Shown here one piece after another: positions 1-64,000 of a DNA stretch of 64,000 nt (within the stretch, counting starts at the first letter, position 1; every line of letters begins with the position of its first letter). The DNA comes from Terrabacter sp. Root85 (GTDB taxonomy: Bacteria > Actinomycetota > Actinomycetes > Actinomycetales > Dermatophilaceae), in contig NZ_LMIW01000014.1 in NCBI RefSeq assembly GCF_001429185.1, positions 1 through 64,000 on the forward strand. The letters run 5' to 3'. The position numbers and the translations under genes were made by a program. The notes beneath the pieces are model-generated. The model was not told the origin of the DNA. It saw only the letters and a program-made list of their open reading frames with translations, and did not search any database.

Positions 1-391
1 CACGACACAACGCTCGGCATACGGGGCCTCCTCGAGGAGAACGGACACCCCAACGTAGGAGCGTCGGCGACCCCGAAGGATCACCCACATATCAAGCATG
101 ACAGCAAGAGCGCTTCCGCGTTCCGTGAGCGCACTGGGGCCGACCCGGCCCACCGGGGCACGCACGGATCCGGAAGCACCTGCCTCGGCCCGTCGCCGCC
201 CGCCGCCGGGCGACAAACGAGTCGAAGTATCCCAAACAGTTCACGGGGACGGAGGCCCCCGGACCCTCCGGGGACACGTCGGGCTGGTGGGGGCGCCGCA
301 GATCGCGCCGAACGGGGAAATGGCCCCTCAGTTTCGTTGACGCGCAACGCCGTTGGGGAAAAACTGGAGGGCACGAGGAAGGGGTTCGACG
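1..391. other. leading stretch without an assigned gene
   Basis: No gene can be supported here. On the + strand the first frame is open from base 1 to a TAG at 412-414, so the tail of a gene starting outside the window is possible, but the translation matches nothing I recognise and its third-position composition is unremarkable. The reverse strand also carries open frames that look like high-GC noise. A CGGCATAC octamer lies at 15-22. The last 20 bases hold the GAGGAAGG ribosome-binding site of the next gene. Confidence 0.4.
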
Positions 392-994
392 ATGGCGTGG
401 AATCTGACCGGTAGCTACGTGGAGACCTGTTCGTGCGAGCTCATGTGTCCGTGCAACCTCTCCCTCGATCACGGCGCAACCTACGACTTCTGTCGGGTGA
501 CCCTCGCCTTCACCATCAGGGAGGGCCAGGTCGAGGGCACTGACATCAGCGGGCGGAGGGTCGTGTTGATCGCCGACACCCCGAAGGTGATGACCCAGGG
601 CAACTGGCGGCTCGGGGTCTACGTCGATGATGACGCCAGCGATGAGCAGTTCGACCAGCTGGTCAAGGTCTTCGGCGGGCAGCTGGGTGGGCCGATCGGT
701 GCTCTGGCGCCCTTGGTGGGGGAGGTCGTGGGGGTCGAGCGCGCCGCCATCGACATCTCGGACGACGGGCTGCTGCACCGTGTGCGGGTGGGTGACTCGA
801 TCGACTTCGAGATCGAGGACATCGTCCCGTTCGGCGTCGAGACCGGAGAGCCGGTGCGTTTCCACGGAATGTTCCACCCGGTCGGTTCCGACCTGACGAT
901 GGCCGAGGCACGCCGCACCCGCATCAACGCGTTCGGGATCTCGTACGAGGGCAAGACGGGCCTGTCGACGTCCACGTTCGCCTGGGCCGCCTGA
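392..994 (+). CDS. DUF1326 domain protein, predicted metal-binding
   Basis: A 200-residue soluble protein matching DUF1326. The N-terminus carries a cysteine cluster of the form CxCxxxCPC at residues 13-21, which is typical of this family and suggests binding of a metal ion. I chose the ATG at 392 because GAGGAAGG lies about 9 bases upstream; an earlier in-frame start near 353 has no such site. The next gene (DUF2182) begins 5 bases after the stop, so the two are almost certainly co-transcribed. DUF1326 and DUF2182 genes are commonly neighbours in other bacteria, from memory, but neither has a firmly established function. The metal and the process are unknown. Confidence 0.85.
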   Translation: MAWNLTGSYVETCSCELMCPCNLSLDHGATYDFCRVTLAFTIREGQVEGTDISGRRVVLIADTPKVMTQGNWRLGVYVDDDASDEQFDQLVKVFGGQLGGPIGALAPLVGEVVGVERAAIDISDDGLLHRVRVGDSIDFEIEDIVPFGVETGEPVRFHGMFHPVGSDLTMAEARRTRINAFGISYEGKTGLSTSTFAWAA

Positions 995-999
995 CCTCG

Positions 1000-1818
1000 A
1001 TGCGCGCGCCGGCCGAGCCGGGGGGTGATGCGGGTCCGGGTCCGGCGATCGCCGCGATGCGCACGCGCGTGGGTCTGGTTGTCGCGCTCTTCGCCCTCGC
1101 CGCGCTCGGCTGGCTGCTGACTGCGCGTGAGATGCGCGGGATGGATGCCGGACCCTGGACGAGTCTCGGCAGCCTCGGCTGGTTCCTGGGCATCTGGGTG
1201 GTCATGATGGCGGCGATGATGTTGCCTTCCGTCGCACCCACGGTCGCCTTGTACTCCCGTCTCACCAGGACCAGTGCGCCGCTGTCACCCTGGATGTTCG
1301 CCGCGGGGTATCTGCTGACCTGGGCCGTCGCGGGGGTCATCGCGTACGGCATCGGGGTGATCGTCGGTGCCATCTTCGGGGATGCACTCGCGTGGGACAA
1401 CGCCGGGCGGGCCGTCGCGGGCGTCACTCTGGTGGTCGCCGCCGTGTACGAGCTCACCCCCCTCAAGGACGTGTGTCTCGGCGCGTGCCGCAGCCCTCTT
1501 GGTGCGCTTCTGGGCTCGTGGCGCGGTGGATTGAGGGGGGCCCTGAGGATGGGAGTTCGCAACGGGGCCTGGTGTGTCGGATGCTGCTGGGCCCTGATGG
1601 CTTCCCTCTTCGCGCTGGGCGTCATGAGTCTCACGTGGATGGCTCTCGTGGCGGGCATCATCGCCCTCGAGAAGCTGCTCCCGTGGCGGCGCGTCGTCAC
1701 GTACGCGACGGCCGCGCTCCTGCTGGTCCTCGGCCTGCTGCTGTTGTCCGCCCCGAATGCGCTGCCGGGACTGACCACCCCGTCGGGCATGACGATGTCG
1801 GTCGGCCTGCCTCGATGA
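1000..1818 (+). CDS. DUF2182 predicted metal-binding integral membrane protein
   Basis: A 272-residue protein with about six hydrophobic segments. The family hallmark MMAAMMLPS is at about residues 69-77. Two cysteine-bearing stretches follow, CLGACR near 159-164 and WCVGCCW near 191-197, which could hold a metal within or beside the membrane. It follows the DUF1326 gene by 5 bases without a clear ribosome-binding site, suggesting translational coupling; an internal ATG at 1057 is a possible alternative start. Inference: the pair forms a small membrane metal-handling module with a soluble partner, but the substrate cannot be read from the sequence. Confidence 0.85.
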   Translation: MRAPAEPGGDAGPGPAIAAMRTRVGLVVALFALAALGWLLTAREMRGMDAGPWTSLGSLGWFLGIWVVMMAAMMLPSVAPTVALYSRLTRTSAPLSPWMFAAGYLLTWAVAGVIAYGIGVIVGAIFGDALAWDNAGRAVAGVTLVVAAVYELTPLKDVCLGACRSPLGALLGSWRGGLRGALRMGVRNGAWCVGCCWALMASLFALGVMSLTWMALVAGIIALEKLLPWRRVVTYATAALLLVLGLLLLSAPNALPGLTTPSGMTMSVGLPR

Positions 1819-1869
1819 CGTGGGCTGACCCGGCGTAACTGCCGGGGCCGTGGCCCGCGTGGGCCGGGT

Positions 1870-2550
1870 TCAGGGGGCGTGCGGCTCCACGAGTCCGCTC
1901 TCGTAGGCCATGACGACGAGCTGGGTGCGGTCTCGGGCTCCGAGCTTCATGAGGAGTCGGCTCACGTGGGTCTTGGCCGTCGCCGGGGTGACGAAGAGCT
2001 CGGTGCCGATCTCATGGTTGGACAGGCCCCTGGCGACGAGCAGGAGAACCTCCCGCTCGCGCTCCGTCAGCGCGTCCAGGGACGCGGGCGGGTCGGGTCG
2101 TCCGACCACGTCGGCCGGCTCTCGCCGGACGAACTCCTCGATGAGCAGGCGCGTCACCGTGGGCGCGAGCAGCGACTCACCACGCGCGATGACTCGGATC
2201 CCGTCGAGCAGCTGTGCGGGCGGCGTGTCCTTGAGCAGGAAGCCGCTGGCTCCGGCGCGCAGGGCTCCGAAGACGTACTCGTCGAGGTCGAAGGTCGTCA
2301 GGACGAGCACGCGTGTGGACAGGCCGAGGGCGGCGATGGCGCCTGTCGCCGCGAGTCCGTCCATCACCGGCATCCGGATGTCCATGAGCACGACATCCGG
2401 CTCGAGCTCGCGCGCGAGTGCGACCGCCTCGGCGCCGTTCTCGCCCTCACCCACGACCTCGAGGTCGGGCGCGGAGCCCACCAGCACGCAGAACGCTCCT
2501 CGCACGAGGGCCTGGTCGTCCACCACGACGACGCGCACCGGCGCACTCAC
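1870..2550 (-). CDS. NarL/FixJ-family response regulator
   Basis: A 226-residue response regulator. The receiver domain (about 1-125) has the acidic pair D11/D12, the phosphoacceptor Asp57 in VLMDIRMP and a conserved Lys in the LKDTPP stretch. A LuxR-type helix-turn-helix occupies about 160-220 (LTEREREVL through HVSRLLMKLG). Start is GTG at 2550, and GTGA overlaps the stop of the sensor kinase gene, so the two form one operon. It is likely to control the divergent ABC exporter at 3943-5405, as for many DesK/DesR-type systems placed beside exporters. Confidence 0.92.
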   Translation of the reverse strand: MSAPVRVVVVDDQALVRGAFCVLVGSAPDLEVVGEGENGAEAVALARELEPDVVLMDIRMPVMDGLAATGAIAALGLSTRVLVLTTFDLDEYVFGALRAGASGFLLKDTPPAQLLDGIRVIARGESLLAPTVTRLLIEEFVRREPADVVGRPDPPASLDALTEREREVLLLVARGLSNHEIGTELFVTPATAKTHVSRLLMKLGARDRTQLVVMAYESGLVEPHAP

Positions 2551-3743
2551 GGCGTCTGCACCGCATACGGCAGCGTGGCGTGCACCCGGAACCCGCCTCC
2601 GGGCCTCGGGCCGGCCTCGAAGCTCCCGCCGTAGAGCTCCACCCGCTCCCGCATGCCCACCAGTCCCTGGCCGGCGCCCGGGGCGACGCCGACGTCCGAC
2701 GCCGGGACGTCCCCACGGCGCGGACGCCTGGCTGGTCCCTCGTCGAGCACCTCGAGGTCGACCTCCTCCTCTGAGCAGGCGATGTGGACGTGAGCGACGG
2801 GTCCGCCGTGCTTGAGGACGTTCGTCAGCGCCTCCTGCACGACGCGGTATGCCGCGAGGTCCAGGCCGGCGGGCAGGCTCGCGCCGTCGCCGGTCGAGCT
2901 CACGGTGACCCCGACACCGGTCCGGCGCGTCTCGGCCACGAGCCGTGGGATGTCGGCGAGCCCGGGCATGGGGTGCATCGCGGTCTCACCGTCCTGGCGG
3001 AGCACCCCGAGCATCCGACGCATCTCGGTGAGCGCACCACGGCTGGTCGACTCGATGACCGCCAGGGCGTCTCGAGCTGCCGTCGGGTCTGTGGCGATGA
3101 CGTGGCTCCCGACACCCGCCTGGACCGCGATCACCGACATCGAATGAGCCACGACGTCGTGCAGCTCGCGGGCGATCCGAAGCCGCTCCGCCGTCACGGC
3201 CGCGCGGTCCCGGTCCTCCCGCTCGCGCTCGAGCAGGCGGGCTCGCTCTTCGATCGCCGCCCACCGGAGGCGTCGCTGGCGCAGGTTGTCGCCGGCCAGC
3301 CACGCGACCGCTGTCGCGAGCAGGGTCGAGACGACGTCGCTCGGGGAGACCACGCCTGCGGGTTGGGCGGCGATGGCCAGACAGAAGGCCCCCACGGTCG
3401 CGCCGAGCGCCAGGAGCGAGTCGCGGCGTCGACCGTGCAGCGCGAGTCCGAACAGCAGAGCGAAGGCGCTGACCCCGGGGTAGGGGGCGTAGTGGAGCAG
3501 CGAGAAGGCCACGAGGGTCAGGAGCGTCACGGTGAGGGCGAGCCACGGGGCTCGGCGGTGCACGGCGTACGGCGCCGTCATGAGGATGCCCAGCACCCAG
3601 GCCCACGCGTCCACCGGCCGCTGCCCTGCGCGGACGGCCACGCCGAACGACAGGACGAGCAGGACGAAGAGGCCGAGCGCGACGAGAGCGTCGGCGACCC
3701 GTGGGTCCAGCCGCCGCGGGCGTCGCCGCCAACGCGTGTCCAT
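2547..3743 (-). CDS. sensor histidine kinase (HisKA_3 type)
   Basis: A 398-residue kinase. The N-terminal 150 residues hold about five to six membrane helices with no large extracellular domain, suggesting that it senses within or near the membrane. The dimerisation/H-box is ELHDVVAH with phospho-acceptor His195, and an HATPase_c domain follows, with the G-rich loop GAGQGLVGMRERV near 355-367. The start chosen is the ATG at 3743: a TACCCT -10 hexamer lies 6 bases upstream and there is no ribosome-binding site, so the mRNA is probably leaderless. It overlaps the regulator gene by 4 bases. Confidence 0.92.
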   Translation of the reverse strand: MDTRWRRRPRRLDPRVADALVALGLFVLLVLSFGVAVRAGQRPVDAWAWVLGILMTAPYAVHRRAPWLALTVTLLTLVAFSLLHYAPYPGVSAFALLFGLALHGRRRDSLLALGATVGAFCLAIAAQPAGVVSPSDVVSTLLATAVAWLAGDNLRQRRLRWAAIEERARLLEREREDRDRAAVTAERLRIARELHDVVAHSMSVIAVQAGVGSHVIATDPTAARDALAVIESTSRGALTEMRRMLGVLRQDGETAMHPMPGLADIPRLVAETRRTGVGVTVSSTGDGASLPAGLDLAAYRVVQEALTNVLKHGGPVAHVHIACSEEEVDLEVLDEGPARRPRRGDVPASDVGVAPGAGQGLVGMRERVELYGGSFEAGPRPGGGFRVHATLPYAVQTP

Positions 3744-3749
3744 ACCTGA

Positions 3750-3755
3750 AGGGTA
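3750..3755 (-). promoter_or_regulatory. -10 element, leaderless sensor-kinase transcript
   Basis: On the minus strand TACCCT is separated by 6 bases from the kinase ATG at 3743, which would place the transcription start at or next to the A of the start codon. No -35 consensus is visible. Confidence 0.5.
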
Positions 3756-3942
3756 GGGAGCGCGGGCCTCCGTGGGATCGGCTTCGGGGCGTACGCCCCG
3801 GGAGGTATGCCGTCTCGTGGGCGACCGATGACCCCACCCCCAGGCGCACGCGGAGGCTCGGCCGCACGGCCGACGACCGAGGACCCCGTGGAGCCGGATC
3901 GTTGGTCTCAGCCAAACCGGCCCGACACAGGAGCTCAGCACC

Positions 3943-4665
3943 ATGCCAACACTCTCGTTCCACCAGCTCACGAAGCACTACGGTCCCGTCACCGTCCTCG
4001 ACGGCTTCACGGCGACGGCCCTTCCCGGCCGAGTCACCGCGTTCCTCGGCGTCAACGGGGCAGGGAAGACGACGAGCATGCGGATCATGCTCGGTCTCGC
4101 CGACCCGACCAGCGGGGAGGCGACGATCGATGGCGTCCGCTACGCCGACCTGCCCCATCCGACTCGCGTCGTCGGCGCGGTCCTCGACCAGGGATTCCAC
4201 CCGAACCGCTCTGCCCGCAACCACATCCGCCTGACCGCGAGGCAGGCGGGGGTTCCCACCGACACGGCAGACGACCTCCTCCACCGCTTCGGTCTCGGGG
4301 CCGCGGCCGGTCGCCGGGTCGGTGGCTTCTCGCTCGGCATGCGTCAGCGGCTCGCCCTGGCCTCGGCGCTCGTGGGCGACCCGTCAGTGCTCGTCCTCGA
4401 CGAGCCGCTCAACGGCCTCGACCCGGACGGCATCCGCGAGATGCGCCGCTTCCTGCGGTCCTTCGCGGACGCCGGCGGCACCGTCTTCCTGTCGAGCCAC
4501 CTGCTCAGCGAGGTCGCGGCGGTCGCTGACGACCTCGTCGTGATCCACCGCGGCACCCTCGCCGCCGCCGGCCCGGTCCGCGACATCGTCACCGACGACA
4601 CCGACCTCGAGTCGGTCTTCCACGACCTCATCCACTCCACCGACACCCAGGAAGTCTGGTCATGA
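3943..4665 (+). CDS. ABC transporter ATP-binding protein
   Basis: A 240-residue ATPase of the bacitracin/antibiotic-export type. The Walker A motif GVNGAGKTT is at residues 36-44, the ABC signature FSLGMRQRL near 133-141 and Walker B LVLDEPLNGLD near 153-163, followed by the switch His in SSHLLSE. An AGGAG ribosome-binding site precedes the ATG. The permease gene overlaps its end by 4 bases (ATGA). The divergent two-component system 200 bases upstream probably regulates it. Likely substrate: an antimicrobial peptide, drug or lipid, not determinable here. Confidence 0.92.
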   Translation: MPTLSFHQLTKHYGPVTVLDGFTATALPGRVTAFLGVNGAGKTTSMRIMLGLADPTSGEATIDGVRYADLPHPTRVVGAVLDQGFHPNRSARNHIRLTARQAGVPTDTADDLLHRFGLGAAAGRRVGGFSLGMRQRLALASALVGDPSVLVLDEPLNGLDPDGIREMRRFLRSFADAGGTVFLSSHLLSEVAAVADDLVVIHRGTLAAAGPVRDIVTDDTDLESVFHDLIHSTDTQEVWS

Positions 4666-5405
4666 GAACCCTTGTCTCCCTTGAGCTCTACAAGCTTCGC
4701 ACCACCCCCGCTGCGTGGGTGAGCCTCGGCATCACCCTCGTGCTCGGAATGGCCTCCGTCGCCGCCAACGCACTCGTCCCCAGTCCCGGGGGACCGGCCT
4801 TCGGGTCGACGGACCACGTCAACCACACGCTCTCCGTGTCAGCGCTCACCTCGATGGTGATGTTGGCCATCGGGGTGCTCGTCGTCGCCGGCGAGTACCG
4901 ACACCGCACCATCATGCAGACCTTCCTCGGCGAGCCCCGCCGCGCCCGGGTGCTCGCGGCCAAGGCCGTCACCGTCCTCGGGCTCGGTGCACTCCTGGGC
5001 GCCGGCACCTTCGGCATCGCCTACGCGGAGGCCGTGATCATCTACGGCGCCCGCGGGGTGCACTCGCTGCCGATCGATGTGGCCCAGCTCTGGATCGGCG
5101 CCACGGTGGCCTCCGCCCTCTACGGCCTCGTCGGCGTCGCACTCGGGGCACTGACCCGCAACACGGTCGCTGCCATCGTCGGGGCGATCACCTGGGTCAT
5201 GATCATCGAGGTCGGCATCCTCGCCAGCGCCCTCCCCGAGGTCGCCCAGTGGCTCCCCGCGGGGGCTGCCATCGCCCTGACCAGCGTCGGCACGGCAGCG
5301 CACGGGATGCTGAGCCCGACGACTGCTGCCCTCGTGCTCACCGGTTGGGCGTTGCTCATCTCAGGGGTCGCGGCCCGCTTCAGCCTCACCCGTGAGGCGC
5401 ACTGA
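4662..5405 (+). CDS. ABC transporter permease
   Basis: A 247-residue integral membrane protein with about six helices and no ATPase motifs. It is the membrane half of the exporter encoded with the preceding ATPase, overlapping it by 4 bases. The pattern (one or two hydrophobic helices, then a short loop with charged residues EYRHRTIMQTF at about 84-94) is that of the ABC-2 type permeases found with two-component systems. The gene ends just before a strong hairpin. Confidence 0.88.
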   Translation: MRTLVSLELYKLRTTPAAWVSLGITLVLGMASVAANALVPSPGGPAFGSTDHVNHTLSVSALTSMVMLAIGVLVVAGEYRHRTIMQTFLGEPRRARVLAAKAVTVLGLGALLGAGTFGIAYAEAVIIYGARGVHSLPIDVAQLWIGATVASALYGLVGVALGALTRNTVAAIVGAITWVMIIEVGILASALPEVAQWLPAGAAIALTSVGTAAHGMLSPTTAALVLTGWALLISGVAARFSLTREAH

Positions 5406-5413
5406 GCCACCAG

Positions 5414-5462
5414 CAGGCGACCACGTCTCGGGTCCACACCGGACCCGAGACGTGGTCGCCTG
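5414..5462 (+). terminator. strong hairpin terminator, perfect 22-bp stem
   Basis: Positions 5414-5435 are the exact reverse complement of 5441-5462, separated by the 5-base loop ACACC. It starts 8 bases after the permease stop and lies between convergent genes, so it could work in both directions. There is no U-run, as is usual in high-GC actinobacteria. Confidence 0.8.
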
Positions 5463-5488
5463 CCGGGTGGCGGAGCTGGGCCCGAGCC

Positions 5489-5728
5489 TCACCGGCCGTC
5501 GAGCAGCCGCATCAGCGACTCGGCCTCCTCGTCGCAGGCTGCGCACCCCCGCAGGTGGGCGGCCATCGCCTCGTCCCGGTAGGTGGGGTCGTGCACCAGC
5601 GCCTCGGCATAGCTGTCCATCCGTTCGAAGCACTCGTCGCACGAGAGCCAGGGGGTCGTGTCCTGCAGCAGCGCACTGACGTTGCGTGGTGTCAGGGCGG
5701 CCGAGTCGGGGCGAGGTGTCGTGCTCAT
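5489..5728 (-). CDS. small zinc-finger anti-sigma factor-like protein
   Basis: A 79-residue protein with paired cysteines CDEC near residues 30-33 and HLRGCAAC near 58-65, the H-x3-C-x2-C signature of ZAS/zf-HC2 anti-sigma domains. It lacks a membrane segment, so it would be a cytosolic redox- or zinc-responsive anti-sigma like RsrA. It overlaps the end of the sigma factor gene by 4 bases, which supports a sigma/anti-sigma pair. Confidence 0.82.
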   Translation of the reverse strand: MSTTPRPDSAALTPRNVSALLQDTTPWLSCDECFERMDSYAEALVHDPTYRDEAMAAHLRGCAACDEEAESLMRLLDGR

Positions 5729-6462
5729 GGAGTGCCTGCCGTGGGGGTGGGGGAGATGCGTGAGCGGGCGTCAGAGGGGGCCGGATCCGGCGGGTTTGCC
5801 GGGTGGACGGGCAGGTAGCCGTTCGCGGTGAGCTCCGCCCGCAGGCGGACCCGGAGGTCGTGCAGCGTCTTGTAGAGGGCTCCTCGGTTGGTGCCCAGGC
5901 GGTCGGCAAGAACGTCGATCGGGATGCCGTCGACGAGGAGGGCGATCGCGATGCGTCGCTGGTAGGGCGTGAGAACGCCACGCATCGCTGCGGCCACGGC
6001 CGCCGCGAGGTCGTTTCCCTCCGCATACAGCTCGGGGTCCTCGTGCCGCGGCGCGCTCGGCACGTCGAGGTCACGGAGCTCCACCTCACGGTGCTGCCAC
6101 TGCAGCCGCCGGACCTCGGTCGCCGCCTGGAGGATGGCGAACTTGAAGGCCCACGTCGTGAAGCGGCTCCGCCCCTCGAAGGTGTGCAGCTTGGCCAGCA
6201 GTGCGGTCATGGCCTCGTCGGCCGCCTGGTTGACGATGACGTCGACCGCCGACGGGGAAGGATCGGGCAGCGCGGGACGCATGCGCCACACCTGGTGCGC
6301 GGCGGCCCGGAGCATCAGCGTGTGCAGCTCTCGCAGGGCCGCGGACTGTTCGGGTCCTCCACCGGTGAGCGCCTCCACCCAGTCCATCGGGCCTGGGGCA
6401 TCCGACGGTGGTGACGACACCGAGGTGTTCGAGCGCTGCTCGTCCCTGCTCACCGCGGTCAT
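5725..6462 (-). CDS. ECF-like RNA polymerase sigma factor
   Basis: A 245-residue sigma-70 family protein. Region 2 is recognisable around residues 60-115 (the core FTTWAFKFAI followed by an arginine-rich stretch), and a region-4 helix-turn-helix lies around 165-210 (IDVLADRLGTNRGALYKTL). About 35 residues at the C-terminus are proline-rich and extra to the family. I placed the start at the ATG at 6462, which overlaps the stop of the upstream 88-residue gene as ATGA; an upstream in-frame start would run through that gene. The anti-sigma follows directly. Confidence 0.85.
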   Translation of the reverse strand: MTAVSRDEQRSNTSVSSPPSDAPGPMDWVEALTGGGPEQSAALRELHTLMLRAAAHQVWRMRPALPDPSPSAVDVIVNQAADEAMTALLAKLHTFEGRSRFTTWAFKFAILQAATEVRRLQWQHREVELRDLDVPSAPRHEDPELYAEGNDLAAAVAAAMRGVLTPYQRRIAIALLVDGIPIDVLADRLGTNRGALYKTLHDLRVRLRAELTANGYLPVHPANPPDPAPSDARSRISPTPTAGTP

Positions 6463-6725
6463 CGGCCCACCTGCGGCGCATTGAGGCCGTCGAGGCCGTC
6501 GACCGGGGACAGGATGCGTGCCGCGAGCTCCGGCGGGCAGCCGGCGTCCACGAGCTCGAGCAGCGCGTGCAGGTCGACCCGCTGCCGGGCCAGGTCCCGA
6601 GCGAGCAGGGCCGGGAAGCCCGCCTCGCGCAGCCGGCACCTGCGCCACTCGACGACGTCGAGCGGTGGTCCGGCGGACTGGCAGGGGACCGCGGTGGCCG
6701 GGGTGTGGGTCTGGTGCGGGGTCAT
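6459..6725 (-). CDS. small uncharacterised protein leading the sigma operon
   Basis: An 88-residue protein without a recognised domain. The first 25 residues are polar and Pro/Thr-rich; the remainder, from WRRCRLREAGF onward, predicts as amphipathic helices ending in a cluster of Leu/Ala-rich segments with one further Cys. No signal peptide or membrane helix. It overlaps the sigma factor start (ATGA) and is therefore the first gene of a three-gene operon. A pair of palindromes lies 26-61 bases upstream of its start. It could be a co-regulator of the sigma factor; this is inference from position only. Confidence 0.65.
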   Translation of the reverse strand: MTPHQTHTPATAVPCQSAGPPLDVVEWRRCRLREAGFPALLARDLARQRVDLHALLELVDAGCPPELAARILSPVDGLDGLNAPQVGR

Positions 6726-6751
6726 GCCCTGTTGGCGGTGTGCAGCGTCGC

Positions 6752-6786
6752 CGGTCTTACCGGTCGGGGACAGCGCGGTAAGACCG
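6752..6786 (-). promoter_or_regulatory. twin palindromes CGGT-N3-ACCG upstream of the sigma operon
   Basis: CGGTCTTACCG at 6752-6762 and its exact complement CGGTAAGACCG at 6776-6786 form an 11-bp inverted repeat with a 13-base spacer. Each half is itself a palindrome of the form CGGT-N3-ACCG, so the site can be read as two operators 24 bp apart or as one RNA hairpin in the 5' leader of the operon. Confidence 0.6.
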
Positions 6787-6889
6787 ATGACGCGTGGACG
6801 CACTAACACCCCGTCAGCGTCCCACTCGGCCGGCTCGATGTCGCGGAGCAGCCCGGAGGGCACCGAGCCACCAGTCCAGGAGGACACGC

Positions 6890-7351
6890 ATGGTCACCAT
6901 CGGCAGTCCCAGCACCACCCGTCGGGTCGAGCGCCCCGCACGTGATGACAGGAGTGACCCCACCTACCAGGCGTATGCCGTGCTGCGCGCTGCCTTCGTC
7001 GTCGCCCCGGTCGTCTTCGGTCTCGACAAGTTCACCAACCTCCTCGTGCAGTGGGACCAGTACCTGGCCCCCGTGCTGTCCCGGCCGTTGCCGGTCACAC
7101 CGCACGAGGCGATGTATGTCGTCGGCGTCGTCGAGGTGGTGGCCGGCCTGGTCGTCGCCCTCCACCCGCGTCTCGGCGCCATCGTCGTGGCCGCGTGGCT
7201 CGGCGGCATCATCCTCAACCTGCTGCTCCTCCCCGGCTTCTACGACGTGGCCCTGCGCGACCTCGGCCTGCTGTCGGCGGCCGTCGCCCTGCAGCGGCTC
7301 GCCACGCGCTTCGACCCGCGCCCCGTGCTGTGGCCGGTCCGGCGGGGCTGA
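6890..7351 (+). CDS. DoxX-like four-helix membrane protein
   Basis: A 153-residue protein with about four membrane helices, the second half very hydrophobic (for example VVGVVEVVAGLVVAL). The length and helix pattern resemble DoxX/DUF4267-type membrane proteins, but the match is from shape rather than a diagnostic motif. The start at 6890 has a good AGGAGG site upstream. The patatin gene starts 2 bases after its stop, so the two are co-transcribed. It is divergent from the sigma/anti-sigma operon and is a plausible target of it. Confidence 0.7.
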   Translation: MVTIGSPSTTRRVERPARDDRSDPTYQAYAVLRAAFVVAPVVFGLDKFTNLLVQWDQYLAPVLSRPLPVTPHEAMYVVGVVEVVAGLVVALHPRLGAIVVAAWLGGIILNLLLLPGFYDVALRDLGLLSAAVALQRLATRFDPRPVLWPVRRG

Positions 7352-7353
7352 CC

Positions 7354-8235
7354 ATGAGCACGGCCTTCGTGCTGACCGGGGGCGGCAGCCTCGGCGCGGT
7401 GCAGGTCGGGATGCTCCTGGCCCTGCGCGACTGCAAGATCGAGCCCGACCTGCTCGTCGGCACGTCCGTCGGCGCCGTCAACGCGGCCTACCTCGCCGGA
7501 CCCGGGAGCACGCGGGCCAGACTGGAGGCCCTCGTGGGCCTCTGGCAACGGATGCGTCGCCAGGACATCTTCGCCCCGGACCCGCTTCGGTGGCTCGGGG
7601 CCGCACGCGGGACCCAACCGTCGCTGTTCGCCGGCACCGGCCTCGAGCGCCTCCTGCAGAGCAACCTCGGCTACGACGTCCTCGACGACGCACGTGTCCC
7701 GGTCGAGGTCACGGCCACGGATCTCGTGACCGGTCAGGGCATCGTGATGGGCACGGGTGCAGCCGTCAGCGCCGTCCGAGCCAGCGCCGCGGTCCCGGGG
7801 CTGCTCCCGCCCGTGGTGCGTCAGGGCAGGACCCTCGTCGACGGCGCCATCGGCGAGCTGGACGTGCTGGCCCACACAGCGGCGCACGGCGTCACGGACA
7901 TCTATCTGCTGCCCGCCGGCTACCCGTGCGCGGGAGCAGGTCCGACGACCGCGCTCGGCTCGGTCCTGACGGCGCTGAGCCTGCTGCTGCACCGCCAGCT
8001 CATGGCGCAGGTCCGCGGCTATGACGGCGGTGCGCGGCTGCACGTCCTGCCCCCGCTGTGCCCCCTGTCGGTGTCACCCGCCGACTTCAGCCAGACGACC
8101 GCTCTCGTGGCGCGGGCCCACGAGAGCGCCCGCCGTTGGTTGCGGTCGGCCTCGTCCCGTCCCCGGGGCGACGCGGGCGTCCTGGCCCTCCACGACCATG
8201 ACGGGCTCCGCGCCCGGGAAGGAACGAGCGCATGA
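7354..8235 (+). CDS. patatin-like phospholipase
   Basis: A 293-residue serine lipid acyl hydrolase. It has the oxyanion-hole glycine motif GGGSLGA at residues 9-15, the nucleophile elbow GTSVG at 36-40 (Ser38) and the catalytic dyad Asp in DGAIG near 165. No signal peptide, so it probably acts on membrane lipids from the cytosolic side. It sits between the DoxX-like gene and folE, with a 4-base overlap to folE. Confidence 0.9.
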   Translation: MSTAFVLTGGGSLGAVQVGMLLALRDCKIEPDLLVGTSVGAVNAAYLAGPGSTRARLEALVGLWQRMRRQDIFAPDPLRWLGAARGTQPSLFAGTGLERLLQSNLGYDVLDDARVPVEVTATDLVTGQGIVMGTGAAVSAVRASAAVPGLLPPVVRQGRTLVDGAIGELDVLAHTAAHGVTDIYLLPAGYPCAGAGPTTALGSVLTALSLLLHRQLMAQVRGYDGGARLHVLPPLCPLSVSPADFSQTTALVARAHESARRWLRSASSRPRGDAGVLALHDHDGLRAREGTSA

Positions 8236-8861
8236 GCCCGTCACCGGAACAGGCTGGACTTCGTGATCGCGCCCGAAGGCACTGGGCGGGAACCGGTGCC
8301 GTCACCGAACCGGACCTGGCGCGCGCGGCCTCCGGAGCCCGAATCATGCTGGAGGCACTGGGAATCGACCTGGACAACGAGTCGCTGGCGCGCACACCGG
8401 AACGCATGGCCGCATCGCTCGCAGAGCTGATGAGCCCACGACCGTTCCAGATGACGACGTTCCCCAACGACGGCGACTACGACGAGCTGATCGTCGCGAG
8501 GGGCATCCCGGTGCGGTCCCTCTGCGAGCACCACATGCTCCCGTTCGTCGGGACCGCGCACATCGGCTACCTCCCGGGCGGGCGCATCCTCGGCCTGTCC
8601 AAGCTGGCTCGTGTGCTCGAGCACTTCTCGTCGCGTCCCCAGGTGCAGGAGCGACTGACCGTCCAGGTCGCCGACTGGCTGTGCGCCCAGCTCAGCCCGG
8701 TCGGGGTCGGCGTGGTCGTCGAGGCCGAGCACCTCTGCATGACGCTGCGCGGCGTGCAGGCCCCGGGCACCACGACCATCACCTCGAGCCTGCTCGGCGC
8801 CCTCCGGGACGACTCACGCTCGCGGGCGGAGTTCCTCGCCCTGACGCAGGCATCCCGCTGA
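8232..8861 (+). CDS. folE: GTP cyclohydrolase I
   Basis: A 209-residue enzyme converting GTP to 7,8-dihydroneopterin triphosphate, the first step of tetrahydrofolate synthesis. The zinc ligands are visible: Cys98 and His101 in SLCEHHMLPF, and Cys169 in EHLCMTLRG. Length is normal for the bacterial enzyme. It overlaps the patatin gene by 4 bases and is not surrounded by other folate genes, so it may be a second, condition-dependent copy; only the rest of the genome could show that. Confidence 0.93.
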   Translation: MSPSPEQAGLRDRARRHWAGTGAVTEPDLARAASGARIMLEALGIDLDNESLARTPERMAASLAELMSPRPFQMTTFPNDGDYDELIVARGIPVRSLCEHHMLPFVGTAHIGYLPGGRILGLSKLARVLEHFSSRPQVQERLTVQVADWLCAQLSPVGVGVVVEAEHLCMTLRGVQAPGTTTITSSLLGALRDDSRSRAEFLALTQASR

Positions 8862-8960
8862 GGCGTCGGCCACGTCGGCCGCGTCGGCGGCGTCGGACGG
8901 GCTCGTCGGACATCCAGCACGTCCTCGACGCGAGGGGTGGTTGGCAGGACAATCGAAGGC

Positions 8961-11084
8961 ATGTCCCGTCTCTGGACGGTGACGAGTCGCCTACCGCTGA
9001 CGAGCATTCTCGTCGTCGCCACCCTCGCGCTGTCGGTGTGGACCCGGTCCCTCTGGGACCCGCTCCTCGATCGGCCGCTGAACGACTCCGTGAGCTACGG
9101 CCTGCCCGCGTTCGAGCAGGGTTCCTGGCCCACCGTGCTGACCGGTGCCTTCTTCGCGGCGCGCCCGTTCCAGTACGTCCCGATCCTGCTGGGGCTCATC
9201 GTGTTCGGGGGCTTCGCGGAGTGGCGCCTGGGCTCGCTCCGCTACGCAGTGGCGCTCGTGTCCTGCCACGTCGTAGCCGTCCTGGGTGCCGCCGGTCTGC
9301 TGTGGCTCACCCGTGACCACGGCTACGCGTGGACGACGCACCTCGCCGCAGTGCGCGACGCGGGGCCGTCCGCCGGGTTCCTCGGCGCGGCGGCCGCAGC
9401 GTCGGTCACGCTGTCACCCCCGTGGCGTGGCCGGGTCCGGGCGTTGCTCGGCGCCTACGTCGTGCTCTTCGTCATCCACATGGGCGCACTCGCGGACCTC
9501 GAGCACGTGCTGGGGGTGGGTTTCGGCCTGCTCCTCGGACCGACTCTCATGGGCCGCGCGCCGTTGCTCACCTTCCGCCACCTGACGCGACGAGACTTCC
9601 GCCTGCTCGCGTCCGGCTTCTTCGTCATCGCCGCGGTCGAGGTCGCGCTACGCCCCTTCACCACCGCGGACGGCCCGTTCGCGGTCACCCTGAGCCCGGA
9701 GGCCCGGGCCGCGGAGCTCGCCGACACGGACGTACTGCTCGGCGTCCTCCAGATCGTCCTCTGGCTGTGGCTCGCCCGGTCGCTCTACAAGGGCCGGCGA
9801 CTGGCCTGGCGCTGGGCCGTGGGGCTCCTGCTCGTCGTCATGGTCATCCAGGTCCTGAACCTCGGCTACATGATCGCGGTGGGTGAGCAGGGACTCCTCG
9901 CTGCCGGCTGGGAGCTCTTCGGCAACGGGCTCGGCCTGTCCGTGTGCCTCGTGGGCCGCCATGCGTTCCGCAACCCGTCGCCCCGCCGCGCTCGCCGCAC
10001 CAGCGGCAGCATCGTCGCTCCCGCCGACGACGACCAGCGCTCACGGGCCACGCAGCTGCTGCGGCAGCAGGGCACGGTCAACCGTCTCGCGTGGATGACG
10101 ACCTGGCCGGAGAACCGCTGGTTCACGCCGGCCTCCGTGTCGGGATACGTCGCGTACCGCGTGCACGCCGGCGTCGCGGTCGGGCTGTGTGACCCCGTGG
10201 CCTCGGCCGAGGAGGACCGGTCCATGCTGCTCGGCGCCTTCGCGAACGCCGTGCACGCCCAGGGATTGGTGCCGTGCCTCTTCACCGTGACGGGAGAGGC
10301 CTCTCGACATGCGCGAGCGCAGGGATGGCACTCCCTCCAGGTGGCGGAAGAGGCCTGGGTCGACCTGCCCACGCTGGACTTCGTCGGCAAGGCATGGCAG
10401 GACGTGCGCACCGCCCTGAACCAGGCGGCCAAGCTCGGCATCGGCTTCCGGATCGGCCCACTCAAGGACATGCCACGCGGCATACAGATGCAGGTCAAGG
10501 CGATCTCGTCCGAATGGGTCGAGGACAAGGGGCTGCCCGAGATGGGCTTCACCCTCGGTGGCGTGGATGAAGCCCTCGACCCTCACGTCCGAGTCGGCCT
10601 GGCCATCGACGGTGACGCCACGGTCCACGGGGTCACGTCGTGGATGCCGTTCCACGCGAGCGGGGGTGGGGACCCCGCCGGCTGGACGCTGGACGTCATG
10701 CGGCGCCTGCCCGGAGGCTTCCGCTACTCCATGGAGTTCCTCATCGCCTCGGCCTGTCTCACCTTCAAGGAGGAGGGCTGCGCCCTCGTCTCCCTCTCGG
10801 GTGCCCCGTTGGCCCGGACCCGGCCCTCTGCGGGTGACGAGTCCTTGGACCGGGGCACGCTCGACGTCTTCCTCGACCGACTCGGCGAGTCCCTGGAGCC
10901 GTACTACGGCTTCAGGTCCTTGCATGCCTTCAAGTCGAAGTTCCAACCGAGGCACGAACCGCTCTATCTCGTCTTCCCGGACGAGGCCGCGCTCCCGCGC
11001 ATCGGGCTGGCCCTGAGCCGCGCGTACCTGCCGGATGCCGGGATGCGAGACCTCGTGGCCCTGGCCCGTTCGGGGCGGCAGTGA
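8961..11084 (+). CDS. MprF-like membrane protein with DUF2156 lysyltransferase-type domain
   Basis: A 707-residue protein. Residues 1-350 hold about nine membrane helices, the first group arranged like the rhomboid-like N-terminus seen in actinobacterial relatives (FFAARPFQYV, then GGFAEWRLG). Residues 370-700 form the soluble DUF2156 domain that in MprF/LysX transfers lysine (or alanine) from tRNA to phosphatidylglycerol. Typical elements are GYVAYRVH, LNQAAKLG and FKSKFQPRHEPLYL near the end. Expected result: less negative membrane charge and tolerance to cationic peptides. A GAAGG site precedes the ATG. No lysyl-tRNA synthetase domain is fused. Confidence 0.88.
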   Translation: MSRLWTVTSRLPLTSILVVATLALSVWTRSLWDPLLDRPLNDSVSYGLPAFEQGSWPTVLTGAFFAARPFQYVPILLGLIVFGGFAEWRLGSLRYAVALVSCHVVAVLGAAGLLWLTRDHGYAWTTHLAAVRDAGPSAGFLGAAAAASVTLSPPWRGRVRALLGAYVVLFVIHMGALADLEHVLGVGFGLLLGPTLMGRAPLLTFRHLTRRDFRLLASGFFVIAAVEVALRPFTTADGPFAVTLSPEARAAELADTDVLLGVLQIVLWLWLARSLYKGRRLAWRWAVGLLLVVMVIQVLNLGYMIAVGEQGLLAAGWELFGNGLGLSVCLVGRHAFRNPSPRRARRTSGSIVAPADDDQRSRATQLLRQQGTVNRLAWMTTWPENRWFTPASVSGYVAYRVHAGVAVGLCDPVASAEEDRSMLLGAFANAVHAQGLVPCLFTVTGEASRHARAQGWHSLQVAEEAWVDLPTLDFVGKAWQDVRTALNQAAKLGIGFRIGPLKDMPRGIQMQVKAISSEWVEDKGLPEMGFTLGGVDEALDPHVRVGLAIDGDATVHGVTSWMPFHASGGGDPAGWTLDVMRRLPGGFRYSMEFLIASACLTFKEEGCALVSLSGAPLARTRPSAGDESLDRGTLDVFLDRLGESLEPYYGFRSLHAFKSKFQPRHEPLYLVFPDEAALPRIGLALSRAYLPDAGMRDLVALARSGRQ

Positions 11085-11250
11085 ACAGACGGGCGCGCGT
11101 CCGGGCCGGTCACGAAACCGATGCGCCGGCCACGACCTCTGCGGCATGCCGGCGACATTCCCGACGAGACGGTCGGCATCCGAGCGGGCCGACCGTCGCG
11201 GGTGGAGGATGAACGGGTCGGGCACCGTTGCTCCACGCGAGAGGACTGTC

Positions 11251-12636
11251 ATGGCCATCCCGAGTCCTGGGTACTCGATCACCGTCCGGGTCGAGGTGCC
11301 GGCCGCCGCCAACGCGACGTCGGCCCTCACCACCGCCGTCTCGTCCACCGGCGGAGCCCTCACGGCGCTCGACGTCGCCGAGAGCCGCACCGACCGGCTC
11401 GTCGTCGACGTCACGTGCGACACGCGGGACGAGGCGCACGGTCACCTCATCACCGAGGCGATCGCCGCGATCCCGGGGGCGGTCGTCCGCAAGGTCAGCG
11501 ACCAGACCTTCCTGCTCCACCTCGGCGGCAAGATCGAGGTGAACCCGAAGGTGCCCCTCAAGCACCGCGACGACCTGTCACGCGCGTACACGCCCGGAGT
11601 CGCCCGCATCTGTCAGGCGATCGTCGAGCACCCGGAGGACGCCCGCCGTCTCACGATCAAGCGCAACACCGTCGCCGTCGTCACCGACGGCTCGGCCGTC
11701 CTGGGGCTGGGCAACATCGGCCCGCTCGCGGCCCTCCCGGTGATGGAGGGCAAGGCCGCGCTCTTCAAGCAGTTCGGGGGAGTCGACGCCTGGCCGGTCT
11801 GCCTCGACACCCAGGACCCCGATGCGATCGTCGAGATCGTGCGCGCGATCGCCCCTGTGTACGGCGGCATCAACCTCGAGGACATCTCTGCCCCAAGGTG
11901 TTTCGAGATCGAGTCACGCCTGCGTGACCTCCTCGACATCCCCGTCTTCCACGATGACCAGCACGGCACCGCGATCGTCGTCCTCGCCGCGCTCAAGAAC
12001 GCCCTGCGCGTCGTCAACAAGTCCATCGACGACGTGCACATCGTCGTGTCCGGCGTCGGCGCCGCGGGTCACGCGATCATCCGTCTCCTGCTGACCCAGG
12101 GTGCCCGCAACATCGTCGCCTGCGGTCGCTCGGGTGCCGTCCACAACGGCAACGAGGGCATGGAGCCCTTCCGCCAGTGGATCGCCGACCACACGAACAC
12201 CGGTCACCAGAGCGGCACCCTCAAGGAGGTCCTCGTCGGTGCGGACGTCTTCATCGGCGTCTCGGCGCCGGACCTGCTGACGGGTGACGACATCGCGACC
12301 ATGGCTCCCGACGCGATCGTCTTCGCCCTCGCCAACCCCGTGCCGGAGGTCGACCCGATCGCCGCGAGCGAGTACGCCGCCGTCGTCGCGACCGGCCGCT
12401 CCGACCACCCGAACCAGATCAACAACGTCCTCGTCTTCCCGGGCTTCTTCCGCGGGCTGCTCGACGCCGGCGTCTCCGACATCACGGACGCCATGATGGT
12501 CGCCGCGGCGACCGCCATCGCCGACTCGGTCGAGCCGGGCGAGATCAACCCGAGCTTCATCATCCCCAGCGTCTTCGACGCGAGTGTCGCGCCGGCGGTC
12601 GCTGCGGCGGTGTCCCGGGTGGCCGGCACCCGCTGA
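11251..12636 (+). CDS. NAD-type malic enzyme with N-terminal ACT domain
   Basis: A 461-residue malate oxidoreductase (decarboxylating), which converts malate to pyruvate. Residues 1-80 form an ACT-like regulatory domain, and the malic N-terminal domain starts near 90 (AYTPGVARIC). The metal/catalytic stretch NLEDISAPRCFEIE is near 210-223 and FHDDQHGTAIV near 233-243, followed by a Rossmann NAD(P) fold (SGVGAAGHAI). The start at 11251 has GAGAGGA upstream. The 166 bases before it contain no gene. Confidence 0.93.
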   Translation: MAIPSPGYSITVRVEVPAAANATSALTTAVSSTGGALTALDVAESRTDRLVVDVTCDTRDEAHGHLITEAIAAIPGAVVRKVSDQTFLLHLGGKIEVNPKVPLKHRDDLSRAYTPGVARICQAIVEHPEDARRLTIKRNTVAVVTDGSAVLGLGNIGPLAALPVMEGKAALFKQFGGVDAWPVCLDTQDPDAIVEIVRAIAPVYGGINLEDISAPRCFEIESRLRDLLDIPVFHDDQHGTAIVVLAALKNALRVVNKSIDDVHIVVSGVGAAGHAIIRLLLTQGARNIVACGRSGAVHNGNEGMEPFRQWIADHTNTGHQSGTLKEVLVGADVFIGVSAPDLLTGDDIATMAPDAIVFALANPVPEVDPIAASEYAAVVATGRSDHPNQINNVLVFPGFFRGLLDAGVSDITDAMMVAAATAIADSVEPGEINPSFIIPSVFDASVAPAVAAAVSRVAGTR

Positions 12637-12648
12637 CCGGACCCGGCG

Positions 12649-13056
12649 TCAGGCGGCGCGGCGGTGCTGGGAGCCGGCGCGGACGACAGAGCCCTCGGAG
12701 ATGACGTCGTCGCTGTCGACGCGCACGCCGTCCCAGACGTGGGCGTTGGCGCCGATCTTGACGCGTGCGCCGATCCGGGCATCGCGCCCGACGACGGCGC
12801 CGGCGGCCACGTGTGCCGTGGTGCCGATGCTGGCTCCGGCGTGGACGACCGCGCCGCGGTCGATCCAGGCGCCGCTCGCGATGCGGGCTCCCGCGCCGAC
12901 GACCGCTCCGCGGTCGACGTAGGCGTTCTCGGCGACATAGGCCGCAGGGTCGACGTGGGCGTGCGACTCGACGAAACCGCCACCGTTGTCGTGGCGGGCG
13001 TAGCGCAGCACGGTTCCGTTGTCCTCTTCGAACTCCTCGTACTTCCTTCGCCTCAT
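12649..13056 (-). CDS. left-handed beta-helix hexapeptide-repeat protein
   Basis: A 135-residue protein. After a charged N-terminus (MRRRKYEEFEED) it consists of about ten imperfect hexapeptide repeats of the [LIV]-G-x4 kind (for example VDRGAVVGAGARIA, DARIGARVKIGANAHV) that fold as a left-handed beta helix, as in gamma-carbonic anhydrases and acyltransferases. No catalytic residues of either group are evident. A strong GGGGG site lies upstream of the ATG at 13056. The leader contains a hairpin (GCGTGGAC/GTCCACGC around 13078-13098) and a 12-bp palindrome at 13118-13129. Confidence 0.8.
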   Translation of the reverse strand: MRRRKYEEFEEDNGTVLRYARHDNGGGFVESHAHVDPAAYVAENAYVDRGAVVGAGARIASGAWIDRGAVVHAGASIGTTAHVAAGAVVGRDARIGARVKIGANAHVWDGVRVDSDDVISEGSVVRAGSQHRRAA

Positions 13057-13358
13057 GGTGCACCCCCTTCGGGTCGTGCGTGGACCGTCTGTCCACGCGT
13101 GCCTCGTCTGGATCAACGTTCAAGTGAACATGAAGATTCCGTCGAGGTGATGACTGGTTTCTACCCGCCCAACGCGCGGGCCAACCGTGCGGTTCCATCG
13201 GCTGGGACGGTGCCGGGACGACCGGGGATGACAGGTGGGCGACCGCGTGGGTGCAGGACGACGTGGCCGTATGCCGTCACCTCGGGGTGGCGGCATACGG
13301 CTGGGTCGTCAGGCGGTTGGCAGTGGTGCGGGTGGGGCGGATGGAGCGGATGGGGCGG
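13057..13358. other. 302-bp intergenic region with promoter palindrome and terminator
   Basis: No coding sequence is evident. It contains the palindrome GTTCAAGTGAAC at 13118-13129, a plausible operator upstream of the hexapeptide-repeat gene, and the terminator hairpin at 13266-13301 that ends the fused regulator gene. Confidence 0.5.
13266..13301 (-). terminator. hairpin terminator built from two inverted GTATGCCG octamers
   Basis: A 16-bp stem with one G-T wobble and a 4-base loop TCGG. Each arm contains one copy of the dispersed octamer (13269-13276 and 13291-13298). It lies downstream of the minus-strand gene that stops at 13359. Confidence 0.75.
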
Positions 13359-15431
13359 TCAGACGCCCTCCTGCACCTCGTAGATGGCGTCGGCGACGAG
13401 CCCGTGGGCGTCGCGGTGCACGATGTTGGCGGCCTCGGCGTCGGGAGCCTCGACGAGGCAGAAGATCTGGCCCCGGCACTCGTCGACCCAGTAGCGCAGG
13501 TAGTTGACACCGTGGGGGTCCTGCGTGGCGAGGTCGGCCCGGTGTGCCTGGGCGACCGCGTCCATCGTGACCCCGTCGCCGAGGGAGTGGACGTCCATGA
13601 AGAGCGGCATGCTCGTGGTCCTTTCGGGATGGGAGAGCCCCTCGAGATAGAGGGTCCACGAGTCGAGATCGCGCTCTGAGCAGTACTCGATGCCCTCGAG
13701 GAGGTAGCGCCGTGCGTCCTCATGCCGCCGCTGCAGCACGGCGCTCGACGCGAGGTTGCAGTACGCGCGAGCCGCGTGCTCGTGGAGGTCGGCGGCGCGT
13801 GCCTGCTGGAGGCTGTCGTCGAGCATCGCGGCCCCGGAGGCGAAGTCACCGGCCGCGATCTCGATCGTGCCGAGGTTGTTGAGGGCGTGCACGCGCACCT
13901 CGGTCTGCTGCGCCAGGTCGTCGAGCGAGTCGGCGAGGTCCAGCGTCCGGTGCGCCCACTCCCGGGTGCCGGCCAGGTCGGTGGCCAGCATGCGGAGCTG
14001 CGCGAGGTTGCTGTAGGCCAACGCCAGCTCGAAGGTCGAGCCCCCTTCGAGCACGTCGACGGCGACCGCGGCCTGCGTCTCGGCCTCGGCCTTGCGCTCC
14101 GCGAACCAGCTGAGCCGTGACAGGCACCGCCACGCGTCGCCGACCCGCGTGGCGTCGTCGGCGGCGTCCCAGATCCGGCGGGCCGCGTCGCCCGCCTCGA
14201 TGGCGCCCTCGATGCGGTCGGTGAGATAGAGCTCGTAGCCGAGGGCCCAGAGCAGGTCGGCCCGGCGGCGGGCGGGCACCTCGGTGTCAGGCAGGGTGTC
14301 CGCGTGCTGCAGGGCGCGGCGGTACTGGTCGACGGCTTCCCGGTGGGCGCCGAGGCGAGCGGCCCGTGCCCCGGCCTCGGGCGCATGGGCCAGCACGGCC
14401 CGGCTGTCCCCGGCAGCGTCGGCATGGTGCGCCAGCCGCGCCGGGTCGGCTCCGCGACTCTCGAGCGCCGCGAGGAGTCGGCGGTGGATGTGGAGCCGTC
14501 GTCCGGCAGGAACCTCGTCGGCGACGGCGAGCCTGCCCAGCTCGTGACGGAACGTGACCTCCCGACCCGACATGACGACCAGTCCCCGGGCGAGCGGCTC
14601 GTCGAGGACGGCCAGGCCCTCGCTCAGGAGTCCTTCGAGCAGGTCGCTCTCGGCTCTCGACCCGGTCAGGGCGACCACTTCGAGGGCTCGCTGTGACGAC
14701 TCGTGGAGACGGGCGACGCGGGCGAGCACCGCGTCGCGCACGGTCGGGGGCACGCCGGCCGTGTCGCCGGAGAGCACTTCGGTGACGAAGAACGCGTTGC
14801 CGCCCGTGACGTCGTGCAGTCGCTCCACGTCGATCCTGGTCTGCGACAGCCGGTCGCGCGAGCGTTCGGCGACGAGGGTCGCCACGGCCCTTGGGCTGAG
14901 CGGCGGCAGGTCGATCCGCCGGGTCCCACTGGCGGATGCGGTGTCCCCCAAGAGGATTCGCAAAGCGCTGCCGGCACCCGCGTCCTCGGGGCGGTAGGTG
15001 ACGAGCACGAGGGCATGGCACCCGTGGACGCGCCGAGCCATGTGGCGCAGGAGGTCCAGGGTGGCCTCGTCGGCCCAGTGCGCATCCTCGATGACGAGCA
15101 GGTAGGGCCGGTCCGGGGGCGCGTTTCGGAGGGTGTCCACGAGCCGCGTGAAGACGTCCTGCCGACTCGCCTCCTCGGGCCACAGGCCCGCTGGGAGGGA
15201 GGGCACCATGTCGCGCAGCGGACCGAGCGGTGCAGGGGTGGCGGATCCGTCGCAGCTGCCGATGGCGACGCGTGCGCCGGTCTCGAGCTCGGAGGCCGCG
15301 GCGGAGACGAAGGTGGTCTTGCCGATGCCGGCCTCGCCCGAGACGTAGACCAGTCGCCCGTGCCCAGCGCGTGCGTCGTCCAGGTAGCCAGCGACAGCGC
15401 GAAGGTGCTCGACGCGCTCGAGAAGCGTCAC
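13359..15431 (-). CDS. LAL-type ATPase regulator truncated and fused to DUF4242
   Basis: A 690-residue protein with three parts. Residues 1-300 are an AAA/STAND ATPase of LuxR-family LAL regulators, with Walker A SGEAGIGKT near 30-38 and Walker B LLVIEDAHW near 110-118. Residues 300-600 are TPR-like helices. The last 83 residues (13359-13610) are a complete DUF4242 domain beginning MPLFMDVHS. The usual C-terminal half of the TPR array and the LuxR helix-turn-helix are missing. A ribosome-binding site GAAAGGA lies 8 bases before the internal ATG at 13610, as if a free DUF4242 gene had been joined in frame by deletion. I chose GTG at 15431, 6 bases after a TACGAT -10 element. Confidence 0.75.
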   Translation of the reverse strand: MTLLERVEHLRAVAGYLDDARAGHGRLVYVSGEAGIGKTTFVSAAASELETGARVAIGSCDGSATPAPLGPLRDMVPSLPAGLWPEEASRQDVFTRLVDTLRNAPPDRPYLLVIEDAHWADEATLDLLRHMARRVHGCHALVLVTYRPEDAGAGSALRILLGDTASASGTRRIDLPPLSPRAVATLVAERSRDRLSQTRIDVERLHDVTGGNAFFVTEVLSGDTAGVPPTVRDAVLARVARLHESSQRALEVVALTGSRAESDLLEGLLSEGLAVLDEPLARGLVVMSGREVTFRHELGRLAVADEVPAGRRLHIHRRLLAALESRGADPARLAHHADAAGDSRAVLAHAPEAGARAARLGAHREAVDQYRRALQHADTLPDTEVPARRRADLLWALGYELYLTDRIEGAIEAGDAARRIWDAADDATRVGDAWRCLSRLSWFAERKAEAETQAAVAVDVLEGGSTFELALAYSNLAQLRMLATDLAGTREWAHRTLDLADSLDDLAQQTEVRVHALNNLGTIEIAAGDFASGAAMLDDSLQQARAADLHEHAARAYCNLASSAVLQRRHEDARRYLLEGIEYCSERDLDSWTLYLEGLSHPERTTSMPLFMDVHSLGDGVTMDAVAQAHRADLATQDPHGVNYLRYWVDECRGQIFCLVEAPDAEAANIVHRDAHGLVADAIYEVQEGV

Positions 15432-15437
15432 GTCGCG

Positions 15438-15443
15438 ATCGTA
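15438..15443 (-). promoter_or_regulatory. -10 element, leaderless LAL-type regulator transcript
   Basis: TACGAT on the minus strand is 6 bases from the GTG start at 15431; there is no ribosome-binding site. It faces the aldo/keto reductase promoter on the other strand. Confidence 0.45.
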
Positions 15444-15493
15444 CGTGCGTCCCCTCGACGGGGAGCGGGGTCCGAGCAACATCGCCGGCGGCA

Positions 15494-15499
15494 TACGGT
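15494..15499 (+). promoter_or_regulatory. -10 element, leaderless aldo/keto reductase transcript
   Basis: TACGGT is 6 bases upstream of the ATG at 15506 with no ribosome-binding site. It overlaps a CGGCATAC octamer at 15489-15496. Confidence 0.5.
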
Positions 15500-15505
15500 G
15501 GACGG

Positions 15506-16516
15506 ATGAACTTCCGATACCTCGGCAACAGCGGACTCAAGATCTCCGAGATCACCTACGGCAACTGGCTGACCCACGGCTCGCAGGTCGAGAACGACGT
15601 GGCCACCCAGTGTGTCCGGGCGGCGCTCGACGCCGGCATCAGCACCTTCGACACGGCGGACGTCTACGCCAACACCAAGGCCGAGAGCGTTCTGGGCGAC
15701 GCCCTCAAGGGCGAGCGGCGCGAGAGCCTCGAGATCTTCACGAAGGTCTACTGGCCCACCGGACCCGGCGGCAAGAACGACACGGGCCTCTCACGCAAGC
15801 ACATCATGGAGTCGATCAACGGCTCGCTCGAGCGCCTCCAGACCGACTACGTCGATCTCTACCAGGCCCACCGCTACGACACCGAGACGCCGCTCGAGGA
15901 GACGATGCAGGCCTTCGCCGACGTCGTCCGCCAGGGCAAGGCGCTCTACATCGGCGTCAGCGAGTGGACCGCCGACCAGATCCGCGAGGGCGTCACTCTC
16001 GCGAAGGAGCTCGGCTTCCAGCTCATCTCGAGCCAGCCGCAGTACTCCATGCTGTGGCGTGTCATCGAGGGCGAGGTCGTGCCGACGTGCGAGGAGCTCG
16101 GCGTCAGCCAGATCGTGTGGAGCCCCATCGCCCAAGGCGTGCTGACGGGGAAGTACCAGCCCGGCCAGCAGCCGCCCGAGGGCTCGCGCGCCGCCGACGA
16201 GAAGGGTGGCGCCGACATGATCAAGCGCTTCATGAACGACGACGTGCTGACCCGCGTGCAGAAGCTCAAGCCGATCGCTGACGAGGCCGGTCTGACCATG
16301 GCCCAGCTCGCCGTCGCCTGGGTGCTCCAGAACCCCAACGTCGCAGCCGCGCTCGTCGGCGCCTCGCGTCCCGAGCAGGTCGCCGAGAACGTCAAGGCGG
16401 CCGGGGTGAAGCTCGAGCCCGAGCTCATGACGAAGATCGACGAGGTCCTCGGCGACATCGTCGAGAAGGACTCGGGCAAGACGAAGGAGACGGCGCCGCA
16501 GCAGCGCGTCGCCTGA
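15506..16516 (+). CDS. aldo/keto reductase (KCNAB-like)
   Basis: A 336-residue NADPH-dependent oxidoreductase with a TIM-barrel fold. The catalytic residues of the family appear in FDTADVYANTKAE (Asp and Tyr, near 50-62), in IFTKVYW (Lys near 80) and in YQAHRYD (His near 116). The order of motifs and the C-terminal LVGASRPEQVAENV resemble the potassium-channel beta-subunit-like branch. Substrate unknown. Probably expressed from a leaderless promoter. Confidence 0.92.
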   Translation: MNFRYLGNSGLKISEITYGNWLTHGSQVENDVATQCVRAALDAGISTFDTADVYANTKAESVLGDALKGERRESLEIFTKVYWPTGPGGKNDTGLSRKHIMESINGSLERLQTDYVDLYQAHRYDTETPLEETMQAFADVVRQGKALYIGVSEWTADQIREGVTLAKELGFQLISSQPQYSMLWRVIEGEVVPTCEELGVSQIVWSPIAQGVLTGKYQPGQQPPEGSRAADEKGGADMIKRFMNDDVLTRVQKLKPIADEAGLTMAQLAVAWVLQNPNVAAALVGASRPEQVAENVKAAGVKLEPELMTKIDEVLGDIVEKDSGKTKETAPQQRVA

Positions 16517-16538
16517 CGTCGGACCCTGACACCCGACA

Positions 16539-16582
16539 ACGTATGCCGCCCAGCCGGGTTCGCGAGGCTGGGCGGCACACGT
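16539..16582 (+). terminator. bidirectional hairpin between convergent genes
   Basis: A 17-bp stem with a single mismatch and a 10-base loop, lying between the stops at 16516 (+) and 16605 (-). The left arm contains GTATGCCG at 16541-16548; in the right arm the motif is degenerate (CGGCACAC). Confidence 0.75.
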
Positions 16583-16604
16583 GTGTGGCCGGGCGGTCAG
16601 CCGG

Positions 16605-18548
16605 TCATGACGGCGTGAGCTTCGTCAGACGCGTGGACCAGTTGCCGAGAGAGGTACGCGTGCCGCCGCAGCTGCCGATCGGGGGAGTCAGGTACTGCGC
16701 CAGGGTGCAGGTCTGGGCGATGTACTCCGAGGCGATCCAGATGGACCGGCCGTCGGTGACGGCCGCCCCGTAGTCCCCCCAGCGGGTGCGGATCGGGGTG
16801 CCGACGAAGGCCTTGTAGCTCGTGAAGCCGTCCGCCGGGCCGATACCCTCGGCCACGATGTGGATCGGGCCGACTGCTCCGCTCGACGAGATCGGAGCGT
16901 AGGCCGCGCTGGGGAAGTGGTCCCGTCCGACGACGCTGAAGGCGATGGCGCCCTGACCGGTGGTCAGCATCGTGATGGCCGGGTAGGTCAGGTTGTTGCC
17001 CGCGAGGGCCAGGTAGCCCTGCTTCTTGATGTTGCCGCCGACCTTGCCGGCGCCGTTGATCTTGGGCTCCACCGAGAACCAGGCGATGCCGGCCCGCAGC
17101 TCGCCGTTGACCCGCACCGCGGTGTCGACCGAGCCCCAGAGGACGCCGTTGGTGAACCACGTCTGCTGCATGCGGGTGTCGTTGGAGTCGAGGTGCGAGA
17201 TGACCTCGTCGTGCGCCGGCTCGGGCGGGTTGAAGAAGAGCTGCCAACAGCCTGGACCGAACGGGGTCGCGATCGTCGTGTCGTTGATGCACTGGCCGAG
17301 CGGGAAGTCGCCGGCCTTCTGGTCGGCCTTCGGCGGGAAGACGTACGTCTCGCTGTTGACCAGCTTGTTCGTGACCGCAAGCGCCGGGGTGGCGGCGTCG
17401 AGCGATGCGGTGTTGGTCAGCGCCCACAGGCCGATGCGCCGAGCGGTCCCGGTCGGGTTGCCCGTCTCCGAGCCGTCACCGGCGGCCGAGCTGAGCAGGT
17501 ACTCGCTGCCGTTGGCGGCGCTCTCGTACTGGCCCGCGGGTGACGTTGCCGGCCACACGGTGAAGCCGGGCGTGCCGGCCAGGTCGAGATTCGGCACCAG
17601 CGTCATGCGGACCGCTGCCGGGTGGGTGGCGAGCTGCGCCTTCGAGAACGCGAAGACCTGGGCGGCGTTGAAGCTCGGTCCGAAGAGGTCGTACTCGTTG
17701 GTCGTGATGTAGATGCCATTGGCGTCCCCACCGATGTGCGGGTAGTCCTGGAAGCACGGGCCCGGTGTGACGCCGTCGGTCGTGCAGCCGTGGTTCGGTG
17801 TGCCTTCCGTGCCGTCATTCTGGGCAGGCACCGAGTAGATGGTCCACGTGCCCGTCGGGTTGCTCGTGTTCGAGACGGCCACGTCGATGGTGTTCCTGCC
17901 GTTGAAGTCGCCGTTCGCGTCCACGTGCAGCGTCGTGATGGCCACGACAAAGCGCTGGAAGTCGGGGTCGTAGTGGCAGATCGGGTCGATGACGTCGGGC
18001 CCGACGACGCCGGTCGTGCGGTTGATGGCCGCGGGGTAGCCGAAGAAGGTGTTGAGGTCTTGCACCCCGGTCAGCGGCACGGCGTTCGAGTCGTAGACGC
18101 GCAGCACGCTGTTGACCGACTCGACGGTGAAGCCGTTGCCGACACAGAGGGCCTGGTCAGGTGGCTCGAGTGAGAACTGGTTGCCGCCGTTGGCGAGGCG
18201 CTGGTCGCGGTGGTTGAGGCCCTGGATGCTGGCCTGGACCGCCGGGTTCGTCGCAGCGACGGCGCTCGACGCCACCACGGGGGCATCGAGCGGGTGCTTG
18301 GGGAAGATGCCGTGCTTGAAGTTCGGGTCGGGGCGGGTCGACGGGACGCCACCCTGCTCGTCGTCGGGTCCGGCTCTGAGCTCGGGCTGCTGGAGCCCGT
18401 CGGCGCCGGTGCCGAGGGTGCGGATACTGGTCGTGCCAGAGGACGTGATCTGGCGGGTGTCAGAAGGGGCGGCGTTCGCGGCTCCTGGCAGACTCAGCAG
18501 CGCTGCGGCGATGGCCGCGGCTCCGCTGGTGGCGATGATCTTTCGCAT
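16605..18548 (-). CDS. large secreted protein of unknown function
   Basis: A 647-residue exported protein. The signal peptide is clear: MRKII, a hydrophobic core and the cleavage site ANA-AP near residue 26. The mature part is rich in Asn, Thr, Gly and aromatic residues and repeatedly shows short strand-like blocks (GIYITTNEYDLFG, RTRWGDYGAAVTDG), consistent with a beta-propeller; no catalytic motif was recognised. The ATG at 18548 has a GGAGG site. It stands alone as a transcription unit divergent from the NERD-helicase gene. Confidence 0.75.
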   Translation of the reverse strand: MRKIIATSGAAAIAAALLSLPGAANAAPSDTRQITSSGTTSIRTLGTGADGLQQPELRAGPDDEQGGVPSTRPDPNFKHGIFPKHPLDAPVVASSAVAATNPAVQASIQGLNHRDQRLANGGNQFSLEPPDQALCVGNGFTVESVNSVLRVYDSNAVPLTGVQDLNTFFGYPAAINRTTGVVGPDVIDPICHYDPDFQRFVVAITTLHVDANGDFNGRNTIDVAVSNTSNPTGTWTIYSVPAQNDGTEGTPNHGCTTDGVTPGPCFQDYPHIGGDANGIYITTNEYDLFGPSFNAAQVFAFSKAQLATHPAAVRMTLVPNLDLAGTPGFTVWPATSPAGQYESAANGSEYLLSSAAGDGSETGNPTGTARRIGLWALTNTASLDAATPALAVTNKLVNSETYVFPPKADQKAGDFPLGQCINDTTIATPFGPGCWQLFFNPPEPAHDEVISHLDSNDTRMQQTWFTNGVLWGSVDTAVRVNGELRAGIAWFSVEPKINGAGKVGGNIKKQGYLALAGNNLTYPAITMLTTGQGAIAFSVVGRDHFPSAAYAPISSSGAVGPIHIVAEGIGPADGFTSYKAFVGTPIRTRWGDYGAAVTDGRSIWIASEYIAQTCTLAQYLTPPIGSCGGTRTSLGNWSTRLTKLTPS

Positions 18549-18721
18549 GAGCACCTCCGGGAGAATCTGCGCGGACGTGTCGAGCGGAGCCTGGCCACCT
18601 TTCGGATGTTCGCTGGTGTGGGAGCGCCGCTCGCACAACTTTCGAGCGTACGCCGGTGCAGCGGCCGCGGGTGCGGTTCGACGGATCTGCGCAACTACGA
18701 GGTCGGGTCGCGCAGCACGGC

Positions 18722-18727
18722 TACCCT
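18722..18727 (+). promoter_or_regulatory. -10 element, leaderless NERD-helicase transcript
   Basis: TACCCT is 6 bases upstream of the ATG at 18734, with no ribosome-binding site between. Confidence 0.5.
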
Positions 18728-18733
18728 GCGGGC

Positions 18734-20392
18734 ATGGCACAGGGGGAGGGCGCGCGGTTCGCGCACGAGTCGGAGCGTCTCGTCTGGGAGCGGCTGGCGC
18801 GTGGCGTCACGGAGGGCACGGTGCTGCTGCCCAACATCCGCCTCACCTCACAGCTCAAGGACCACGAGCTCGACGTCGTCGTGCTCATGCCTGGCGTGGG
18901 CGTCGTCGTCGTGGAGGTCAAGGGCGGCAGCGTCTCCGTCGACGCGCAGGGCCACTGGTGGTCCGGTGGTGGTGCGCGCCGCAGCCGGGTGCGCCCCGTC
19001 GAGCAGTGCCGCGACGGCAAGTACGCCCTGCGCGACTTCGTGGAGGCCGACCCCCGCTGGAAGAACCGCCGCAGCCGGGTCCGGTTTGGCCACGCGGTCG
19101 TCGTCCCGTTCACGGACATCGCGGACGACTTCGCCACCCCGGACTGCCCGCGCTGGATGATCAGTGGCCGCGGAGACCTCGACGACCTCGCTGGCCGGGT
19201 CCACGACGTCGTAGCCCTGCAGGAGAACGACCAGCGCGTCCCCACTGCCGAGGACGTCGAGCTGATCGTCGAAATCCTCTCGGGCAGAGGCTTCCCCGTA
19301 CCCGACATCGCCGCTGACGCGGACGAGCGGGAGGCAACGTCGGACCGACTGACCCAGGAACAGGCGGCTCTGCTCCAGGTCACACGGCTCATCAGGCGGA
19401 TGGAGATCCGGGGTGGTGCCGGCAGCGGCAAGACGATCCTGGCCCTCACCCAGGCCAAGGACCTCACCCGTGGCCAGGGTGATCGCAAGGCGCAGCGTGT
19501 GGCACTCGTCTGCTACTCGATCGGCCTCTCCCAGTACTTCAAACGGCAGCTCGCCAGCGTGCCGAGGCACCATCGGCCGGCCTTCGTCGGTTCCTTCGAG
19601 GACCTCGCCAACGAGTGGGGGATCGACACCGCGTCGCACGACCGCAACGACGCAGCCTTCTGGGAGCGTGATCTGGCCGCCCGGATGACCGAGATCGCTG
19701 CAGCACTCCCGGACGGCAAGAAGTTCGACGCCGTCATCGTCGACGAGGCCCAGGACTTCGCCGACCACTGGTGGTACCCCCTCATGAAGGCGCTGCGCGA
19801 CGAGGACGAGGGCGGTCTCTACGTCTACTCCGACGAGAACCAGCGGATCTTCGCCCGCTTCGGCCGGCCGCCGGTGCCACTGGTCCCACTCGTGCTCGAC
19901 CACAACCTGCGCAACACGCAGCAGATCGCCCGGGCCTTCGGGCCGCTCGCACCGATGCGGATGCACCTCCGGGGAGGAGTCGGCGCCGATGTCCGCTTCG
20001 TCGCCTGCCCTCGGGACGAGGCGATCGGCAGCGCCGACGACCAGGTCGACCTGCTCCTCGAGGAGGGATGGCAGCCGCAGCACGTCGCGCTCCTGACGAT
20101 GGGCTCACGGCACCCGACACAGGTCGAGCGTCAGGAGGCGGACGGCCACGTCGGATACTGGCGGTCCTTCTGGGACGACGACGATGTCTTCTATGGCCAC
20201 GTCCTCGGCTGCAAGGGACTCGAACGCCGCGCGGTCGTCCTCTGCGTGAACGCGAAGAAGACCGAGCGCGCCCGCGAGATGCTCTACGTGGGCATGTCGC
20301 GCGCCACCGACGAGCTCGTCGTCGTGGGGGACCCGGACTTCATCCGCGAGATCGGTGGCGCCCAGGTGGCTCACCGGCTCGGCATCGGGTGA
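18734..20392 (+). CDS. NERD nuclease domain fused to UvrD-like helicase
   Basis: A 552-residue protein. Residues 5-125 form a nuclease-related (NERD) domain (ELDVVVLMPGVGVVVVEVKGG with the acidic/EVK residues). From about 225 an SF1 helicase/ATPase domain follows, with Walker A GGAGSGKT near 227-234, Walker B VIVDEAQD near 335-342 and the motif VI-like YVGMSRATDELVV near the C-terminus. Such proteins act in DNA repair or in defence against foreign DNA; the exact role is not known. It begins a two-gene unit with the small gene at 20400. Confidence 0.88.
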   Translation: MAQGEGARFAHESERLVWERLARGVTEGTVLLPNIRLTSQLKDHELDVVVLMPGVGVVVVEVKGGSVSVDAQGHWWSGGGARRSRVRPVEQCRDGKYALRDFVEADPRWKNRRSRVRFGHAVVVPFTDIADDFATPDCPRWMISGRGDLDDLAGRVHDVVALQENDQRVPTAEDVELIVEILSGRGFPVPDIAADADEREATSDRLTQEQAALLQVTRLIRRMEIRGGAGSGKTILALTQAKDLTRGQGDRKAQRVALVCYSIGLSQYFKRQLASVPRHHRPAFVGSFEDLANEWGIDTASHDRNDAAFWERDLAARMTEIAAALPDGKKFDAVIVDEAQDFADHWWYPLMKALRDEDEGGLYVYSDENQRIFARFGRPPVPLVPLVLDHNLRNTQQIARAFGPLAPMRMHLRGGVGADVRFVACPRDEAIGSADDQVDLLLEEGWQPQHVALLTMGSRHPTQVERQEADGHVGYWRSFWDDDDVFYGHVLGCKGLERRAVVLCVNAKKTERAREMLYVGMSRATDELVVVGDPDFIREIGGAQVAHRLGIG

Positions 20393-20399
20393 CGCAGCC

Positions 20400-20897
20400 A
20401 TGTCAGGCGGCGCCGGGGCTGGGGACAACTTCGACGGGCTGCCTCGCGTCCGGATGACGATGGCGGGCATGACCTTCAAGGACCTGCCCCCTCGGGCGAG
20501 TGAGATCCCCCTGACCAACCGTCGCGTCGCTGCCGACGTCATCGACCTCATCATCGGCGACACGGACCGCGCCACCGGGTGCGTCGCGCTGATGATCTGC
20601 GATGCCGAGGACCGCGGCATCCAACCGATCCTGCTCCACGACGTCCCGCCGGACGCCGAGGCCACTGGCCTGGCCCAGCTGCTCGGCATGCTCCTGCCGC
20701 TCGTGGCCGACAACGACGGCTCCATCCTCATCGGTCGGGGCCGACCGCGAGGGACGGCGCCCGACGACGTCGACCGTGACTGGCACCAGCTGGCGATCGA
20801 CCGCTGCGCCGACCACGAGGTCGACCTGCTCGGCTTCTACCTCGCCACCGGCGACGGAGTCTTCCGCCTGCCCGAGCCACTCACCGCCGCGTCGTGA
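20400..20897 (+). CDS. uncharacterised 165-residue protein, paralogue of the gene at 41067
   Basis: No known domain. It starts 7 bases after the helicase stop, so the two are probably co-transcribed. From residue 24 it aligns along its length with the protein at 41067-41501: both begin M-x-F-x-[DE]-LP, then have P-[LI]-T, a VIDLI/VVDLI helix, a strand ending in [IL]QPI and a Leu-rich helix (LGMLLPLVA / GVGLLLSEMA). The fold appears alternating alpha/beta and cytosolic. An ATG at 20460 is an alternative start that would match the paralogue better. Confidence 0.7.
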   Translation: MSGGAGAGDNFDGLPRVRMTMAGMTFKDLPPRASEIPLTNRRVAADVIDLIIGDTDRATGCVALMICDAEDRGIQPILLHDVPPDAEATGLAQLLGMLLPLVADNDGSILIGRGRPRGTAPDDVDRDWHQLAIDRCADHEVDLLGFYLATGDGVFRLPEPLTAAS

Positions 20898-20942
20898 GGG
20901 TGTCTGGCAGGGACCCACCGCACGTTCGGAATCACCGCACGT

Positions 20943-22580
20943 TCAGAAGGGTGGGGGCTCGAGATCGGTCGAGCGATGCCGGGTCGACCGATCTCGAGTT
21001 GGGGGCGCGAGCGACGTGTCTCGGACGCCGTCGAGCCAGTCCCTTGGGTAGGTGTCGTAGATGCGACCGGCCTTGGTGCGCCAGCGAACCCGGTCGCCCT
21101 CGCGGCGGACGAGCCAGTGGCCGTTCGTGTGCAGGTTGTGGTGGGGACGGTGCTTGCTCGTGAGGTTCGTGACCTCGGTCAGGCCGTGCGGCCAAGGGAC
21201 GTCGTGGTCGAGGTCGCATCGAGCGGCCGGCACGGTGCACCCCGGCGCGCGGCACGTCCCGTCGACGGCCTCGACATGCGCTCGCATCGCCGGGGTCGGC
21301 CGGTAGGCCTGGGTCTCGAGGTGCACGGCAGCGCCGGTGTCCGCATCGACGGCCAGCCGACGCCACGCCGAGCCGTCGTTGAGCATGATCTGGCGGGCGT
21401 GGTCCGCCGTCACCCAGCCGTGGCCCGGGACCTCGCAGGGGGTGTCGGTGAGCCCGACGGCCGTCGTGAACGGGACCACGAGCGTCACTGTCGCTGACGG
21501 CCGGCGACCCAGACGCGTGAACCACTCGCTGCCTGAACGGCATCCGTCATCATCAGCGCCAGTCGCGCCGGGCATCGGCGGGTCGGTGCCGACGGGCGCG
21601 GGCCAGCCGAACATCAGGGTGTCGGTGATGACGTCGGCGCGCAGCGAGTCGAGATCGCGCGGGTCGCCCTGGGCCCGAGCGGCCCGGGCGACGGCATCGG
21701 CTCGCTCCATCGCGGCGATGATCTTGTCGGCGTCGTTGACGACGGTGAGCACGCCGAGGCCCTCGTGGTCGATCTGCGCGTGGGCGCCTCGACGACGTCG
21801 GGCGGCGCGTCGCCGCTCGCCGGCCTCGCGGTCGGCGGCCAGGCACGCGCGGGTGAGCCGTTGGCGGAAGAGGCTGGGGGAGAGTGGAGCGCCGTCCTTG
21901 GACCGGAGCACGGAGTCGACGATGCCCGGCCCGCACTCAGGCGGTAGTGGGGCGATCTCAGCCTGGATCGTGCACGCACGGTAGAGCGTGAGCGCGCCGT
22001 GCTGCAGGCGACCGCGGAGGGCGGCAGCCCCAGGAGTGCTGGCGGTGGCCAGGTCGAGCCGACCCCGCACCTCGTGGGTGCCGAGCCCGGTGGCCGTGCA
22101 CACCTCCAGCGCGGTCAGCTGGTCGGCGTCGATCCAGCCCGCAGGAAGCGGCCGGTCGAGGTCGGCGAAGCGTGCCAGCTCGTCCGCCTCGATCGTCGAG
22201 CGAAGCCGAGCCAGGGCCTCGAGGGCGACCGCATCCAGCACCGCCTTGCAGCGTTCGACGGACTCGACGACCCTGAGGTCCGCGTCGGCCAGCGCCTCGA
22301 GCTCCGTCCGCGCCTCGTCGTCCTGCGCCGTCGTGAGATCGTCGGCGACGGCCTCGACCAGCTCGCCGACGAGCGCCGGCAGGACCTGCGTGAGCACCGC
22401 CTCGGCCACGTGCTTGCGCAGCGTGCGCTCGAGACGTGGCAGGTCGCGCTGCCGGATGGGCACTCGGGTCGCGACCCTCGATCGATAGAGGGTCGCGAGA
22501 CGGTCGAGGTCGACGACGGCGTCGGAAGCCTGGGCAAGGTCGGTCGAGGAATGACTCCTGACTGCCGCTGCGCCGTCCAT
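20943..22580 (-). CDS. DUF222 / HNH endonuclease protein
   Basis: A 545-residue protein of the DUF222-HNH family, which is abundant in actinobacteria. The DUF222 helical region covers about 40-370. The HNH nuclease is near 435-490: CRAPGCTVPAARC with DLDHDVPWPHG and NLTSKHRPHHNLH. Start is uncertain between ATG 22580 and GTG 22595, which add only five residues. The final 15 codons overlap a perfect 15-bp inverted repeat. Function in vivo is not known for the family. Confidence 0.87.
   Translation of the reverse strand: MDGAAAVRSHSSTDLAQASDAVVDLDRLATLYRSRVATRVPIRQRDLPRLERTLRKHVAEAVLTQVLPALVGELVEAVADDLTTAQDDEARTELEALADADLRVVESVERCKAVLDAVALEALARLRSTIEADELARFADLDRPLPAGWIDADQLTALEVCTATGLGTHEVRGRLDLATASTPGAAALRGRLQHGALTLYRACTIQAEIAPLPPECGPGIVDSVLRSKDGAPLSPSLFRQRLTRACLAADREAGERRRAARRRRGAHAQIDHEGLGVLTVVNDADKIIAAMERADAVARAARAQGDPRDLDSLRADVITDTLMFGWPAPVGTDPPMPGATGADDDGCRSGSEWFTRLGRRPSATVTLVVPFTTAVGLTDTPCEVPGHGWVTADHARQIMLNDGSAWRRLAVDADTGAAVHLETQAYRPTPAMRAHVEAVDGTCRAPGCTVPAARCDLDHDVPWPHGLTEVTNLTSKHRPHHNLHTNGHWLVRREGDRVRWRTKAGRIYDTYPRDWLDGVRDTSLAPPTRDRSTRHRSTDLEPPPF
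20958..20998 (-). terminator. 15-bp perfect inverted repeat inside the 3' end of the HNH gene
   Basis: CTCGAGATCGGTCGA at 20958-20972 is the exact complement of 20984-20998, with an 11-base loop. It lies wholly within the last codons of the HNH gene, so the terminator and the C-terminal RDRST/RHRST residues share the same DNA. Just outside, CACCGCACGTTC is directly repeated at 20916 and 20933. Confidence 0.6.
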
Positions 22581-22641
22581 ACCCCATGAGAACACCTGTT
22601 CGAGTCGATGGTCAAGGGGTGGAGCAGGCCAGTCTCGTTGT

Positions 22642-22673
22642 CCGGCAGCATGATTGGCATTGCCGGATCATGC
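22642..22673. promoter_or_regulatory. nested inverted repeats in a divergent promoter region
   Basis: GCATGAT at 22648-22654 pairs with ATCATGC at 22667-22673, and CCGGCA at 22642-22647 pairs with TGCCGG at 22661-22666. The site lies between the HNH gene and the PLP decarboxylase gene and may be an operator for either. Confidence 0.4.
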
Positions 22674-22757
22674 GCACTGTCATGCCTCGGCCATCGATGA
22701 CCTGCCCCAGCTGTCGGCCCCCTTGTGCGTGTGCGCCTCCCGGAGGAACGTGCGGGG

Positions 22758-24176
22758 ATGGATGTCGACCTGCAACAGCTGTTCGCTCGCGCCGCCGCCG
22801 AAGGGGCACGGCACCGCGCCACCGTCGCAGACCGGCCGGTGCAGCCAGCGGCCGATCGCGCCGCTCTGGCGGCAGCGTTCGGCGGCCCGCTACCAGCGAG
22901 GAGAACCGATCCCACCCGTGTCGTCGACGAGCTGATCGCCGCCGCGCGCCCAGGCCTCGTCGGCACCGTCGGTCCACGTTTCTTCGGTTTCGTCATCGGG
23001 GGAGCGTCAGCGGCAGCCACGGCCGCCGACCTGCTCGCCGCGGGCTGGGACCAGTGCGCCTACAACGAGGTCCTCTCACCCGCCGCGGCGGCGGCCGAAC
23101 GTGCGGCCGGAGGCTGGGCCAAGCACCTGTTGGGAGTGCCCGAGTCCGCCTCGGTGGGTTTCGTCACCGGTGCCCAGGCCGCGAACACCGTGGGCCTCGC
23201 GGTCGGACGGCAGCGGGTGCTCGCCGACGTCGGGTGGGACGTCGCGCGGGACGGTCTCTTCGGTGCTCCCAGGATCGCCATCGTCGCGAGTGAGGAACGG
23301 CACGCCACGATCGACCGGGCCGCTCGGCTGCTCGGGTTCGGCACGGGCAGCATCGAGCCCGTCGCCGCCACCCCGCAGGGCGCCATCGACGTCGACCGTC
23401 TCCGAATCGCCCTCGAGTCCGTCGGCAGCCGGCCGGTGATCGTCTGCCTGCAGGCGGGCAACGTCAACACGGGGGCGTGCGACGACCTCAGGACCGCGAC
23501 GACGATGGCGCACGAGCACGGCGCATGGGTCCACGTCGACGGCGCCTTCGGGCTCTGGGCGGCCGCGAGCCCCCGGACCGCCCATCTCGTCGACGGGGTC
23601 GAGCTCGCCGACTCGTGGGGCGCGGACGCCCACAAGTGGCTCAACGTCCCCTATGACTGCGGACTCGCCTTCTGTGCCGACGCGGACCTGCACGCAGCCA
23701 CGATGTCGTACGCGGCGGCATACCTCACCGGGTCGGGCGCGGAGTCCGACCACGTCCTCGGCGACCTGACGCCCGAGTCATCCAGACGGGCAAGGGGCTT
23801 CGCGGTCTGGGCCGCCCTGCGCGAGCTCGGCACCGAGGGTGTGGCCGAGCTCGTCGACCGATCCTGCGCCTTGGCGCTGCGCATGGCCCAGCGCCTCGCA
23901 GTCGGCGGTGCCACCGTGCACAACGACGTCGTGCTCAACCAGGTCCTCGTCAGCATCGGCGATCCCCGTCGCACGGACGCGATCGTCGAGGCCGTCCAGC
24001 GTGACGGCACGTGCTGGGTCGGCGCCACGACGTGGCACGGTCGGCGGCTCATCCGCGTGTCGGTGTCCAACGCCACGACCAGCGAGCACGACATCGACAT
24101 CTCCGCCGACGCCATCCTGCGTGCCGCCGGAGCCGAGTCCCCAGCGCACGTCCAGCAGAATCCCAGCCCCTCCTGA
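22758..24176 (+). CDS. pyridoxal-phosphate-dependent group II decarboxylase
   Basis: A 472-residue PLP enzyme of the aromatic-amino-acid/diaminobutyrate decarboxylase group. The PLP-binding Lys is in DAHKWLNVPYDCG near residue 295, preceded by HVDGAFG (Asp contacting the pyridine nitrogen) near 259-265 and the TGAQAANT stretch near 137. The start at 22758 follows a GGAGG site. No biosynthetic cluster surrounds it, so the substrate amino acid cannot be inferred. Confidence 0.9.
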   Translation: MDVDLQQLFARAAAEGARHRATVADRPVQPAADRAALAAAFGGPLPARRTDPTRVVDELIAAARPGLVGTVGPRFFGFVIGGASAAATAADLLAAGWDQCAYNEVLSPAAAAAERAAGGWAKHLLGVPESASVGFVTGAQAANTVGLAVGRQRVLADVGWDVARDGLFGAPRIAIVASEERHATIDRAARLLGFGTGSIEPVAATPQGAIDVDRLRIALESVGSRPVIVCLQAGNVNTGACDDLRTATTMAHEHGAWVHVDGAFGLWAAASPRTAHLVDGVELADSWGADAHKWLNVPYDCGLAFCADADLHAATMSYAAAYLTGSGAESDHVLGDLTPESSRRARGFAVWAALRELGTEGVAELVDRSCALALRMAQRLAVGGATVHNDVVLNQVLVSIGDPRRTDAIVEAVQRDGTCWVGATTWHGRRLIRVSVSNATTSEHDIDISADAILRAAGAESPAHVQQNPSPS

Positions 24177-24319
24177 CCGATTCTTGACCCGTGCATCCGT
24201 AGCCGCCCGGTCCTCCGACTCGTTGGACCCGACGAGCGAGGTCCTCGTGCCCTCTCTCGACGGTCCTCGGACCGGACACCTCGGGGGTGTCATCCACTTC
24301 GGATCAAGGAGCTGCACCC

Positions 24320-26440
24320 ATGCTGCCGACCTTTCCCTCGCGGGCCCGCTCCCGCTTCCGCGCCGGCGCCGGCGCCCGGGGCAGAGCCGTCCCGCTCATC
24401 GCTGCCGCGGGCCTCGTCGCCGCCCTGGGGGTGGCCGCCCCCGCGCTGGCCGCCACACCGACCGGGGGAGCCGTCACCGACACGAGCACCAGCGTCCGGT
24501 GGACCGCCGGCCCCTTCGTCGCCCCCAACGTCACCGGGACGACGGGCGACGTGACGTGCGGGCCCGGGCTCTGCGACGACTTCGCGCTGCACGTGTCGAC
24601 CCCGAGCGGCTACGGGGAGACCCACCAGCTGACGGTCAGGGTGGGCTGGGCCAATGCTGCTGCCGACTTCGACATCTACCTGCTCGACCGGAACGGCTCG
24701 GTCGTGGCGTCGTCCGCCTCGAGCGCGGACCCCGAGACCATCGTCGTGGCACCGACCAGCGGCGACTACACGGTGAGGGTCGTGCCGTATGCCCCGCTCG
24801 GTGAGTCCGTCACGGGCACGGCGACCCTGACCGACGTCCCGGCCAACCCCGCGCCGAGCACGGCCACGCCGCCGACCTACAGCCAGTACGGCGCACCCCA
24901 GTCGTTCGGGCGCGCGCACGACGCGGGCGAGCCGTCGATCGGCAGCAGCCACACGACCGGTTCGACGTTCTACCAGGCCCTCTACGACACGTACCGGGCG
25001 ACGTGGGACGACAGCGTCACGCCGTCCGCGGTGACGTGGTCGGACGTCTCCGCGAAGCCGGCCAACGGCTGCGCCACGGGCGGATCGACGTCGCTCGACC
25101 CGATCGGCTTCACCGACCGGGCGACCGGACGCGTCTTCGAGAGCCAGCTCGCCGGCAAGACCTCGCTCATGTGCTACTCCGACGACGAGGGCGCCACGTG
25201 GTCGCCCAGCCAGGGCGGGGGCCTCAACTCGGGTGTCGACCACCAGACCGTGGGTGGAGGTCCCTACTCGCCGAACGGCGTCGGTGCGCTGCCGACGTCG
25301 AGCTACCCGAACGCCGTCTACTACTGCAGCCAGGACATCGCGGACGCCAACTGCGCCTCGAGCCATGACGGCGGCGTCACCTTCGGACCCGCCATCCCGA
25401 TGTACTCGCTCCTCGACTGCGGTGGCCTGCACGGTCACGTCAAGGTGGCCCCGGACGACGGCACGGTCTATGTCCCCAACAAGTCGTGCGGCGGCAACCA
25501 GGCGGTCGCGGTCTCCGAGGACGGCGGCACGACGTGGTCGGTCCGCAAGGACCCCGCCAGCACCGCCGGCGACTCGGACCCCAGCGTCGGCATCGGCTCC
25601 AAGGGCACGGTCTACATGGGCTACCAGGCCGCGGACGGGACCCCCCGAATCGCCGTGAGCCGCGACAAGGGCAAGACGTGGACCGACGACCAGAACGTCG
25701 GCGCGGGCCTCGGGGTCCACAACACCGTCTTCCCCGCCGTCGTGGCCGGTGACGACGACCGCGCCTCCTTCGCCTTCATCGGCACGACCACCGCCGGGAA
25801 CTACCAGGACGCCACGACCTTCAAGGGCGACTGGCACCTCTACGTCGCGACGACGTACGACGGCGGCAAGAGCTGGGTCACCGTCGACACGACGCCCGGC
25901 GACCCCGTCCAGCGTGGCTCCATCTGCACGGGTGGCACCACGTGTGGCAACGACCGCAACCTCCTCGACTTCATGGACGTCACGGTCGACCGGACCGGCC
26001 GGGTCGAGGTCGGCTATGCCGACGGGTGCACCGGTGCCTGCGCGCAGCCGGGCGGCGCCCAGAACTTCGATGCCTATGCGACCATCGCGCGCCAGCAGGC
26101 GGGCAACACGTTGTATGCCGCCTACGACGCCCTGCCGAACATCACCCCGACCTCCTTGTCCGTCACGAAGGCCGGCGGCCTCTATGCCGCGTCGACGACC
26201 GTCGCCAACCCGGGCAAGGCCGCCGCCCGGGGCGTCACGACGCGACTCCGCGTCGACGGGGTCAACGTCGCCACCTCGTCGCCGGTCGACGTCCAGCCCG
26301 GCCGCTCGGCGGCCGTCAGGTTCCCCGGCGTCCGTCTCGGCAAGGGCACGCACGTCGTCGCCGTCGTCGTCGACCCGGACGGACGCATCCGGGAGTCCGA
26401 CGAGGCCGACAACGAGCGCCGGCTCCAGGTGACGAGATGA
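24320..26440 (+). CDS. secreted BNR/sialidase-like beta-propeller with CARDB domain
   Basis: A 706-residue exported protein with a signal peptide (about 45 residues, cleaving after ALA). Residues 70-170 form a beta domain like a bacterial pre-peptidase C-terminal fold. Residues 190-600 carry at least five Asp-box/BNR motifs of the S-x-D-x-G-x-T-[WF] type (SDDEGATW, SHDGGVTF, SEDGGTTW, SRDKGKTW, TYDGGKSW). The last 95 residues resemble CARDB. The Arg triad of true sialidases was not identified, so the enzymatic activity is open. AAGGAG precedes the ATG, and the lipoprotein gene overlaps its end. Confidence 0.82.
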   Translation: MLPTFPSRARSRFRAGAGARGRAVPLIAAAGLVAALGVAAPALAATPTGGAVTDTSTSVRWTAGPFVAPNVTGTTGDVTCGPGLCDDFALHVSTPSGYGETHQLTVRVGWANAAADFDIYLLDRNGSVVASSASSADPETIVVAPTSGDYTVRVVPYAPLGESVTGTATLTDVPANPAPSTATPPTYSQYGAPQSFGRAHDAGEPSIGSSHTTGSTFYQALYDTYRATWDDSVTPSAVTWSDVSAKPANGCATGGSTSLDPIGFTDRATGRVFESQLAGKTSLMCYSDDEGATWSPSQGGGLNSGVDHQTVGGGPYSPNGVGALPTSSYPNAVYYCSQDIADANCASSHDGGVTFGPAIPMYSLLDCGGLHGHVKVAPDDGTVYVPNKSCGGNQAVAVSEDGGTTWSVRKDPASTAGDSDPSVGIGSKGTVYMGYQAADGTPRIAVSRDKGKTWTDDQNVGAGLGVHNTVFPAVVAGDDDRASFAFIGTTTAGNYQDATTFKGDWHLYVATTYDGGKSWVTVDTTPGDPVQRGSICTGGTTCGNDRNLLDFMDVTVDRTGRVEVGYADGCTGACAQPGGAQNFDAYATIARQQAGNTLYAAYDALPNITPTSLSVTKAGGLYAASTTVANPGKAAARGVTTRLRVDGVNVATSSPVDVQPGRSAAVRFPGVRLGKGTHVVAVVVDPDGRIRESDEADNERRLQVTR

Positions 26441-26910
26441 GACGGCTCAACGAGCGGTCGGGACCTCGCGTCGCCTTCGCCGCCGGGGCGCTCGTCACGG
26501 CGCTCGTCCTCGCCGGCTGCGAGAACGACGAGCTGGAGTCGGCCATGGCGGCGCAACCGAGCTCGAACAGCGCGGCCCTCGTCTGCGCGAAGGACGCCAA
26601 GCCGGTGACGCTGCCGGCGTCGTTCCCCGCGAGCGCGGCCGTGCCGGATGGGTACGTCGTGACGGGCGTCGAGGCCCGCAGCGCCGGTCGCACGGTCGTC
26701 ACCGCGGTGTCGCCCAAGCCGTTCAAGCAGACGCTCGCCGACATGCAGACCGCCTACTCGACCCGTGGGTGGTCGGCGTCCGAGGGTGAGGTGGAGGAGC
26801 GGGACGCCGAGTCCAACTTCGACGGCAACGGGCTCCGCGGCCGGTGGGCCATCCGCGAGATCCCCGACTGCACCGACAACACCTCGGTGAGTGTGCTCAT
26901 CGGCACCTGA
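26437..26910 (+). CDS. small lipoprotein
   Basis: A 157-residue protein with a signal peptide and lipobox LVLAGC (Cys near residue 28), so it is anchored to the outer face of the membrane. The rest has no known domain. It is coupled to the BNR protein by an ATGA overlap, which suggests the two act together at the cell surface. Confidence 0.8.
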   Translation: MRRLNERSGPRVAFAAGALVTALVLAGCENDELESAMAAQPSSNSAALVCAKDAKPVTLPASFPASAAVPDGYVVTGVEARSAGRTVVTAVSPKPFKQTLADMQTAYSTRGWSASEGEVEERDAESNFDGNGLRGRWAIREIPDCTDNTSVSVLIGT

Positions 26911-26948
26911 CACCCGGTCGGCGGCGGGAGAGCCCGCCCGCCGCCGAC

Positions 26949-27006
26949 CTGTCTGAGCAGTCACAACTCCCTGCCGACGCACGCCCGACGCGGGACGATG
27001 GGAGTG
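26949..27006 (+). promoter_or_regulatory. conserved promoter element of universal stress gene, copy 1
   Basis: Contains TGTCTGAGCAGTCACAA starting at 26950 and CGGGACGATGGGAGTGGCCG starting at 26991, 42 bases apart start to start from the preceding C. The same two blocks at the same spacing precede the USP gene at 35029. The first block fits a degenerate CRP-like dyad (TGTCT-N6-TCACA); the second contains a GACGAT that may be the -10 and a GGGAC reminiscent of a DosR half-site. Confidence 0.6.
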
Positions 27007-27047
27007 GCCGGAGCATGCGGCCCCGACCGCCGTGGAAGGGGAGAGCG

Positions 27048-27989
27048 ATGAGCGCCGCAGTCAGCTCGACGAACGAGTCGACCCACGAGTCGACCGACGA
27101 GACGATGGACCCCGGCATCGTCGTGGGCTACGACGGGTCACCGGGAGCACGCCTCGCCCTCGACTGGGCCGTCGAGACCGCGAAGCGAGACGACCGCCAG
27201 CTGACGCTGCTGCACTGCGTCGGGCTGACGATGACGCCGACCTTCCGCGCCTACGACCCCGGGGTCCAGGCGCACGCGTACGACGAGATGTCGCGAGGCG
27301 TCCTGGCGGAGGCCATCGACATCGCCACGAAGACACTGGACCGCAAGGACGTCCACCCGCTGAGCGTCATCGGCGGCGCCGCCGCCGAGCTCGTCGGCAT
27401 CTCAACCCGGGCCGACCTCGTCGTCACCGGGTCACGCGGTCACGGGGCAGTCTCCGGTGGCCTGCTGGGCTCGACGGCGTATGCCGTCACGGCCCACGCC
27501 CACTGCCCCGCGGTCGTGGTCCGTGGGTCCTCCGTGATCCACGCGGGTCCGTCGCACCCTGTCGTCGTCGCCTTCGACGACTCCAAGAAGTCCCAGAAGG
27601 CGCTCGAGACCGCCGTGCAGATCGCCACGGCCGCGGAGGCGTCGCTGCACATCGTCGCCGTCGACAACGTGGGTGGCCTCGAGGCCTGGCCGGAGACCGA
27701 CACGATCCTGGGTCGCGAGGAGATGATCGACCAGATGCACCTCCACGTCGGCCAGCTGCTGCGCGACGTCGCGGAGGACGCACGACGCGCTCACCCAGGG
27801 CTCGACGTGCAGACCACCGTCCTCGGTGGCGGAGCCGGTGCAGCAGTCGCCGCCTACGCCGTGGACGTGAGGGCCGGCCTCATCGTCATGGGGTCTCGAG
27901 GTCACGGGGGCTTCACCGGAATGCTGCTCGGCTCGGTCAGCCACCGGGTCGTCCACGACGCGCCGTGCCCCGTCATGGTGATCCGCTGA
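27048..27989 (+). CDS. universal stress protein, two tandem USP domains
   Basis: A 313-residue cytosolic protein with two USP folds (about 20-160 and 175-313). Each has the ATP-binding pattern G-x2-G-x9-G-[ST]: GSRGHGAVSGGLLGSTAYAV in the first domain, and a GSRGHGGF stretch running to GSVSHRV in the second. AAGGGGAG precedes the ATG at 27048. Tandem USPs in mycobacteria are hypoxia/dormancy proteins; the upstream element shared with the gene at 35029 suggests joint control. Another USP gene follows 25 bases after the stop. Confidence 0.92.
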   Translation: MSAAVSSTNESTHESTDETMDPGIVVGYDGSPGARLALDWAVETAKRDDRQLTLLHCVGLTMTPTFRAYDPGVQAHAYDEMSRGVLAEAIDIATKTLDRKDVHPLSVIGGAAAELVGISTRADLVVTGSRGHGAVSGGLLGSTAYAVTAHAHCPAVVVRGSSVIHAGPSHPVVVAFDDSKKSQKALETAVQIATAAEASLHIVAVDNVGGLEAWPETDTILGREEMIDQMHLHVGQLLRDVAEDARRAHPGLDVQTTVLGGGAGAAVAAYAVDVRAGLIVMGSRGHGGFTGMLLGSVSHRVVHDAPCPVMVIR

Positions 27990-28014
27990 CGCGGCCGATG
28001 ACTCGACGTCACTG

Positions 28015-28914
28015 GTGGTCAAGGGAACTCGCATCCAGGATGTCGGACCGGCCTGCGGCCAGATCGTCGTGGGCTACGACGGGTCCCCGGCCTCGCAGTG
28101 TGCCCTGGTCTGGGCCGCGGCGGTCTCCCGCGCTCTCGACGACAGCCTGAAGATCGTCCATGCCGTCGAGCTCGACCTGGTGCCGAGCCGGCGCGGCTAC
28201 GCGTTGCGCCCGCTGAGCCCCTCGCTGGAGATGGTGGCCCAGACGATCGTCGGCGGTCCGTCGACCTGGCCCGGCCCAGCGCTTGCCCGAGGGCGGGTGC
28301 GTGCGGTCCATGCCGTCGGTGGGCCGGCCCCCGCGCTGGTCGATGCCTCGATGTCCGCCGAGCTCGTCGTGCTGGGGACCCGCGGCCGGGGACGTGCCCG
28401 CACCGCGCTCATCGGCTCCGTCTCCTACGCGGTCGTCGCCCATGCGTACTGCCCCGTCGTCGTCCTGCACGACCTCGTCCGCTTCTCGTCCGACGCGAGC
28501 GGTGACGCGCGGGTCCCGGGTCCGGGCGGCGAGGTCGTCTGCGCCATCGCCGGCGGGGACGGGGAGGAGCACGCTGCGCGCGTGGAGCGGATCGTGTCCG
28601 CCGCGACCCGCATCGCTGTCGCCTGCAGTGCGTCGCTGCGGCTCGTCACCGTCACACGTGGAGGCGTCAGTGACGCTGCGAGACAGAGGATTCCGTATGC
28701 CGTCGCCTCCCTGACCTCACGGCACCCGGCGCTCGTGGTCACCGTCGAGATCCTCACCGGCGACCCCGTCACGGCACTGGCGGAGGCCACGCGGCATTCC
28801 GGACTGCTCGTCGTCGGTGCGCCACTCCGAGGTGGGGCCACTGCCGTGCTGTCCGGGCAGGCTTCCTACCGGCTCATCCGCGACGCGACCTGCCCGGTCA
28901 TGCTCGTGCCCTGA
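28015..28914 (+). CDS. universal stress protein, divergent tandem type
   Basis: A 299-residue protein with an N-terminal USP domain (GYDGSPAS near 20, GTRGRGRARTALIGSVSYAV near 123-142) and a degenerate second domain in which the ATP-binding glycines are reduced to GAPLRGGA. It begins with GTG 25 bases after the preceding USP gene and lacks a separate promoter, so it is probably read through from it. The degenerate second half suggests altered nucleotide binding. Confidence 0.85.
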   Translation: MVKGTRIQDVGPACGQIVVGYDGSPASQCALVWAAAVSRALDDSLKIVHAVELDLVPSRRGYALRPLSPSLEMVAQTIVGGPSTWPGPALARGRVRAVHAVGGPAPALVDASMSAELVVLGTRGRGRARTALIGSVSYAVVAHAYCPVVVLHDLVRFSSDASGDARVPGPGGEVVCAIAGGDGEEHAARVERIVSAATRIAVACSASLRLVTVTRGGVSDAARQRIPYAVASLTSRHPALVVTVEILTGDPVTALAEATRHSGLLVVGAPLRGGATAVLSGQASYRLIRDATCPVMLVP

Positions 28915-28940
28915 TGGGATGCGTCATCCGCCAATGCCGG

Positions 28941-30267
28941 TCAGGGGCTCGGCCGAGCGGGTAGAGCCTTCGCGAGCTCTTCGGCCAACCGCGTCACCTT
29001 CTTCTCGGCCGCAGCTTCGACAGCCCGGGCCTTGGCATCGCTCGCCCCTTGGGGGTAGGTGAAACGGAGAGAGATCATGAACGGCTGCCGCGCGCGTGTG
29101 CCGGCCCGCCATCCGTCGAGCCTCGTGTTCACGGGAATCCAGGCGGAGACCTCGCCCGGGGTCATGTCGACCCGCGCCCCGGTGGTTCCGTTGGCCGCGA
29201 ATCGGCGGTCGACTGAGCCCCCTGTCCTGACCATCACGTCTGGGCTCTGAAAGGCGTATCGCGGCTTTGCCAGCCACCACGAACAGGTGTCCTCGTCGGG
29301 CGTCGGAACCACCAGCGCCGACTGTGCCCCCGTCACCTTCTGGACTGTGATCCGGCCCAAGGACTGACAGGCCTTGGCGGAACTGGGTCCGTCCGGCGGG
29401 TAGGACCCCGTGGCAGCAGGGGAGACGACGGACCCGAGTTGAGCTCCGAGGTTGCTGAAGAGGTGCGGACCCACGTGGCTGAACGCCCACAGGGCAATCA
29501 GGCCGACGAGCGCGGAGACCACCGATCCGCGGCGGCGCGGCCGACGTCGAGCACGTCCGCGCTGTCGCGGTCGGGAGGTGTCGCGGACCATGACCGGTGA
29601 CGGCGTTCGACGAGCCGTCGATCGTTCGGCCCCGAGGACGTCGGCGACCGTCAGCACGTCCGGGTCTGTGCCCGCAGGTTCCGTCGATGCCGACGGATAG
29701 GTGTGGGCGACTCTGCGGGACAGCAGGTCCGTGCCCTCGGTCCCGGGGGCCTGGGGTTGGGCGAGGAGCCAGGCAGCGAGGCCGTCGAAGGGGATGATCT
29801 CGACCCCTCGCACGCGCTGTCTCTGAAAGGACGTGGAGTGCCCACCCGCCAGGGCGATGACGGGGACGACGGGAAGGCCGAGCGTCTTCTCCATCTCACC
29901 GGCGAAGCGCGCCACGGCGTCGAGCTCGCGTCCCTTGGGTGAGCTGCTGCTCGTGTGTTGCCACAGGTTCCCGTCGTGGACGCTGGTGCCACCGGCCCAG
30001 TTCTTCGTGTCGACGAGGTAGAGGCCCGACGGTCCGATGACGATGTGGTCGAGGTTCGTCCGGGTGCGTCCCGGACGCAGGAGACGGTCGTGGTGGACGT
30101 GCCACCCGGGCGGCAGGACGTCCAGTGCGGCAGCCACTCGACGCTCGCCGTCGGCACCGGCTGACCAGGCTCCGGCCTGCGCCTCGAGAGCGTCCGCGTG
30201 GGCGCGCCTGCGCGGCCTGATTCCTGAGCTCATCGGCGCGCGACTGCGCCGACCCACCTGCTGCCAT
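28941..30267 (-). CDS. NERD-domain membrane protein with a probable frameshift
   Basis: The main frame (from about 30257) encodes a NERD domain (about residues 30-150: GADGERRVAAALD, DHIVIGPSGLYLVDTKNW), a basic linker, one membrane helix near 245-262 and an extracellular domain of about 160 residues. The expected N-terminus (MAAGGSAQSRADELRNQ, ATG at 30267) is in another frame. Removing one base from the GGG at 30200-30202 joins the two frames into a smooth Ala/Glu-rich helix leading into the NERD domain. Either a sequencing error or a real one-base insertion; the NERD and later parts are intact in any case. Confidence 0.72.
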
Positions 30268-30316
30268 CCGAGCCCCCTGCGCCCCTGTCGCCGGTGACTC
30301 TAGGCACGGCGTGGTG

Positions 30317-30367
30317 GGTCCCGGGCCCGAATCGGTGCAACTCGCAGAGAATTCGGGTCCCGGGACC
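30317..30367 (-). terminator. hairpin after the MFS-USP operon
   Basis: GGTCCCGGGCCCGAAT at 30317-30332 pairs with 30351-30367 with one bulged base and an 18-base loop. It ends the minus-strand operon stopping at 30409 and precedes the NERD gene. A CGGCATAC octamer lies 8 bases beyond it at 30376. Confidence 0.6.
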
Positions 30368-30408
30368 GGGCCACACGGCATACGGCCTCGTGAGAGGCGA
30401 CGAAGGCG

Positions 30409-30963
30409 TCAGCCCGAGGGCGGGCGCTGGAAGCCGGGGCGCCCGGCGGTGCCGGCGGCGCGTTCGACCGAGCGGCCGAAGCTGCTGGCGGCCGCCCCGA
30501 GCGTGCTCGACCCGCGGTCGCCGAGCGCGGGTGGCACGACGACGACAGGGCAGTGCGCTGCGCGCACGAGACGGCTGCCGAGCCAGCGCGCGCCGACCTC
30601 GGTCGAGTGACCGGCGTCGATGACGACGAGGTCTGCGCCGCGGCTCTCCTCGACGAGGACGGCGCGACGCTTGCCCGCCACGACGCGCGTCTCGACGAGG
30701 TGGTCGCGGCCGAGGACGTGCGCGACGTCCTCGGCCAGGCGTGACTGCTCCGCAGAGAGGGCGCTGTCGTCGGAGACGACCGACGGCACGCGGCCGCCGG
30801 TCGCCGTCTCGGGTGCGTGCGGGCGCCAGGCCCGGACGGCCACGACGCGTCCACCGCGCGCCGCGGCCTGCTCGACGGCCCAACGAAGGGCACCGGGGGA
30901 GCCGCTCGTCGGGCTCACGCCGACGACGATCGTGGGCTGGCGCCCCAGGTCCGCGACGTTCAT
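30409..30963 (-). CDS. universal stress protein, single domain
   Basis: A 184-residue protein with a single USP fold (VVGVSPTSGSPGALRWAVEQA near 14-34 and GARWLGSRLVRAAHCPVVVV near 125-144), followed by about 40 extra residues. The canonical G-x2-G-x9-G is not complete, so ATP binding is uncertain. The start ATG overlaps the stop of the MFS transporter gene by 4 bases, which ties this stress protein to the transporter. Confidence 0.85.
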   Translation of the reverse strand: MNVADLGRQPTIVVGVSPTSGSPGALRWAVEQAAARGGRVVAVRAWRPHAPETATGGRVPSVVSDDSALSAEQSRLAEDVAHVLGRDHLVETRVVAGKRRAVLVEESRGADLVVIDAGHSTEVGARWLGSRLVRAAHCPVVVVPPALGDRGSSTLGAAASSFGRSVERAAGTAGRPGFQRPPSG

Positions 30964-32423
30964 GCCGCGGCCCCCGACTCCTCCGAGACCTTGCTCAGCG
31001 GGTCGGCGACGTCCTCGAGGGACTTCTGCTCCGCGTCGATCCCGATCGCCAAGGCCACGGCTCCGCCGATGATCATGATCACCGCACCGGCGACGTAGCC
31101 CCACGTGAGCGGGCCGCGGTCCTTGCCCTCGCCGATGAGGGCGCCGTAGAGCACGGGCGCGACGGCGCCGGCGCACTGGGCGACGACGAAGAAGTAGCTG
31201 ATCGCCTGGCCGCGCACCTCGAGCGGGAAGATCTCGCTCACGGTGAGGTAGGCCGCGGACGCTCCGGCCGACGCGAAGAAGAACGACACGCACCAGAAGA
31301 TCGTGTGCGTCGTCGCGGTGAGGATCTCGGCATGGAAGGCCCAGGCCGACACGAGCAGGACGAGCCCCGCGATCGTGTAGGTGCTGAAGATCATCTTGCG
31401 ACGCCCGATGGTGTCGAAGAGATGACCGAGCAGCAGCGGCCCGAGGAGGTTGCCGGCCGCGAACGGCAGGAAGTAGAGCGACGTCTGGGCCTTGCTGATG
31501 CCGTAGAAGTTCGTCAGGACCAGGGCATAGGTGAAGAAGATCGCGTTGTAGAGGAAGCTCTGCGTGACCATCATCGTCAGGCCGAGAACTGTGCGCCGCC
31601 CGTACCGCCGGACGAAGACGTCCCACAGCACCTTCGGCCCCATGCGGTCCTCGGCCTTGACGAGAATCGCCTTGCTGTCGTCGACCTCCGGGATCTCGCC
31701 GCCCTCGCGACGCACCCGCTCCTCGATCTCGTCGACCGTGCGCTCGGCCTCCTCCGCGCGACCGTGGGTGAGCAGCCAGCGCGGGCTCTCCGGGATGTGC
31801 CGGCGCAGCCAGATGATCGACAGGCCGAGGATCGGGCCGATGAAGAACGCCAGGCGCCAGCCGACGTTCTCGGCGACGTTGTCGGGGTTGAGCAGGTAGA
31901 GGTTCGCGAGCGCCCCGAAGAACGCGCCGAACCAGTACGTCCCGTTGATCGCGATGTCGACGCGACCGCGGAAGCGCGCGGGGATCAGCTCGTCGATGGC
32001 CGAGTTGATCGCGGTGTACTCACCACCGATGCCCATGCCGGCGACGAACCGGCAGACCCACAGGAACCACATGTTCGGTGAGAGGCCGGCCAGGCCCGAT
32101 CCGATCAGGTAGATGACCAGGGTGATGATGAACAGCTTGCGGCGCCCGAGCCGGTCAGTGAGGCGACCGAACGTCAGCGCTCCGACCACCTGGCCGACGA
32201 GGTAGACCGTGCCCGTCAGCCCCACCTGCGTGGCGGACATGCCGAGCGTCTTCTGGAAGCCCGACTCGGACACGATCTGGATCTCGAGTCCGTCGAGGAT
32301 CCACGACACCCCGAGCCCGAGAACGACCGACCAGTGGAACTTCGTCCACGGGAGCCGGTCCATGCGGGCGGGCACCAGACTCCTGATGGCACCGTCCGTG
32401 CGTTGTGCGACAGCCTCGCTCAT
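30960..32423 (-). CDS. MFS transporter of the sugar/organic-acid porter type
   Basis: A 487-residue carrier with 12 predicted helices. It has MFS signatures GRLTDRLGRRK between helices 2 and 3, RFVAGMGIGGEY in helix 4, PESPRWLL after helix 6 and GHLFDTIGRRK between helices 8 and 9. The start at 32423 was chosen because AAGGAG lies 7 bases upstream; an ATG at 32429 sits directly on that site. It is co-transcribed with a USP gene, suggesting control or stress-coupling of uptake. Substrate not deducible. Confidence 0.9.
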   Translation of the reverse strand: MSEAVAQRTDGAIRSLVPARMDRLPWTKFHWSVVLGLGVSWILDGLEIQIVSESGFQKTLGMSATQVGLTGTVYLVGQVVGALTFGRLTDRLGRRKLFIITLVIYLIGSGLAGLSPNMWFLWVCRFVAGMGIGGEYTAINSAIDELIPARFRGRVDIAINGTYWFGAFFGALANLYLLNPDNVAENVGWRLAFFIGPILGLSIIWLRRHIPESPRWLLTHGRAEEAERTVDEIEERVRREGGEIPEVDDSKAILVKAEDRMGPKVLWDVFVRRYGRRTVLGLTMMVTQSFLYNAIFFTYALVLTNFYGISKAQTSLYFLPFAAGNLLGPLLLGHLFDTIGRRKMIFSTYTIAGLVLLVSAWAFHAEILTATTHTIFWCVSFFFASAGASAAYLTVSEIFPLEVRGQAISYFFVVAQCAGAVAPVLYGALIGEGKDRGPLTWGYVAGAVIMIIGGAVALAIGIDAEQKSLEDVADPLSKVSEESGAAA

Positions 32424-32656
32424 CCCCATCTCCTTCGATCCGAATCGCTGTGAACCGTCGGGTCAGGGCGCGCGGCGCCGCGTCCTCACCGCCGGAGTCC
32501 GTACCCCGTGGCCCGGCACGACGAACGTGCTTCGTGACGGTTTGCCCCGGTGCCCTCCCGAGTGCGTATGCCGTCGGGTGGTCCCACGCCGTCCCGCTGG
32601 GTACGTCAGATGACGGGGGCACAGTCGCCCTCCCTCGACAGCGCAGGAGGAACGAC

Positions 32657-33094
32657 ATGCCGGCCAGGAAGCCAACGCGCGGAAGCACGGACCTGCCCTC
32701 GACCCTCGAGCGGTCGTCGAAGAAGGCGCAGGAGACGTGGCTCGCGACGCATGACGCCGCGGTCGAGCAGTACGGCGAGGGCGAGCGAGCCCACCGCACG
32801 GCGTTCGCCTCGCTCAAGCACTCCTTCGAGAAGGTCGGCGACCACTGGGAGGAGAAGGCCGAGAAGGGACCGAGCGACCGCCAGGCCGAACGCCGCGGTG
32901 CCGAGGCCAGGGCCCACCGCGACGACGGGGACTCGGCCGGCGGGGTCGACGCCAACGCCTCGAAGCAGCACCTCTACGACATCGCCAAGCGCCTCCAGGT
33001 GTCGGGGCGCTCCACCATGAGCAAGGCCGAGCTCGTAGAGGCGATCCAGCGCGCCAACGACCGCGCCACGGCCGCCGCGCGGGACTCGACCTGA
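32657..33094 (+). CDS. ChaB-family protein with Rho N-terminal (SAP-like) domain
   Basis: A 145-residue basic protein. Residues 8-70 match ChaB (LPSTLERSSKKAQETWLATHDAAVEQYGEGERAHRTAF in outline), a small domain annotated as a cation-transport regulator. The last 40 residues (LYDIAKRLQVSGRSTMSKAELVEAI) form a Rho N-terminal/SAP-like helix-extension-helix that binds nucleic acids. AGGAGG precedes the ATG. Role unknown; the combination suggests a DNA- or RNA-associated stress protein. Confidence 0.85.
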   Translation: MPARKPTRGSTDLPSTLERSSKKAQETWLATHDAAVEQYGEGERAHRTAFASLKHSFEKVGDHWEEKAEKGPSDRQAERRGAEARAHRDDGDSAGGVDANASKQHLYDIAKRLQVSGRSTMSKAELVEAIQRANDRATAAARDST

Positions 33095-33309
33095 GGAGTC
33101 CTCGACTCGAGTCCTCCACTCGCACGGGAGAATTCGCTCGCGGAGACCGCAAACGCCCGAATCGTTCCCAGCGATCGTCGAGCAGACTCTCAGGCTCCTG
33201 AGAAGGCCGGTGCCGACGACCCGACAGCCCTAGCGTGGACAACTGGGCCGCCACAGGAGTCGGCCCGGAGCGGTGGGACGCACACGCCGCCACCGCGGAG
33301 GAGAGCACC

Positions 33310-34854
33310 ATGTCCGTGTCACGAAGGGGTGGATCTCGGGGGACTGCAGTACTCGGGGCGGTCGCGGTCGTCGCGGCCGCCGCACTCGCGACCGGGGTGG
33401 CGTCGGCCGACGCCTCCACGACCGGCGCGAGCTCGACCTATCTGGTCGTCTACAAGGAGAAGACCTCCACGAGCGGCGCGGGCAGCGCCGTCGCCGCAGC
33501 GGGCGGTCAGGTCGTCGCGACCTACGCCCCCATCAGCGTCGTCGTCGCGCGGTCGGCCAGCCCCGACTTCGCCGCGAAGATGCGTCGGGTCACGGGTGTC
33601 GAGGGCGCCGTCGCCACGACGAGGTTCGCCACCGCCGTCGACGGCGGAGCGGTCTCGGCCGACACCGCAGCCGCGACCACGACCCAGACCACCGCGAACG
33701 GGGCAGCACTCCCGGGCCTCAACGACTCGCTGTCGGGGCTGCAGTGGGACATGACCCAGATCAAGGTCGGTGAGGCACACGCCATCAGCACCGGTGACCC
33801 CTCGATCCTCGTGGGAGACATCGACACCGGCCTCGACTACACGCACCCGGACCTCGCGGCGAACGTCGACTCCGGCGCGAGCGCCAACTGCGTCAGCGGA
33901 GTGGCAGAGCCCGGCGCGGCGGCGGCTGCCGACGACAACGGTCACGGCACGCACACGGCCGGCACGATCGCCGCCGCCGCGAACGGCATCGGCATCGTCG
34001 GGGTGGCACCGAACGTGAAGATCGCCGGCATCAAGGCCGGCAACGCCGCCGGCTTCTTCTTCCCCGAGGCCGTCGTCTGCTCGTTCATGTGGGCGGCCGA
34101 CCACGGCGTCGACGTGACGAACAACAGCTACTTCGCCGACCCGTGGCTCTTCAACTGCCGCAACGACGCCGAGCAGCGGGCCATCTGGACCGCCGAGCGT
34201 CGCGCCATCAAGTACGCACAGAACAAGGGTGTGCTCGTCGTCGCGGCCGCGGGCAACCAGGCCGACGACCTGTCGCACCCGACCCTGGACGCGACGAGTC
34301 CCGACGACACGAACCCGGTGCTGCGGACGATCAGCAACGCGTGTGCCGTCGTCCCGACCGAGGTGCCGGGCGTCGTGGGCGTCAGCGCCACGGGCAACCA
34401 GCAGATGAAGTCGTTCTACTCGTCCTACGGCATCTCGGCGGTCGACGTCGCGGCGCCGGGCGGCGACTCCATCCTGCAGCTGACGCCCGCCGCTCCCAAC
34501 GGCCGGGTGCTCTCGACCTGGCCCGCGGCGCTCCTCACGGTGACGTGCCTGCCGGCACGCCGCCTCGTCGATGCGAGTGGCGCGACGTACTGCTACCAGC
34601 AGGGCACGTCGATGGCCTCCCCGCACGCCGCGGGCGTGGCGGCGCTCATCGCCAGTGTCACCGGCGACACCGGTGGTGCGCTCGCAGCCGATCTGCAGCG
34701 TGCGACGAACCCGATCGCGTGCCCCGCGGACGTCTCGCCGTACGCCTTCTTCCCGGGCGTCGACGACGGTGCCGCACAGCGGTGCCAAGGCGGCCGCGGC
34801 CAGAACGGCTGGTTCGGCTCTGGGGAGGTGGACGCGCTCAAGGCCGTCGGCTGA
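33310..34854 (+). CDS. secreted subtilisin-like serine protease (S8)
   Basis: A 514-residue exported protease with a signal peptide (cleavage near ASA/DAS, residue 35), a short propeptide of the I9 type (YLVVYKEKTS to about 115) and a catalytic domain. The triad is visible: Asp in DIDTGLDYTHPD near 175, His in NGHGTHTAGT near 215 and Ser in GTSMASPHAAGV near 435; the oxyanion Asn is in VAAAGNQ near 315. No C-terminal anchor. A TAGCGT at 33231 may be its -10. Confidence 0.92.
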   Translation: MSVSRRGGSRGTAVLGAVAVVAAAALATGVASADASTTGASSTYLVVYKEKTSTSGAGSAVAAAGGQVVATYAPISVVVARSASPDFAAKMRRVTGVEGAVATTRFATAVDGGAVSADTAAATTTQTTANGAALPGLNDSLSGLQWDMTQIKVGEAHAISTGDPSILVGDIDTGLDYTHPDLAANVDSGASANCVSGVAEPGAAAAADDNGHGTHTAGTIAAAANGIGIVGVAPNVKIAGIKAGNAAGFFFPEAVVCSFMWAADHGVDVTNNSYFADPWLFNCRNDAEQRAIWTAERRAIKYAQNKGVLVVAAAGNQADDLSHPTLDATSPDDTNPVLRTISNACAVVPTEVPGVVGVSATGNQQMKSFYSSYGISAVDVAAPGGDSILQLTPAAPNGRVLSTWPAALLTVTCLPARRLVDASGATYCYQQGTSMASPHAAGVAALIASVTGDTGGALAADLQRATNPIACPADVSPYAFFPGVDDGAAQRCQGGRGQNGWFGSGEVDALKAVG

Positions 34855-34867
34855 CCCACCACGCAGT

Positions 34868-34901
34868 CCGCCGGGCCGGGTCGCTCGACCCGGCTCGGCG
34901 G
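34868..34901 (+). terminator. hairpin terminator after the subtilase
   Basis: A 16-bp stem with one mismatch (CCGCCGGGCCGGGTCG and its complement) and a very short loop, 14 bases after the stop. CGGCATAC at 34899-34906 overlaps its 3' edge. Confidence 0.75.
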
Positions 34902-34925
34902 CATACGCCATCGGGGACGCCTGCC

Positions 34926-34985
34926 CTGTCTGAGTGGTCACAAAGGACCTGCGGCGTCCGGGCCCGGCGGGACGATGGAGGTGGA
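34926..34985 (+). promoter_or_regulatory. conserved promoter element of universal stress gene, copy 2
   Basis: TGTCTGAGTGGTCACAA at 34927 and CGGGACGATGGAGGTGGACG at 34968 repeat the two blocks upstream of the USP gene at 27048, at identical spacing. Bases between the blocks are not conserved, so the blocks are likely protein-binding sites. Confidence 0.6.
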
Positions 34986-35028
34986 CGGAGCAGAGGCCCG
35001 GCCATGTGAACGAGAGAAGGGGAGCACC

Positions 35029-35952
35029 ATGAACGGCCAGGTGCGGACCACGAACGGGATCGTCGTCGCCTACGACGGTTCGGCATCATCACAGCTCGCG
35101 CTCGAGTGGGCCGCGGAGACGGCTCGGCAGCAGGGCAAGCACCTGACCCTGGTGCACAACGTCAACCTGGCCGCCACCCCCGCCTTCCCGGCGATGGACC
35201 TCTCCGAGATCGAGCCCTCGCTCGAGCACGCCGCCAAGGCGATCGTCGACGAGGGTGCGGTCCGCGCCGGCGCCACGCTCGACGCCTCCCAGGTGACGAC
35301 GCAGTACTGGCTCGGCAGCCCCGCCGCCCAGCTCGTCGAGATGTCGAAGGACGCCGCCCTGGTCGTCGTCGGCAGTCGCGGGCGCGGGCGCATCCTGGCC
35401 GGGCTGCTCGGCTCGACGTCGTATGCCGTCGCCGCGCACGCGCACTGCCCCGTCGTCGTCGTGCGCGGACCGGAGGGCAAGACCCCCGACGACGTGCCGA
35501 TGCCGCCCCGTCCCGGGCGCGGGCACGACGTCGTCGTCGGCATCGACGACTCGGACGCCGCGATGCGGGCCGTCGACGCGGCCGTCGAGGTCGCCGAGCG
35601 CGAGGGGGCCGTGCTGCACATCGTGCGCGTCGCGCACTCGCCGTCGATGGAGGCCTGGACGTACGTCGAGACCGCCAAGGGCGGGACGGAGGAGACACAC
35701 GCGATCCGCGACTACGCCGAGCAGTCCGTGCTGCGCGCGGCCGAGCGCGTGCGGGCGCTGCACCCGAAGGTCATCGTCACGACGGAGGTGCTCTACGGTG
35801 ACCCGGGCCAGTCCCTCGCCGACCTGGGCTCGACGGCAGGGATGATCGTCGTCGGCTCACGGGGGCACGGCGGGTTCACGGGCATGCTGCTCGGGTCGGT
35901 CAGCCACCGCGCCATCCACGACGCGGCCTGCCCCGTCATGGTCGTCCGCTGA
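35029..35952 (+). CDS. universal stress protein, two tandem USP domains
   Basis: A 307-residue protein closely similar to the one at 27048: both domains carry the G-x2-G-x9-G-S ATP-binding motif (GSRGRGRILAGLLGSTSYAV, then a GSRGHGGF stretch running to GSVSHRA). AAGGGGAG precedes the ATG. It has its own copy of the shared promoter. The similarity of gene and promoter indicates a duplication kept under the same control. Confidence 0.92.
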   Translation: MNGQVRTTNGIVVAYDGSASSQLALEWAAETARQQGKHLTLVHNVNLAATPAFPAMDLSEIEPSLEHAAKAIVDEGAVRAGATLDASQVTTQYWLGSPAAQLVEMSKDAALVVVGSRGRGRILAGLLGSTSYAVAAHAHCPVVVVRGPEGKTPDDVPMPPRPGRGHDVVVGIDDSDAAMRAVDAAVEVAEREGAVLHIVRVAHSPSMEAWTYVETAKGGTEETHAIRDYAEQSVLRAAERVRALHPKVIVTTEVLYGDPGQSLADLGSTAGMIVVGSRGHGGFTGMLLGSVSHRAIHDAACPVMVVR

Positions 35953-36016
35953 GCGACGGCGTCGAGCGTCGGCGACGGCGTCGTCGGCGCCTGACCTCTC
36001 GGCCCGGGCGCCGGGC

Positions 36017-36451
36017 TCAGGCGTCGAGAGCCTGCGCGAAACGGCCGAGGGCGTCGTCCCAGCGGGACTTGTCGCCGGCGCCGTCCTCGGCGATGCCCTG
36101 ACCCTCGTGGTAGAGGTCGACGCGCGTGCCGTCACCGTCCGGTTTGAGCTGCAGGTCGACGATGCTGAGCGGGCCGTCCGCATGGGGGTGCCACGACACG
36201 CGTACCTGTTCCATCGGGTGGTAGCTGCGCACGACGCCATGGGGACCGTCGGAGCTGTGCCACGACTCGCCCTTGTTGCCGAGCGTGACGCCGGGGCCGA
36301 GGAGCGCCTCGGTGCCGCGGGCGCTGATGAGGTGCTGCCACACCCGGTCGACGGGCGCGCCGACGGTCAGGCTCGAGTGCACGCCCGCGGGAGATCCTTC
36401 GAGCTCGGCATCCTCCGCGTTCTCGGGGATCGACTGCGTTGAACTGCTCAT
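36017..36451 (-). CDS. SRPBCC (START/AHSA1-like) protein
   Basis: A 144-residue protein. The first 25 residues are acidic and disordered; the rest fits the SRPBCC helix-grip fold (VGAPVDRVWQHLISARGTEALLGPG ... RVSWHP ... VDLYHEGQG ... WDDALGRFAQAL), which binds hydrophobic ligands in a deep cavity. GGAGG precedes the ATG at 36451. Ligand unknown. Confidence 0.83.
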   Translation of the reverse strand: MSSSTQSIPENAEDAELEGSPAGVHSSLTVGAPVDRVWQHLISARGTEALLGPGVTLGNKGESWHSSDGPHGVVRSYHPMEQVRVSWHPHADGPLSIVDLQLKPDGDGTRVDLYHEGQGIAEDGAGDKSRWDDALGRFAQALDA

Positions 36452-36571
36452 GGGCACCTCCGGGTCGTACGGACCGGCCCCCTGATGGGGCCGGACCCAC
36501 CACAGACAGTCGACCAAAGACTGGCCCGGAAGACAATGGGTGAAGGCCCCCTCTTCGGTCCGCATCGGGCC

Positions 36572-36577
36572 TAGCCT
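36572..36577 (+). promoter_or_regulatory. -10 element, leaderless VOC transcript
   Basis: TAGCCT is 7 bases upstream of the ATG at 36585. Confidence 0.5.
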
Positions 36578-36584
36578 CGGGAGC

Positions 36585-36965
36585 ATGATCGACCACTTCG
36601 GCGTCAACTGCTCCGACCTCGAGGCCAGCGCCCGCTTCTACGACGCGGTGCTCGGCGTCCTCGGCTACACCCGTCAGATGGACGTCGGCGTGGCCATCGG
36701 CTACGGCACCGAGGGTCACCCGGACTTCTGGATCAGCCGATGGCAGGGGACCGAGCCCAACCGCGAGATGCACTGCGCGTTCCAGGCCGACGGCGTCGAC
36801 GCGGTGCGGGCCTTCCACGCCACGGCACTCGCGCTCGGTGCCGAGTCGCTGCACGAGCCGCGCCTGTGGCCGGAGTACCACCCCGGCTACTACGGCGCCT
36901 TCGTGCGCGACCCCGACGGCAACAACGTCGAGGCCGTCTTCCACCGCGCGGGTCCCGACGCCTGA
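36585..36965 (+). CDS. VOC-family (glyoxalase/dioxygenase-like) protein
   Basis: A 126-residue single-domain vicinal-oxygen-chelate protein with the beta-alpha-beta-beta-beta pattern: MIDHFGVNCSDLEASARFY at the start (metal-ligand position His4), and YYGAFVRDPDGNNVEAVFH near the end with the metal Glu at about residue 118. Substrate unknown. Confidence 0.88.
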   Translation: MIDHFGVNCSDLEASARFYDAVLGVLGYTRQMDVGVAIGYGTEGHPDFWISRWQGTEPNREMHCAFQADGVDAVRAFHATALALGAESLHEPRLWPEYHPGYYGAFVRDPDGNNVEAVFHRAGPDA

Positions 36966-36983
36966 GGCGCCGTCGCCGCGCGG

Positions 36984-39362
36984 TCAGCCGGTGAAACCGG
37001 CGCGCCGCAGGGCGTCGGCCATGGCGCCGTCGGCAGGAGCCTCTTTGCGGGGGCGGTTGCCCTGGCCCGTCTGGCTCTGACCACGGCCCTGGCCGCCGCG
37101 GCCCTGACCACCGCGCTGCTGGCCTCCCTGCCCCTGACCCGTTCGCTCCTTCGGGGCGCCGGGGGTCACCTCGTCGTCGAGGCGCAGGGTCAGCGAGATC
37201 CGCTTGCGGGGCACGTCGACCTCGAGGACCTTGACCATGACGACGTCGCCGGACTTCACGACGTCGTGCGGGTCGCGCACGAAGCTCTTGGAGAGCGCCG
37301 AGACGTGGGCCAGGCCGTCCTGGTGGACGCCGATGTCGATGAACGCACCGAACGCCGCGACGTTCGTCACGACGCCCTCGAGCGTCATCCCCGGCTTGAG
37401 GTGCTTGATCTCCTCGACGCCGTCCTTGAAGGTCGCCGTCTTGAAGGTCGGTCGCGGGTCGCGCCCGGGCTTGTCGAGCTCGCTGATGATGTCGGTGACG
37501 GTCGGCAGGCCGAAGCTGTCGTCGACGTAGTCGGCGGGCCGGATCGACTGCAGCGCAACGGTGTTGCCGATGAGCGAGGTCAGCTTCTGCCCGGTCGACT
37601 CGAGCATGCGCCGGACGACGGGGTAGGCCTCGGGGTGCACGGCCGACGCGTCCAGCGGGTCGTCGCCGCCCGGGATCCGGAGGAAGCCGGCCGCCTGCTC
37701 GAACGCCTTCGGCCCGAGGCGCGGCACGTCCTTGAGGGCCCTGCGCGTGCGGAACGGTCCGGTCGCGTCGCGGTGCGCGACGATGCTCTCGGCGAGTCCG
37801 GGGGTGATGCCCGAGACGCGGGTGAGCAGGGGAGCCGACGCCGTGTTGACGTCGACGCCGACGGCGTTGACGCAGTCCTCGACGACCGCGTCGAGCGAGC
37901 GCGAGAGGGCCGTCTGGCTGATGTCGTGCTGGTACTGACCGACGCCGATCGACTTCGGGTCGATCTTGACGAGCTCGGCGAGGGGGTCCTGCAGGCGCCG
38001 CGCGATCGACACGGCGCCGCGCAGCGACACGTCCATGCCGGGCAGCTCCTGCGACGCGAAGGCCGACGCGGAGTAGACCGAGGCGCCGGCCTCGGAGACG
38101 ACGGCCGACGTCAGCTTCAGCTCGGGGTGCGCCTTGATGAGGTCCGCGGCGAGGCGATCGGTCTCGCGCGACGCGGTGCCGTTGCCGATGGCGATGAGGT
38201 CGACCGAGTGTTCCTTCGCAAGCCGTGCGAGGGTCGCGAGCGAGCGGTCCCACTGGTGCTGCGGGACGTGCGGATAGATCACCTCGGTCGCGACGACGCG
38301 GCCGGTCCCGTCGACGACGGCGACCTTGACGCCGGTGCGAAGGCCCGGGTCGAGACCCATCGTGGCCCGCGCACCGGCGGGGGCAGCGAGCAGCAGGTCG
38401 CGCAGGTTGGCCGCGAAGACGCGTACGGCCTCCTCCTCGGCCGCTCGGCGCAGCTGCATCCGGGCGTCGATGCCGAGGTGGACGAGGATCTTCGTGCGCC
38501 AAGCCCAACGGACGGTGTCGGCGAGCCACTGGTCGGCGGGTCGCCCGGTGTTCTCGATGCCGAAGCGCCGAGCGATGGCGCGTTCGTATGCCGTCGGGCC
38601 GGGCGGCTGCTCGGCCGCCGGGTCCTCGGGGTTGATCTCGAGCGAGAGGACGTCCTCCTTCTCGCCGCGGAAGAGGGCGAGGATGCGGTGCGAGGGCAGC
38701 TTGGCGAGGGGCTCGGCGAAGTCGAAGTAGTCGGAGAACTTCGCGCCCTCCTCCTCTTTGCCGGAGCGGACACGCGAACCGACGTGTCCCTGCTTCCAGA
38801 CGCGCTCGCGCAGGTCACCGATGAGGTCTGCGTCCTCGGCGAAGCGCTCGACGAGGATCGCGCGGGCGCCGTCGAGAGCGGCGGCGGCGTCGGCGACCTC
38901 ACGGTCGGCGTCGACGAAACGCGTTGCAGCGGTGGCGGGGTCGGTGCCGGGGTCGCCGAGCAGCAGCTCGGCGAGGGGCTCGAGTCCTGCCTCGCGGGCG
39001 ATCTGCGCCTTGGTGCGGCGCTTCGGCTTGAACGGGAGGTAGATGTCCTCGAGGCGCGCCTTGGTCTCCGCGGCGAGGATCTGCGCGCGCAGGGTGTCGT
39101 CGAGCTTGCCCTGCTCCGCGACGGAGGCGAGCACGGCAGCGCGTCGCTCCTCGAGCTCGCGGAGGTAGCCGAGACGCTCCTCGAGCGTGCGCAGCTGGGC
39201 GTCGTCGAGGCCGCCCGTGACCTCCTTGCGGTAGCGCGCGACGAAGGGCACCGTCGAGCCGCCGTCGAGCAGGCCCACGGCCGCGGCCACCTGTCCGTCG
39301 CGGACACCGAGCTCGTCTGCGATGCGACGTTCGATGGACGGCACCTTCACCTGCACGCTCAC
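36984..39362 (-). CDS. tex: Tex-family transcription accessory / RNA-binding protein
   Basis: A 792-residue protein with the full Tex order: N-terminal helical domain (residues 10-190), YqgF-like RNase H fold ([18 protein letters not shown] near 330), helix-hairpin-helix repeats (about 480-560) and an S1 RNA-binding domain ([26 protein letters not shown] in outline, near 645-715). A roughly 60-residue tail beyond S1 contains repeated G/Q/R blocks of the form [12 protein letters not shown]. The start is GTG at 39362 with AGGAG upstream. Tex binds nucleic acids and RNA polymerase in other bacteria. Confidence 0.92.
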
Positions 39363-39443
39363 GGGGGCTGAACTCCTAGACGTCGACGACACACCGGGGT
39401 CACGCATTCTGCCGTGCGAGCCCGATCGCCCCTCGGGCGGGCC

Positions 39444-40910
39444 TCATGGACGACCCTGCTCGTGTCGAGGTGCGGGGGTGGCAGTCGCTCCTCGTTCTTT
39501 CTCGGGGATGGGCCATCGCGGCGCTGCCGAGCCGTCCCGGTGGCGCTCGTACCAGTCGACGGCGCGGAGCACCCCGAGGTCGTCGAAGCGTCGCCCGGAG
39601 ACCTGCAGGCCGATGGTGCGCCCGTCCGCGGTGAAACCGCAGTTCACCGATGCCGCGGGCTGACCGGACATGTTGTAGGGCACGGTGAAGCCGATGTGCG
39701 CCATGCCTTCGTCGTCGTCGCCCCACGGCATCGGCCACGCTGCCGGAAACGCCGTCATCGGTGCGACGGGGGAGAGCACGAGGTCGAAAGGCTCGGTGGC
39801 GGCGATCGTGGCCTGCTGGAGGGACATGATGCTCGCGTAGTCGCGCATGACGGACGGCCCGTCGACGTCGCGTACGGCGAGCACCCACCGCCGGATGAAC
39901 GGGAGCACCCGCTCGCGGGCCTCCGGTGTCAGGGCGTCGAAGTCGGTGAGCGAACGCATCCGCCAGAACTCGTCGAGATCCCGCAGCATCCTCGGCGCCA
40001 TGAACGGGGCCAGGGGCACCACCTCCGCCCCGGAGCCGGCGAAGAGCGCGGCGGCAGCCTCGACCGCGTGCGCCACGACGGGGTCGACCGGCAGCCCGCA
40101 CCCGGCATCGAGCAGCAGACCGATGCGCAGACGGGAGACGTCGAGGGGGTCTTGGGGCAGCACGGCGGCGAGGTCGGCGGGCGGGAGGCTCGTCCAGTCC
40201 CGCGGGTCGGGGCGGCTGATCACCGACAACAACAGCGCCGCGTCTGCGGCCGACCGCACGAGGGGGCCGGCCACTCGGCCGAGGTACGGGGCGTCGAGGG
40301 GGACGCGTCCGGCGCTCGGCTTGAGGGTCGTCAGGCCGAGCCAGGTGCCCGGCAGACGGATCGAGCCGCCGATGTCGGTGCCGACGTGCAGCGGCCCGTA
40401 GCCGCCAGCGGCGGCGGCACCGGCGCCCGAGCTCGAGCCCCCCGTCGTCAGGGAGGGGTCCCACGGCGAACGGGTGATGCCGTGCAGGCTCGAGACGCCC
40501 GAGCTGAGCATGCCCCAGTCGGGCATCACCGTGGAGCCGAGCACGACGCCGCCGGACTCCTCGATCCGCTCGACGACCGGGCTGCTCCGGGTCGGGACGA
40601 CGGGCTCGACGCCGGCGTTGCCGAAGGGCATCGGGACGCCGGCGCGACCGAGGTTCTCCTTGATCGTCACCGGCACGCCGTCGATCGGCCCCGCGGGTTC
40701 ACTCCTGCGCCAACGGGCCTCACTGTCGCGGGCGGCAACCTCGGCACCCTCGAGGTCGAGCCGCCAGAAGGCGTTGAGCAGAGGCTCCCGGGTCTCGATG
40801 ACGTCGGCGACGTCGTGCAGCACGTCGACGGGAGAGAGGTCGCCCGAGGCGTACGCAGCGACGAGCTCGGTGGCGGTGAGGCTGGCCGGTCGGCCAGACG
40901 TGTGCGGCAT
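39444..40910 (-). CDS. amidase signature-family hydrolase
   Basis: A 488-residue enzyme with the Ser-cisSer-Lys triad: Lys in VTIKENLG near 83, cis-Ser in the GGSSSGAGAA stretch near 158 and nucleophile Ser in DIGGSIRLP near 182. GGAAGGA precedes the ATG at 40910. Family members hydrolyse amides ranging from indoleacetamide to aryl amides. It is not adjacent to gatB/gatC, and the length and context argue against glutamyl-tRNA amidotransferase subunit A. Confidence 0.9.
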   Translation of the reverse strand: MPHTSGRPASLTATELVAAYASGDLSPVDVLHDVADVIETREPLLNAFWRLDLEGAEVAARDSEARWRRSEPAGPIDGVPVTIKENLGRAGVPMPFGNAGVEPVVPTRSSPVVERIEESGGVVLGSTVMPDWGMLSSGVSSLHGITRSPWDPSLTTGGSSSGAGAAAAGGYGPLHVGTDIGGSIRLPGTWLGLTTLKPSAGRVPLDAPYLGRVAGPLVRSAADAALLLSVISRPDPRDWTSLPPADLAAVLPQDPLDVSRLRIGLLLDAGCGLPVDPVVAHAVEAAAALFAGSGAEVVPLAPFMAPRMLRDLDEFWRMRSLTDFDALTPEARERVLPFIRRWVLAVRDVDGPSVMRDYASIMSLQQATIAATEPFDLVLSPVAPMTAFPAAWPMPWGDDDEGMAHIGFTVPYNMSGQPAASVNCGFTADGRTIGLQVSGRRFDDLGVLRAVDWYERHRDGSAAPRWPIPEKERGATATPAPRHEQGRP

Positions 40911-41066
40911 GGACGTCCTTCCGCGGCGGTCGACCTCGCGCCGCCCGCTGGCGAGGAGATCGTGGCATCGGCCCTGGTGCCAGAACGCTACCTCTCGCGG
41001 TGAGGCGTCGTCGGGGCGTGTGGACAACGCCGGTCGACTGTCACCGGTGGCGGCCATGCTCTTGGC

Positions 41067-41501
41067 ATGCGCTTCGACGAGCTTCCGCGAGACTGGGCCC
41101 AGCGACCGATCACCGACCCCGACGTCTTCGAGGGGGTGGTCGACCTCATCGTCACCGAGCAGACGAGGTGCGACGGAGCGACCTACCTGCTGTTCATGCA
41201 CGACAACGGGCGGCTGCTCCAGCCGATCTGCCTGCCCGACGAGCCGCGGCGCGTCGATGTCGGCCAGGTCCTCGAGGGCGTCGGGCTGCTCCTCTCCGAG
41301 ATGGCGCGGCATGACGTGCACGACGTCGTCATGGTGATCGCGCGGCCCGGCCGGGCGGCGCCCACCCCTCGTGATCGTGACCTGCGGGCGGCGTTCGAAG
41401 ACGCCTGCCGCACGACTGGGTTCACCCTGCACGCTGTTGCGATCGCGGCCCCGGACGCCGTTGCGGCGCTGACGGCGGAGGGTGGCTGCGCCGCGGCCTG
41501 A
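41067..41501 (+). CDS. uncharacterised 144-residue protein, paralogue of the gene at 20400
   Basis: No known domain. It aligns with the protein at 20400-20897 over its first 110 residues (MRFDELP..., P-I-T, VVDLIV, LLFMHDNGRLLQPICL, GVGLLLSEM). The two are clearly homologous but diverged. Cytosolic, mixed alpha/beta. It stands alone between the amidase and the small membrane gene. Confidence 0.7.
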   Translation: MRFDELPRDWAQRPITDPDVFEGVVDLIVTEQTRCDGATYLLFMHDNGRLLQPICLPDEPRRVDVGQVLEGVGLLLSEMARHDVHDVVMVIARPGRAAPTPRDRDLRAAFEDACRTTGFTLHAVAIAAPDAVAALTAEGGCAAA

Positions 41502-41615
41502 GACGGACCGTCGGGGAACCGCGGAGTGGGTATTGACGCTGTGGCGTTCCCTGCGTCCTCGGGGGTGGGCGGGGTAGCGTCGTCGCGACCGCGCGACGCA
41601 ACCCGTGGAGGACCG

Positions 41616-41897
41616 ATGTCCCAGCAGGCCCACAGCAGTGGGAAGACCGTGACCCGTTCGTACCGGACCGGGGTCGGTGGCGCGTGGTGGACGGCCCTCG
41701 TCGTCGTGACCGTGCTGCTCGGCTTCCTCGGTCGCACCGACAGCGGCTTCTGGAGCGGTTTCCTGTGGAGCATCGTCGGGTTCGTCGTGGGCTCGCTCGT
41801 CGCCATCGCGGTGGCCGGTCGGCTCGTGCCGGCGCGGTCCGCGGACGAGGCGTTCGCGGATCTCGGCGGCTCGGGCGGTTGGGAGGGCGCGCGATGA
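41616..41897 (+). CDS. small two-helix membrane protein
   Basis: A 93-residue protein with two hydrophobic helices (about 24-41 and 48-68) and short polar ends. A GGAGG site precedes the ATG at 41616. Its stop overlaps the start of the next gene, so the two envelope proteins are made together. No family recognised. Confidence 0.7.
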   Translation: MSQQAHSSGKTVTRSYRTGVGGAWWTALVVVTVLLGFLGRTDSGFWSGFLWSIVGFVVGSLVAIAVAGRLVPARSADEAFADLGGSGGWEGAR

Positions 41898-42760
41898 AGT
41901 GGCTGCTCCTGATGCTGGCGTTCGTCCTCGGCGCTGCGATCACGTGGTTCCTCACCGTCAAGCACGCGAGCCGCACGGTGCAGGAGGGTGCTGGCGCCGC
42001 CGCAGAGCTGTCGGCGCCCGAGCCCACCCCGGTGGTCTCCCCGAGCGAGCCCGTGGCAGGAGCCGCGGGCGTCGCCGGAGGGGCCGACCTCGCCGCCGCG
42101 GCCGGCGCGGGAGTCCTGGCCACCGAGCCCGCCGGAACGTCGCAGAGGTCGCACGACGAGGTCGACGTCGACGCGGCTGGATTCGGAGGGCCTCACACGC
42201 CGCTCTCGGAGTCTCGGAGCGCGGCGGAGTCGTGGGATCGCAATGCCGAGGACGAGGACGCGCTGCTGTCGAGGGCCTCGGAGGACGACGCCGACGACGC
42301 GCCCGTCGCAGAAGCGACTCCGAACGATGGCGCGGCCGCTGCCGTTGCACCGGTCGTCGACGCGACCCCGAACGATGGCGCGGCCTCTGCCGTTGCACCG
42401 GTCGTCGACGCGACCCCGAACGATGGCGCGGCCTCTGCCGTCGCACCGGTCGTCGACGCGACCCCGAACGGTGACCTGGCAGGCGTGGGTGAGCCCGAGG
42501 CTGTTGCGGCCCTCGAGGAGGAAGTCGAGGAGGATGACGCAGGTTCGTGGGCGGACGAGGTGCCTGATGTCGAGCCGAGCCAGGAGGACGACCTCGACGC
42601 GGACGTGTCGGTGGCGCGGGCGACCAACATCGTCCCCGTCGCCGACGCCACCCCGAGCGGCGACGTGGCCGGGGTCGCTGGACCGGGAGCACTGCCGACG
42701 CAGGGCGAGCTCACCTTTGACGAGCCGGATGACTCCGTCCCCCCGGAGGAGAAGCCCTGA
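41894..42760 (+). CDS. membrane-anchored acidic protein with 16-residue tandem repeats
   Basis: A 288-residue protein with one N-terminal helix (about 3-22) that could be a signal anchor; the rest is hydrophilic, Ala/Asp/Glu/Pro-rich and predicted disordered. Residues 142-192 are tandem copies of APVVDATPNDGAASAV. A related block (VADATPSGDVAGVAG) lies near 253-267. It overlaps the preceding small membrane gene by 4 bases. Function unknown; similar low-complexity proteins span the cell wall or act as scaffolds. Confidence 0.68.
   Translation: MKWLLLMLAFVLGAAITWFLTVKHASRTVQEGAGAAAELSAPEPTPVVSPSEPVAGAAGVAGGADLAAAAGAGVLATEPAGTSQRSHDEVDVDAAGFGGPHTPLSESRSAAESWDRNAEDEDALLSRASEDDADDAPVAEATPNDGAAAAVAPVVDATPNDGAASAVAPVVDATPNDGAASAVAPVVDATPNGDLAGVGEPEAVAALEEEVEEDDAGSWADEVPDVEPSQEDDLDADVSVARATNIVPVADATPSGDVAGVAGPGALPTQGELTFDEPDDSVPPEEKP
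42314..42471 (+). repeat. 48-bp tandem repeat inside a coding region
   Basis: About three and a third copies of a 48-bp unit (CCGAACGATGGCGCGG at 42319, 42367 and 42415, and a partial copy at 42463). The second and third units differ by a single base, so expansion is recent and copy number may vary between strains. The unit length keeps the reading frame. Confidence 0.8.
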
Positions 42761-42857
42761 CCCGGCTCGCGCTCGTCACAGGACCCCGTGTGCACTGGAC
42801 GGTGCCCCGGCAACGCTCGCTGCACACACCACCAGGTCATGACGGCTCGGCGCGACG

Positions 42858-43766
42858 TCAGTGGTTGACGAGCACACCCTTCGCCTCACGCACCGTCACC
42901 GTGGTGGAGGGGCCGGGCACGGTCACGGTTGAAGGGATCTCGTCCCACGTCGACCCGTCGAGGCTGAAGTCGGCCCCGAAGGTGGTGTCGACGCGAACGG
43001 GGTACTCGCCCTTGGCGCGGTAGACGTGCGTGACGTCGCCGTCCGGGTAGACACCTCCGGTCGAGGTGGTGGGGCCCGTGCTCGAGCCGTCGCCGAACAC
43101 GTAGGTGAACCCGACCAGCTTCGGACGAATCTGGACCGGGATGCCCCGCAGGACCGACCGGTCGACCTCGCCGGGCTGGAAGCCGTGCGACGTCCAGTTG
43201 ACCTTGTAGAAGGTGCGGAGGTTGACGAGTGTCGTGTTGCCGGCCGGCTGGCTGGAGATCTGCGGCTTCGACCAAGGCGTCCTCATGAACGCCGCCTTGA
43301 GGTCAGCCATCGTCAACGTCGGCCGCGCCCCGGGTGCGACGTCGGACGCGCAGGTGAGGCCACGCGTGCGCCAGGGCTCGGTCACCTCGCCGGCCGTCAT
43401 GGTGCGGCGCCAGATCCGAAGTAGGGGACCGAGCTCGCCTTCAGGGCAGTCGCGCAGCGCGTGAGCGCACGAGACTTGCTCGGTTAGAGAGTCCGGCTTT
43501 GCCTGCGGGCAGTCATTGAGCGAGACGTACTCGTAAACAGGGGCGGTACTGGGCCTGTCAACAATGGAGCCGCCCTTGTCTCCTGGGAACTTCTCAAGCG
43601 CCAGCACCTGTTCTCTTGACAGCAGACCGGTTACGACTGCCGTGTCATCGACCTCACAGACATCTAGTTGGTCGCAGCTCCCATCAGCGGCGCTAGCCGA
43701 GAGAGACGACGTGAAGGCGAGGACAGCGCCAGCGAAGCATGCGCTCCACGGCGCTCGAGACTTCAT
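42858..43766 (-). CDS. secreted PKD-like domain protein
   Basis: A 302-residue exported protein: signal peptide (cleaved after SASA near residue 26), a Cys-rich N-terminal part (six to seven cysteines between 30 and 140), and a C-terminal PKD-like domain (FTYVFGDGSSTGP...DVTHVYRAKGEYPVRV). Its start overlaps the stop of the DUF6318 lipoprotein gene as ATGA. The N-terminal coding half is visibly less GC-rich than the neighbouring genes. Confidence 0.75.
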   Translation of the reverse strand: MKSRAPWSACFAGAVLAFTSSLSASAADGSCDQLDVCEVDDTAVVTGLLSREQVLALEKFPGDKGGSIVDRPSTAPVYEYVSLNDCPQAKPDSLTEQVSCAHALRDCPEGELGPLLRIWRRTMTAGEVTEPWRTRGLTCASDVAPGARPTLTMADLKAAFMRTPWSKPQISSQPAGNTTLVNLRTFYKVNWTSHGFQPGEVDRSVLRGIPVQIRPKLVGFTYVFGDGSSTGPTTSTGGVYPDGDVTHVYRAKGEYPVRVDTTFGADFSLDGSTWDEIPSTVTVPGPSTTVTVREAKGVLVNH

Positions 43767-44392
43767 GACGAGGCTTTCTGGAGGCGCGTGATGATCCAGC
43801 GCTTATCGAAGTCGACAGTTGCGACGAAGGCCAACTTTGCTGAGCGGGTGGTGTCGACTGTGCGGCCGGACTCGTCGAGAACCGGCACGGCCCTCTGGTT
43901 GAGGTCGACTAGGACCTGGCGCGTCCTCGAGGAGAACTCAGTGGTGGATGCGTAATTGAGCTTCGTGAGGTCGCCGCCATAGTGGTGGCCTGCCTTCTTG
44001 AGATCGGCCACACCGTTGCTCAGAGCCGCGCACATCTTGCAAGCGTCACTGGAGAGGTCATTCAAGACTGACGGGTCACTGGTCTTGAATGCCCTATTTA
44101 GCTGAGTGAAGTAGAACTTCGTGTAGGCGGCCGCGCCCTCGATGGTCTCGGGTCGGGCGGCGGCGGGGATCTTGGCGATGATGGGGTCGACCGTTGCGGT
44201 GGGGCTCGGGGTGGCCGAGGTTGTGGTGGTCGTGGGAGCAGAGGAGCTCGTGACGGCCGAGGTCGACGGGGGAGTCGTCACCGCAGGACCGGGGTCGCTG
44301 CCCGTGCACGCACCCAGCGCCGCGAGCGCGACGGGGGCGACGGCATACGCAAGGAGCGTGCGGTGCCGGTGCGGGCGTGCGGCGGCGGTCAT
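43763..44392 (-). CDS. DUF6318-type lipoprotein
   Basis: A 209-residue lipoprotein with lipobox LAALGAC (Cys near residue 28), a Thr/Ser/Pro-rich linker (about 40-70) and a C-terminal domain resembling DUF6318 (IPAAARPETIEGAAAYTKFYF in outline, then KLNYASTTEFSSRTRQV). The start at 44392 was chosen from the AGGGG site 7 bases upstream. Codons are unusually AT-rich for this window (many AAG-less TTG, ATT, TAC alternatives between 43800 and 44100), pointing to a different origin. Coupled to the PKD-like secreted protein. Confidence 0.72.
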   Translation of the reverse strand: MTAAARPHRHRTLLAYAVAPVALAALGACTGSDPGPAVTTPPSTSAVTSSSAPTTTTTSATPSPTATVDPIIAKIPAAARPETIEGAAAYTKFYFTQLNRAFKTSDPSVLNDLSSDACKMCAALSNGVADLKKAGHHYGGDLTKLNYASTTEFSSRTRQVLVDLNQRAVPVLDESGRTVDTTRSAKLAFVATVDFDKRWIITRLQKASS

Positions 44393-44742
44393 CGGCATCC
44401 CCTGTCGATCGTCGATCATCGTGCGGTTGCGTCGTCTGAGGTGCGTTGTGCACCCTTTGTTCCACGACGGCAACCTACGACGATCGTGCCGCACCCGCAC
44501 GCCGAGCCCCGTCCGTCATCCACAGGCACCCCGGGTGCACCGAGCCGGGATGCTCGGGTGACAATGGTGGCGATTCGCTGCCGTCAGGGGCCGTTCGACG
44601 CTGCGATTACTGGGGTCTCACCGGCGACACACCCACGAGTTCGGAGCATGGGCGACCGGCAGGTAACCTTTTCGCGGTCCTGTGCGCACCTCCACGCGCG
44701 CAGTAGCTATGCGCCCTAGAAGTGGGCGTGCAAGGGAGCCCC
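44393..44742. other. 350-bp intergenic region between lipoprotein and mcrB
   Basis: No gene could be supported. It must contain divergent promoters for the lipoprotein operon and for mcrB. TAGCTAT near 44704 is a possible -10 for mcrB. CGGCATAC lies just inside the lipoprotein gene at 44341. No clear repeats or operator palindromes were seen. Confidence 0.4.
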
Positions 44743-47559
44743 ATGTCTCGCACTGACACCGTCGACGTCAAGCGTTGGCGCGCCAAGTACGCCCTCATCG
44801 AGCGGGCCGCCGAGGCGGACAAGGACGCCCAGGCCCTCTTCGCCGAGCTCGACTCCGAGCGGGCCGCCCGCAACGGCGAGCTGCGCGAGATCCTCGCCGA
44901 CCTCGTGGCCTCCAGCGACCTCGTCGCCTTCAAGGAGGCGATGAACCAGTGGACCCGCAAGGACGGTCCCTACGTCGGCTTCGGCCCCATCGGCGGCCCG
45001 TGGCTCGCCTCGCTCATGCGCCGCTCCGAGGAGGAGTACGCCGAGGTCGTCGGCCTGCTCAAGCTCACCCTCCAGACCCCGGCCTCCCCGCAGGACGCCG
45101 GCGACAAGCTCCAGGCCATGGAGGCCTTCCTCGCCCGCGGTGGCTCGCGCGGCCAGCGCGCCCCCGGACCCGGCCACACGGCATACGTGCTCTCGCTCTT
45201 CTGGTCCACCGACGACGGCGGCGAGTGGCCGCTCATGTGGGAGAACGCCCCGCACATGCTCCAGCGGCTCGGCTGGCTCGAGCGCGGCCTGAGCCACGCG
45301 GAGCGCTACGTCGCCTTCGCCGACCTCTGCGCGGCCCTGCGCCCCGAGGACCCGAAGTATGCCGCCCGCATCCTCTGGTACCTCAAGGAGACCGAGGCGT
45401 TCGTCGGGATCGCGCCCAAGGTGCTGGACGTGTGCGTCGAGGCGGCCGAGATCGCGGCGGACTTCCGCCCGTCGACCGGCTACGGCGACGGCCGGCGAGA
45501 GGACCGCGCGGCCGATCTCGCACGCCAGCTGCGCGGCGAGGCCGACCACATCAGCGACAGCCTCATCGACCGCCTCTCCACCGAGACGGGCCTCTACCTC
45601 GAGGCCCCGACGCTCGCCCTCCAGCAGCACACGGGTGAGGACGCCGCCTACCGCTCCGACCTGTACGCCGCGTGGATCCTCGTCGGCGGCGCCGGCGCTC
45701 CCGGCTTCCGCCTGTGGGTCACCCCGTCGGGCGTCGCGTTCGGACTGCACGGCGGCTGGGAGGGCGAGAGCGACCAGCAGCACCGCGAGGTCGGCACCAT
45801 CGTCCAGGAGCACCTCCCGCGCGGCCTCAGCTTCCTGCGCGTGCACGAGGACGGCCGCACCGACCGGCTCGAGCCCGCCGGGCGCGAGTACCCCGGCGGC
45901 GAGGCCTTCGTCGGCCGCTGGTGGAAGGGCGACGAGGCCGTCGGACGCGCCGACTTCGCCGACGACGTCATCGCGACCGCGCGGGCCCTGACGCCGCTGC
46001 TGCGCTTCATGACCTCCAGCCAGCGCGGGCCCCTCGACGACCCCAGCCTCGAGCTCGCCTCCATGGTCGACCTCGACAGCGAGGTCGAGATCTTCAAGGC
46101 CGAGCGGCCCTACCCCAGCGAGCGCGACGCCTGGCACCAGGAGCAGCGCCGCGTCTTCGTCGCCTGCCTGTCGCGGGAGGGCCTCGAGGCCTTCGACCTG
46201 CCCACCTTCAAGCGGATCGTGTCGACGCGCGGTTACGGCGACATCGGCGCGCAGTCCGTCCTCATCAGCAGCATCAACGCCCTCGACGCCGCCGGCATCG
46301 ACGAGCTGCGCGTCATGGTGCGCGACCTGCTCTGGGGCGAGGGGCGCGACGAGGAGCGGATCAACCGCGTGCTCGGCTCCGACGACGTCCCGGTCCAGGG
46401 CTTCGGCGAGAGCGTCGTGCTCAAGCTCTTCGCCATCGCGCACCCCGAGCACTGGCTGCCGCTCTTCGCCCTGGGCGGGGACTCCGGCAAGATCGCGATG
46501 CTCGGCCGCCTCGGCGGGCCGGCGCGCTGGACCGAGGGCAAGTCCCGCGGCCGCACGCACGTCGAGACCAACGCCCTGCTCAAGCAGACGCTCGACCCGC
46601 TGCTGCCGGACGACCCGTGGGGCCAGGCGCAGCTCGCGTACTGGCTCATGCGCCGCTCCGACAAGGCGCTCATGCCCGACCACGACGCGCTCGGCGAGGC
46701 CGCCGCGGAGCTGCTCATCGAGGAGGACTTCCTCCGCGAGATCCAGGGCCTGCTCGAGGAGAAGAAGCAGGTCATCTTCTACGGCCCTCCCGGCACCGGC
46801 AAGACCTACCTCGCCCAGCGGTTCGCGCAGGCGCTGCAGCCCGACCCGGCCAAGCGCGACATCGTCCAGTTCCACCCGAGCAGCAGCTACGAGGACTTCT
46901 TCGAGGGCTTCCGGCCGCAGATCGACCACCAGGGCCAGATGGTCTACGAGCTGCGCAAGGGCCCGCTCGCCCTCCTCGCGGAGGCGGCCGAGGCGGATCC
47001 GCTGACACCGCACATCATGATCATCGACGAGATCAACCGTGCGAACCTCCCACGCGTCTTCGGTGAGCTGCTCTTCCTGCTCGAGTACCGCTCGCACTCG
47101 GTCAAGACGAGCTACCGGCCCGACGAGGGCTTCGAGCTTCCGCCCAACCTCTACTTCATCGGCACGATGAACACCGCCGACCGCTCCATCGCGCTCGTCG
47201 ACGCGGCCCTGCGCCGGCGCTTCGACTTCGTCCCGTTCATGCCGCACGACGGGCCGATGGAAGGCCTGCTGCGCCGGTGGCTCGAGGTCCACGACGGGCC
47301 CGTGTGGGTGGCCGAGCTCGTCGACCGCGTCAACGAGGACCTGCGTCGGGCGCTGCGCGGCCCGCACCTGCAGATCGGCCACAGCTACTTCATGCGCCCC
47401 GGTCTCGACGGCGACGAGGCCACCCTGCGCCGCATCTGGGACTACAACGTCTACCCGTTCATCGAGGACCAGCTCTACGGGCGCGAGCACGAGCTGGCGC
47501 AGTTCCGCTGGGAGAACGTCCGAGCCCGCTACGGCCAGTTCGACCTGACGAGGCCGTGA
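44743..47559 (+). CDS. mcrB: McrB-like AAA+ GTPase of a type IV restriction system
   Basis: A 938-residue protein. The AAA+ motor is at the C-terminal third: Walker A YGPPGTGKTYLA near 679-690, the McrB signature MIIDEINRANLPRVFGELL near 757-775 and MNTADRSIALVDAALRRRF near 806-824. The N-terminal 650 residues are much longer than in E. coli McrB and match no DNA-recognition domain that I know; they include a helical segment (1-60), a mixed domain around 270-400 and a helical domain around 470-620. AAGGGAG precedes the ATG. The nuclease gene follows 19 bases later. Confidence 0.85.
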   Translation: MSRTDTVDVKRWRAKYALIERAAEADKDAQALFAELDSERAARNGELREILADLVASSDLVAFKEAMNQWTRKDGPYVGFGPIGGPWLASLMRRSEEEYAEVVGLLKLTLQTPASPQDAGDKLQAMEAFLARGGSRGQRAPGPGHTAYVLSLFWSTDDGGEWPLMWENAPHMLQRLGWLERGLSHAERYVAFADLCAALRPEDPKYAARILWYLKETEAFVGIAPKVLDVCVEAAEIAADFRPSTGYGDGRREDRAADLARQLRGEADHISDSLIDRLSTETGLYLEAPTLALQQHTGEDAAYRSDLYAAWILVGGAGAPGFRLWVTPSGVAFGLHGGWEGESDQQHREVGTIVQEHLPRGLSFLRVHEDGRTDRLEPAGREYPGGEAFVGRWWKGDEAVGRADFADDVIATARALTPLLRFMTSSQRGPLDDPSLELASMVDLDSEVEIFKAERPYPSERDAWHQEQRRVFVACLSREGLEAFDLPTFKRIVSTRGYGDIGAQSVLISSINALDAAGIDELRVMVRDLLWGEGRDEERINRVLGSDDVPVQGFGESVVLKLFAIAHPEHWLPLFALGGDSGKIAMLGRLGGPARWTEGKSRGRTHVETNALLKQTLDPLLPDDPWGQAQLAYWLMRRSDKALMPDHDALGEAAAELLIEEDFLREIQGLLEEKKQVIFYGPPGTGKTYLAQRFAQALQPDPAKRDIVQFHPSSSYEDFFEGFRPQIDHQGQMVYELRKGPLALLAEAAEADPLTPHIMIIDEINRANLPRVFGELLFLLEYRSHSVKTSYRPDEGFELPPNLYFIGTMNTADRSIALVDAALRRRFDFVPFMPHDGPMEGLLRRWLEVHDGPVWVAELVDRVNEDLRRALRGPHLQIGHSYFMRPGLDGDEATLRRIWDYNVYPFIEDQLYGREHELAQFRWENVRARYGQFDLTRP

Positions 47560-47578
47560 CCGTGGAGTCGATCATCCG

Positions 47579-48811
47579 ATGACCATCGAGCTGGCCCCGA
47601 TCCCCGAGCACGGACGCTCGGGTCCGGTCCGGCTGTCCCGGGAGACCCGAGCGGCTCTCGTCGCGGCGGCGGGGGAGCGGCTCGTCATCCACGCGACCGC
47701 CGACCCCGACGTCGTCACGATCGGTGCGACGAGCTGGGTCGGGGCGCTCGCCGTGCCCGGCCTCGTCGTGCGCGTCACGCCGAAGGTGTCGGTCACGAAC
47801 TTCTTCGCGATGCTCGGCGCGGGCGTCTCGCCCGACGCGTTCGACCACGAGCACGTGACGTGGAGCGACACCGACGAGCTCATCGACGGCGTCGCGTACT
47901 TCGCGATCCGGCTCATCGACTCGTCGACGATGCGCGGTCTCGTGCACGGCTACGTCCCGCGCGAGGAGCGGATGCGGACCATCCGGGGGCGGCTGCTCGT
48001 CGAGGAGTTCGCGCGCCGGCCGTGGAGCGCTGCCGAGCCGCAGTGCCGCTTCGACGACTTCACGGCCGACATCGTCGAGAACCAGCTCTTCCGCTGCACC
48101 CTGCAGGCGATGCTGTCGTGGCCCCAGCTCGCGCCGCACGTCCGCCGAGAGGCCCTGCGCGTGCTCGGCCGCTTCGACGGCGTCGCCGACACCCCGGCGA
48201 CGAGGCACGCGGCACCGCTGCCCATCACGCGGCTCAACGAGCACTACGAGGACGCGATGCGGCTCAGTCGCCTTGTCCTGCAAGCGATGTCGCTGAGCCA
48301 CGAAGCCGGTGACCAGCAGGCCAACAGCCTCATGGTCGACATGGACGACCTCTTCCAGCGCTGGATCGCCCAGGAGCTGGACCTGCGCCTCGCCCCGCAG
48401 ATGCGCATCGAGCGCGACGAGGACGTCTGGCTCGACGAGGGCCGGGCCGTCACGATGGCCCCCGACCTCGTCGTGCGCCGCGGCAGCGAGGTCGTCCTCG
48501 TCGGCGACGCGAAGTACTCGATGGGCGCCGACGGCTACATGGCCTCGCGCGACTACCTCGAGCTCGTCGCCTACACGACGGCCATGGGCCTGCCGACGGG
48601 CCTGCTCATCCACTGCAACAGCGACCGAGCGCCGGAGTCGGAGATCGTCATCCGCAACGCGGGCACGCGGATCCTCTGCCGTCCGATCCGTCTCGACGGG
48701 TCGTATGCCGCCGTGTGCCGTTCGCTCGACGCGCTCGCTGAGCTGGTGCGCGAGCTCGCTGACGCCCCAGGGGAGCTCGAGGTCCCCACCCTCATCCGCT
48801 CGCGCCGCTGA
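47579..48811 (+). CDS. mcrC: McrC-like nuclease of a type IV restriction system
   Basis: A 410-residue protein. The N-terminal part (about 40-120) is the beta-rich McrB-binding region; the C-terminal part holds a PD-(D/E)xK nuclease core, with Asp in MAPDLVV near 294 and D-x-K in VGDAKYS near 308-314. It forms a complex with McrB that cleaves modified DNA. It follows mcrB by 19 bases. The catalytic residues are all present, so the system looks intact. Confidence 0.85.
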   Translation: MTIELAPIPEHGRSGPVRLSRETRAALVAAAGERLVIHATADPDVVTIGATSWVGALAVPGLVVRVTPKVSVTNFFAMLGAGVSPDAFDHEHVTWSDTDELIDGVAYFAIRLIDSSTMRGLVHGYVPREERMRTIRGRLLVEEFARRPWSAAEPQCRFDDFTADIVENQLFRCTLQAMLSWPQLAPHVRREALRVLGRFDGVADTPATRHAAPLPITRLNEHYEDAMRLSRLVLQAMSLSHEAGDQQANSLMVDMDDLFQRWIAQELDLRLAPQMRIERDEDVWLDEGRAVTMAPDLVVRRGSEVVLVGDAKYSMGADGYMASRDYLELVAYTTAMGLPTGLLIHCNSDRAPESEIVIRNAGTRILCRPIRLDGSYAAVCRSLDALAELVRELADAPGELEVPTLIRSRR

Positions 48812-48919
48812 CGCGGCGGAGCGTCGGCTCTCGGAGCGGATCGCCGCGCTCTCCGGAGCCCGGGCGCCCCGGTGTCCGGCAGATCACACCCCGATGGGGG
48901 AGCGTTGTGGACCGGCCAC

Positions 48920-48936
48920 TACTACGCTGTGTAGTA
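48920..48936 (+). promoter_or_regulatory. inverted repeat TACTAC-N5-GTAGTA upstream of DoxX gene
   Basis: TACTAC at 48920-48925 and GTAGTA at 48931-48936 flank five bases, about 50 bases upstream of the DoxX start; a TTGTGG at 48905 may be a -35. The AT-rich dyad stands out from its surroundings and is a plausible repressor site. Confidence 0.45.
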
Positions 48937-48985
48937 CCGACAGAGAAGCTGCCGGAACACACACCGAGTTCTGGAGTTGAGTTCC

Positions 48986-49573
48986 ATGGGCACCATCCCG
49001 CGCGACACGCACACCGAAGGTAGTGCGCCGGTCACCACGCACGACCCCACCAAGGGCGTCGTCACCTTCCAGGAGGAGGTGGTCCGCTCGGCCGTTGCCC
49101 GTAAGTTCCTCGCTGGTCTGCGCATCGTGCTCGGCTTCACCTTCCTCTGGCCCTTCATGGACAAGCTGTTCGGGCTCGGCTACATGACCCCGTCGGCCAA
49201 GGCCTGGATCCACGGCGGCACGCCCGCCCAGGGCTTCATGAAGCACGCCGAGGGCCCGTTCGCCTCCTTCTTCAAGAACATCGCCGGCCCGTGGGCCGAC
49301 TGGCTGTTCATGGCCGGCCTCCTCGGCATCGGCATCGCTCTCCTCGCCGGCGCCGGCCTCAAGATCGCCGCCTGGACCGCTGCACTCCTCCTGGCGCTGA
49401 TGTACCTCGCCGAGTTCCCCCTCGGCACGACCGGCGTCTACACGAACCCGCTCATCGACAGCCACTGGATCGAGGCACTGGGCGTCGCGGTTCTCGCCAC
49501 GACGCTCGCCGGGGACACCTGGGGCCTTGGCAAGTGGTGGGGCCGCCACGTCGGTAACGGCCTCCTGCGGTGA
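48986..49573 (+). CDS. DoxX-family membrane protein
   Basis: A 195-residue protein with a polar N-terminus of about 40 residues and four membrane helices. The pattern (LAGLRIVLGFTFLWPFMDKLFGLG, then GGTPAQGF) is that of DoxX/TQO-type proteins, which are linked to quinone-coupled sulfur or thiol oxidation and to oxidative-stress protection in mycobacteria. GGAG lies about 9 bases before the ATG. Followed by two terminators. Confidence 0.87.
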   Translation: MGTIPRDTHTEGSAPVTTHDPTKGVVTFQEEVVRSAVARKFLAGLRIVLGFTFLWPFMDKLFGLGYMTPSAKAWIHGGTPAQGFMKHAEGPFASFFKNIAGPWADWLFMAGLLGIGIALLAGAGLKIAAWTAALLLALMYLAEFPLGTTGVYTNPLIDSHWIEALGVAVLATTLAGDTWGLGKWWGRHVGNGLLR

Positions 49574-49634
49574 GTCGGGTCGGTGGCCGCGTCCCTGACC
49601 CGGCCACCAGCACGGGCCCTCGGGCCCGAGCAGC

Positions 49635-49661
49635 AAGGCGGCCTCCTCGGAGGGCCGCCTT
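49635..49661 (+). terminator. hairpin terminator of the DoxX gene
   Basis: AAGGCGGCC at 49635-49643 pairs with GGCCGCCTT at 49653-49661; the stem extends outward through GCAGC/GCTGC with a small bulge. Confidence 0.75.
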
Positions 49662-49712
49662 CCTGCTGCGTGCGGCAGACCCGGGCGGACCGACCCACGG
49701 TCGCGGGGACAG

Positions 49713-49751
49713 ACGTATGCCGCCCGGCCGAGGCGGCCGGACGGCATACGT
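49713..49751. terminator. bidirectional hairpin made of two inverted CGTATGCCG nonamers
   Basis: A 17-bp stem with one mismatch and a 5-base loop between convergent genes. Both arms carry the complete nonamer (49714-49722 and 49742-49750). Confidence 0.8.
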
Positions 49752-49776
49752 CGTCGGGATGGTGCGCGGTGACCGC

Positions 49777-52700
49777 TCAGCTCACGCGCAGGGTGACCGC
49801 CGTGGACGTCGAGGGGACGTAGGCGCCAGAGCCGTTGTACGTCGCCTTGACGGAGTGCGTCCCGCGCGAGAGGACGGGCGCCCACAGCGTTGCCTTGCCC
49901 TTGCTCACCGTCGAGGTGCCGAGCACGCGCGAGCCGTCACGGAAGGTGACGGTGCCCGTGGCCGAGCTCGGCGAGAGGGTCGCAGTGAGCACCGGCCGTC
50001 CGCCGTAGCGGTAGGCGCTGCTGCTCGACGAGAGGCTCGTGCGGCTCGACAGCCCCTTGACGGTGACGACGGCGGACGCCGACGTGCTGCCGGCGAGCTT
50101 CGCGTCACCGTTGTAGCGCGCGGTGAACGCGTGGGCGCCGCGGCCGAGGCTGCTGCTGAGTGGCAGGACCGCCTTGCCGCCGCTGAGCGACACCGTGCGC
50201 ACGACCTTGCCGCTCAGGATGAACGTGACGGTGCCCGTCGCGGTGGACGGGGACACGGTCGCCGTGAGCGTCGAGTGCCCGCCATACGTGTAGCTGGACG
50301 GGCTGGCCGTCAGCTTCGTGGTCGACGTCGTGCGCACCGTGACGACCTTGGCCCGGGAGCCGTCGGTGTTGAGGTGGTGCAGCAGGAGCAGACCCTGCGG
50401 CTTGTCGACAGCGGCGGAGGCCTCGTCACGTCGGACCTCGAGCTTCTCGCCGGGGAGGTCGCTGTTGAGGAGGGTGCCGAAGTCCCCGTAGGCCGACAGG
50501 CCGGGGGACGCGAGGCTGATCGTCATCGGCTTGGCGGCCGAGCCGACGGCGTCGACGGCGGAGCCCTGGGCGAGCGAGCTGACCCAGTAGCGGACCTTCG
50601 GTGCGGCACCCGTCACGAGGCCGGCGTTCTGGAGGACCTCGACCGAGACGGGCATGACGAGCGAGTCGCTGTTGAAGACGTTCGTGTCGAACGACCCGTC
50701 GACCCCGTTGACGAGCTCCTGGTCGAGCACGTCACCGAAGCCGGCACCCGGCCGCAGGTCGACGAGCTCGGCCACGAAGTAGTCGTAGTCGTCGGTCGTC
50801 GACAGCCGCGTGTTGTAGACCGCGGCGTCGGCCGTGCCGTCGGCGTTCGTGTCGAGGAAGACGTCGAACTCCGTGGACGTGGCAGGCGTGCGCCACGGGC
50901 CGTGGGTGTTGATGCCGAAGGTCAGCATCGACGTGGCGAGACCGAACACGGGTGCGTCGGTGGCCGCACCGACGTAGCGCAGGTCGGCCCCACGGTCGTC
51001 GGCGGTTGCGTTGCAGTCGACGACGCGGGTCGACGAGCAGTCAGCGCGGCGCGGGCTCGTGCCCTGCAGCTCGAACGTCGAGACCGTCGAGACGTACGAC
51101 GTGGTGTCGGTGCCCTGGTCGATGGCGGTGCCCGTGAGCGGCAGCATCGAGGTGGCGATGCCCGCCGGGAGGCCGGACTGCTTGGTCACCGTCGTGCTCG
51201 AGGGCGACGACATCGTCGATGCCGCGCGCGGAGCGGACCAGACCGGCACACGCAGCGTGCCACCGGACGTGCCCTGGACCGGCTCGAGCAGCATGCGGCC
51301 GCTCGCGTCGGCGCGGTAGCTGCGCTGGATGCCGATCTCGAGCGGGTCGGCCACGGTCGTCGGGTCGGCGACGGCCCGCAGCGCCGAACGCGTGAAGGTC
51401 GCCGTGACCAAGACGTCGACCGAGCCGTTGCCCGGGACGCGGACCTGCGACGGGCTGAAGGAGTACGTCACACCCGGCGTCGGGTGGGCGGCGTCGTAGG
51501 ACAGGACGTAGGCCGCCGACGTGACCGGGCGCTTGTTGACGATGCGCACGGTCTTCGTCAGGGTCTGCGTCGGGGCGGTCACCGCGACGGGACCGAACGA
51601 GACGCTCACGGCGCCCTTGTCGTCGGTGACGTACGCGAGCGTGCTCGTGCCGACGGCCGCGTCGGCGACGACGCGACCGGCGCCCACCCGCTCGGGACCG
51701 TAGACGTCGCCCGTGTGGTCGGGACCGACGAAGACGTCCTGGGTCGCGGTGTTCATGATCGAGGCCTTGACCTCCTCGACCGTCCACGTCGGGTGCGAGC
51801 CGCGCACGAGCGCGGCCTCACCGGCCACGTGCGGCGACGCCATCGAGGTGCCGCTCTCGGCGATGCCCTCGTTGCCCGTGCCGACGGCAGCCGAGAAGGT
51901 CGTGACACCGGGAGCCGCGACGTCGGGCTTGACGCCACCGGCCACCCCGACGCCTCGCGACGAGAAGCCGGCGAGCTGGTCGATCGCCTTGGGGTTGCGG
52001 ATGGAGACGCCGTTGCGGAGGTCGTTCGTCATCGTGACGCGGACCTCGTTGGACGCGTCGAGCTGCGCCTTGATGGCCACGGTCGCCTGGTTGACGGTGA
52101 GCATCGCGGGGATGTCGGCGTCGCCGGTGACACCGGCCGAGAAGGCATTGACGTCGCTGCCGTAGATGACGCCGACGGCGCCCGCGTCCTGCGCGAGCTG
52201 GGCGCGCGCGGCCGAGCCGCAGCGACGACCGGTGCCGTCGAGCCACATCTGCAGGACGACCTTGCCGGTCACCTTGGCCTGGTCTGCCAAGGAGTAGGGC
52301 CAGCAGCCGTCGGTGTTGTTGCCGGCGTTGGGGTCTTGCGACCAGTCACCGACGGTGACGACCGGGACGTTCGTGACGCCGGGCTCGGCGGTCCAGTCGT
52401 AGGCGACCGACTTGAGAGCGGCGAAGACGTTGTCCTGGGTGCCGTCGACCGTGTCGGCCGGCTCGATGCCGGCGGGGGAGTCGACCTTGAGGCCGTCGAC
52501 GACGTCGTTGCCGTCGTCGGACGCGGCGACCGCGAGCACGCGCGGCGCGTTGCCCGGGGAGCCGCCGACCTCGTAGACGTCGCCGGAGTTGCCCATGGAG
52601 GCGACGACGACGGTGCCGAGCGCGGCGAGGTTGTTCGCGGCGACGGCGTCGGGGTCCTGGGGCGAGCCGTAGGAGCTGCCGAGCGACATGTTGACGACGT

Positions 52701-53796
52701 CGAGGCGGTCGGACAGGTCGCCGTCGCCGTTGGGGTCAGCCGCCCAGTCGAGCGCCTCCCCGACGACGTTGGTCGAGCCGTCGCAGCCGAAGACCTTGAG
52801 GGCGTAGAGGCTCGCCTCGGGGGCGACGCCGGGGCCGATGTCGAGGCTGGCCGGGTCGATGTCCGACGCGTAGCCACCGGACCACGTCGTGCCGTCGGAC
52901 GCGACGCCGAGACCGGCGGTCGTGCCCGCGACGTGCGAGCCGTGGCCGTTGCAGTCGAGCGGGTTGGGGTCGGGCTGCGGGTTCGGGTCGTAGGTGTCCG
53001 AGGTCGGGTCGGCATTGTAGGCGTCGCCCGCGAAGTCGTAGCCGCCGACGACCTTGGCGGTCGGCGTGAAGGTGTTGGAGGCGCCGGCCGCGGTGAATGC
53101 GTCGACCGTGCCGGGGCCGTCGAAGTCGGCGTGGGTGTAGTCGATGCCGGTGTCGATGATGCCGACGCGGACGCCCTTGCCCGTCTGCGACAGCGCCTTC
53201 CACACCTTCGGCGCGCCGATGAGCGGCACGGAGGAGGAGTTGGTCGGTGCCTTGGGCGTCAGTCGGTGGATCGCCTTGACGCCGGGGATGCCCGCGAGGG
53301 CGGTGAGCTTCGCGGCGTCCGTGCGAACCGCGATGCCGGCGTATGCCGCGTGCACCTTGTAGAGCGTCCGTGCCTTCGTCGCCGTGGCGGCGAAACGGGA
53401 CTCGACGCCCTTCTGGGCTGCCTTGACCGCCGAGGTCTGGGTGCGCGCCGCGCTCTTGGCGGCAGCGAGGCCGCGCCCGCGGGCCTGACCGAACGCCGTC
53501 GTCGCGGGTGCGGCGTCGAGCTCGATCATGACGTCGACGGGGCCGGTGGCCTTGCGCAGGCCGGCGTCCACCTTGTCGCCCGCGGCCACGCGCTGCGTGC
53601 CGAGGCCGAGGGAGCCGGCGCTCGTGACACCATCGGGAACCGAGGCGTTGCTGCGGTGCTTGACGGACGGGTCAGGGCTCGCCGACACCGGCGTGGCCCC
53701 GAGGGTGGTGGCGGCCAGGGCCGCGATGGCTCCTGCACTCACCGAGCTCATCACGCCACGGCGCGAGCGCCATGGTCCCCGAGTGTTGTCGGACAA
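49777..53796 (-). CDS. very large secreted subtilase with PA and Ig-like domains
   Basis: A 1339-residue S8 protease. A signal peptide (cleaved near SA-SP, residue 50) is followed by an I9-like propeptide. The catalytic Asp is in IDTGIDYTHAD near 195, His in NGHGSHVAGT near 265 and Ser in GTSMASPHVAG near 645. A PA-domain insert lies between His and Ser (about 440-560). A long beta region follows, and then two bacterial Ig-like domains at the C-terminus (about 1160-1250 and 1255-1339). The start chosen is TTG at 53796, 5-6 bases after a perfect AAGGAGG; an ATG at 53820 lacks such a site. Confidence 0.88.
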   Translation of the reverse strand: MSDNTRGPWRSRRGVMSSVSAGAIAALAATTLGATPVSASPDPSVKHRSNASVPDGVTSAGSLGLGTQRVAAGDKVDAGLRKATGPVDVMIELDAAPATTAFGQARGRGLAAAKSAARTQTSAVKAAQKGVESRFAATATKARTLYKVHAAYAGIAVRTDAAKLTALAGIPGVKAIHRLTPKAPTNSSSVPLIGAPKVWKALSQTGKGVRVGIIDTGIDYTHADFDGPGTVDAFTAAGASNTFTPTAKVVGGYDFAGDAYNADPTSDTYDPNPQPDPNPLDCNGHGSHVAGTTAGLGVASDGTTWSGGYASDIDPASLDIGPGVAPEASLYALKVFGCDGSTNVVGEALDWAADPNGDGDLSDRLDVVNMSLGSSYGSPQDPDAVAANNLAALGTVVVASMGNSGDVYEVGGSPGNAPRVLAVAASDDGNDVVDGLKVDSPAGIEPADTVDGTQDNVFAALKSVAYDWTAEPGVTNVPVVTVGDWSQDPNAGNNTDGCWPYSLADQAKVTGKVVLQMWLDGTGRRCGSAARAQLAQDAGAVGVIYGSDVNAFSAGVTGDADIPAMLTVNQATVAIKAQLDASNEVRVTMTNDLRNGVSIRNPKAIDQLAGFSSRGVGVAGGVKPDVAAPGVTTFSAAVGTGNEGIAESGTSMASPHVAGEAALVRGSHPTWTVEEVKASIMNTATQDVFVGPDHTGDVYGPERVGAGRVVADAAVGTSTLAYVTDDKGAVSVSFGPVAVTAPTQTLTKTVRIVNKRPVTSAAYVLSYDAAHPTPGVTYSFSPSQVRVPGNGSVDVLVTATFTRSALRAVADPTTVADPLEIGIQRSYRADASGRMLLEPVQGTSGGTLRVPVWSAPRAASTMSSPSSTTVTKQSGLPAGIATSMLPLTGTAIDQGTDTTSYVSTVSTFELQGTSPRRADCSSTRVVDCNATADDRGADLRYVGAATDAPVFGLATSMLTFGINTHGPWRTPATSTEFDVFLDTNADGTADAAVYNTRLSTTDDYDYFVAELVDLRPGAGFGDVLDQELVNGVDGSFDTNVFNSDSLVMPVSVEVLQNAGLVTGAAPKVRYWVSSLAQGSAVDAVGSAAKPMTISLASPGLSAYGDFGTLLNSDLPGEKLEVRRDEASAAVDKPQGLLLLHHLNTDGSRAKVVTVRTTSTTKLTASPSSYTYGGHSTLTATVSPSTATGTVTFILSGKVVRTVSLSGGKAVLPLSSSLGRGAHAFTARYNGDAKLAGSTSASAVVTVKGLSSRTSLSSSSSAYRYGGRPVLTATLSPSSATGTVTFRDGSRVLGTSTVSKGKATLWAPVLSRGTHSVKATYNGSGAYVPSTSTAVTLRVS

Positions 53797-53972
53797 CGGA
53801 TCCTCCTTGCGTGGCTCCATTCGCCCGCGATGCGCCTGCGCACCGCGTGCGCAGGGACGCTCGCCCCCGAACTTGCCTGCCACGCCGGATGCAACCTATC
53901 CCCGTTCGAGCCGTTCCGGCGCGTTCCGGGCAAACTGATTCGCGGGGTGTCGAGGGTGTCGGTGCCGGACGG

Positions 53973-53978
53973 CATACT
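53973..53978 (+). promoter_or_regulatory. -10 element, leaderless helicase-nuclease transcript
   Basis: CATACT is 7 bases upstream of the ATG at 53986; it is part of a CGGCATAC octamer at 53970-53977. No ribosome-binding site precedes the ATG. Confidence 0.4.
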
Positions 53979-53985
53979 CGGCGCC

Positions 53986-56900
53986 ATGCAGCGCATCGAC
54001 GGTCACCTCGTCCTGAGCCCCACGGACCTGACGAAGCACGTGGCCTGTGCGCACATCACGACGCTCGACCTCGAGGCTCTCGACGCCCGCCCCGGGACGA
54101 GTGCCGGGACCAGCCGCAGGGCGAGCGGCGCCGACGACTCGCTCAACCTCGTCTTCGCCAAGGGGCTCGAGCACGAGCGCGCCTATCTCGAGCGTCTCGT
54201 CGCCGAGGGGCGCGTCGTCGAGGACATCGCGGCCCTTGGGGTGCGGGGTGTCGAGGCCGAGGCGGCGACGCTCGACGCCATGCGCCGGGGTGTCGACGTC
54301 ATCTACCAGGCGACGTTCTTCGACGGGCACTGGGTGGGGCTCGCCGACTTCCTGCTGCGCGTCGACGAGCCGAGCGACCTCGGCCCGTGGCGCTACGACA
54401 TCGCCGACACCAAGCTGGCGCGGCGGCTCAAGGTCCCAGCGCTGCTCCAGATGGCGACGTATGCCGCCCGGCTCGAGCTGCTCCAGGGCGTCCCGCCGCA
54501 GTGGCTGACCGTCGTCACCGGCGACACCGAGTCGCACCCGTGGCGGCTCGTCGACGTGGCCCCCTACGCCCGCCGTCGGCGCGCCGAGCTGCTCGACGCC
54601 ATCGCCAACCCGCGCGAGACGGAGTCCGCGCGCGTCCAGCACTGCGGTCAGTGCCGGTGGAAGGAGCGGTGTGCGCAGGAGTGGCTCGACCGCGACGACC
54701 TCATCCAGGTCGCGGGCATGCGCGCCGACCACCGCGCCGCGCTCATCGACCTCGGCATCCCGACGCTTCGTTCGCTGGCCGAGTCCAGCGAGGAGCGGCT
54801 GGCCCCGGCCCTGTCCATCGCGACCCGGCGTCGGTTGCTCCAGCAGGCCAGGCTCCAGCTCGCCGAGCGCGAGACCGGGCGGGCGCAGTTCGAGCTCCTC
54901 GACCCCGAGCCGGCCCGGGGGCTGCAGATGCTGCCCGAGCCCGACGAGGGCGACGTCTACCTCGACTTCGAGGGCGACCCGTGGGCCGAGGGCGGTACGG
55001 GGCGCGAGTACCTCGCGGGCATCTGGACGCGGCAAGGGGAGTTCGTCGAGTTCTGGGCGCACGACTTCGCCGAGGAGGGGCGCCTGACGACCGACCTCGT
55101 CGACTGGCTGACGGAGCGGTGGCAGCGCTTTCCCGACCTCCACGTCTACCACTACGCGCCCTACGAGACGACGGCTCTCAAGAGGCTCGTCGGCCAGCAC
55201 GCGACGCGCGAGGCCGAGCTCGACCAGCTGTTGCGCCACGAGGTCTTCGTCGACCTCTACGCCGTCGTGCGCCAGGGCGTGCGCATCAGCAAGGGCTCCT
55301 ACTCCATCAAGAAGCTCGAGGAGTTCTACTGGGGCCACACGCGATCCGCCGACGGCGCGGGTGTCGCCGACGGTCTCTCGTCCGTCGTCGAATACGAACG
55401 CTGGCTCGCCGGTCGCGACGACGGGTCGGCCGACCAGGCGATCCTCGACGACATCCGGCGCTACAACGAGGAGGACGTCCGCTCGACGCTGGCGCTGCAC
55501 GAGTGGCTCGAGGAGCGACGCGCCGAGCTCGCACGCGCGGGGCACACGCTGGGCCGGCCGGTGCCCGAGCCGCTGCGCGAGGTCAGCGACGAGGAGCGTG
55601 CCGAGATCGCGCTCTCCGAGCGCCTGGTCGCCGACGGCCACCTGCTCCTCGCCGGACTCGTCGGGTGGCACCGGCGCGAGAAGCGCCCGGAGTGGTGGGA
55701 CTTCTTCCGCTACAAGGAGCTCGAGACGGCCGAGCTCGTCGAGGACGGCACCGCCATCGGCGACCTCGGTGAGCCCGAGGAGATGCGGGTCGTCAAGCTC
55801 TCCAAGGTCTGGCGGTACCCCTTTCCGCCCCAGGACTGCAAGGTGTCGGTCGGCAAGTACGTCCCCGACGTCGACACCCACGCACCGGTCGGCAAGGTCG
55901 TCGACCTCGACCCGGTCGAGGGCTGGGTCGAGCTGTCGATGAAGAAGTCGCTGGAGCCGCCACGTCCGCGCGGCCTCGGGGGACCCGGACCGGTCATGGA
56001 CCAGGCGCTCCGGGCGAGCATCGCCCGCACCGGCGAGCTCGCGCTGGCCGGTGGGTCCAACCTCGCGACGCGGCTCGTCGAGCGGGTCGTCCCGGCCGCC
56101 GACCTGCTCGCGCCCCTTGCCGGAGAGTCGCCCAAGGACGTCGTCGTCCGCGTCGGTCGCGGCTTGCGCGGCGAGATCCTGGCCGTCCAGGGGCCCCCCG
56201 GCACCGGCAAGACGTATGCCGGGTCGGCGCTTATCCGCGAGCTGCTCGACGCCGGCCTGCGCGTCGGCGTCACCGCGCAGTCTCATGCGGTCGTGCTCAA
56301 CCTCCTCGACGAGGTGGCCCGTCCTGCCTGGCACAAGGACGGCACCAACGTCGAGGAAGGCGACGAGCCGGACGACCCGAACGCCCTCATCCGCCACACG
56401 TCCGACAACGCCGCCATCGCGGCTGCGCTCGCGAGCGGAGAGGCGACCCTCGTCGGGGGCACCGCCTGGCTGTGGTCGCGCGACGACATGGTCGATGCCG
56501 TCGACGTGCTCGTCATCGACGAGGCCGGCCAGTTCTCGCTCGCCAACGCCGTGGCCGTGGCCCCGGCCGCGCGCTCGCTCGTCCTGCTCGGAGACCCGCA
56601 ACAGCTGACCCAGCCGACCAAGGCGGTCCATCCCTACGGCTCCGGTGTCTCTGCGCTCGACCACCTCCGCGCCGGTGACGACGGGCTCGTCCACGACGTC
56701 ATCCCTGCCGAGCGCGGTGTCTTCCTCGACCGCACGCACCGGATGCACCCGAGCCTGACGGCGTTCGTGTCGGAGCTCGCCTACGAGGGCCGGCTCGAAT
56801 CGGCGCCGGGGCGCGAGCAGCTCCGCGTCGAGGCGCCCGGCGCCCTGTCGGGTGAGGGGCTGCGCTGGGCTCCCGTCGAGCACGACACGCTGTGCGAACA

Positions 56901-57336
56901 GTCGAGCCGCCAGGAGGGCCGGGTCGTCCGTGCCCTCGTCGACGACCTGCTCCGCGGCAGCTGGACCACGGCGGACGGCGACTCGCGTCCGATCGGTCTT
57001 GCCGACGTCCTCGTCGTCGCGCCCTACAACGCGCACGTCGCCACCCTCGCGGCCGAGCTGCCCGACGGCGCTCGGGTCGGCACGGTCGACAAGTTCCAGG
57101 GCCAGCAGGGCGCCGTCGTCATCTACTCGATGGCGAGCACCACGGCGGCCCTCGCGCCCCGCGGCGTCTCGTTCCTCTACGACCTGCACCGGCTCAACGT
57201 CGCGATCTCCCGCGCCAAGGCGATGGCGGTCATCGTGGGCAGCCCCCTGCTCACCGACGCCGAGGTCCACACACCGGAGGAGCTGCGCGCCGTCAACGCG
57301 CTGTGCCGCTACGTCGACGAGGCCAAGACCGTCTGA
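53986..57336 (+). CDS. TM0106-type RecB nuclease / RNase H / SF1 helicase fusion
   Basis: An 1116-residue protein. Part 1 (1-300) is a Cas4/RecB-like nuclease: Cys19 and HCGQCRWKERC near 217-227 could ligate a 4Fe-4S cluster, and YDIADTKLARR with LLQMATYAARLE gives the PD-(D/E)xK and QxxxY motifs near 140-165. Part 2 (320-520) is a YprB-like RNase H fold beginning VYLDFEGDPW. Part 3 (720-1116) is a Dna2/UPF1-like helicase: Walker A GPPGTGKTYA near 737, Walker B VIDEAGQF near 843 and DKFQGQQG near 1035. Expected role: processing of DNA ends or of RNA-DNA hybrids. Confidence 0.88.
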   Translation: MQRIDGHLVLSPTDLTKHVACAHITTLDLEALDARPGTSAGTSRRASGADDSLNLVFAKGLEHERAYLERLVAEGRVVEDIAALGVRGVEAEAATLDAMRRGVDVIYQATFFDGHWVGLADFLLRVDEPSDLGPWRYDIADTKLARRLKVPALLQMATYAARLELLQGVPPQWLTVVTGDTESHPWRLVDVAPYARRRRAELLDAIANPRETESARVQHCGQCRWKERCAQEWLDRDDLIQVAGMRADHRAALIDLGIPTLRSLAESSEERLAPALSIATRRRLLQQARLQLAERETGRAQFELLDPEPARGLQMLPEPDEGDVYLDFEGDPWAEGGTGREYLAGIWTRQGEFVEFWAHDFAEEGRLTTDLVDWLTERWQRFPDLHVYHYAPYETTALKRLVGQHATREAELDQLLRHEVFVDLYAVVRQGVRISKGSYSIKKLEEFYWGHTRSADGAGVADGLSSVVEYERWLAGRDDGSADQAILDDIRRYNEEDVRSTLALHEWLEERRAELARAGHTLGRPVPEPLREVSDEERAEIALSERLVADGHLLLAGLVGWHRREKRPEWWDFFRYKELETAELVEDGTAIGDLGEPEEMRVVKLSKVWRYPFPPQDCKVSVGKYVPDVDTHAPVGKVVDLDPVEGWVELSMKKSLEPPRPRGLGGPGPVMDQALRASIARTGELALAGGSNLATRLVERVVPAADLLAPLAGESPKDVVVRVGRGLRGEILAVQGPPGTGKTYAGSALIRELLDAGLRVGVTAQSHAVVLNLLDEVARPAWHKDGTNVEEGDEPDDPNALIRHTSDNAAIAAALASGEATLVGGTAWLWSRDDMVDAVDVLVIDEAGQFSLANAVAVAPAARSLVLLGDPQQLTQPTKAVHPYGSGVSALDHLRAGDDGLVHDVIPAERGVFLDRTHRMHPSLTAFVSELAYEGRLESAPGREQLRVEAPGALSGEGLRWAPVEHDTLCEQSSRQEGRVVRALVDDLLRGSWTTADGDSRPIGLADVLVVAPYNAHVATLAAELPDGARVGTVDKFQGQQGAVVIYSMASTTAALAPRGVSFLYDLHRLNVAISRAKAMAVIVGSPLLTDAEVHTPEELRAVNALCRYVDEAKTV

Positions 57337-57409
57337 GCCGGGACTCGCCGGCCGGGCGCCGCTCGGTGATGGCCCGCGTCGACCGCAGCGGCCCGCGCCG
57401 GTCCGGGCG

Positions 57410-57865
57410 TCAGTTTCGGCGGGGGAGCGACGCGAGGTCCTTCTCGACGACCTCGCGGTCCTCCGGGTCGTCCATCGTGGCAAGCACCTCACGGGCCTCG
57501 GCCTCGAAGCGCTCGGCGGCATCGAAGTCGCCGCCGACCGCGGCCGCCCTCGCGGACGCCTCGAGGGCGGCCGCGAGGTCCCAGCGCTCGCCGGCCCCAC
57601 CGCGCGCGATGGTGACGTACCGCCCCGCGTGGTAGGCAGCGGCATCAGGCTGTCCGAGCACGGCATGCACGCGGGAGACGAGCCAGTGACCCCGGCCCCT
57701 GTTCTCCGGCCGCACCCCCTCGAACCTGCCCCAGTGGTACAGCGAGGCATGGGCGCGAGCCAGCATCTCGTCGTCGTCCTCCGGCGACCGGTCGGTCTGC
57801 TCGAGCAGCTCCCACGTCGCGTTGTAGAGGTCCACGCCGAGGCGGCGGTGGTCGATCTCGCTCAT
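57410..57865 (-). CDS. small helical-repeat protein, unknown function
   Basis: A 151-residue soluble protein made of about six amphipathic helices (for example LARAHASLYHWGRFEG, AAAYHAGRYVTIA, AERFEAEAREVLATM), resembling a short TPR array. No catalytic motif. The ATG at 57865 lies 6 bases after TACAGT, a -10 placed for a leaderless transcript. It is downstream of the ADP-ribosylglycohydrolase gene on the same strand but has its own promoter. Confidence 0.72.
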   Translation of the reverse strand: MSEIDHRRLGVDLYNATWELLEQTDRSPEDDDEMLARAHASLYHWGRFEGVRPENRGRGHWLVSRVHAVLGQPDAAAYHAGRYVTIARGGAGERWDLAAALEASARAAAVGGDFDAAERFEAEAREVLATMDDPEDREVVEKDLASLPRRN

Positions 57866-57871
57866 GGCGGC

Positions 57872-57877
57872 ACTGTA
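57872..57877 (-). promoter_or_regulatory. -10 element, leaderless small helical protein transcript
   Basis: TACAGT on the minus strand, 6 bases upstream of the ATG at 57865. Confidence 0.45.
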
Positions 57878-57897
57878 GACCGCAGCCTGGTCCGGGT

Positions 57898-59343
57898 TCA
57901 GGCGCCGTGGGCGGCGACGTCCCAGAGCCGTCCCTCCCCGCGGATGCCCGGCAAGGCCTCCCGGATCGACCGCTCGGCGAGCTCGGGAGCGACACCGAGG
58001 TCGACGGCATACCGCAGCGCCACCGCCGGGGTGCGCTGGACGCCCTGACGGCAGTGCACGAGCACCCGCTTGCCCTCGGCGCGGAACTGTCGCAGTGCCG
58101 ACGAGGCGTCGTCGAGGACGAAGTCGAGGTGAGGGTTGCTCTCCTCCTGCTCCTCGTCGTTGATCCAGAACTCGATGTGGTCGCGTGCCGTCATGCCGGC
58201 GGCGGGGATGTCGTCCAGGCCGAGCGCGCACAGGGAGACGATCGCCTGCACGTCGAGCTCGGGCACGCGTCCGAGGTCAGTGATGGTGCCCAGCACGATG
58301 TCGGGGTCGATGGGGTGCGGGATGCCCAGTGTCGGGATCCGCGCGTCGCCCATCGAGGCGACCGACGGCCACTCGCCGACACGACGTCCGCCTTCCGAGG
58401 TCGAGACGGCGAGCTCGACGAGGTCGTGGGCGCGCAGCCCCGGCCACCCGTGCACCATGCGCCGCCACTGGGTCGGCACCGCCGACGCGCCGTAGCGGGC
58501 GCCGAGCAGCGAGCCCGCGATGGCGGCGACGGTGTCGGTGTCGTGTCCCGCCCGGACGGCAGCCTGCAGCCCCCGCTGGAGGTGCATCGCCGAGCCGTCG
58601 CCGCGGTCGGTCGTCGTGATCGCGGCCCAGGCGTCCTGCAGCGCCGTCACGGTGAAGCCGTTGTTGCCGAACTGCCCCGGCTCGGCGCCGGTCGCCGCCT
58701 CGATCCAGTCGCCCCAGCGTCCGACGTGCGGCGCGCTCACGAGGTCGAGACCGGCCGCGAGGTCGAGACGCCCCTCGGTGACGGCGACCCGGATCGCCTC
58801 CGACCACAGCACCGCCGAGTCACCGGCGAGCGGGTCGGCGTGGGTGAGCAGGGCGATGGCTCGGGCGGCGCGGGCCGTCGCGTCGCGGTCGTCGAGGGCC
58901 GACAGGCCGACGATGGGGGTCCGCATCAGCGCGCCGTTGCCGGCGGTCAGCCCGGTGCGGGCGTGCAGTGCCTCGCTCGCCCGGGTCAGGCGTTCGTGCG
59001 AGCGTCCGGTCAGCTCCTTCGCCTCCGTCAGCACCGAGCGCGTCTGGATGCCGACGTCCGTGGCGCCGCCGTCGAGCCAGGCCGTGAAGGCATCGGCGAC
59101 GCCGTCGAGGCCCTCGGGCGAGGTGAGGTCGATGCCCTGGGCGGCGATGCGCGCCACACAGAGCGTCATCTGGGTGTCATCGCTCCATTCGCCGGGCTCG
59201 TACGGCCCGAGGCCACCACCCTTCATGACCGCCTCGCCGACCGGGGGCGCCGCCATCTCGTACGGCACGCCGAGTGCGTCGCCGCAGGCCTCGCCGAGCA
59301 GCACCCCCGCCGCGCGGTCGACGGCGATGGGGCGGATCGACAC
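57898..59343 (-). CDS. ADP-ribosylglycohydrolase fused to a cysteine phosphatase domain
   Basis: A 481-residue protein. Residues 1-315 are a DraG/ARH-type hydrolase with the metal ligands SDDT at 54-57 and GHDTDT at 266-271. Residues 335-481 resemble a dual-specificity/protein-tyrosine phosphatase: the P-loop HCRQGVQRT has Cys431 and Arg437 (C-x5-R), and an Asp-rich region precedes it. The start is GTG at 59343 with GGAGGAG 7 bases upstream. The fusion suggests that the protein removes ADP-ribose and phosphate from the same or related substrates. Confidence 0.85.
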   Translation of the reverse strand: MSIRPIAVDRAAGVLLGEACGDALGVPYEMAAPPVGEAVMKGGGLGPYEPGEWSDDTQMTLCVARIAAQGIDLTSPEGLDGVADAFTAWLDGGATDVGIQTRSVLTEAKELTGRSHERLTRASEALHARTGLTAGNGALMRTPIVGLSALDDRDATARAARAIALLTHADPLAGDSAVLWSEAIRVAVTEGRLDLAAGLDLVSAPHVGRWGDWIEAATGAEPGQFGNNGFTVTALQDAWAAITTTDRGDGSAMHLQRGLQAAVRAGHDTDTVAAIAGSLLGARYGASAVPTQWRRMVHGWPGLRAHDLVELAVSTSEGGRRVGEWPSVASMGDARIPTLGIPHPIDPDIVLGTITDLGRVPELDVQAIVSLCALGLDDIPAAGMTARDHIEFWINDEEQEESNPHLDFVLDDASSALRQFRAEGKRVLVHCRQGVQRTPAVALRYAVDLGVAPELAERSIREALPGIRGEGRLWDVAAHGA

Positions 59344-59486
59344 GACGGCTCCTCCTGGACGGTGTGGACGCTCGGGCGCCCGGGGACGTGGGGTGGTGCT
59401 TCGGGACGAAACTACCGTCCGCGCCGGCCCGGTCGACGGTCCGGTCCAACCCTCGATGCCGCGTCGGGGAGCACGGACCGACGCCG

Positions 59487-59492
59487 TAGGCT
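59487..59492 (+). promoter_or_regulatory. -10 element, leaderless small membrane protein transcript
   Basis: TAGGCT is 6 bases upstream of the GTG at 59499. Confidence 0.5.
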
Positions 59493-59498
59493 TCTCGC

Positions 59499-59861
59499 GT
59501 GCTCCAACCCCTGACCGTCGTGCTGCTCGTCGCAAGCGGCCTGCTCGGCCTGCTGGCCGCCCACCACCTGCTCCGGGGCCGTCTCGTCGACGACCCGCTC
59601 ATCATCGTCGGTGCCGTCATCGAGCTCGCGCTCGTCGTGCAGCTCGTCGTGGGGCTCACGAAGGCGTCCGCGATCGGCGACGGCGCCGAGCGGGCCACCT
59701 TCATCGCCTACCTCTTCACCGTCCTGCTCGTCATCCCGGCCACGATCGTCATCGCCGTCAAGGAGAAGACGCAGTGGGCCATGGCCGTCGTCCTCGGTGG
59801 CGCCCTCGTCGTGGCGATCCTCGTCGCCCGCCTGCAGCAGGTCTGGAGCCTCAATGTCTGA
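59499..59861 (+). CDS. four-helix membrane protein, unknown function
   Basis: A 120-residue protein that is almost entirely hydrophobic, with four predicted helices (about 2-20, 28-50, 61-84, 89-109). GTG start, leaderless. Overlaps the next gene by 8 bases. No family recognised; the size resembles small conserved actinobacterial integral membrane proteins. Confidence 0.72.
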   Translation: MLQPLTVVLLVASGLLGLLAAHHLLRGRLVDDPLIIVGAVIELALVVQLVVGLTKASAIGDGAERATFIAYLFTVLLVIPATIVIAVKEKTQWAMAVVLGGALVVAILVARLQQVWSLNV

Positions 59862-60336
59862 GCCGGCGCCCACCCCCGAGGCCTCGTCGGAGCAGCCGGA
59901 CACGGAGCGGCCGCACACCGGGCACGGCTTCGGCCGCGTGCTCGTCGCCGTCTACGGCCTGCTCGCCCTCGCAGCGACCGGGCGCTCGATCCTGCAGATC
60001 ACCGAGTACTTCGACCGGGCACCAGTCCCGTTCCTGCTGTCGGCGCTCGCGGCGCTCATCTACCTCGTCGCGACCATCGGTCTGGCCCGCGGCGACCGTG
60101 CATCCGTACGCCTCGCGACCATCGCCCTCACGGTCGAGCTCGTGGGCGTGCTCGTGGTCGGGACCTGGAGCGTCGCGCGACCCGAGGCCTTCCCCGAGAA
60201 GACCGTCTGGTCACACTTCGGCGCAGGCTACGGCTACGTCCCTCTCGTGCTGCCGCTCGTCGGCCTCTGGTGGATCCGTCGCACGGCCCGGGCTACCGCC
60301 GCCTCCGATGAGGAGGTGGCGCGGTCGGCGGACTGA
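59854..60336 (+). CDS. four-helix membrane protein with polar N-terminus
   Basis: A 160-residue protein. Residues 1-26 are polar and Pro/Glu-rich, followed by four membrane helices (about 28-48, 58-78, 86-106, 123-143) and an acidic tail. It overlaps the preceding membrane protein gene by 8 bases, so the two are made together and probably form a complex. No known domain. Confidence 0.72.
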   Translation: MSEPAPTPEASSEQPDTERPHTGHGFGRVLVAVYGLLALAATGRSILQITEYFDRAPVPFLLSALAALIYLVATIGLARGDRASVRLATIALTVELVGVLVVGTWSVARPEAFPEKTVWSHFGAGYGYVPLVLPLVGLWWIRRTARATAASDEEVARSAD

Positions 60337-60347
60337 CGCGCCGCCGA

Positions 60348-60353
60348 TAGGGT
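60348..60353 (+). promoter_or_regulatory. -10 element, leaderless FemX-like transcript
   Basis: TAGGGT is 7 bases upstream of the ATG at 60361. Confidence 0.5.
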
Positions 60354-60360
60354 TGCGGCC

Positions 60361-61602
60361 ATGACCGAGCAGACCCCTGCCCCTGCGCCGACGACGCAGG
60401 CGACCCTTGTCGCCGGCCCGCTGACGGTGCGCGAGATCAGCGCCGACGAGGCCGTCGAGACACTTCTCGAGGTCGGGGGCAGCTTCCTCCAGACGCCTGC
60501 CTGGGGACGGGCGAAGGCAGGCTGGCGGCGCACGCACCTCGGCTGGTTCGACGCCTCGGGGGCCCGCGTCGGGGCCGGCCTCGTCCTCTCGCGCACCATC
60601 CCGCGCCTCTCCCGGTCCTACGCCTACCTGCCCGAGGGTCCGGGGCTGCCGTGGGACGTCGTGGCGACCGACCCGGCGGCGTGGCTCGACCCGCTCGTCG
60701 CCTGGGCCAAGGCCAACAAGGCGTTCGCGCTCCGGCTCGGCTACCCCGTCGTCTCCCGCGTCTGGGACCGCGAGCCGGTCAAGAAGCAGGTCGTCGACAA
60801 CGGCCTGCTCAGCTTCACCACCCTGCCCGCGGCGGTCGACAACCCGACGGCCCGCACCCTCGAGGCCTGGCTCGACCGCAACCACTGGCTCCCGCTCGGC
60901 GCCGACGGTGTCGCGGTGGGTCAGCCCCGCCTGCTCTGCATCGTCGACCTGCGTGGCCGCTCCGACGCCGAGCTGCTCAAGGGCATGAACCAGCAGTGGC
61001 GCCGCAACGTCAAGAAGGCCGAGAAGGCCGGCGTCCAGGTGCGCGCGGTCGGGCCCGAGGGGCTCGACACCTTCCACGCCCTCTACGTCGAGTCGGCCGA
61101 CCGAGACAACTTCCTGCCCCGACCCAAGGCGTACTTCGACGTCATGGCGCGCTCGTTCGCGTCGGACGGCACGGACGGTGACGGTCCCGTGTCGGCGCGC
61201 TTCTACGAGGCCCACGTCGACGGCGACGTGCTCGCCTCGGCGTTGATGATCCGCTTCGGTCGCACGTTCTCCTACCTCTACGGCGGGTCGACCGAGCGCA
61301 ACCGCGACGCACGAGCCTCCAACGCCCTGCAGTGGCAGGCGATGCGTGACGCCGCCGCGGCCGGGTGCGAGTCCTACGACTTCAGGGGGTTCAACACCTC
61401 CCTCGGTGCCACGAGCCCCCTCACCGGCCTGCTCCTCTTCAAGCTCGGCGCCGGCGCCGACGTCGTCGAGATGGTGGGAGAGCGCGAGCTCGTCATCAGC
61501 AGGTTCTGGCACCTCGCCTTCGAGAAGGCCATGGCTGCCCGGATCGCAATCAACAAGCGCCGCAAGGCGGCCCGCGCCTCGGCCGACGCCGCCGACATCT
61601 GA
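60361..61602 (+). CDS. FemX/FemAB-family peptidoglycan bridge transferase
   Basis: A 413-residue aminoacyl-tRNA-dependent transferase with two GNAT-like halves (about 45-200 and 205-390). Typical signatures are SFLQTPAWGRAKAGW near 39-53, MNQQWRRNVKKAEKAGV near 210-226 and SYLYGGSTERNRDARASNALQW near 304-325. FemX-type enzymes add the first amino acid of the peptidoglycan interpeptide bridge. It is cytosolic and acts on lipid II. Expressed from its own leaderless promoter. Confidence 0.9.
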   Translation: MTEQTPAPAPTTQATLVAGPLTVREISADEAVETLLEVGGSFLQTPAWGRAKAGWRRTHLGWFDASGARVGAGLVLSRTIPRLSRSYAYLPEGPGLPWDVVATDPAAWLDPLVAWAKANKAFALRLGYPVVSRVWDREPVKKQVVDNGLLSFTTLPAAVDNPTARTLEAWLDRNHWLPLGADGVAVGQPRLLCIVDLRGRSDAELLKGMNQQWRRNVKKAEKAGVQVRAVGPEGLDTFHALYVESADRDNFLPRPKAYFDVMARSFASDGTDGDGPVSARFYEAHVDGDVLASALMIRFGRTFSYLYGGSTERNRDARASNALQWQAMRDAAAAGCESYDFRGFNTSLGATSPLTGLLLFKLGAGADVVEMVGERELVISRFWHLAFEKAMAARIAINKRRKAARASADAADI

Positions 61603-61637
61603 CCGATCGACGCGGTAGGTGGCGCGCCGACCGCGGG

Positions 61638-62615
61638 TCAGCGTCGCTGGATGTCGAAGTACGGGCTGACGTAGCAGGTGGCATAGCCCTGCCCCTGCTG
61701 CGCCGTGACGACGATCCCGTCGACGAGCGCCCGGCACGACACGGCGCCGCGGACCCCTGACCCCGTCGGGTCGCTCGTGCGCACCCGGAGGCTGAAGTAG
61801 TCGTTGCTCGTCGCGCCCGGTCTGACCGGCACCTCGAAGGCGAGGGGCGCGGTCTGCGCGGGGTAGTCGTAGCGCTGGTGCGTCGCGTCCGAGAGGGACA
61901 CCTCGATGCGGGCGCCCTTCTCGGCATACGCCTCGAAGCGGATCGTCCGCGCGTCCGCGGGAACGGGCGTCACGGGAACGGCCGGCACGGGGATGAGCGT
62001 GGGGGGAGAGGTCATGACGCCTCGGGTCGGGGTGGTCGCCTTCGCGGTCGCGCCGGGGGCCGACCGGGTCGGGCTGGCGCCGGGAACCAGGGGCGTGATC
62101 GTCGGGACCGGGAACGTCCTCGTCACGACGGGACGGTTGCGGGTGACGCTGACGGCGGGTCGGGCGACCGGGTCGAAATCGTCGACGGAGCTCATGGCCG
62201 CCCAGAAGCCGAGCGGGACGAGCATCCCGACGAGGATCGCCACGACGTGCCAGGCCTGGAGACGCCCGCCGAGCGAGCGTCCCGCGGCGCCGGGAAGGGT
62301 GACGGTGCGCAGCCGCTCGGTCATCGGCGGGGAGGCGGGTGCGGGAGGAGGCGGTGGCATCGGTGCGGGGTCCGCCCCCAACTTCTGCGGCACCCAGCTC
62401 GTCGCCGGCGGCCGCTCGAGGCCGAAGGTCGTGTCGTATGCCGTCACGTCCTGAGGCGTCCCGGTCGCCGTGGGCAGATCGGCCGGGTCAGCCGAACCGG
62501 CCGGGTCGAGACCGCGGGCACTCGTCGACCCGTCACGCGGGTCGGTCGGATCGGGGCCGACATCTCCCGTCGTGTCGCGGGTCGGGTCGGGCTCGAACGG
62601 CGGATTCTCAGACAC
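61638..62615 (-). CDS. proline-rich single-pass membrane protein, paralogue 1
   Basis: A 325-residue protein: about 120 residues of disordered Pro/Asp/Thr-rich cytosolic segment, one membrane helix (WHVVAILVGMLVPLGFWAA near 121-139), a Pro/Thr linker, and an extracellular beta domain with two cysteines (GAVSCRALVDG and YATCYVSPYFD). GTG start with GAGGGGA upstream; TAGATT at 62648-62653 is a likely -10. The architecture matches the next gene (62680-63486), so they are paralogues. The outer domain recalls MmpS-like proteins. Confidence 0.72.
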   Translation of the reverse strand: MSENPPFEPDPTRDTTGDVGPDPTDPRDGSTSARGLDPAGSADPADLPTATGTPQDVTAYDTTFGLERPPATSWVPQKLGADPAPMPPPPPAPASPPMTERLRTVTLPGAAGRSLGGRLQAWHVVAILVGMLVPLGFWAAMSSVDDFDPVARPAVSVTRNRPVVTRTFPVPTITPLVPGASPTRSAPGATAKATTPTRGVMTSPPTLIPVPAVPVTPVPADARTIRFEAYAEKGARIEVSLSDATHQRYDYPAQTAPLAFEVPVRPGATSNDYFSLRVRTSDPTGSGVRGAVSCRALVDGIVVTAQQGQGYATCYVSPYFDIQRR

Positions 62616-62647
62616 GGGGTCCCCTCGTCTCGTGCGTGCGGCTGCCC

Positions 62648-62653
62648 AATCTA
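62648..62653 (-). promoter_or_regulatory. -10 element of paralogue 1
   Basis: TAGATT on the minus strand, giving a leader of about 30 bases before the GTG at 62615. Confidence 0.4.
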
Positions 62654-62679
62654 GTGCGGCCGACCATCCCTGACCTCGG

Positions 62680-63486
62680 TCACAGGGAGGGGCTGCAGAC
62701 GACTTGGTGGTCCGACGTGTCGACGGCCACGAGCTGTCGGCCGGCGTAGACACGGCACTGGATCGTGCCCGGCCCGGTAAGGACCGTCGCCGTGACCTGC
62801 AGCTCGGACGGCCGGCTGTCGAGCGTGACCTTGGCGGCGTACGGGCCGAGCCCCTGGTGCCCGTCCAGGACGACACCGCCCCAGGTGATGTCGACGCCGG
62901 CGACGAGCCCCGCGCTGGGCGAGCTCGGCGTCGACACCACCTCGACGGTCAGCGAGGTGGCGTCCGCCGGCACCGGGGACACGTCCGGGGTCCCCCCGAG
63001 CAACGGGGCAAAGGCCGTCGAGGCGGTGACGTCACGGGCATGGACGCCGATCACGGATCCCGGGGCGTCACTGCTCCCGTCGGTCGTGCCGTCGAGCGTC
63101 CCGTCCATCGTGCTGTCGCAGTCGGGGATGCCGGGTTCCGCTCCGATGTCGGAGGTCCAGCACTCGTAGCTCTCGGTCGCGTCGTCGTGGTTCGAGAGAC
63201 CGAGGAGCAGGGGCGGGATGAGGAAGAAGGCGGCCCATCCCGGCAGTCGTCGCCGGGGCGGTTGCCGGACCGGCGGGGTGGTGAGGACCGGCGGCACCGG
63301 GGCCTGCCACGAGGACGGCGTCGCTGACTCCGGAGCGGGGGCGGACGACCGAGGCGCCCACGCGTCCGGGGGCAGGGACGGTCCCGACGTGGCGGGGTCA
63401 GCGCTGGACACGTCGCCCGGGAAGGAGACGTGCCGGTCCCGCTGGGGGTCCGGGAGGGCCGGGCGCGGGTGGTCGGGGTCGGACAA
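62680..63486 (-). CDS. proline-rich single-pass membrane protein, paralogue 2
   Basis: A 268-residue protein with the same plan as its neighbour: a disordered Pro-rich N-terminus beginning MSDPDHP, one short helix (GWAAFFLIPPLLLGL near 83-97) and an extracellular domain ending in a Cys-containing strand (TIQCRVYAGRQLVAV) and VVCSPSL. The start is TTG at 63486 with GAGG upstream. Function unknown; surface protein by inference. Confidence 0.7.
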   Translation of the reverse strand: MSDPDHPRPALPDPQRDRHVSFPGDVSSADPATSGPSLPPDAWAPRSSAPAPESATPSSWQAPVPPVLTTPPVRQPPRRRLPGWAAFFLIPPLLLGLSNHDDATESYECWTSDIGAEPGIPDCDSTMDGTLDGTTDGSSDAPGSVIGVHARDVTASTAFAPLLGGTPDVSPVPADATSLTVEVVSTPSSPSAGLVAGVDITWGGVVLDGHQGLGPYAAKVTLDSRPSELQVTATVLTGPGTIQCRVYAGRQLVAVDTSDHQVVCSPSL

Positions 63487-63693
63487 CGATGCCTCGCTTC
63501 AGACGGGTGGGACCACGGTAGGTCCTCGGGTGCCTCAGTCGTCGCACCTCTGACCGTCCCCGGCCTCGGCGCGTTCCGTGCGGCTGCCGGGTCCCGAGCC
63601 GGGAGGCTGACGGCGCAGGCTCAGCGGACGCCGCTCCGCGTCCGGTCGTTCACCGCGGCATCGACGGCCGGGGTCACCCCAGCTCGGTGGCGG

Positions 63694-64000
63694 TCAGTCG
63701 GCGCCGGGCCTCCAGCCACCGACCCGGATCTCGGTGCCGTCGACGATGTCGACGGGTGAGGTGGGGTCCAGCGGCACGGCCGCCGGTGACGACCCGTCGC
63801 TCACGACGATCGTCATCGACGCGGTCTGCTCGACGCCGGCGGCGGCGAGGTCGCCCCGCCACCCGAGGTCGAGGTGGGCGACGTCACCGGGATCGAGGGG
63901 CACCGTCTGCGCACTCGAGGTCTCCGCGTCGTGCAGGCGACCGCGAGGGTTGGCGAACACGGTCCCGGAGGGGCCGCGAGCGGACACCACGGCATACCCG
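63694..64000 (-). CDS. C-terminal part of a DUF4232-like extracellular protein
   Basis: The gene is cut by the window edge. The visible 101 codons form beta strands with the DUF4232-type pattern (GYAVVSARGPSG, then TVPLDPGDVAHLDLGWRG, then a final Val/Ile strand). The frame is open to base 64000, and the start lies beyond it. It lies upstream, on the same strand, of the two proline-rich single-pass genes and may belong to the same set of surface proteins. Confidence 0.65.
   Translation of the reverse strand, partial: GYAVVSARGPSGTVFANPRGRLHDAETSSAQTVPLDPGDVAHLDLGWRGDLAAAGVEQTASMTIVVSDGSSPAAVPLDPTSPVDIVDGTEIRVGGWRPGAD

Follow-up and report, generated by a model that had tools for sequence, protein, structure and literature searches.

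The 64,000-nucleotide stretch of Terrabacter sp. Root85 DNA analysed here (the window) is interspersed with one octamer, GTATGCCG or, on the other strand, CGGCATAC, which raises the question of what this word does for the chromosome that carries it. Based on its distribution in genome sequences, GTATGCCG probably serves as a DNA uptake signal in a lineage of naturally competent, monoderm Actinomycetota, and this is the best reading that we can offer. A sequence-only reading of the window had already interpreted the word as an uptake-like, chromosome-wide signal, naming a methylation or regulatory site and a segregation motif as other options; this interpretation is supported, and it fits the genome-wide and synonymous excess, the inverted pairs, the strand balance, the even spacing, the conservation and the dialects described below.

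Abundance and placement of the word

The window holds 32 copies (18 as GTATGCCG and 14 as CGGCATAC; Table 1), identical in number and coordinates to those reported in the sequence-only reading. In 100 dinucleotide-preserving shuffles of the window the mean was 0.82 copies and the maximum 3, none of the 100 reaching 32, and no other octamer in the window exceeds its trinucleotide Markov expectation as strongly (1.0 copies expected for GTATGCCG). Also confirmed was the claim that 23 copies lengthen to CGTATGCCG. As for the codon readings proposed earlier, TAT-GCC is read at 11 copies within called genes, more than had been listed, while the listed copy at 6973 sits at a gene edge; GCA-TAC holds at five sites (2847, 23716, 38586, 45179 and 53341) and not at 62436, which lies between called genes; and the rare ATA at 10478, thought to be a single occurrence, has a counterpart at 53970. 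By a simple codon-usage gene caller written for this analysis, 13 of the 32 copies are intergenic (12 in the earlier count), whereas non-coding DNA makes up 13% of the window.

Table 1. Copies of GTATGCCG in the window (strand -, CGGCATAC on the forward strand).
Positions	Strand	Context
15..22	-	intergenic
2847..2854	+	in gene, GCG-GCA-TAC
3805..3812	+	intergenic, divergent genes
6973..6980	+	edge of called gene
10478..10485	-	in gene, GGC-ATA, rare Ile codon
13269..13276	+	left arm, intergenic inverted pair with 13291
13291..13298	-	right arm, intergenic inverted pair with 13269
15489..15496	-	intergenic
16541..16548	+	intergenic, convergent genes
23716..23723	-	in gene, GCA-TAC
26113..26120	+	in gene, TAT-GCC
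27479..27486	+	in gene, TAT-GCC
28695..28702	+	in gene, TAT-GCC
30376..30383	-	intergenic (own gene caller)
32566..32573	+	intergenic
34899..34906	-	intergenic, 3' of a stop
35421..35428	+	in gene, TAT-GCC
38586..38593	+	in gene, GCA-TAC
44341..44348	-	in gene, TAT-GCC
45179..45186	-	in gene, GCA-TAC
45357..45364	+	in gene, TAT-GCC
48703..48710	+	in gene, TAT-GCC
49715..49722	+	left arm, inverted pair with 49742, convergent genes
49742..49749	-	right arm, inverted pair with 49715, convergent genes
53341..53348	+	in gene, GCA-TAC
53970..53977	-	in gene, GGC-ATA, rare Ile codon
54459..54466	+	in gene, TAT-GCC
56214..56221	+	in gene, TAT-GCC
58005..58012	-	in gene, TAT-GCC
61922..61929	-	in gene, TAT-GCC
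62436..62443	+	intergenic (own gene caller); GCA-TAC in the earlier reading
63990..63997	-	intergenic

The whole 4.87-Mb genome carries 2300 copies on its two strands, compared to 237 of the reversed word, at a density of about one per 2 kb and within a wider consensus G-N-C-GTATGCCG-[T/C]-C-N-N-G. In a 464-kb sample, the top two octamers under a tetranucleotide Markov model were GTATGCCG (224 vs 13.2 expected) and the overlapping TATGCCGT (123 vs 3.2). Coding copies in this sample numbered 155 vs 7.8, a roughly 20-fold excess, under a synonymous-codon null that does not preserve codon pairs (sense, 102 vs 5.3, sd 2.4; antisense, 53 vs 2.5, sd 1.6), and this shuffle rules out codon usage alone, at the level of single codons, as the cause. 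Of the 21 ATA codons in the sample, 17 fall inside the word, and TAT is chosen in 92 of 120 G-TAY-GCC-G contexts vs 13 of 69 where a base other than G comes first. Agreement with a codon-pair-preserving null, or absence from non-coding DNA, had been named beforehand as outcomes that would speak against a chromosome-wide signal. The sample shows the opposite on both counts, the first under the synonymous null with codon pairs not kept and the second in that 64 of the 224 copies are intergenic, vs 11% of the bases. Moreover, the copies are spaced more evenly than expected by chance (variance/mean 0.51 in 4-kb bins, p 2.5e-6).

Conservation and dialects in the family

Across seven congeners, 125 of 150 aligned GTATGCCG sites are intact, vs 29-63% of neighbouring octamers, controls that were taken without matching for codon constraint. 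Within the order, GTATGCCG is enriched in one family only (396 genomes; 0 of 362 genomes outside that family); beyond the order, coverage consisted of ~22-kb loci. The comparison with related genera that the sequence-only reading had suggested revealed that some genera carry GTATGCCG, some a variant differing in one base, some the unrelated CCCCTTCG and some no word; the dialects are GTATGCCG, GGATGCCG, GTATGCGG and CCCCTTCG. The last of these likewise shows a coding excess, an intergenic excess and inverted pairs. On the ComEC tree, GTATGCCG is widespread, CCCCTTCG falls within one nested clade and GGATGCCG occurs in two separate places. A hand-made tally with loose thresholds of 186 family genomes, including our own, gave 136 word-bearing, 46 word-free and 4 ambiguous genomes (G409 and G396-G398, left out of the Fisher test below), corresponding to 35, 16 and 2 of 53 genera; G455, which is 83% complete, was scored word-free despite 100 copies vs 31. 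A search of word-free genera, covering 40-156 kb each, yielded no further word that was equally clear; it used gene calls that broke down in three lower-GC genomes (97-99% assigned to non-coding DNA) and performed poorly in two more (27 and 38%). As side observations, GGTCTACG occurs 52 times vs 10.4 in G400, and GGATGCCG is about fourfold above control in two g11 genomes.

Several of these features recall known uptake sequences. Like the USS of Pasteurellaceae, the Terrabacter word is short and dispersed over both genome strands, although the word itself and the machinery are different, and the AT-rich flanks of USS were not seen around it. The string ATGCCGTC is common to the Terrabacter word and the neisserial AT-DUS 12-mer, an overlap which is probably a coincidence. 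The neisserial string GCCGTCTGAA appears in PMC6370729. The DUS of Neisseriaceae are described as short words, over-represented throughout the genome in both orientations and restricted to a family; they lie in genes as well as in inverted pairs between genes, they form dialects, and some genomes of the family have none (PMC3630211, PMC6370729), and GTATGCCG, GGATGCCG and GTATGCGG follow the same dialect pattern. However, all DUS dialects are reported to share the core CTG (PMC3630211, PMC6370729), which is found neither in the Terrabacter consensus GnC-GTATGCCG-YC nor in CCCCTTCG, and CCCCTTCG is unrelated to the other words. The hosts differ as well, being here monoderm Actinomycetota with Tad/Flp pili and, in our own genome, no PilM-type match.

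Competing explanations

Among the alternatives to an uptake signal, the one that survives best, although we consider it unlikely, is a dispersed word with a role other than uptake, maintained by methylation, repair or mutation bias, which would make it a counterpart of HIP1 in cyanobacteria. HIP1 is likewise a dispersed octamer of high frequency and is discussed together with orphan methyltransferases (PMC4390886), and the failure of machinery presence to predict the word (see below) would suit such an explanation. However, HIP1 is a palindrome (PMC4390886), whereas GTATGCCG differs from its reverse complement. Moreover, mutation bias alone would not lead one to expect paired inverted copies at the ends of genes, spacing that is under-dispersed, conservation at fixed positions, or a nested clade in which an unrelated octamer has taken the place of the word.

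Less probable still is a signal for recombination, as Chi is, or for segregation, as KOPS is, that would be read by a DNA translocase. In size and density, a non-palindromic octamer found about once per 2 kb resembles Chi, but both Chi and KOPS have a strong orientation bias relative to replication, while the two strands of the Root85 genome carry 1168 and 1132 copies (p 0.47). The strands are also balanced in the 50-kb blocks of the 464-kb sample (largest skew, 15 to 8), which argues against polarity along the replichore and led us to reject Chi and KOPS; inverted pairs would be unexpected for either.

Ten intergenic inverted pairs of GTATGCCG were found in the 464-kb sample. Three inverted pairs were folded, and the two which the sequence-only reading had pointed out in the window, 13269/13291 and 49715/49742, were borne out and form stable hairpins (z -7.2 and -5.5; third pair, -1.9). 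Such hairpins, together with an intergenic density that is higher between convergent (1.66 per kb) and tandem (1.45) than between divergent genes (0.84; p 0.03), would be in line with a transcriptional, terminator or nucleoid-protein site. However, the copies are mostly single and occur in both orientations, and 155 of the 224 sampled copies lie in genes, a genic majority that argues against a regulatory site and leads us to reject it; any function of this class is most improbable. A methylation or restriction site is just as improbable. Non-palindromic words of this kind do serve as enzyme specificities, but a restriction site gives no cause for a 10- to 20-fold enrichment at synonymous sites, for pairing in hairpins or for even spacing.

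Putative uptake machinery and a possible mechanism

If GTATGCCG is an uptake signal, DNA that bears the word would be bound in preference to other DNA, either by ComEA or by a surface component of a Tad/Flp competence pilus, and like DNA would be imported via ComEC and then recombined. Such uptake-biased recombination could let the word build up in the least costly places, namely synonymous positions, intergenic DNA and the hairpin stems at gene ends. A shift in receptor specificity would slowly change the genomic word and thereby generate dialects between genera, and the word would erode once competence is lost. With somewhat less confidence, we favour a fuller account in which the uptake system of these monoderm Actinomycetota is read by a Tad/Flp competence pilus or its ComEA partner and, in a single family, has switched its specificity on several occasions, in one case to an octamer unrelated to the others, which would leave genera sexually isolated by their own words; serine-recombinase elements inserting in pilus genes would then be selfish DNA that shuts the system down.

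To our knowledge, Pasteurellaceae and Neisseriaceae are the only two families with uptake signals. Both are named as families with uptake signals in PMC7811141, which describes the sequencing of DNA recovered after uptake by Haemophilus influenzae, and none of the literature matches listed appeared, by title or start of abstract, to be a paper on uptake sequences of Actinomycetota, which is no proof of absence. An uptake signal in Terrabacter and its relatives would represent a third system, in monoderms and with a different pilus type, and would imply that self-recognition in transformation evolved independently. Four natural words and word-free sister species could then be used to trace the receptor, and the purpose of uptake specificity could be addressed in an unrelated system. 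Moreover, natural competence, present or past, would be predicted for some 35 genera in the family, and word-tagged DNA might offer a route to transforming its harmless members in the laboratory.

ComEA, ComEC and Tad/Flp pili occur in the monoderm hosts that bear the word. Looking for com and pil genes, as had been proposed, revealed ComEA, ComEC and Tad loci in our own genome and no match to the type IVa pilus marker PilM (PF11104), which is matched in 7 of 186 family genomes; a classical type IVa pilus was therefore rejected as the uptake machine. A precedent exists in Micrococcus luteus, where natural transformation depends on Tad/Flp and two tad loci accompany comEA/comEC (PMC4322843). 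By gene order, Tad-B and a third Tad type found here seem to resemble its tad-1 and tad-2, respectively; the term 'uptake sequence' is absent from the main text of that paper.

ComEC was present in 40 of 40 genomes tested, word-bearing and word-free alike, and 83 of the 84 ComEC loci had a ComEA match, with word-free and unrelated actinobacteria contributing many of these loci. In the hand tally, the Tad-B ATPase is absent from 6 of 16 word-free genera vs 0 of 35 word-bearing ones (Fisher p 4e-4, without correction for phylogeny), and none of these six genera carries any of the words. It is kept in the other ten word-free genera, for example in 12 of 12 g11 genomes, and in the word-free G400, G490 and G462, which belong to word-rich genera; pilin genes are present in G400 and G490, and none were seen beside the ATPase in G462. 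Presence of ComEC, ComEA or Tad was thus rejected as a simple predictor of the word, the first two being near-universal and Tad-B occurring in most word-free genera, and we found no receptor gene whose presence follows that of the word. Conversely, Tad-B is broken or fragmentary in word-rich genomes including our own strain, G537, G539, G542 and G066, and was not seen in two incomplete word-bearing genomes (G477 and G545), indicating that the word can at present persist without an intact locus.

The longest word-free stretch of the sample is C1:172771-183041 (10.3 kb, GC 0.669). A prophage origin is not claimed for it, given that seven of the ten proteins scanned had no PHROG match and the other three a weak one (one of them to kinases). 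The Tad-B locus of our own strain is interrupted by a 10-kb element without the word. In three Terrabacter genomes, DNA inserted at the Tad-B locus has 2 copies where 11.7 are expected, which speaks for the uptake reading; the inserted DNA of G542, with 12 copies of that genome's own word vs 17.5, is not clearly depleted and speaks against it.

Abundance and phylogenetic reach of the octamer

The octamer GTATGCCG, or CGGCATAC on the opposite strand, occurs 32 times in the window (18 and 14 copies), exactly the number and positions of the sequence-only reading, and 23 copies extend to CGTATGCCG, as it had also counted. It is the top-ranked octamer of the window (1.0 expected under a trinucleotide Markov model), and 100 dinucleotide-preserving shuffles contained a mean of 0.82 and a maximum of 3 copies. 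The suspected chromosome-wide abundance was borne out: the genome of strain Root85 (4,865,335 bases, 15 contigs) carries 1168 forward and 1132 reverse copies, compared to 112 and 125 of the reversed word, our control. A 464-kb sample, composed of two blocks of contig 1 totalling 400 kb and the window, holds 224 copies versus 13.2 expected (tetranucleotide Markov model), and by z-score only the overlapping word TATGCCGT ranks higher (123 versus 3.2). The wider consensus in this sample is G-N-C-GTATGCCG-[T/C]-C-N-N-G. One-base variants, tabulated for the first five of the nine positions of CGTATGCCG, indicated a loose constraint at position -1, while those inside the octamer mostly occur in about the expected numbers, with a roughly twofold excess of CGGATGCCG (37 versus 17.5).

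The ComEC protein of Root85 shares 92% identity with those of both Terrabacter sp. Ter38 and Terracoccus sp. 273MFTsu3.1, and the strain is therefore Terrabacter or very near. Comparison with related genera, as had been suggested, revealed that enrichment is limited to one family among 396 genomes of the order, Root85 included: the 362 genomes outside the family have at most 180 copies each, and the genome with that number has 195 of the control word, whereas enriched family members reach 3277 copies. Among 186 family genomes, again including Root85, many genera are enriched and others are at background. Word-free species also occur inside word-rich genera, namely G400 (37 copies; four congeners 1251-1660), G490 (50 copies) and G462 (19 copies; congeners 3681 and 1062). 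In syntenic DNA of seven genomes of the same genus aligned to the window, 125 of 150 aligned window sites are intact (71 to 100% per genome versus 29-63% for neighbouring octamers), including 46 of 50 intergenic sites (21-49% for intergenic octamers). Conversely, the window has the word at 124 of 151 aligned sites of these relatives.

Selection on the DNA and its interpretation

Coding copies number 102 in sense and 53 in antisense in the 464-kb sample (417 called genes), versus 5.3 (sd 2.4) and 2.5 (sd 1.6) after shuffling of synonymous codons over the sample (50 shuffles). Of 21 ATA codons in these genes, 17 fall within GTATGCCG, and TAT is used in 92 of 120 cases in the context G-TAY-GCC-G but in 13 of 69 with a non-G preceding base. 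The codon readings proposed for window copies were corrected to 11 TAT-GCC, 5 GCA-TAC and 2 ATA in called genes; the tally of intergenic window copies becomes 13 plus one at a gene edge. Intergenic enrichment itself is clear, as 64 of the 224 sample copies lie between genes and 5 at gene edges, versus 11% of bases (p 5e-13), with densities per kb of 1.66 in convergent, 1.45 in tandem and 0.84 in divergent intervals. Inverted pairs between genes, noted earlier in the window, number ten in the sample; the two window pairs fold with -42.1 kcal/mol (z -7.2) and -39.8 kcal/mol (z -5.5), and a third, outside the window, reaches a z of only -1.9. With close pairs merged beforehand, spacing is more even than random (variance/mean 0.51 in 4-kb bins, p 2.5e-6; 0.42-0.76 in 2-, 5- and 8-kb bins, p 4e-5 to 0.002). 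Counted in 50-kb blocks, the two strands are balanced, and no block is more skewed than 15 to 8.

Taken together, these properties match those of uptake sequences. The neisserial DNA uptake sequence (DUS) is described as having family restriction, dialects, terminator-associated inverted pairs and word-free family members (PMC3630211). We read GTATGCCG as an uptake signal, which we regard as the probable explanation. Membership in the DUS family is ruled out: DUS has a CTG core and a type IVa pilus, whereas the Terrabacter consensus lacks CTG and the type IVa marker PilM had no match in the Root85 genome. GTATGCCG would work like DUS. A dispersed word of unknown function, comparable to the cyanobacterial HIP1, is improbable, and Chi-like, methylation and regulatory readings jointly share the small remainder. 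Among the matches listed in the open-access literature, whose coverage is partial, there was no report of an uptake signal in Actinomycetota.

Dialects within the family

Two genera without GTATGCCG are rich in a different octamer: all genomes of g9 (16 of 16) and g5 (3 of 3) are enriched in CCCCTTCG (1198-3180 copies; elsewhere about 80-400). It shares the coding excess, intergenic excess and inverted pairs of GTATGCCG, as seen in one genome each of g9 and g5: coding copies number 17 and 27, versus 2.8 and 7.4 when synonymous codons are shuffled, 13 of 30 and 14 of 41 copies lie between genes, and there are three inverted pairs and one, respectively. GGATGCCG is enriched in g114 (2/2), g146 (its sole genome) and g119 (4/4), with 2099-4480 copies over a high background (1040 versus 443 in Root85), and two g119 species carry both the GTATGCCG and GGATGCCG forms. 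GTATGCGG is enriched in g117 (4/4; 511-1204 copies), its reversed control being inflated by the GTATGCCG flank. In ten sampled genomes, the GTATGCCG core stays constant and its flanks vary from genus to genus. Most of 16 copies in g10 (G213; loci L107 and L108) share the longer context CC-GTATGCCG-CTGgGC; this may represent either a dialect of greater length or a dispersed repeat.

A ComEC tree of 46 rows was built with a short search, and 24 of its 42 inner branches are starred. On it, GTATGCCG occurs throughout the family, CCCCTTCG forms one clade adjoining a GTATGCCG genus, and GGATGCCG appears in two separate places. Presence and absence of the word require 8 changes, with two ambiguous rows omitted; the scores for I. 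flavum, Flexivirga and Allobranchiibius each rely on some 22 kb of sequence.

Competence genes and an interrupted Tad locus

A search for com genes, proposed earlier, found ComEA (SLBB and helix-hairpin-helix domains) and ComEC (Competence and beta-lactamase-like domains) side by side in Root85. ComEC is present in 40 of 40 genomes tested and ComEA matches in 83 of 84 ComEC loci, so that neither predicts the word. Tad-type T2SSF membrane proteins occur in 37 of 37 genomes tested. One Tad/Flp pilus locus, Tad-B, encodes TadA-TadB-TadC and TadE/TadG-like pilins, of which one matched below threshold, along with a small Flp-like protein that had no Pfam match exceeding the cut-off. It resembles the tad-1 locus of Micrococcus luteus and, judging from gene order, may be equivalent to it; in that species transformation needs two tad loci (PMC4322843).

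The Tad-B ATPase was searched in all 186 genomes, with all matches examined in 24. Six genera (g15, g116, g120, g129, g130 and g137), none with an enriched word, gave either no match or just remote paralogues at 30-43% identity; by hand tally the ATPase is missing from 6 of 16 word-free versus 0 of 35 word-bearing genera (Fisher p 4e-4, kinship ignored). It was also not seen in the word-bearing incomplete genomes G477 (73%) and G545 (68%). Against a simple link stand ten word-free genera that keep the ATPase and broken or fragmentary copies in the word-rich G066, G257, G499, G496, G505, G122, G224 and G443, although some of these may be assembly breaks. Pilins were unrecognised by pattern in eight of 27 Tad-B loci (among them those of Root85, G537, G539, G542, G368, G413 and G462), a count that includes G422-type partial loci with only some pilins recognised.

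Relative to the intact locus L269, tadC of Root85 is split by 10,168 bases, with homology ending at 3816 and restarting at 3807 of L269. A 529-aa serine recombinase is encoded beside the right end of the insert, and TadE- and Tad-type genes, including the Tad-B pilins, lie beyond it. The insert contains no GTATGCCG copy (4.8 expected at genome density, P 0.008). G542, of another genus, has a tadC interruption at the corresponding site, and in the Terrabacter genomes G537 and G539 tadA is interrupted at one common breakpoint. Beyond the breakpoints of Root85, G537 and G539 there are 2 copies versus 11.7 expected, where for the latter two all DNA retrieved past the breakpoint was counted as inserted; in G542 depletion is unclear (12 copies of the word of G542 itself versus 17.5). 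Transposable elements interrupting a competence gene are described for a fish pathogen (PMC12955456). Should Tad-B be the uptake pilus, Root85 would probably have lost competence recently, with its words persisting.

Coordinates of features on fetched loci (L-numbers) and contigs
Feature	Locus coordinates	Contig	Remark
10.2-kb element in tadC	L070:10134-18001 + L288:1-2301	C13	comparison with L269
Longest word-free stretch of 400-kb sample	L047:12771-20000 + L048:1-3041	C1:172771-183041	GC 0.669
EssC-like protein gene	L070:2705-7057		
GGGAGTGCTTCC-type repeat array, G034	L097:11773 onward		

The longest word-free stretch contains 18 called genes, all on a single strand, with only weak matches in PHROGs. 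The divergent gene beside the Root85 Tad-B ATPase encodes an EssC-like protein of 1450 aa, which is of the FtsK/SpoIIIE type and contains an FHA domain; G400, G438 and G500 also have homologues at their Tad-B loci. The repeats of the G034 array are mostly spaced by 61 bp, with 56 matches at the locus, and the array looks like a CRISPR array.
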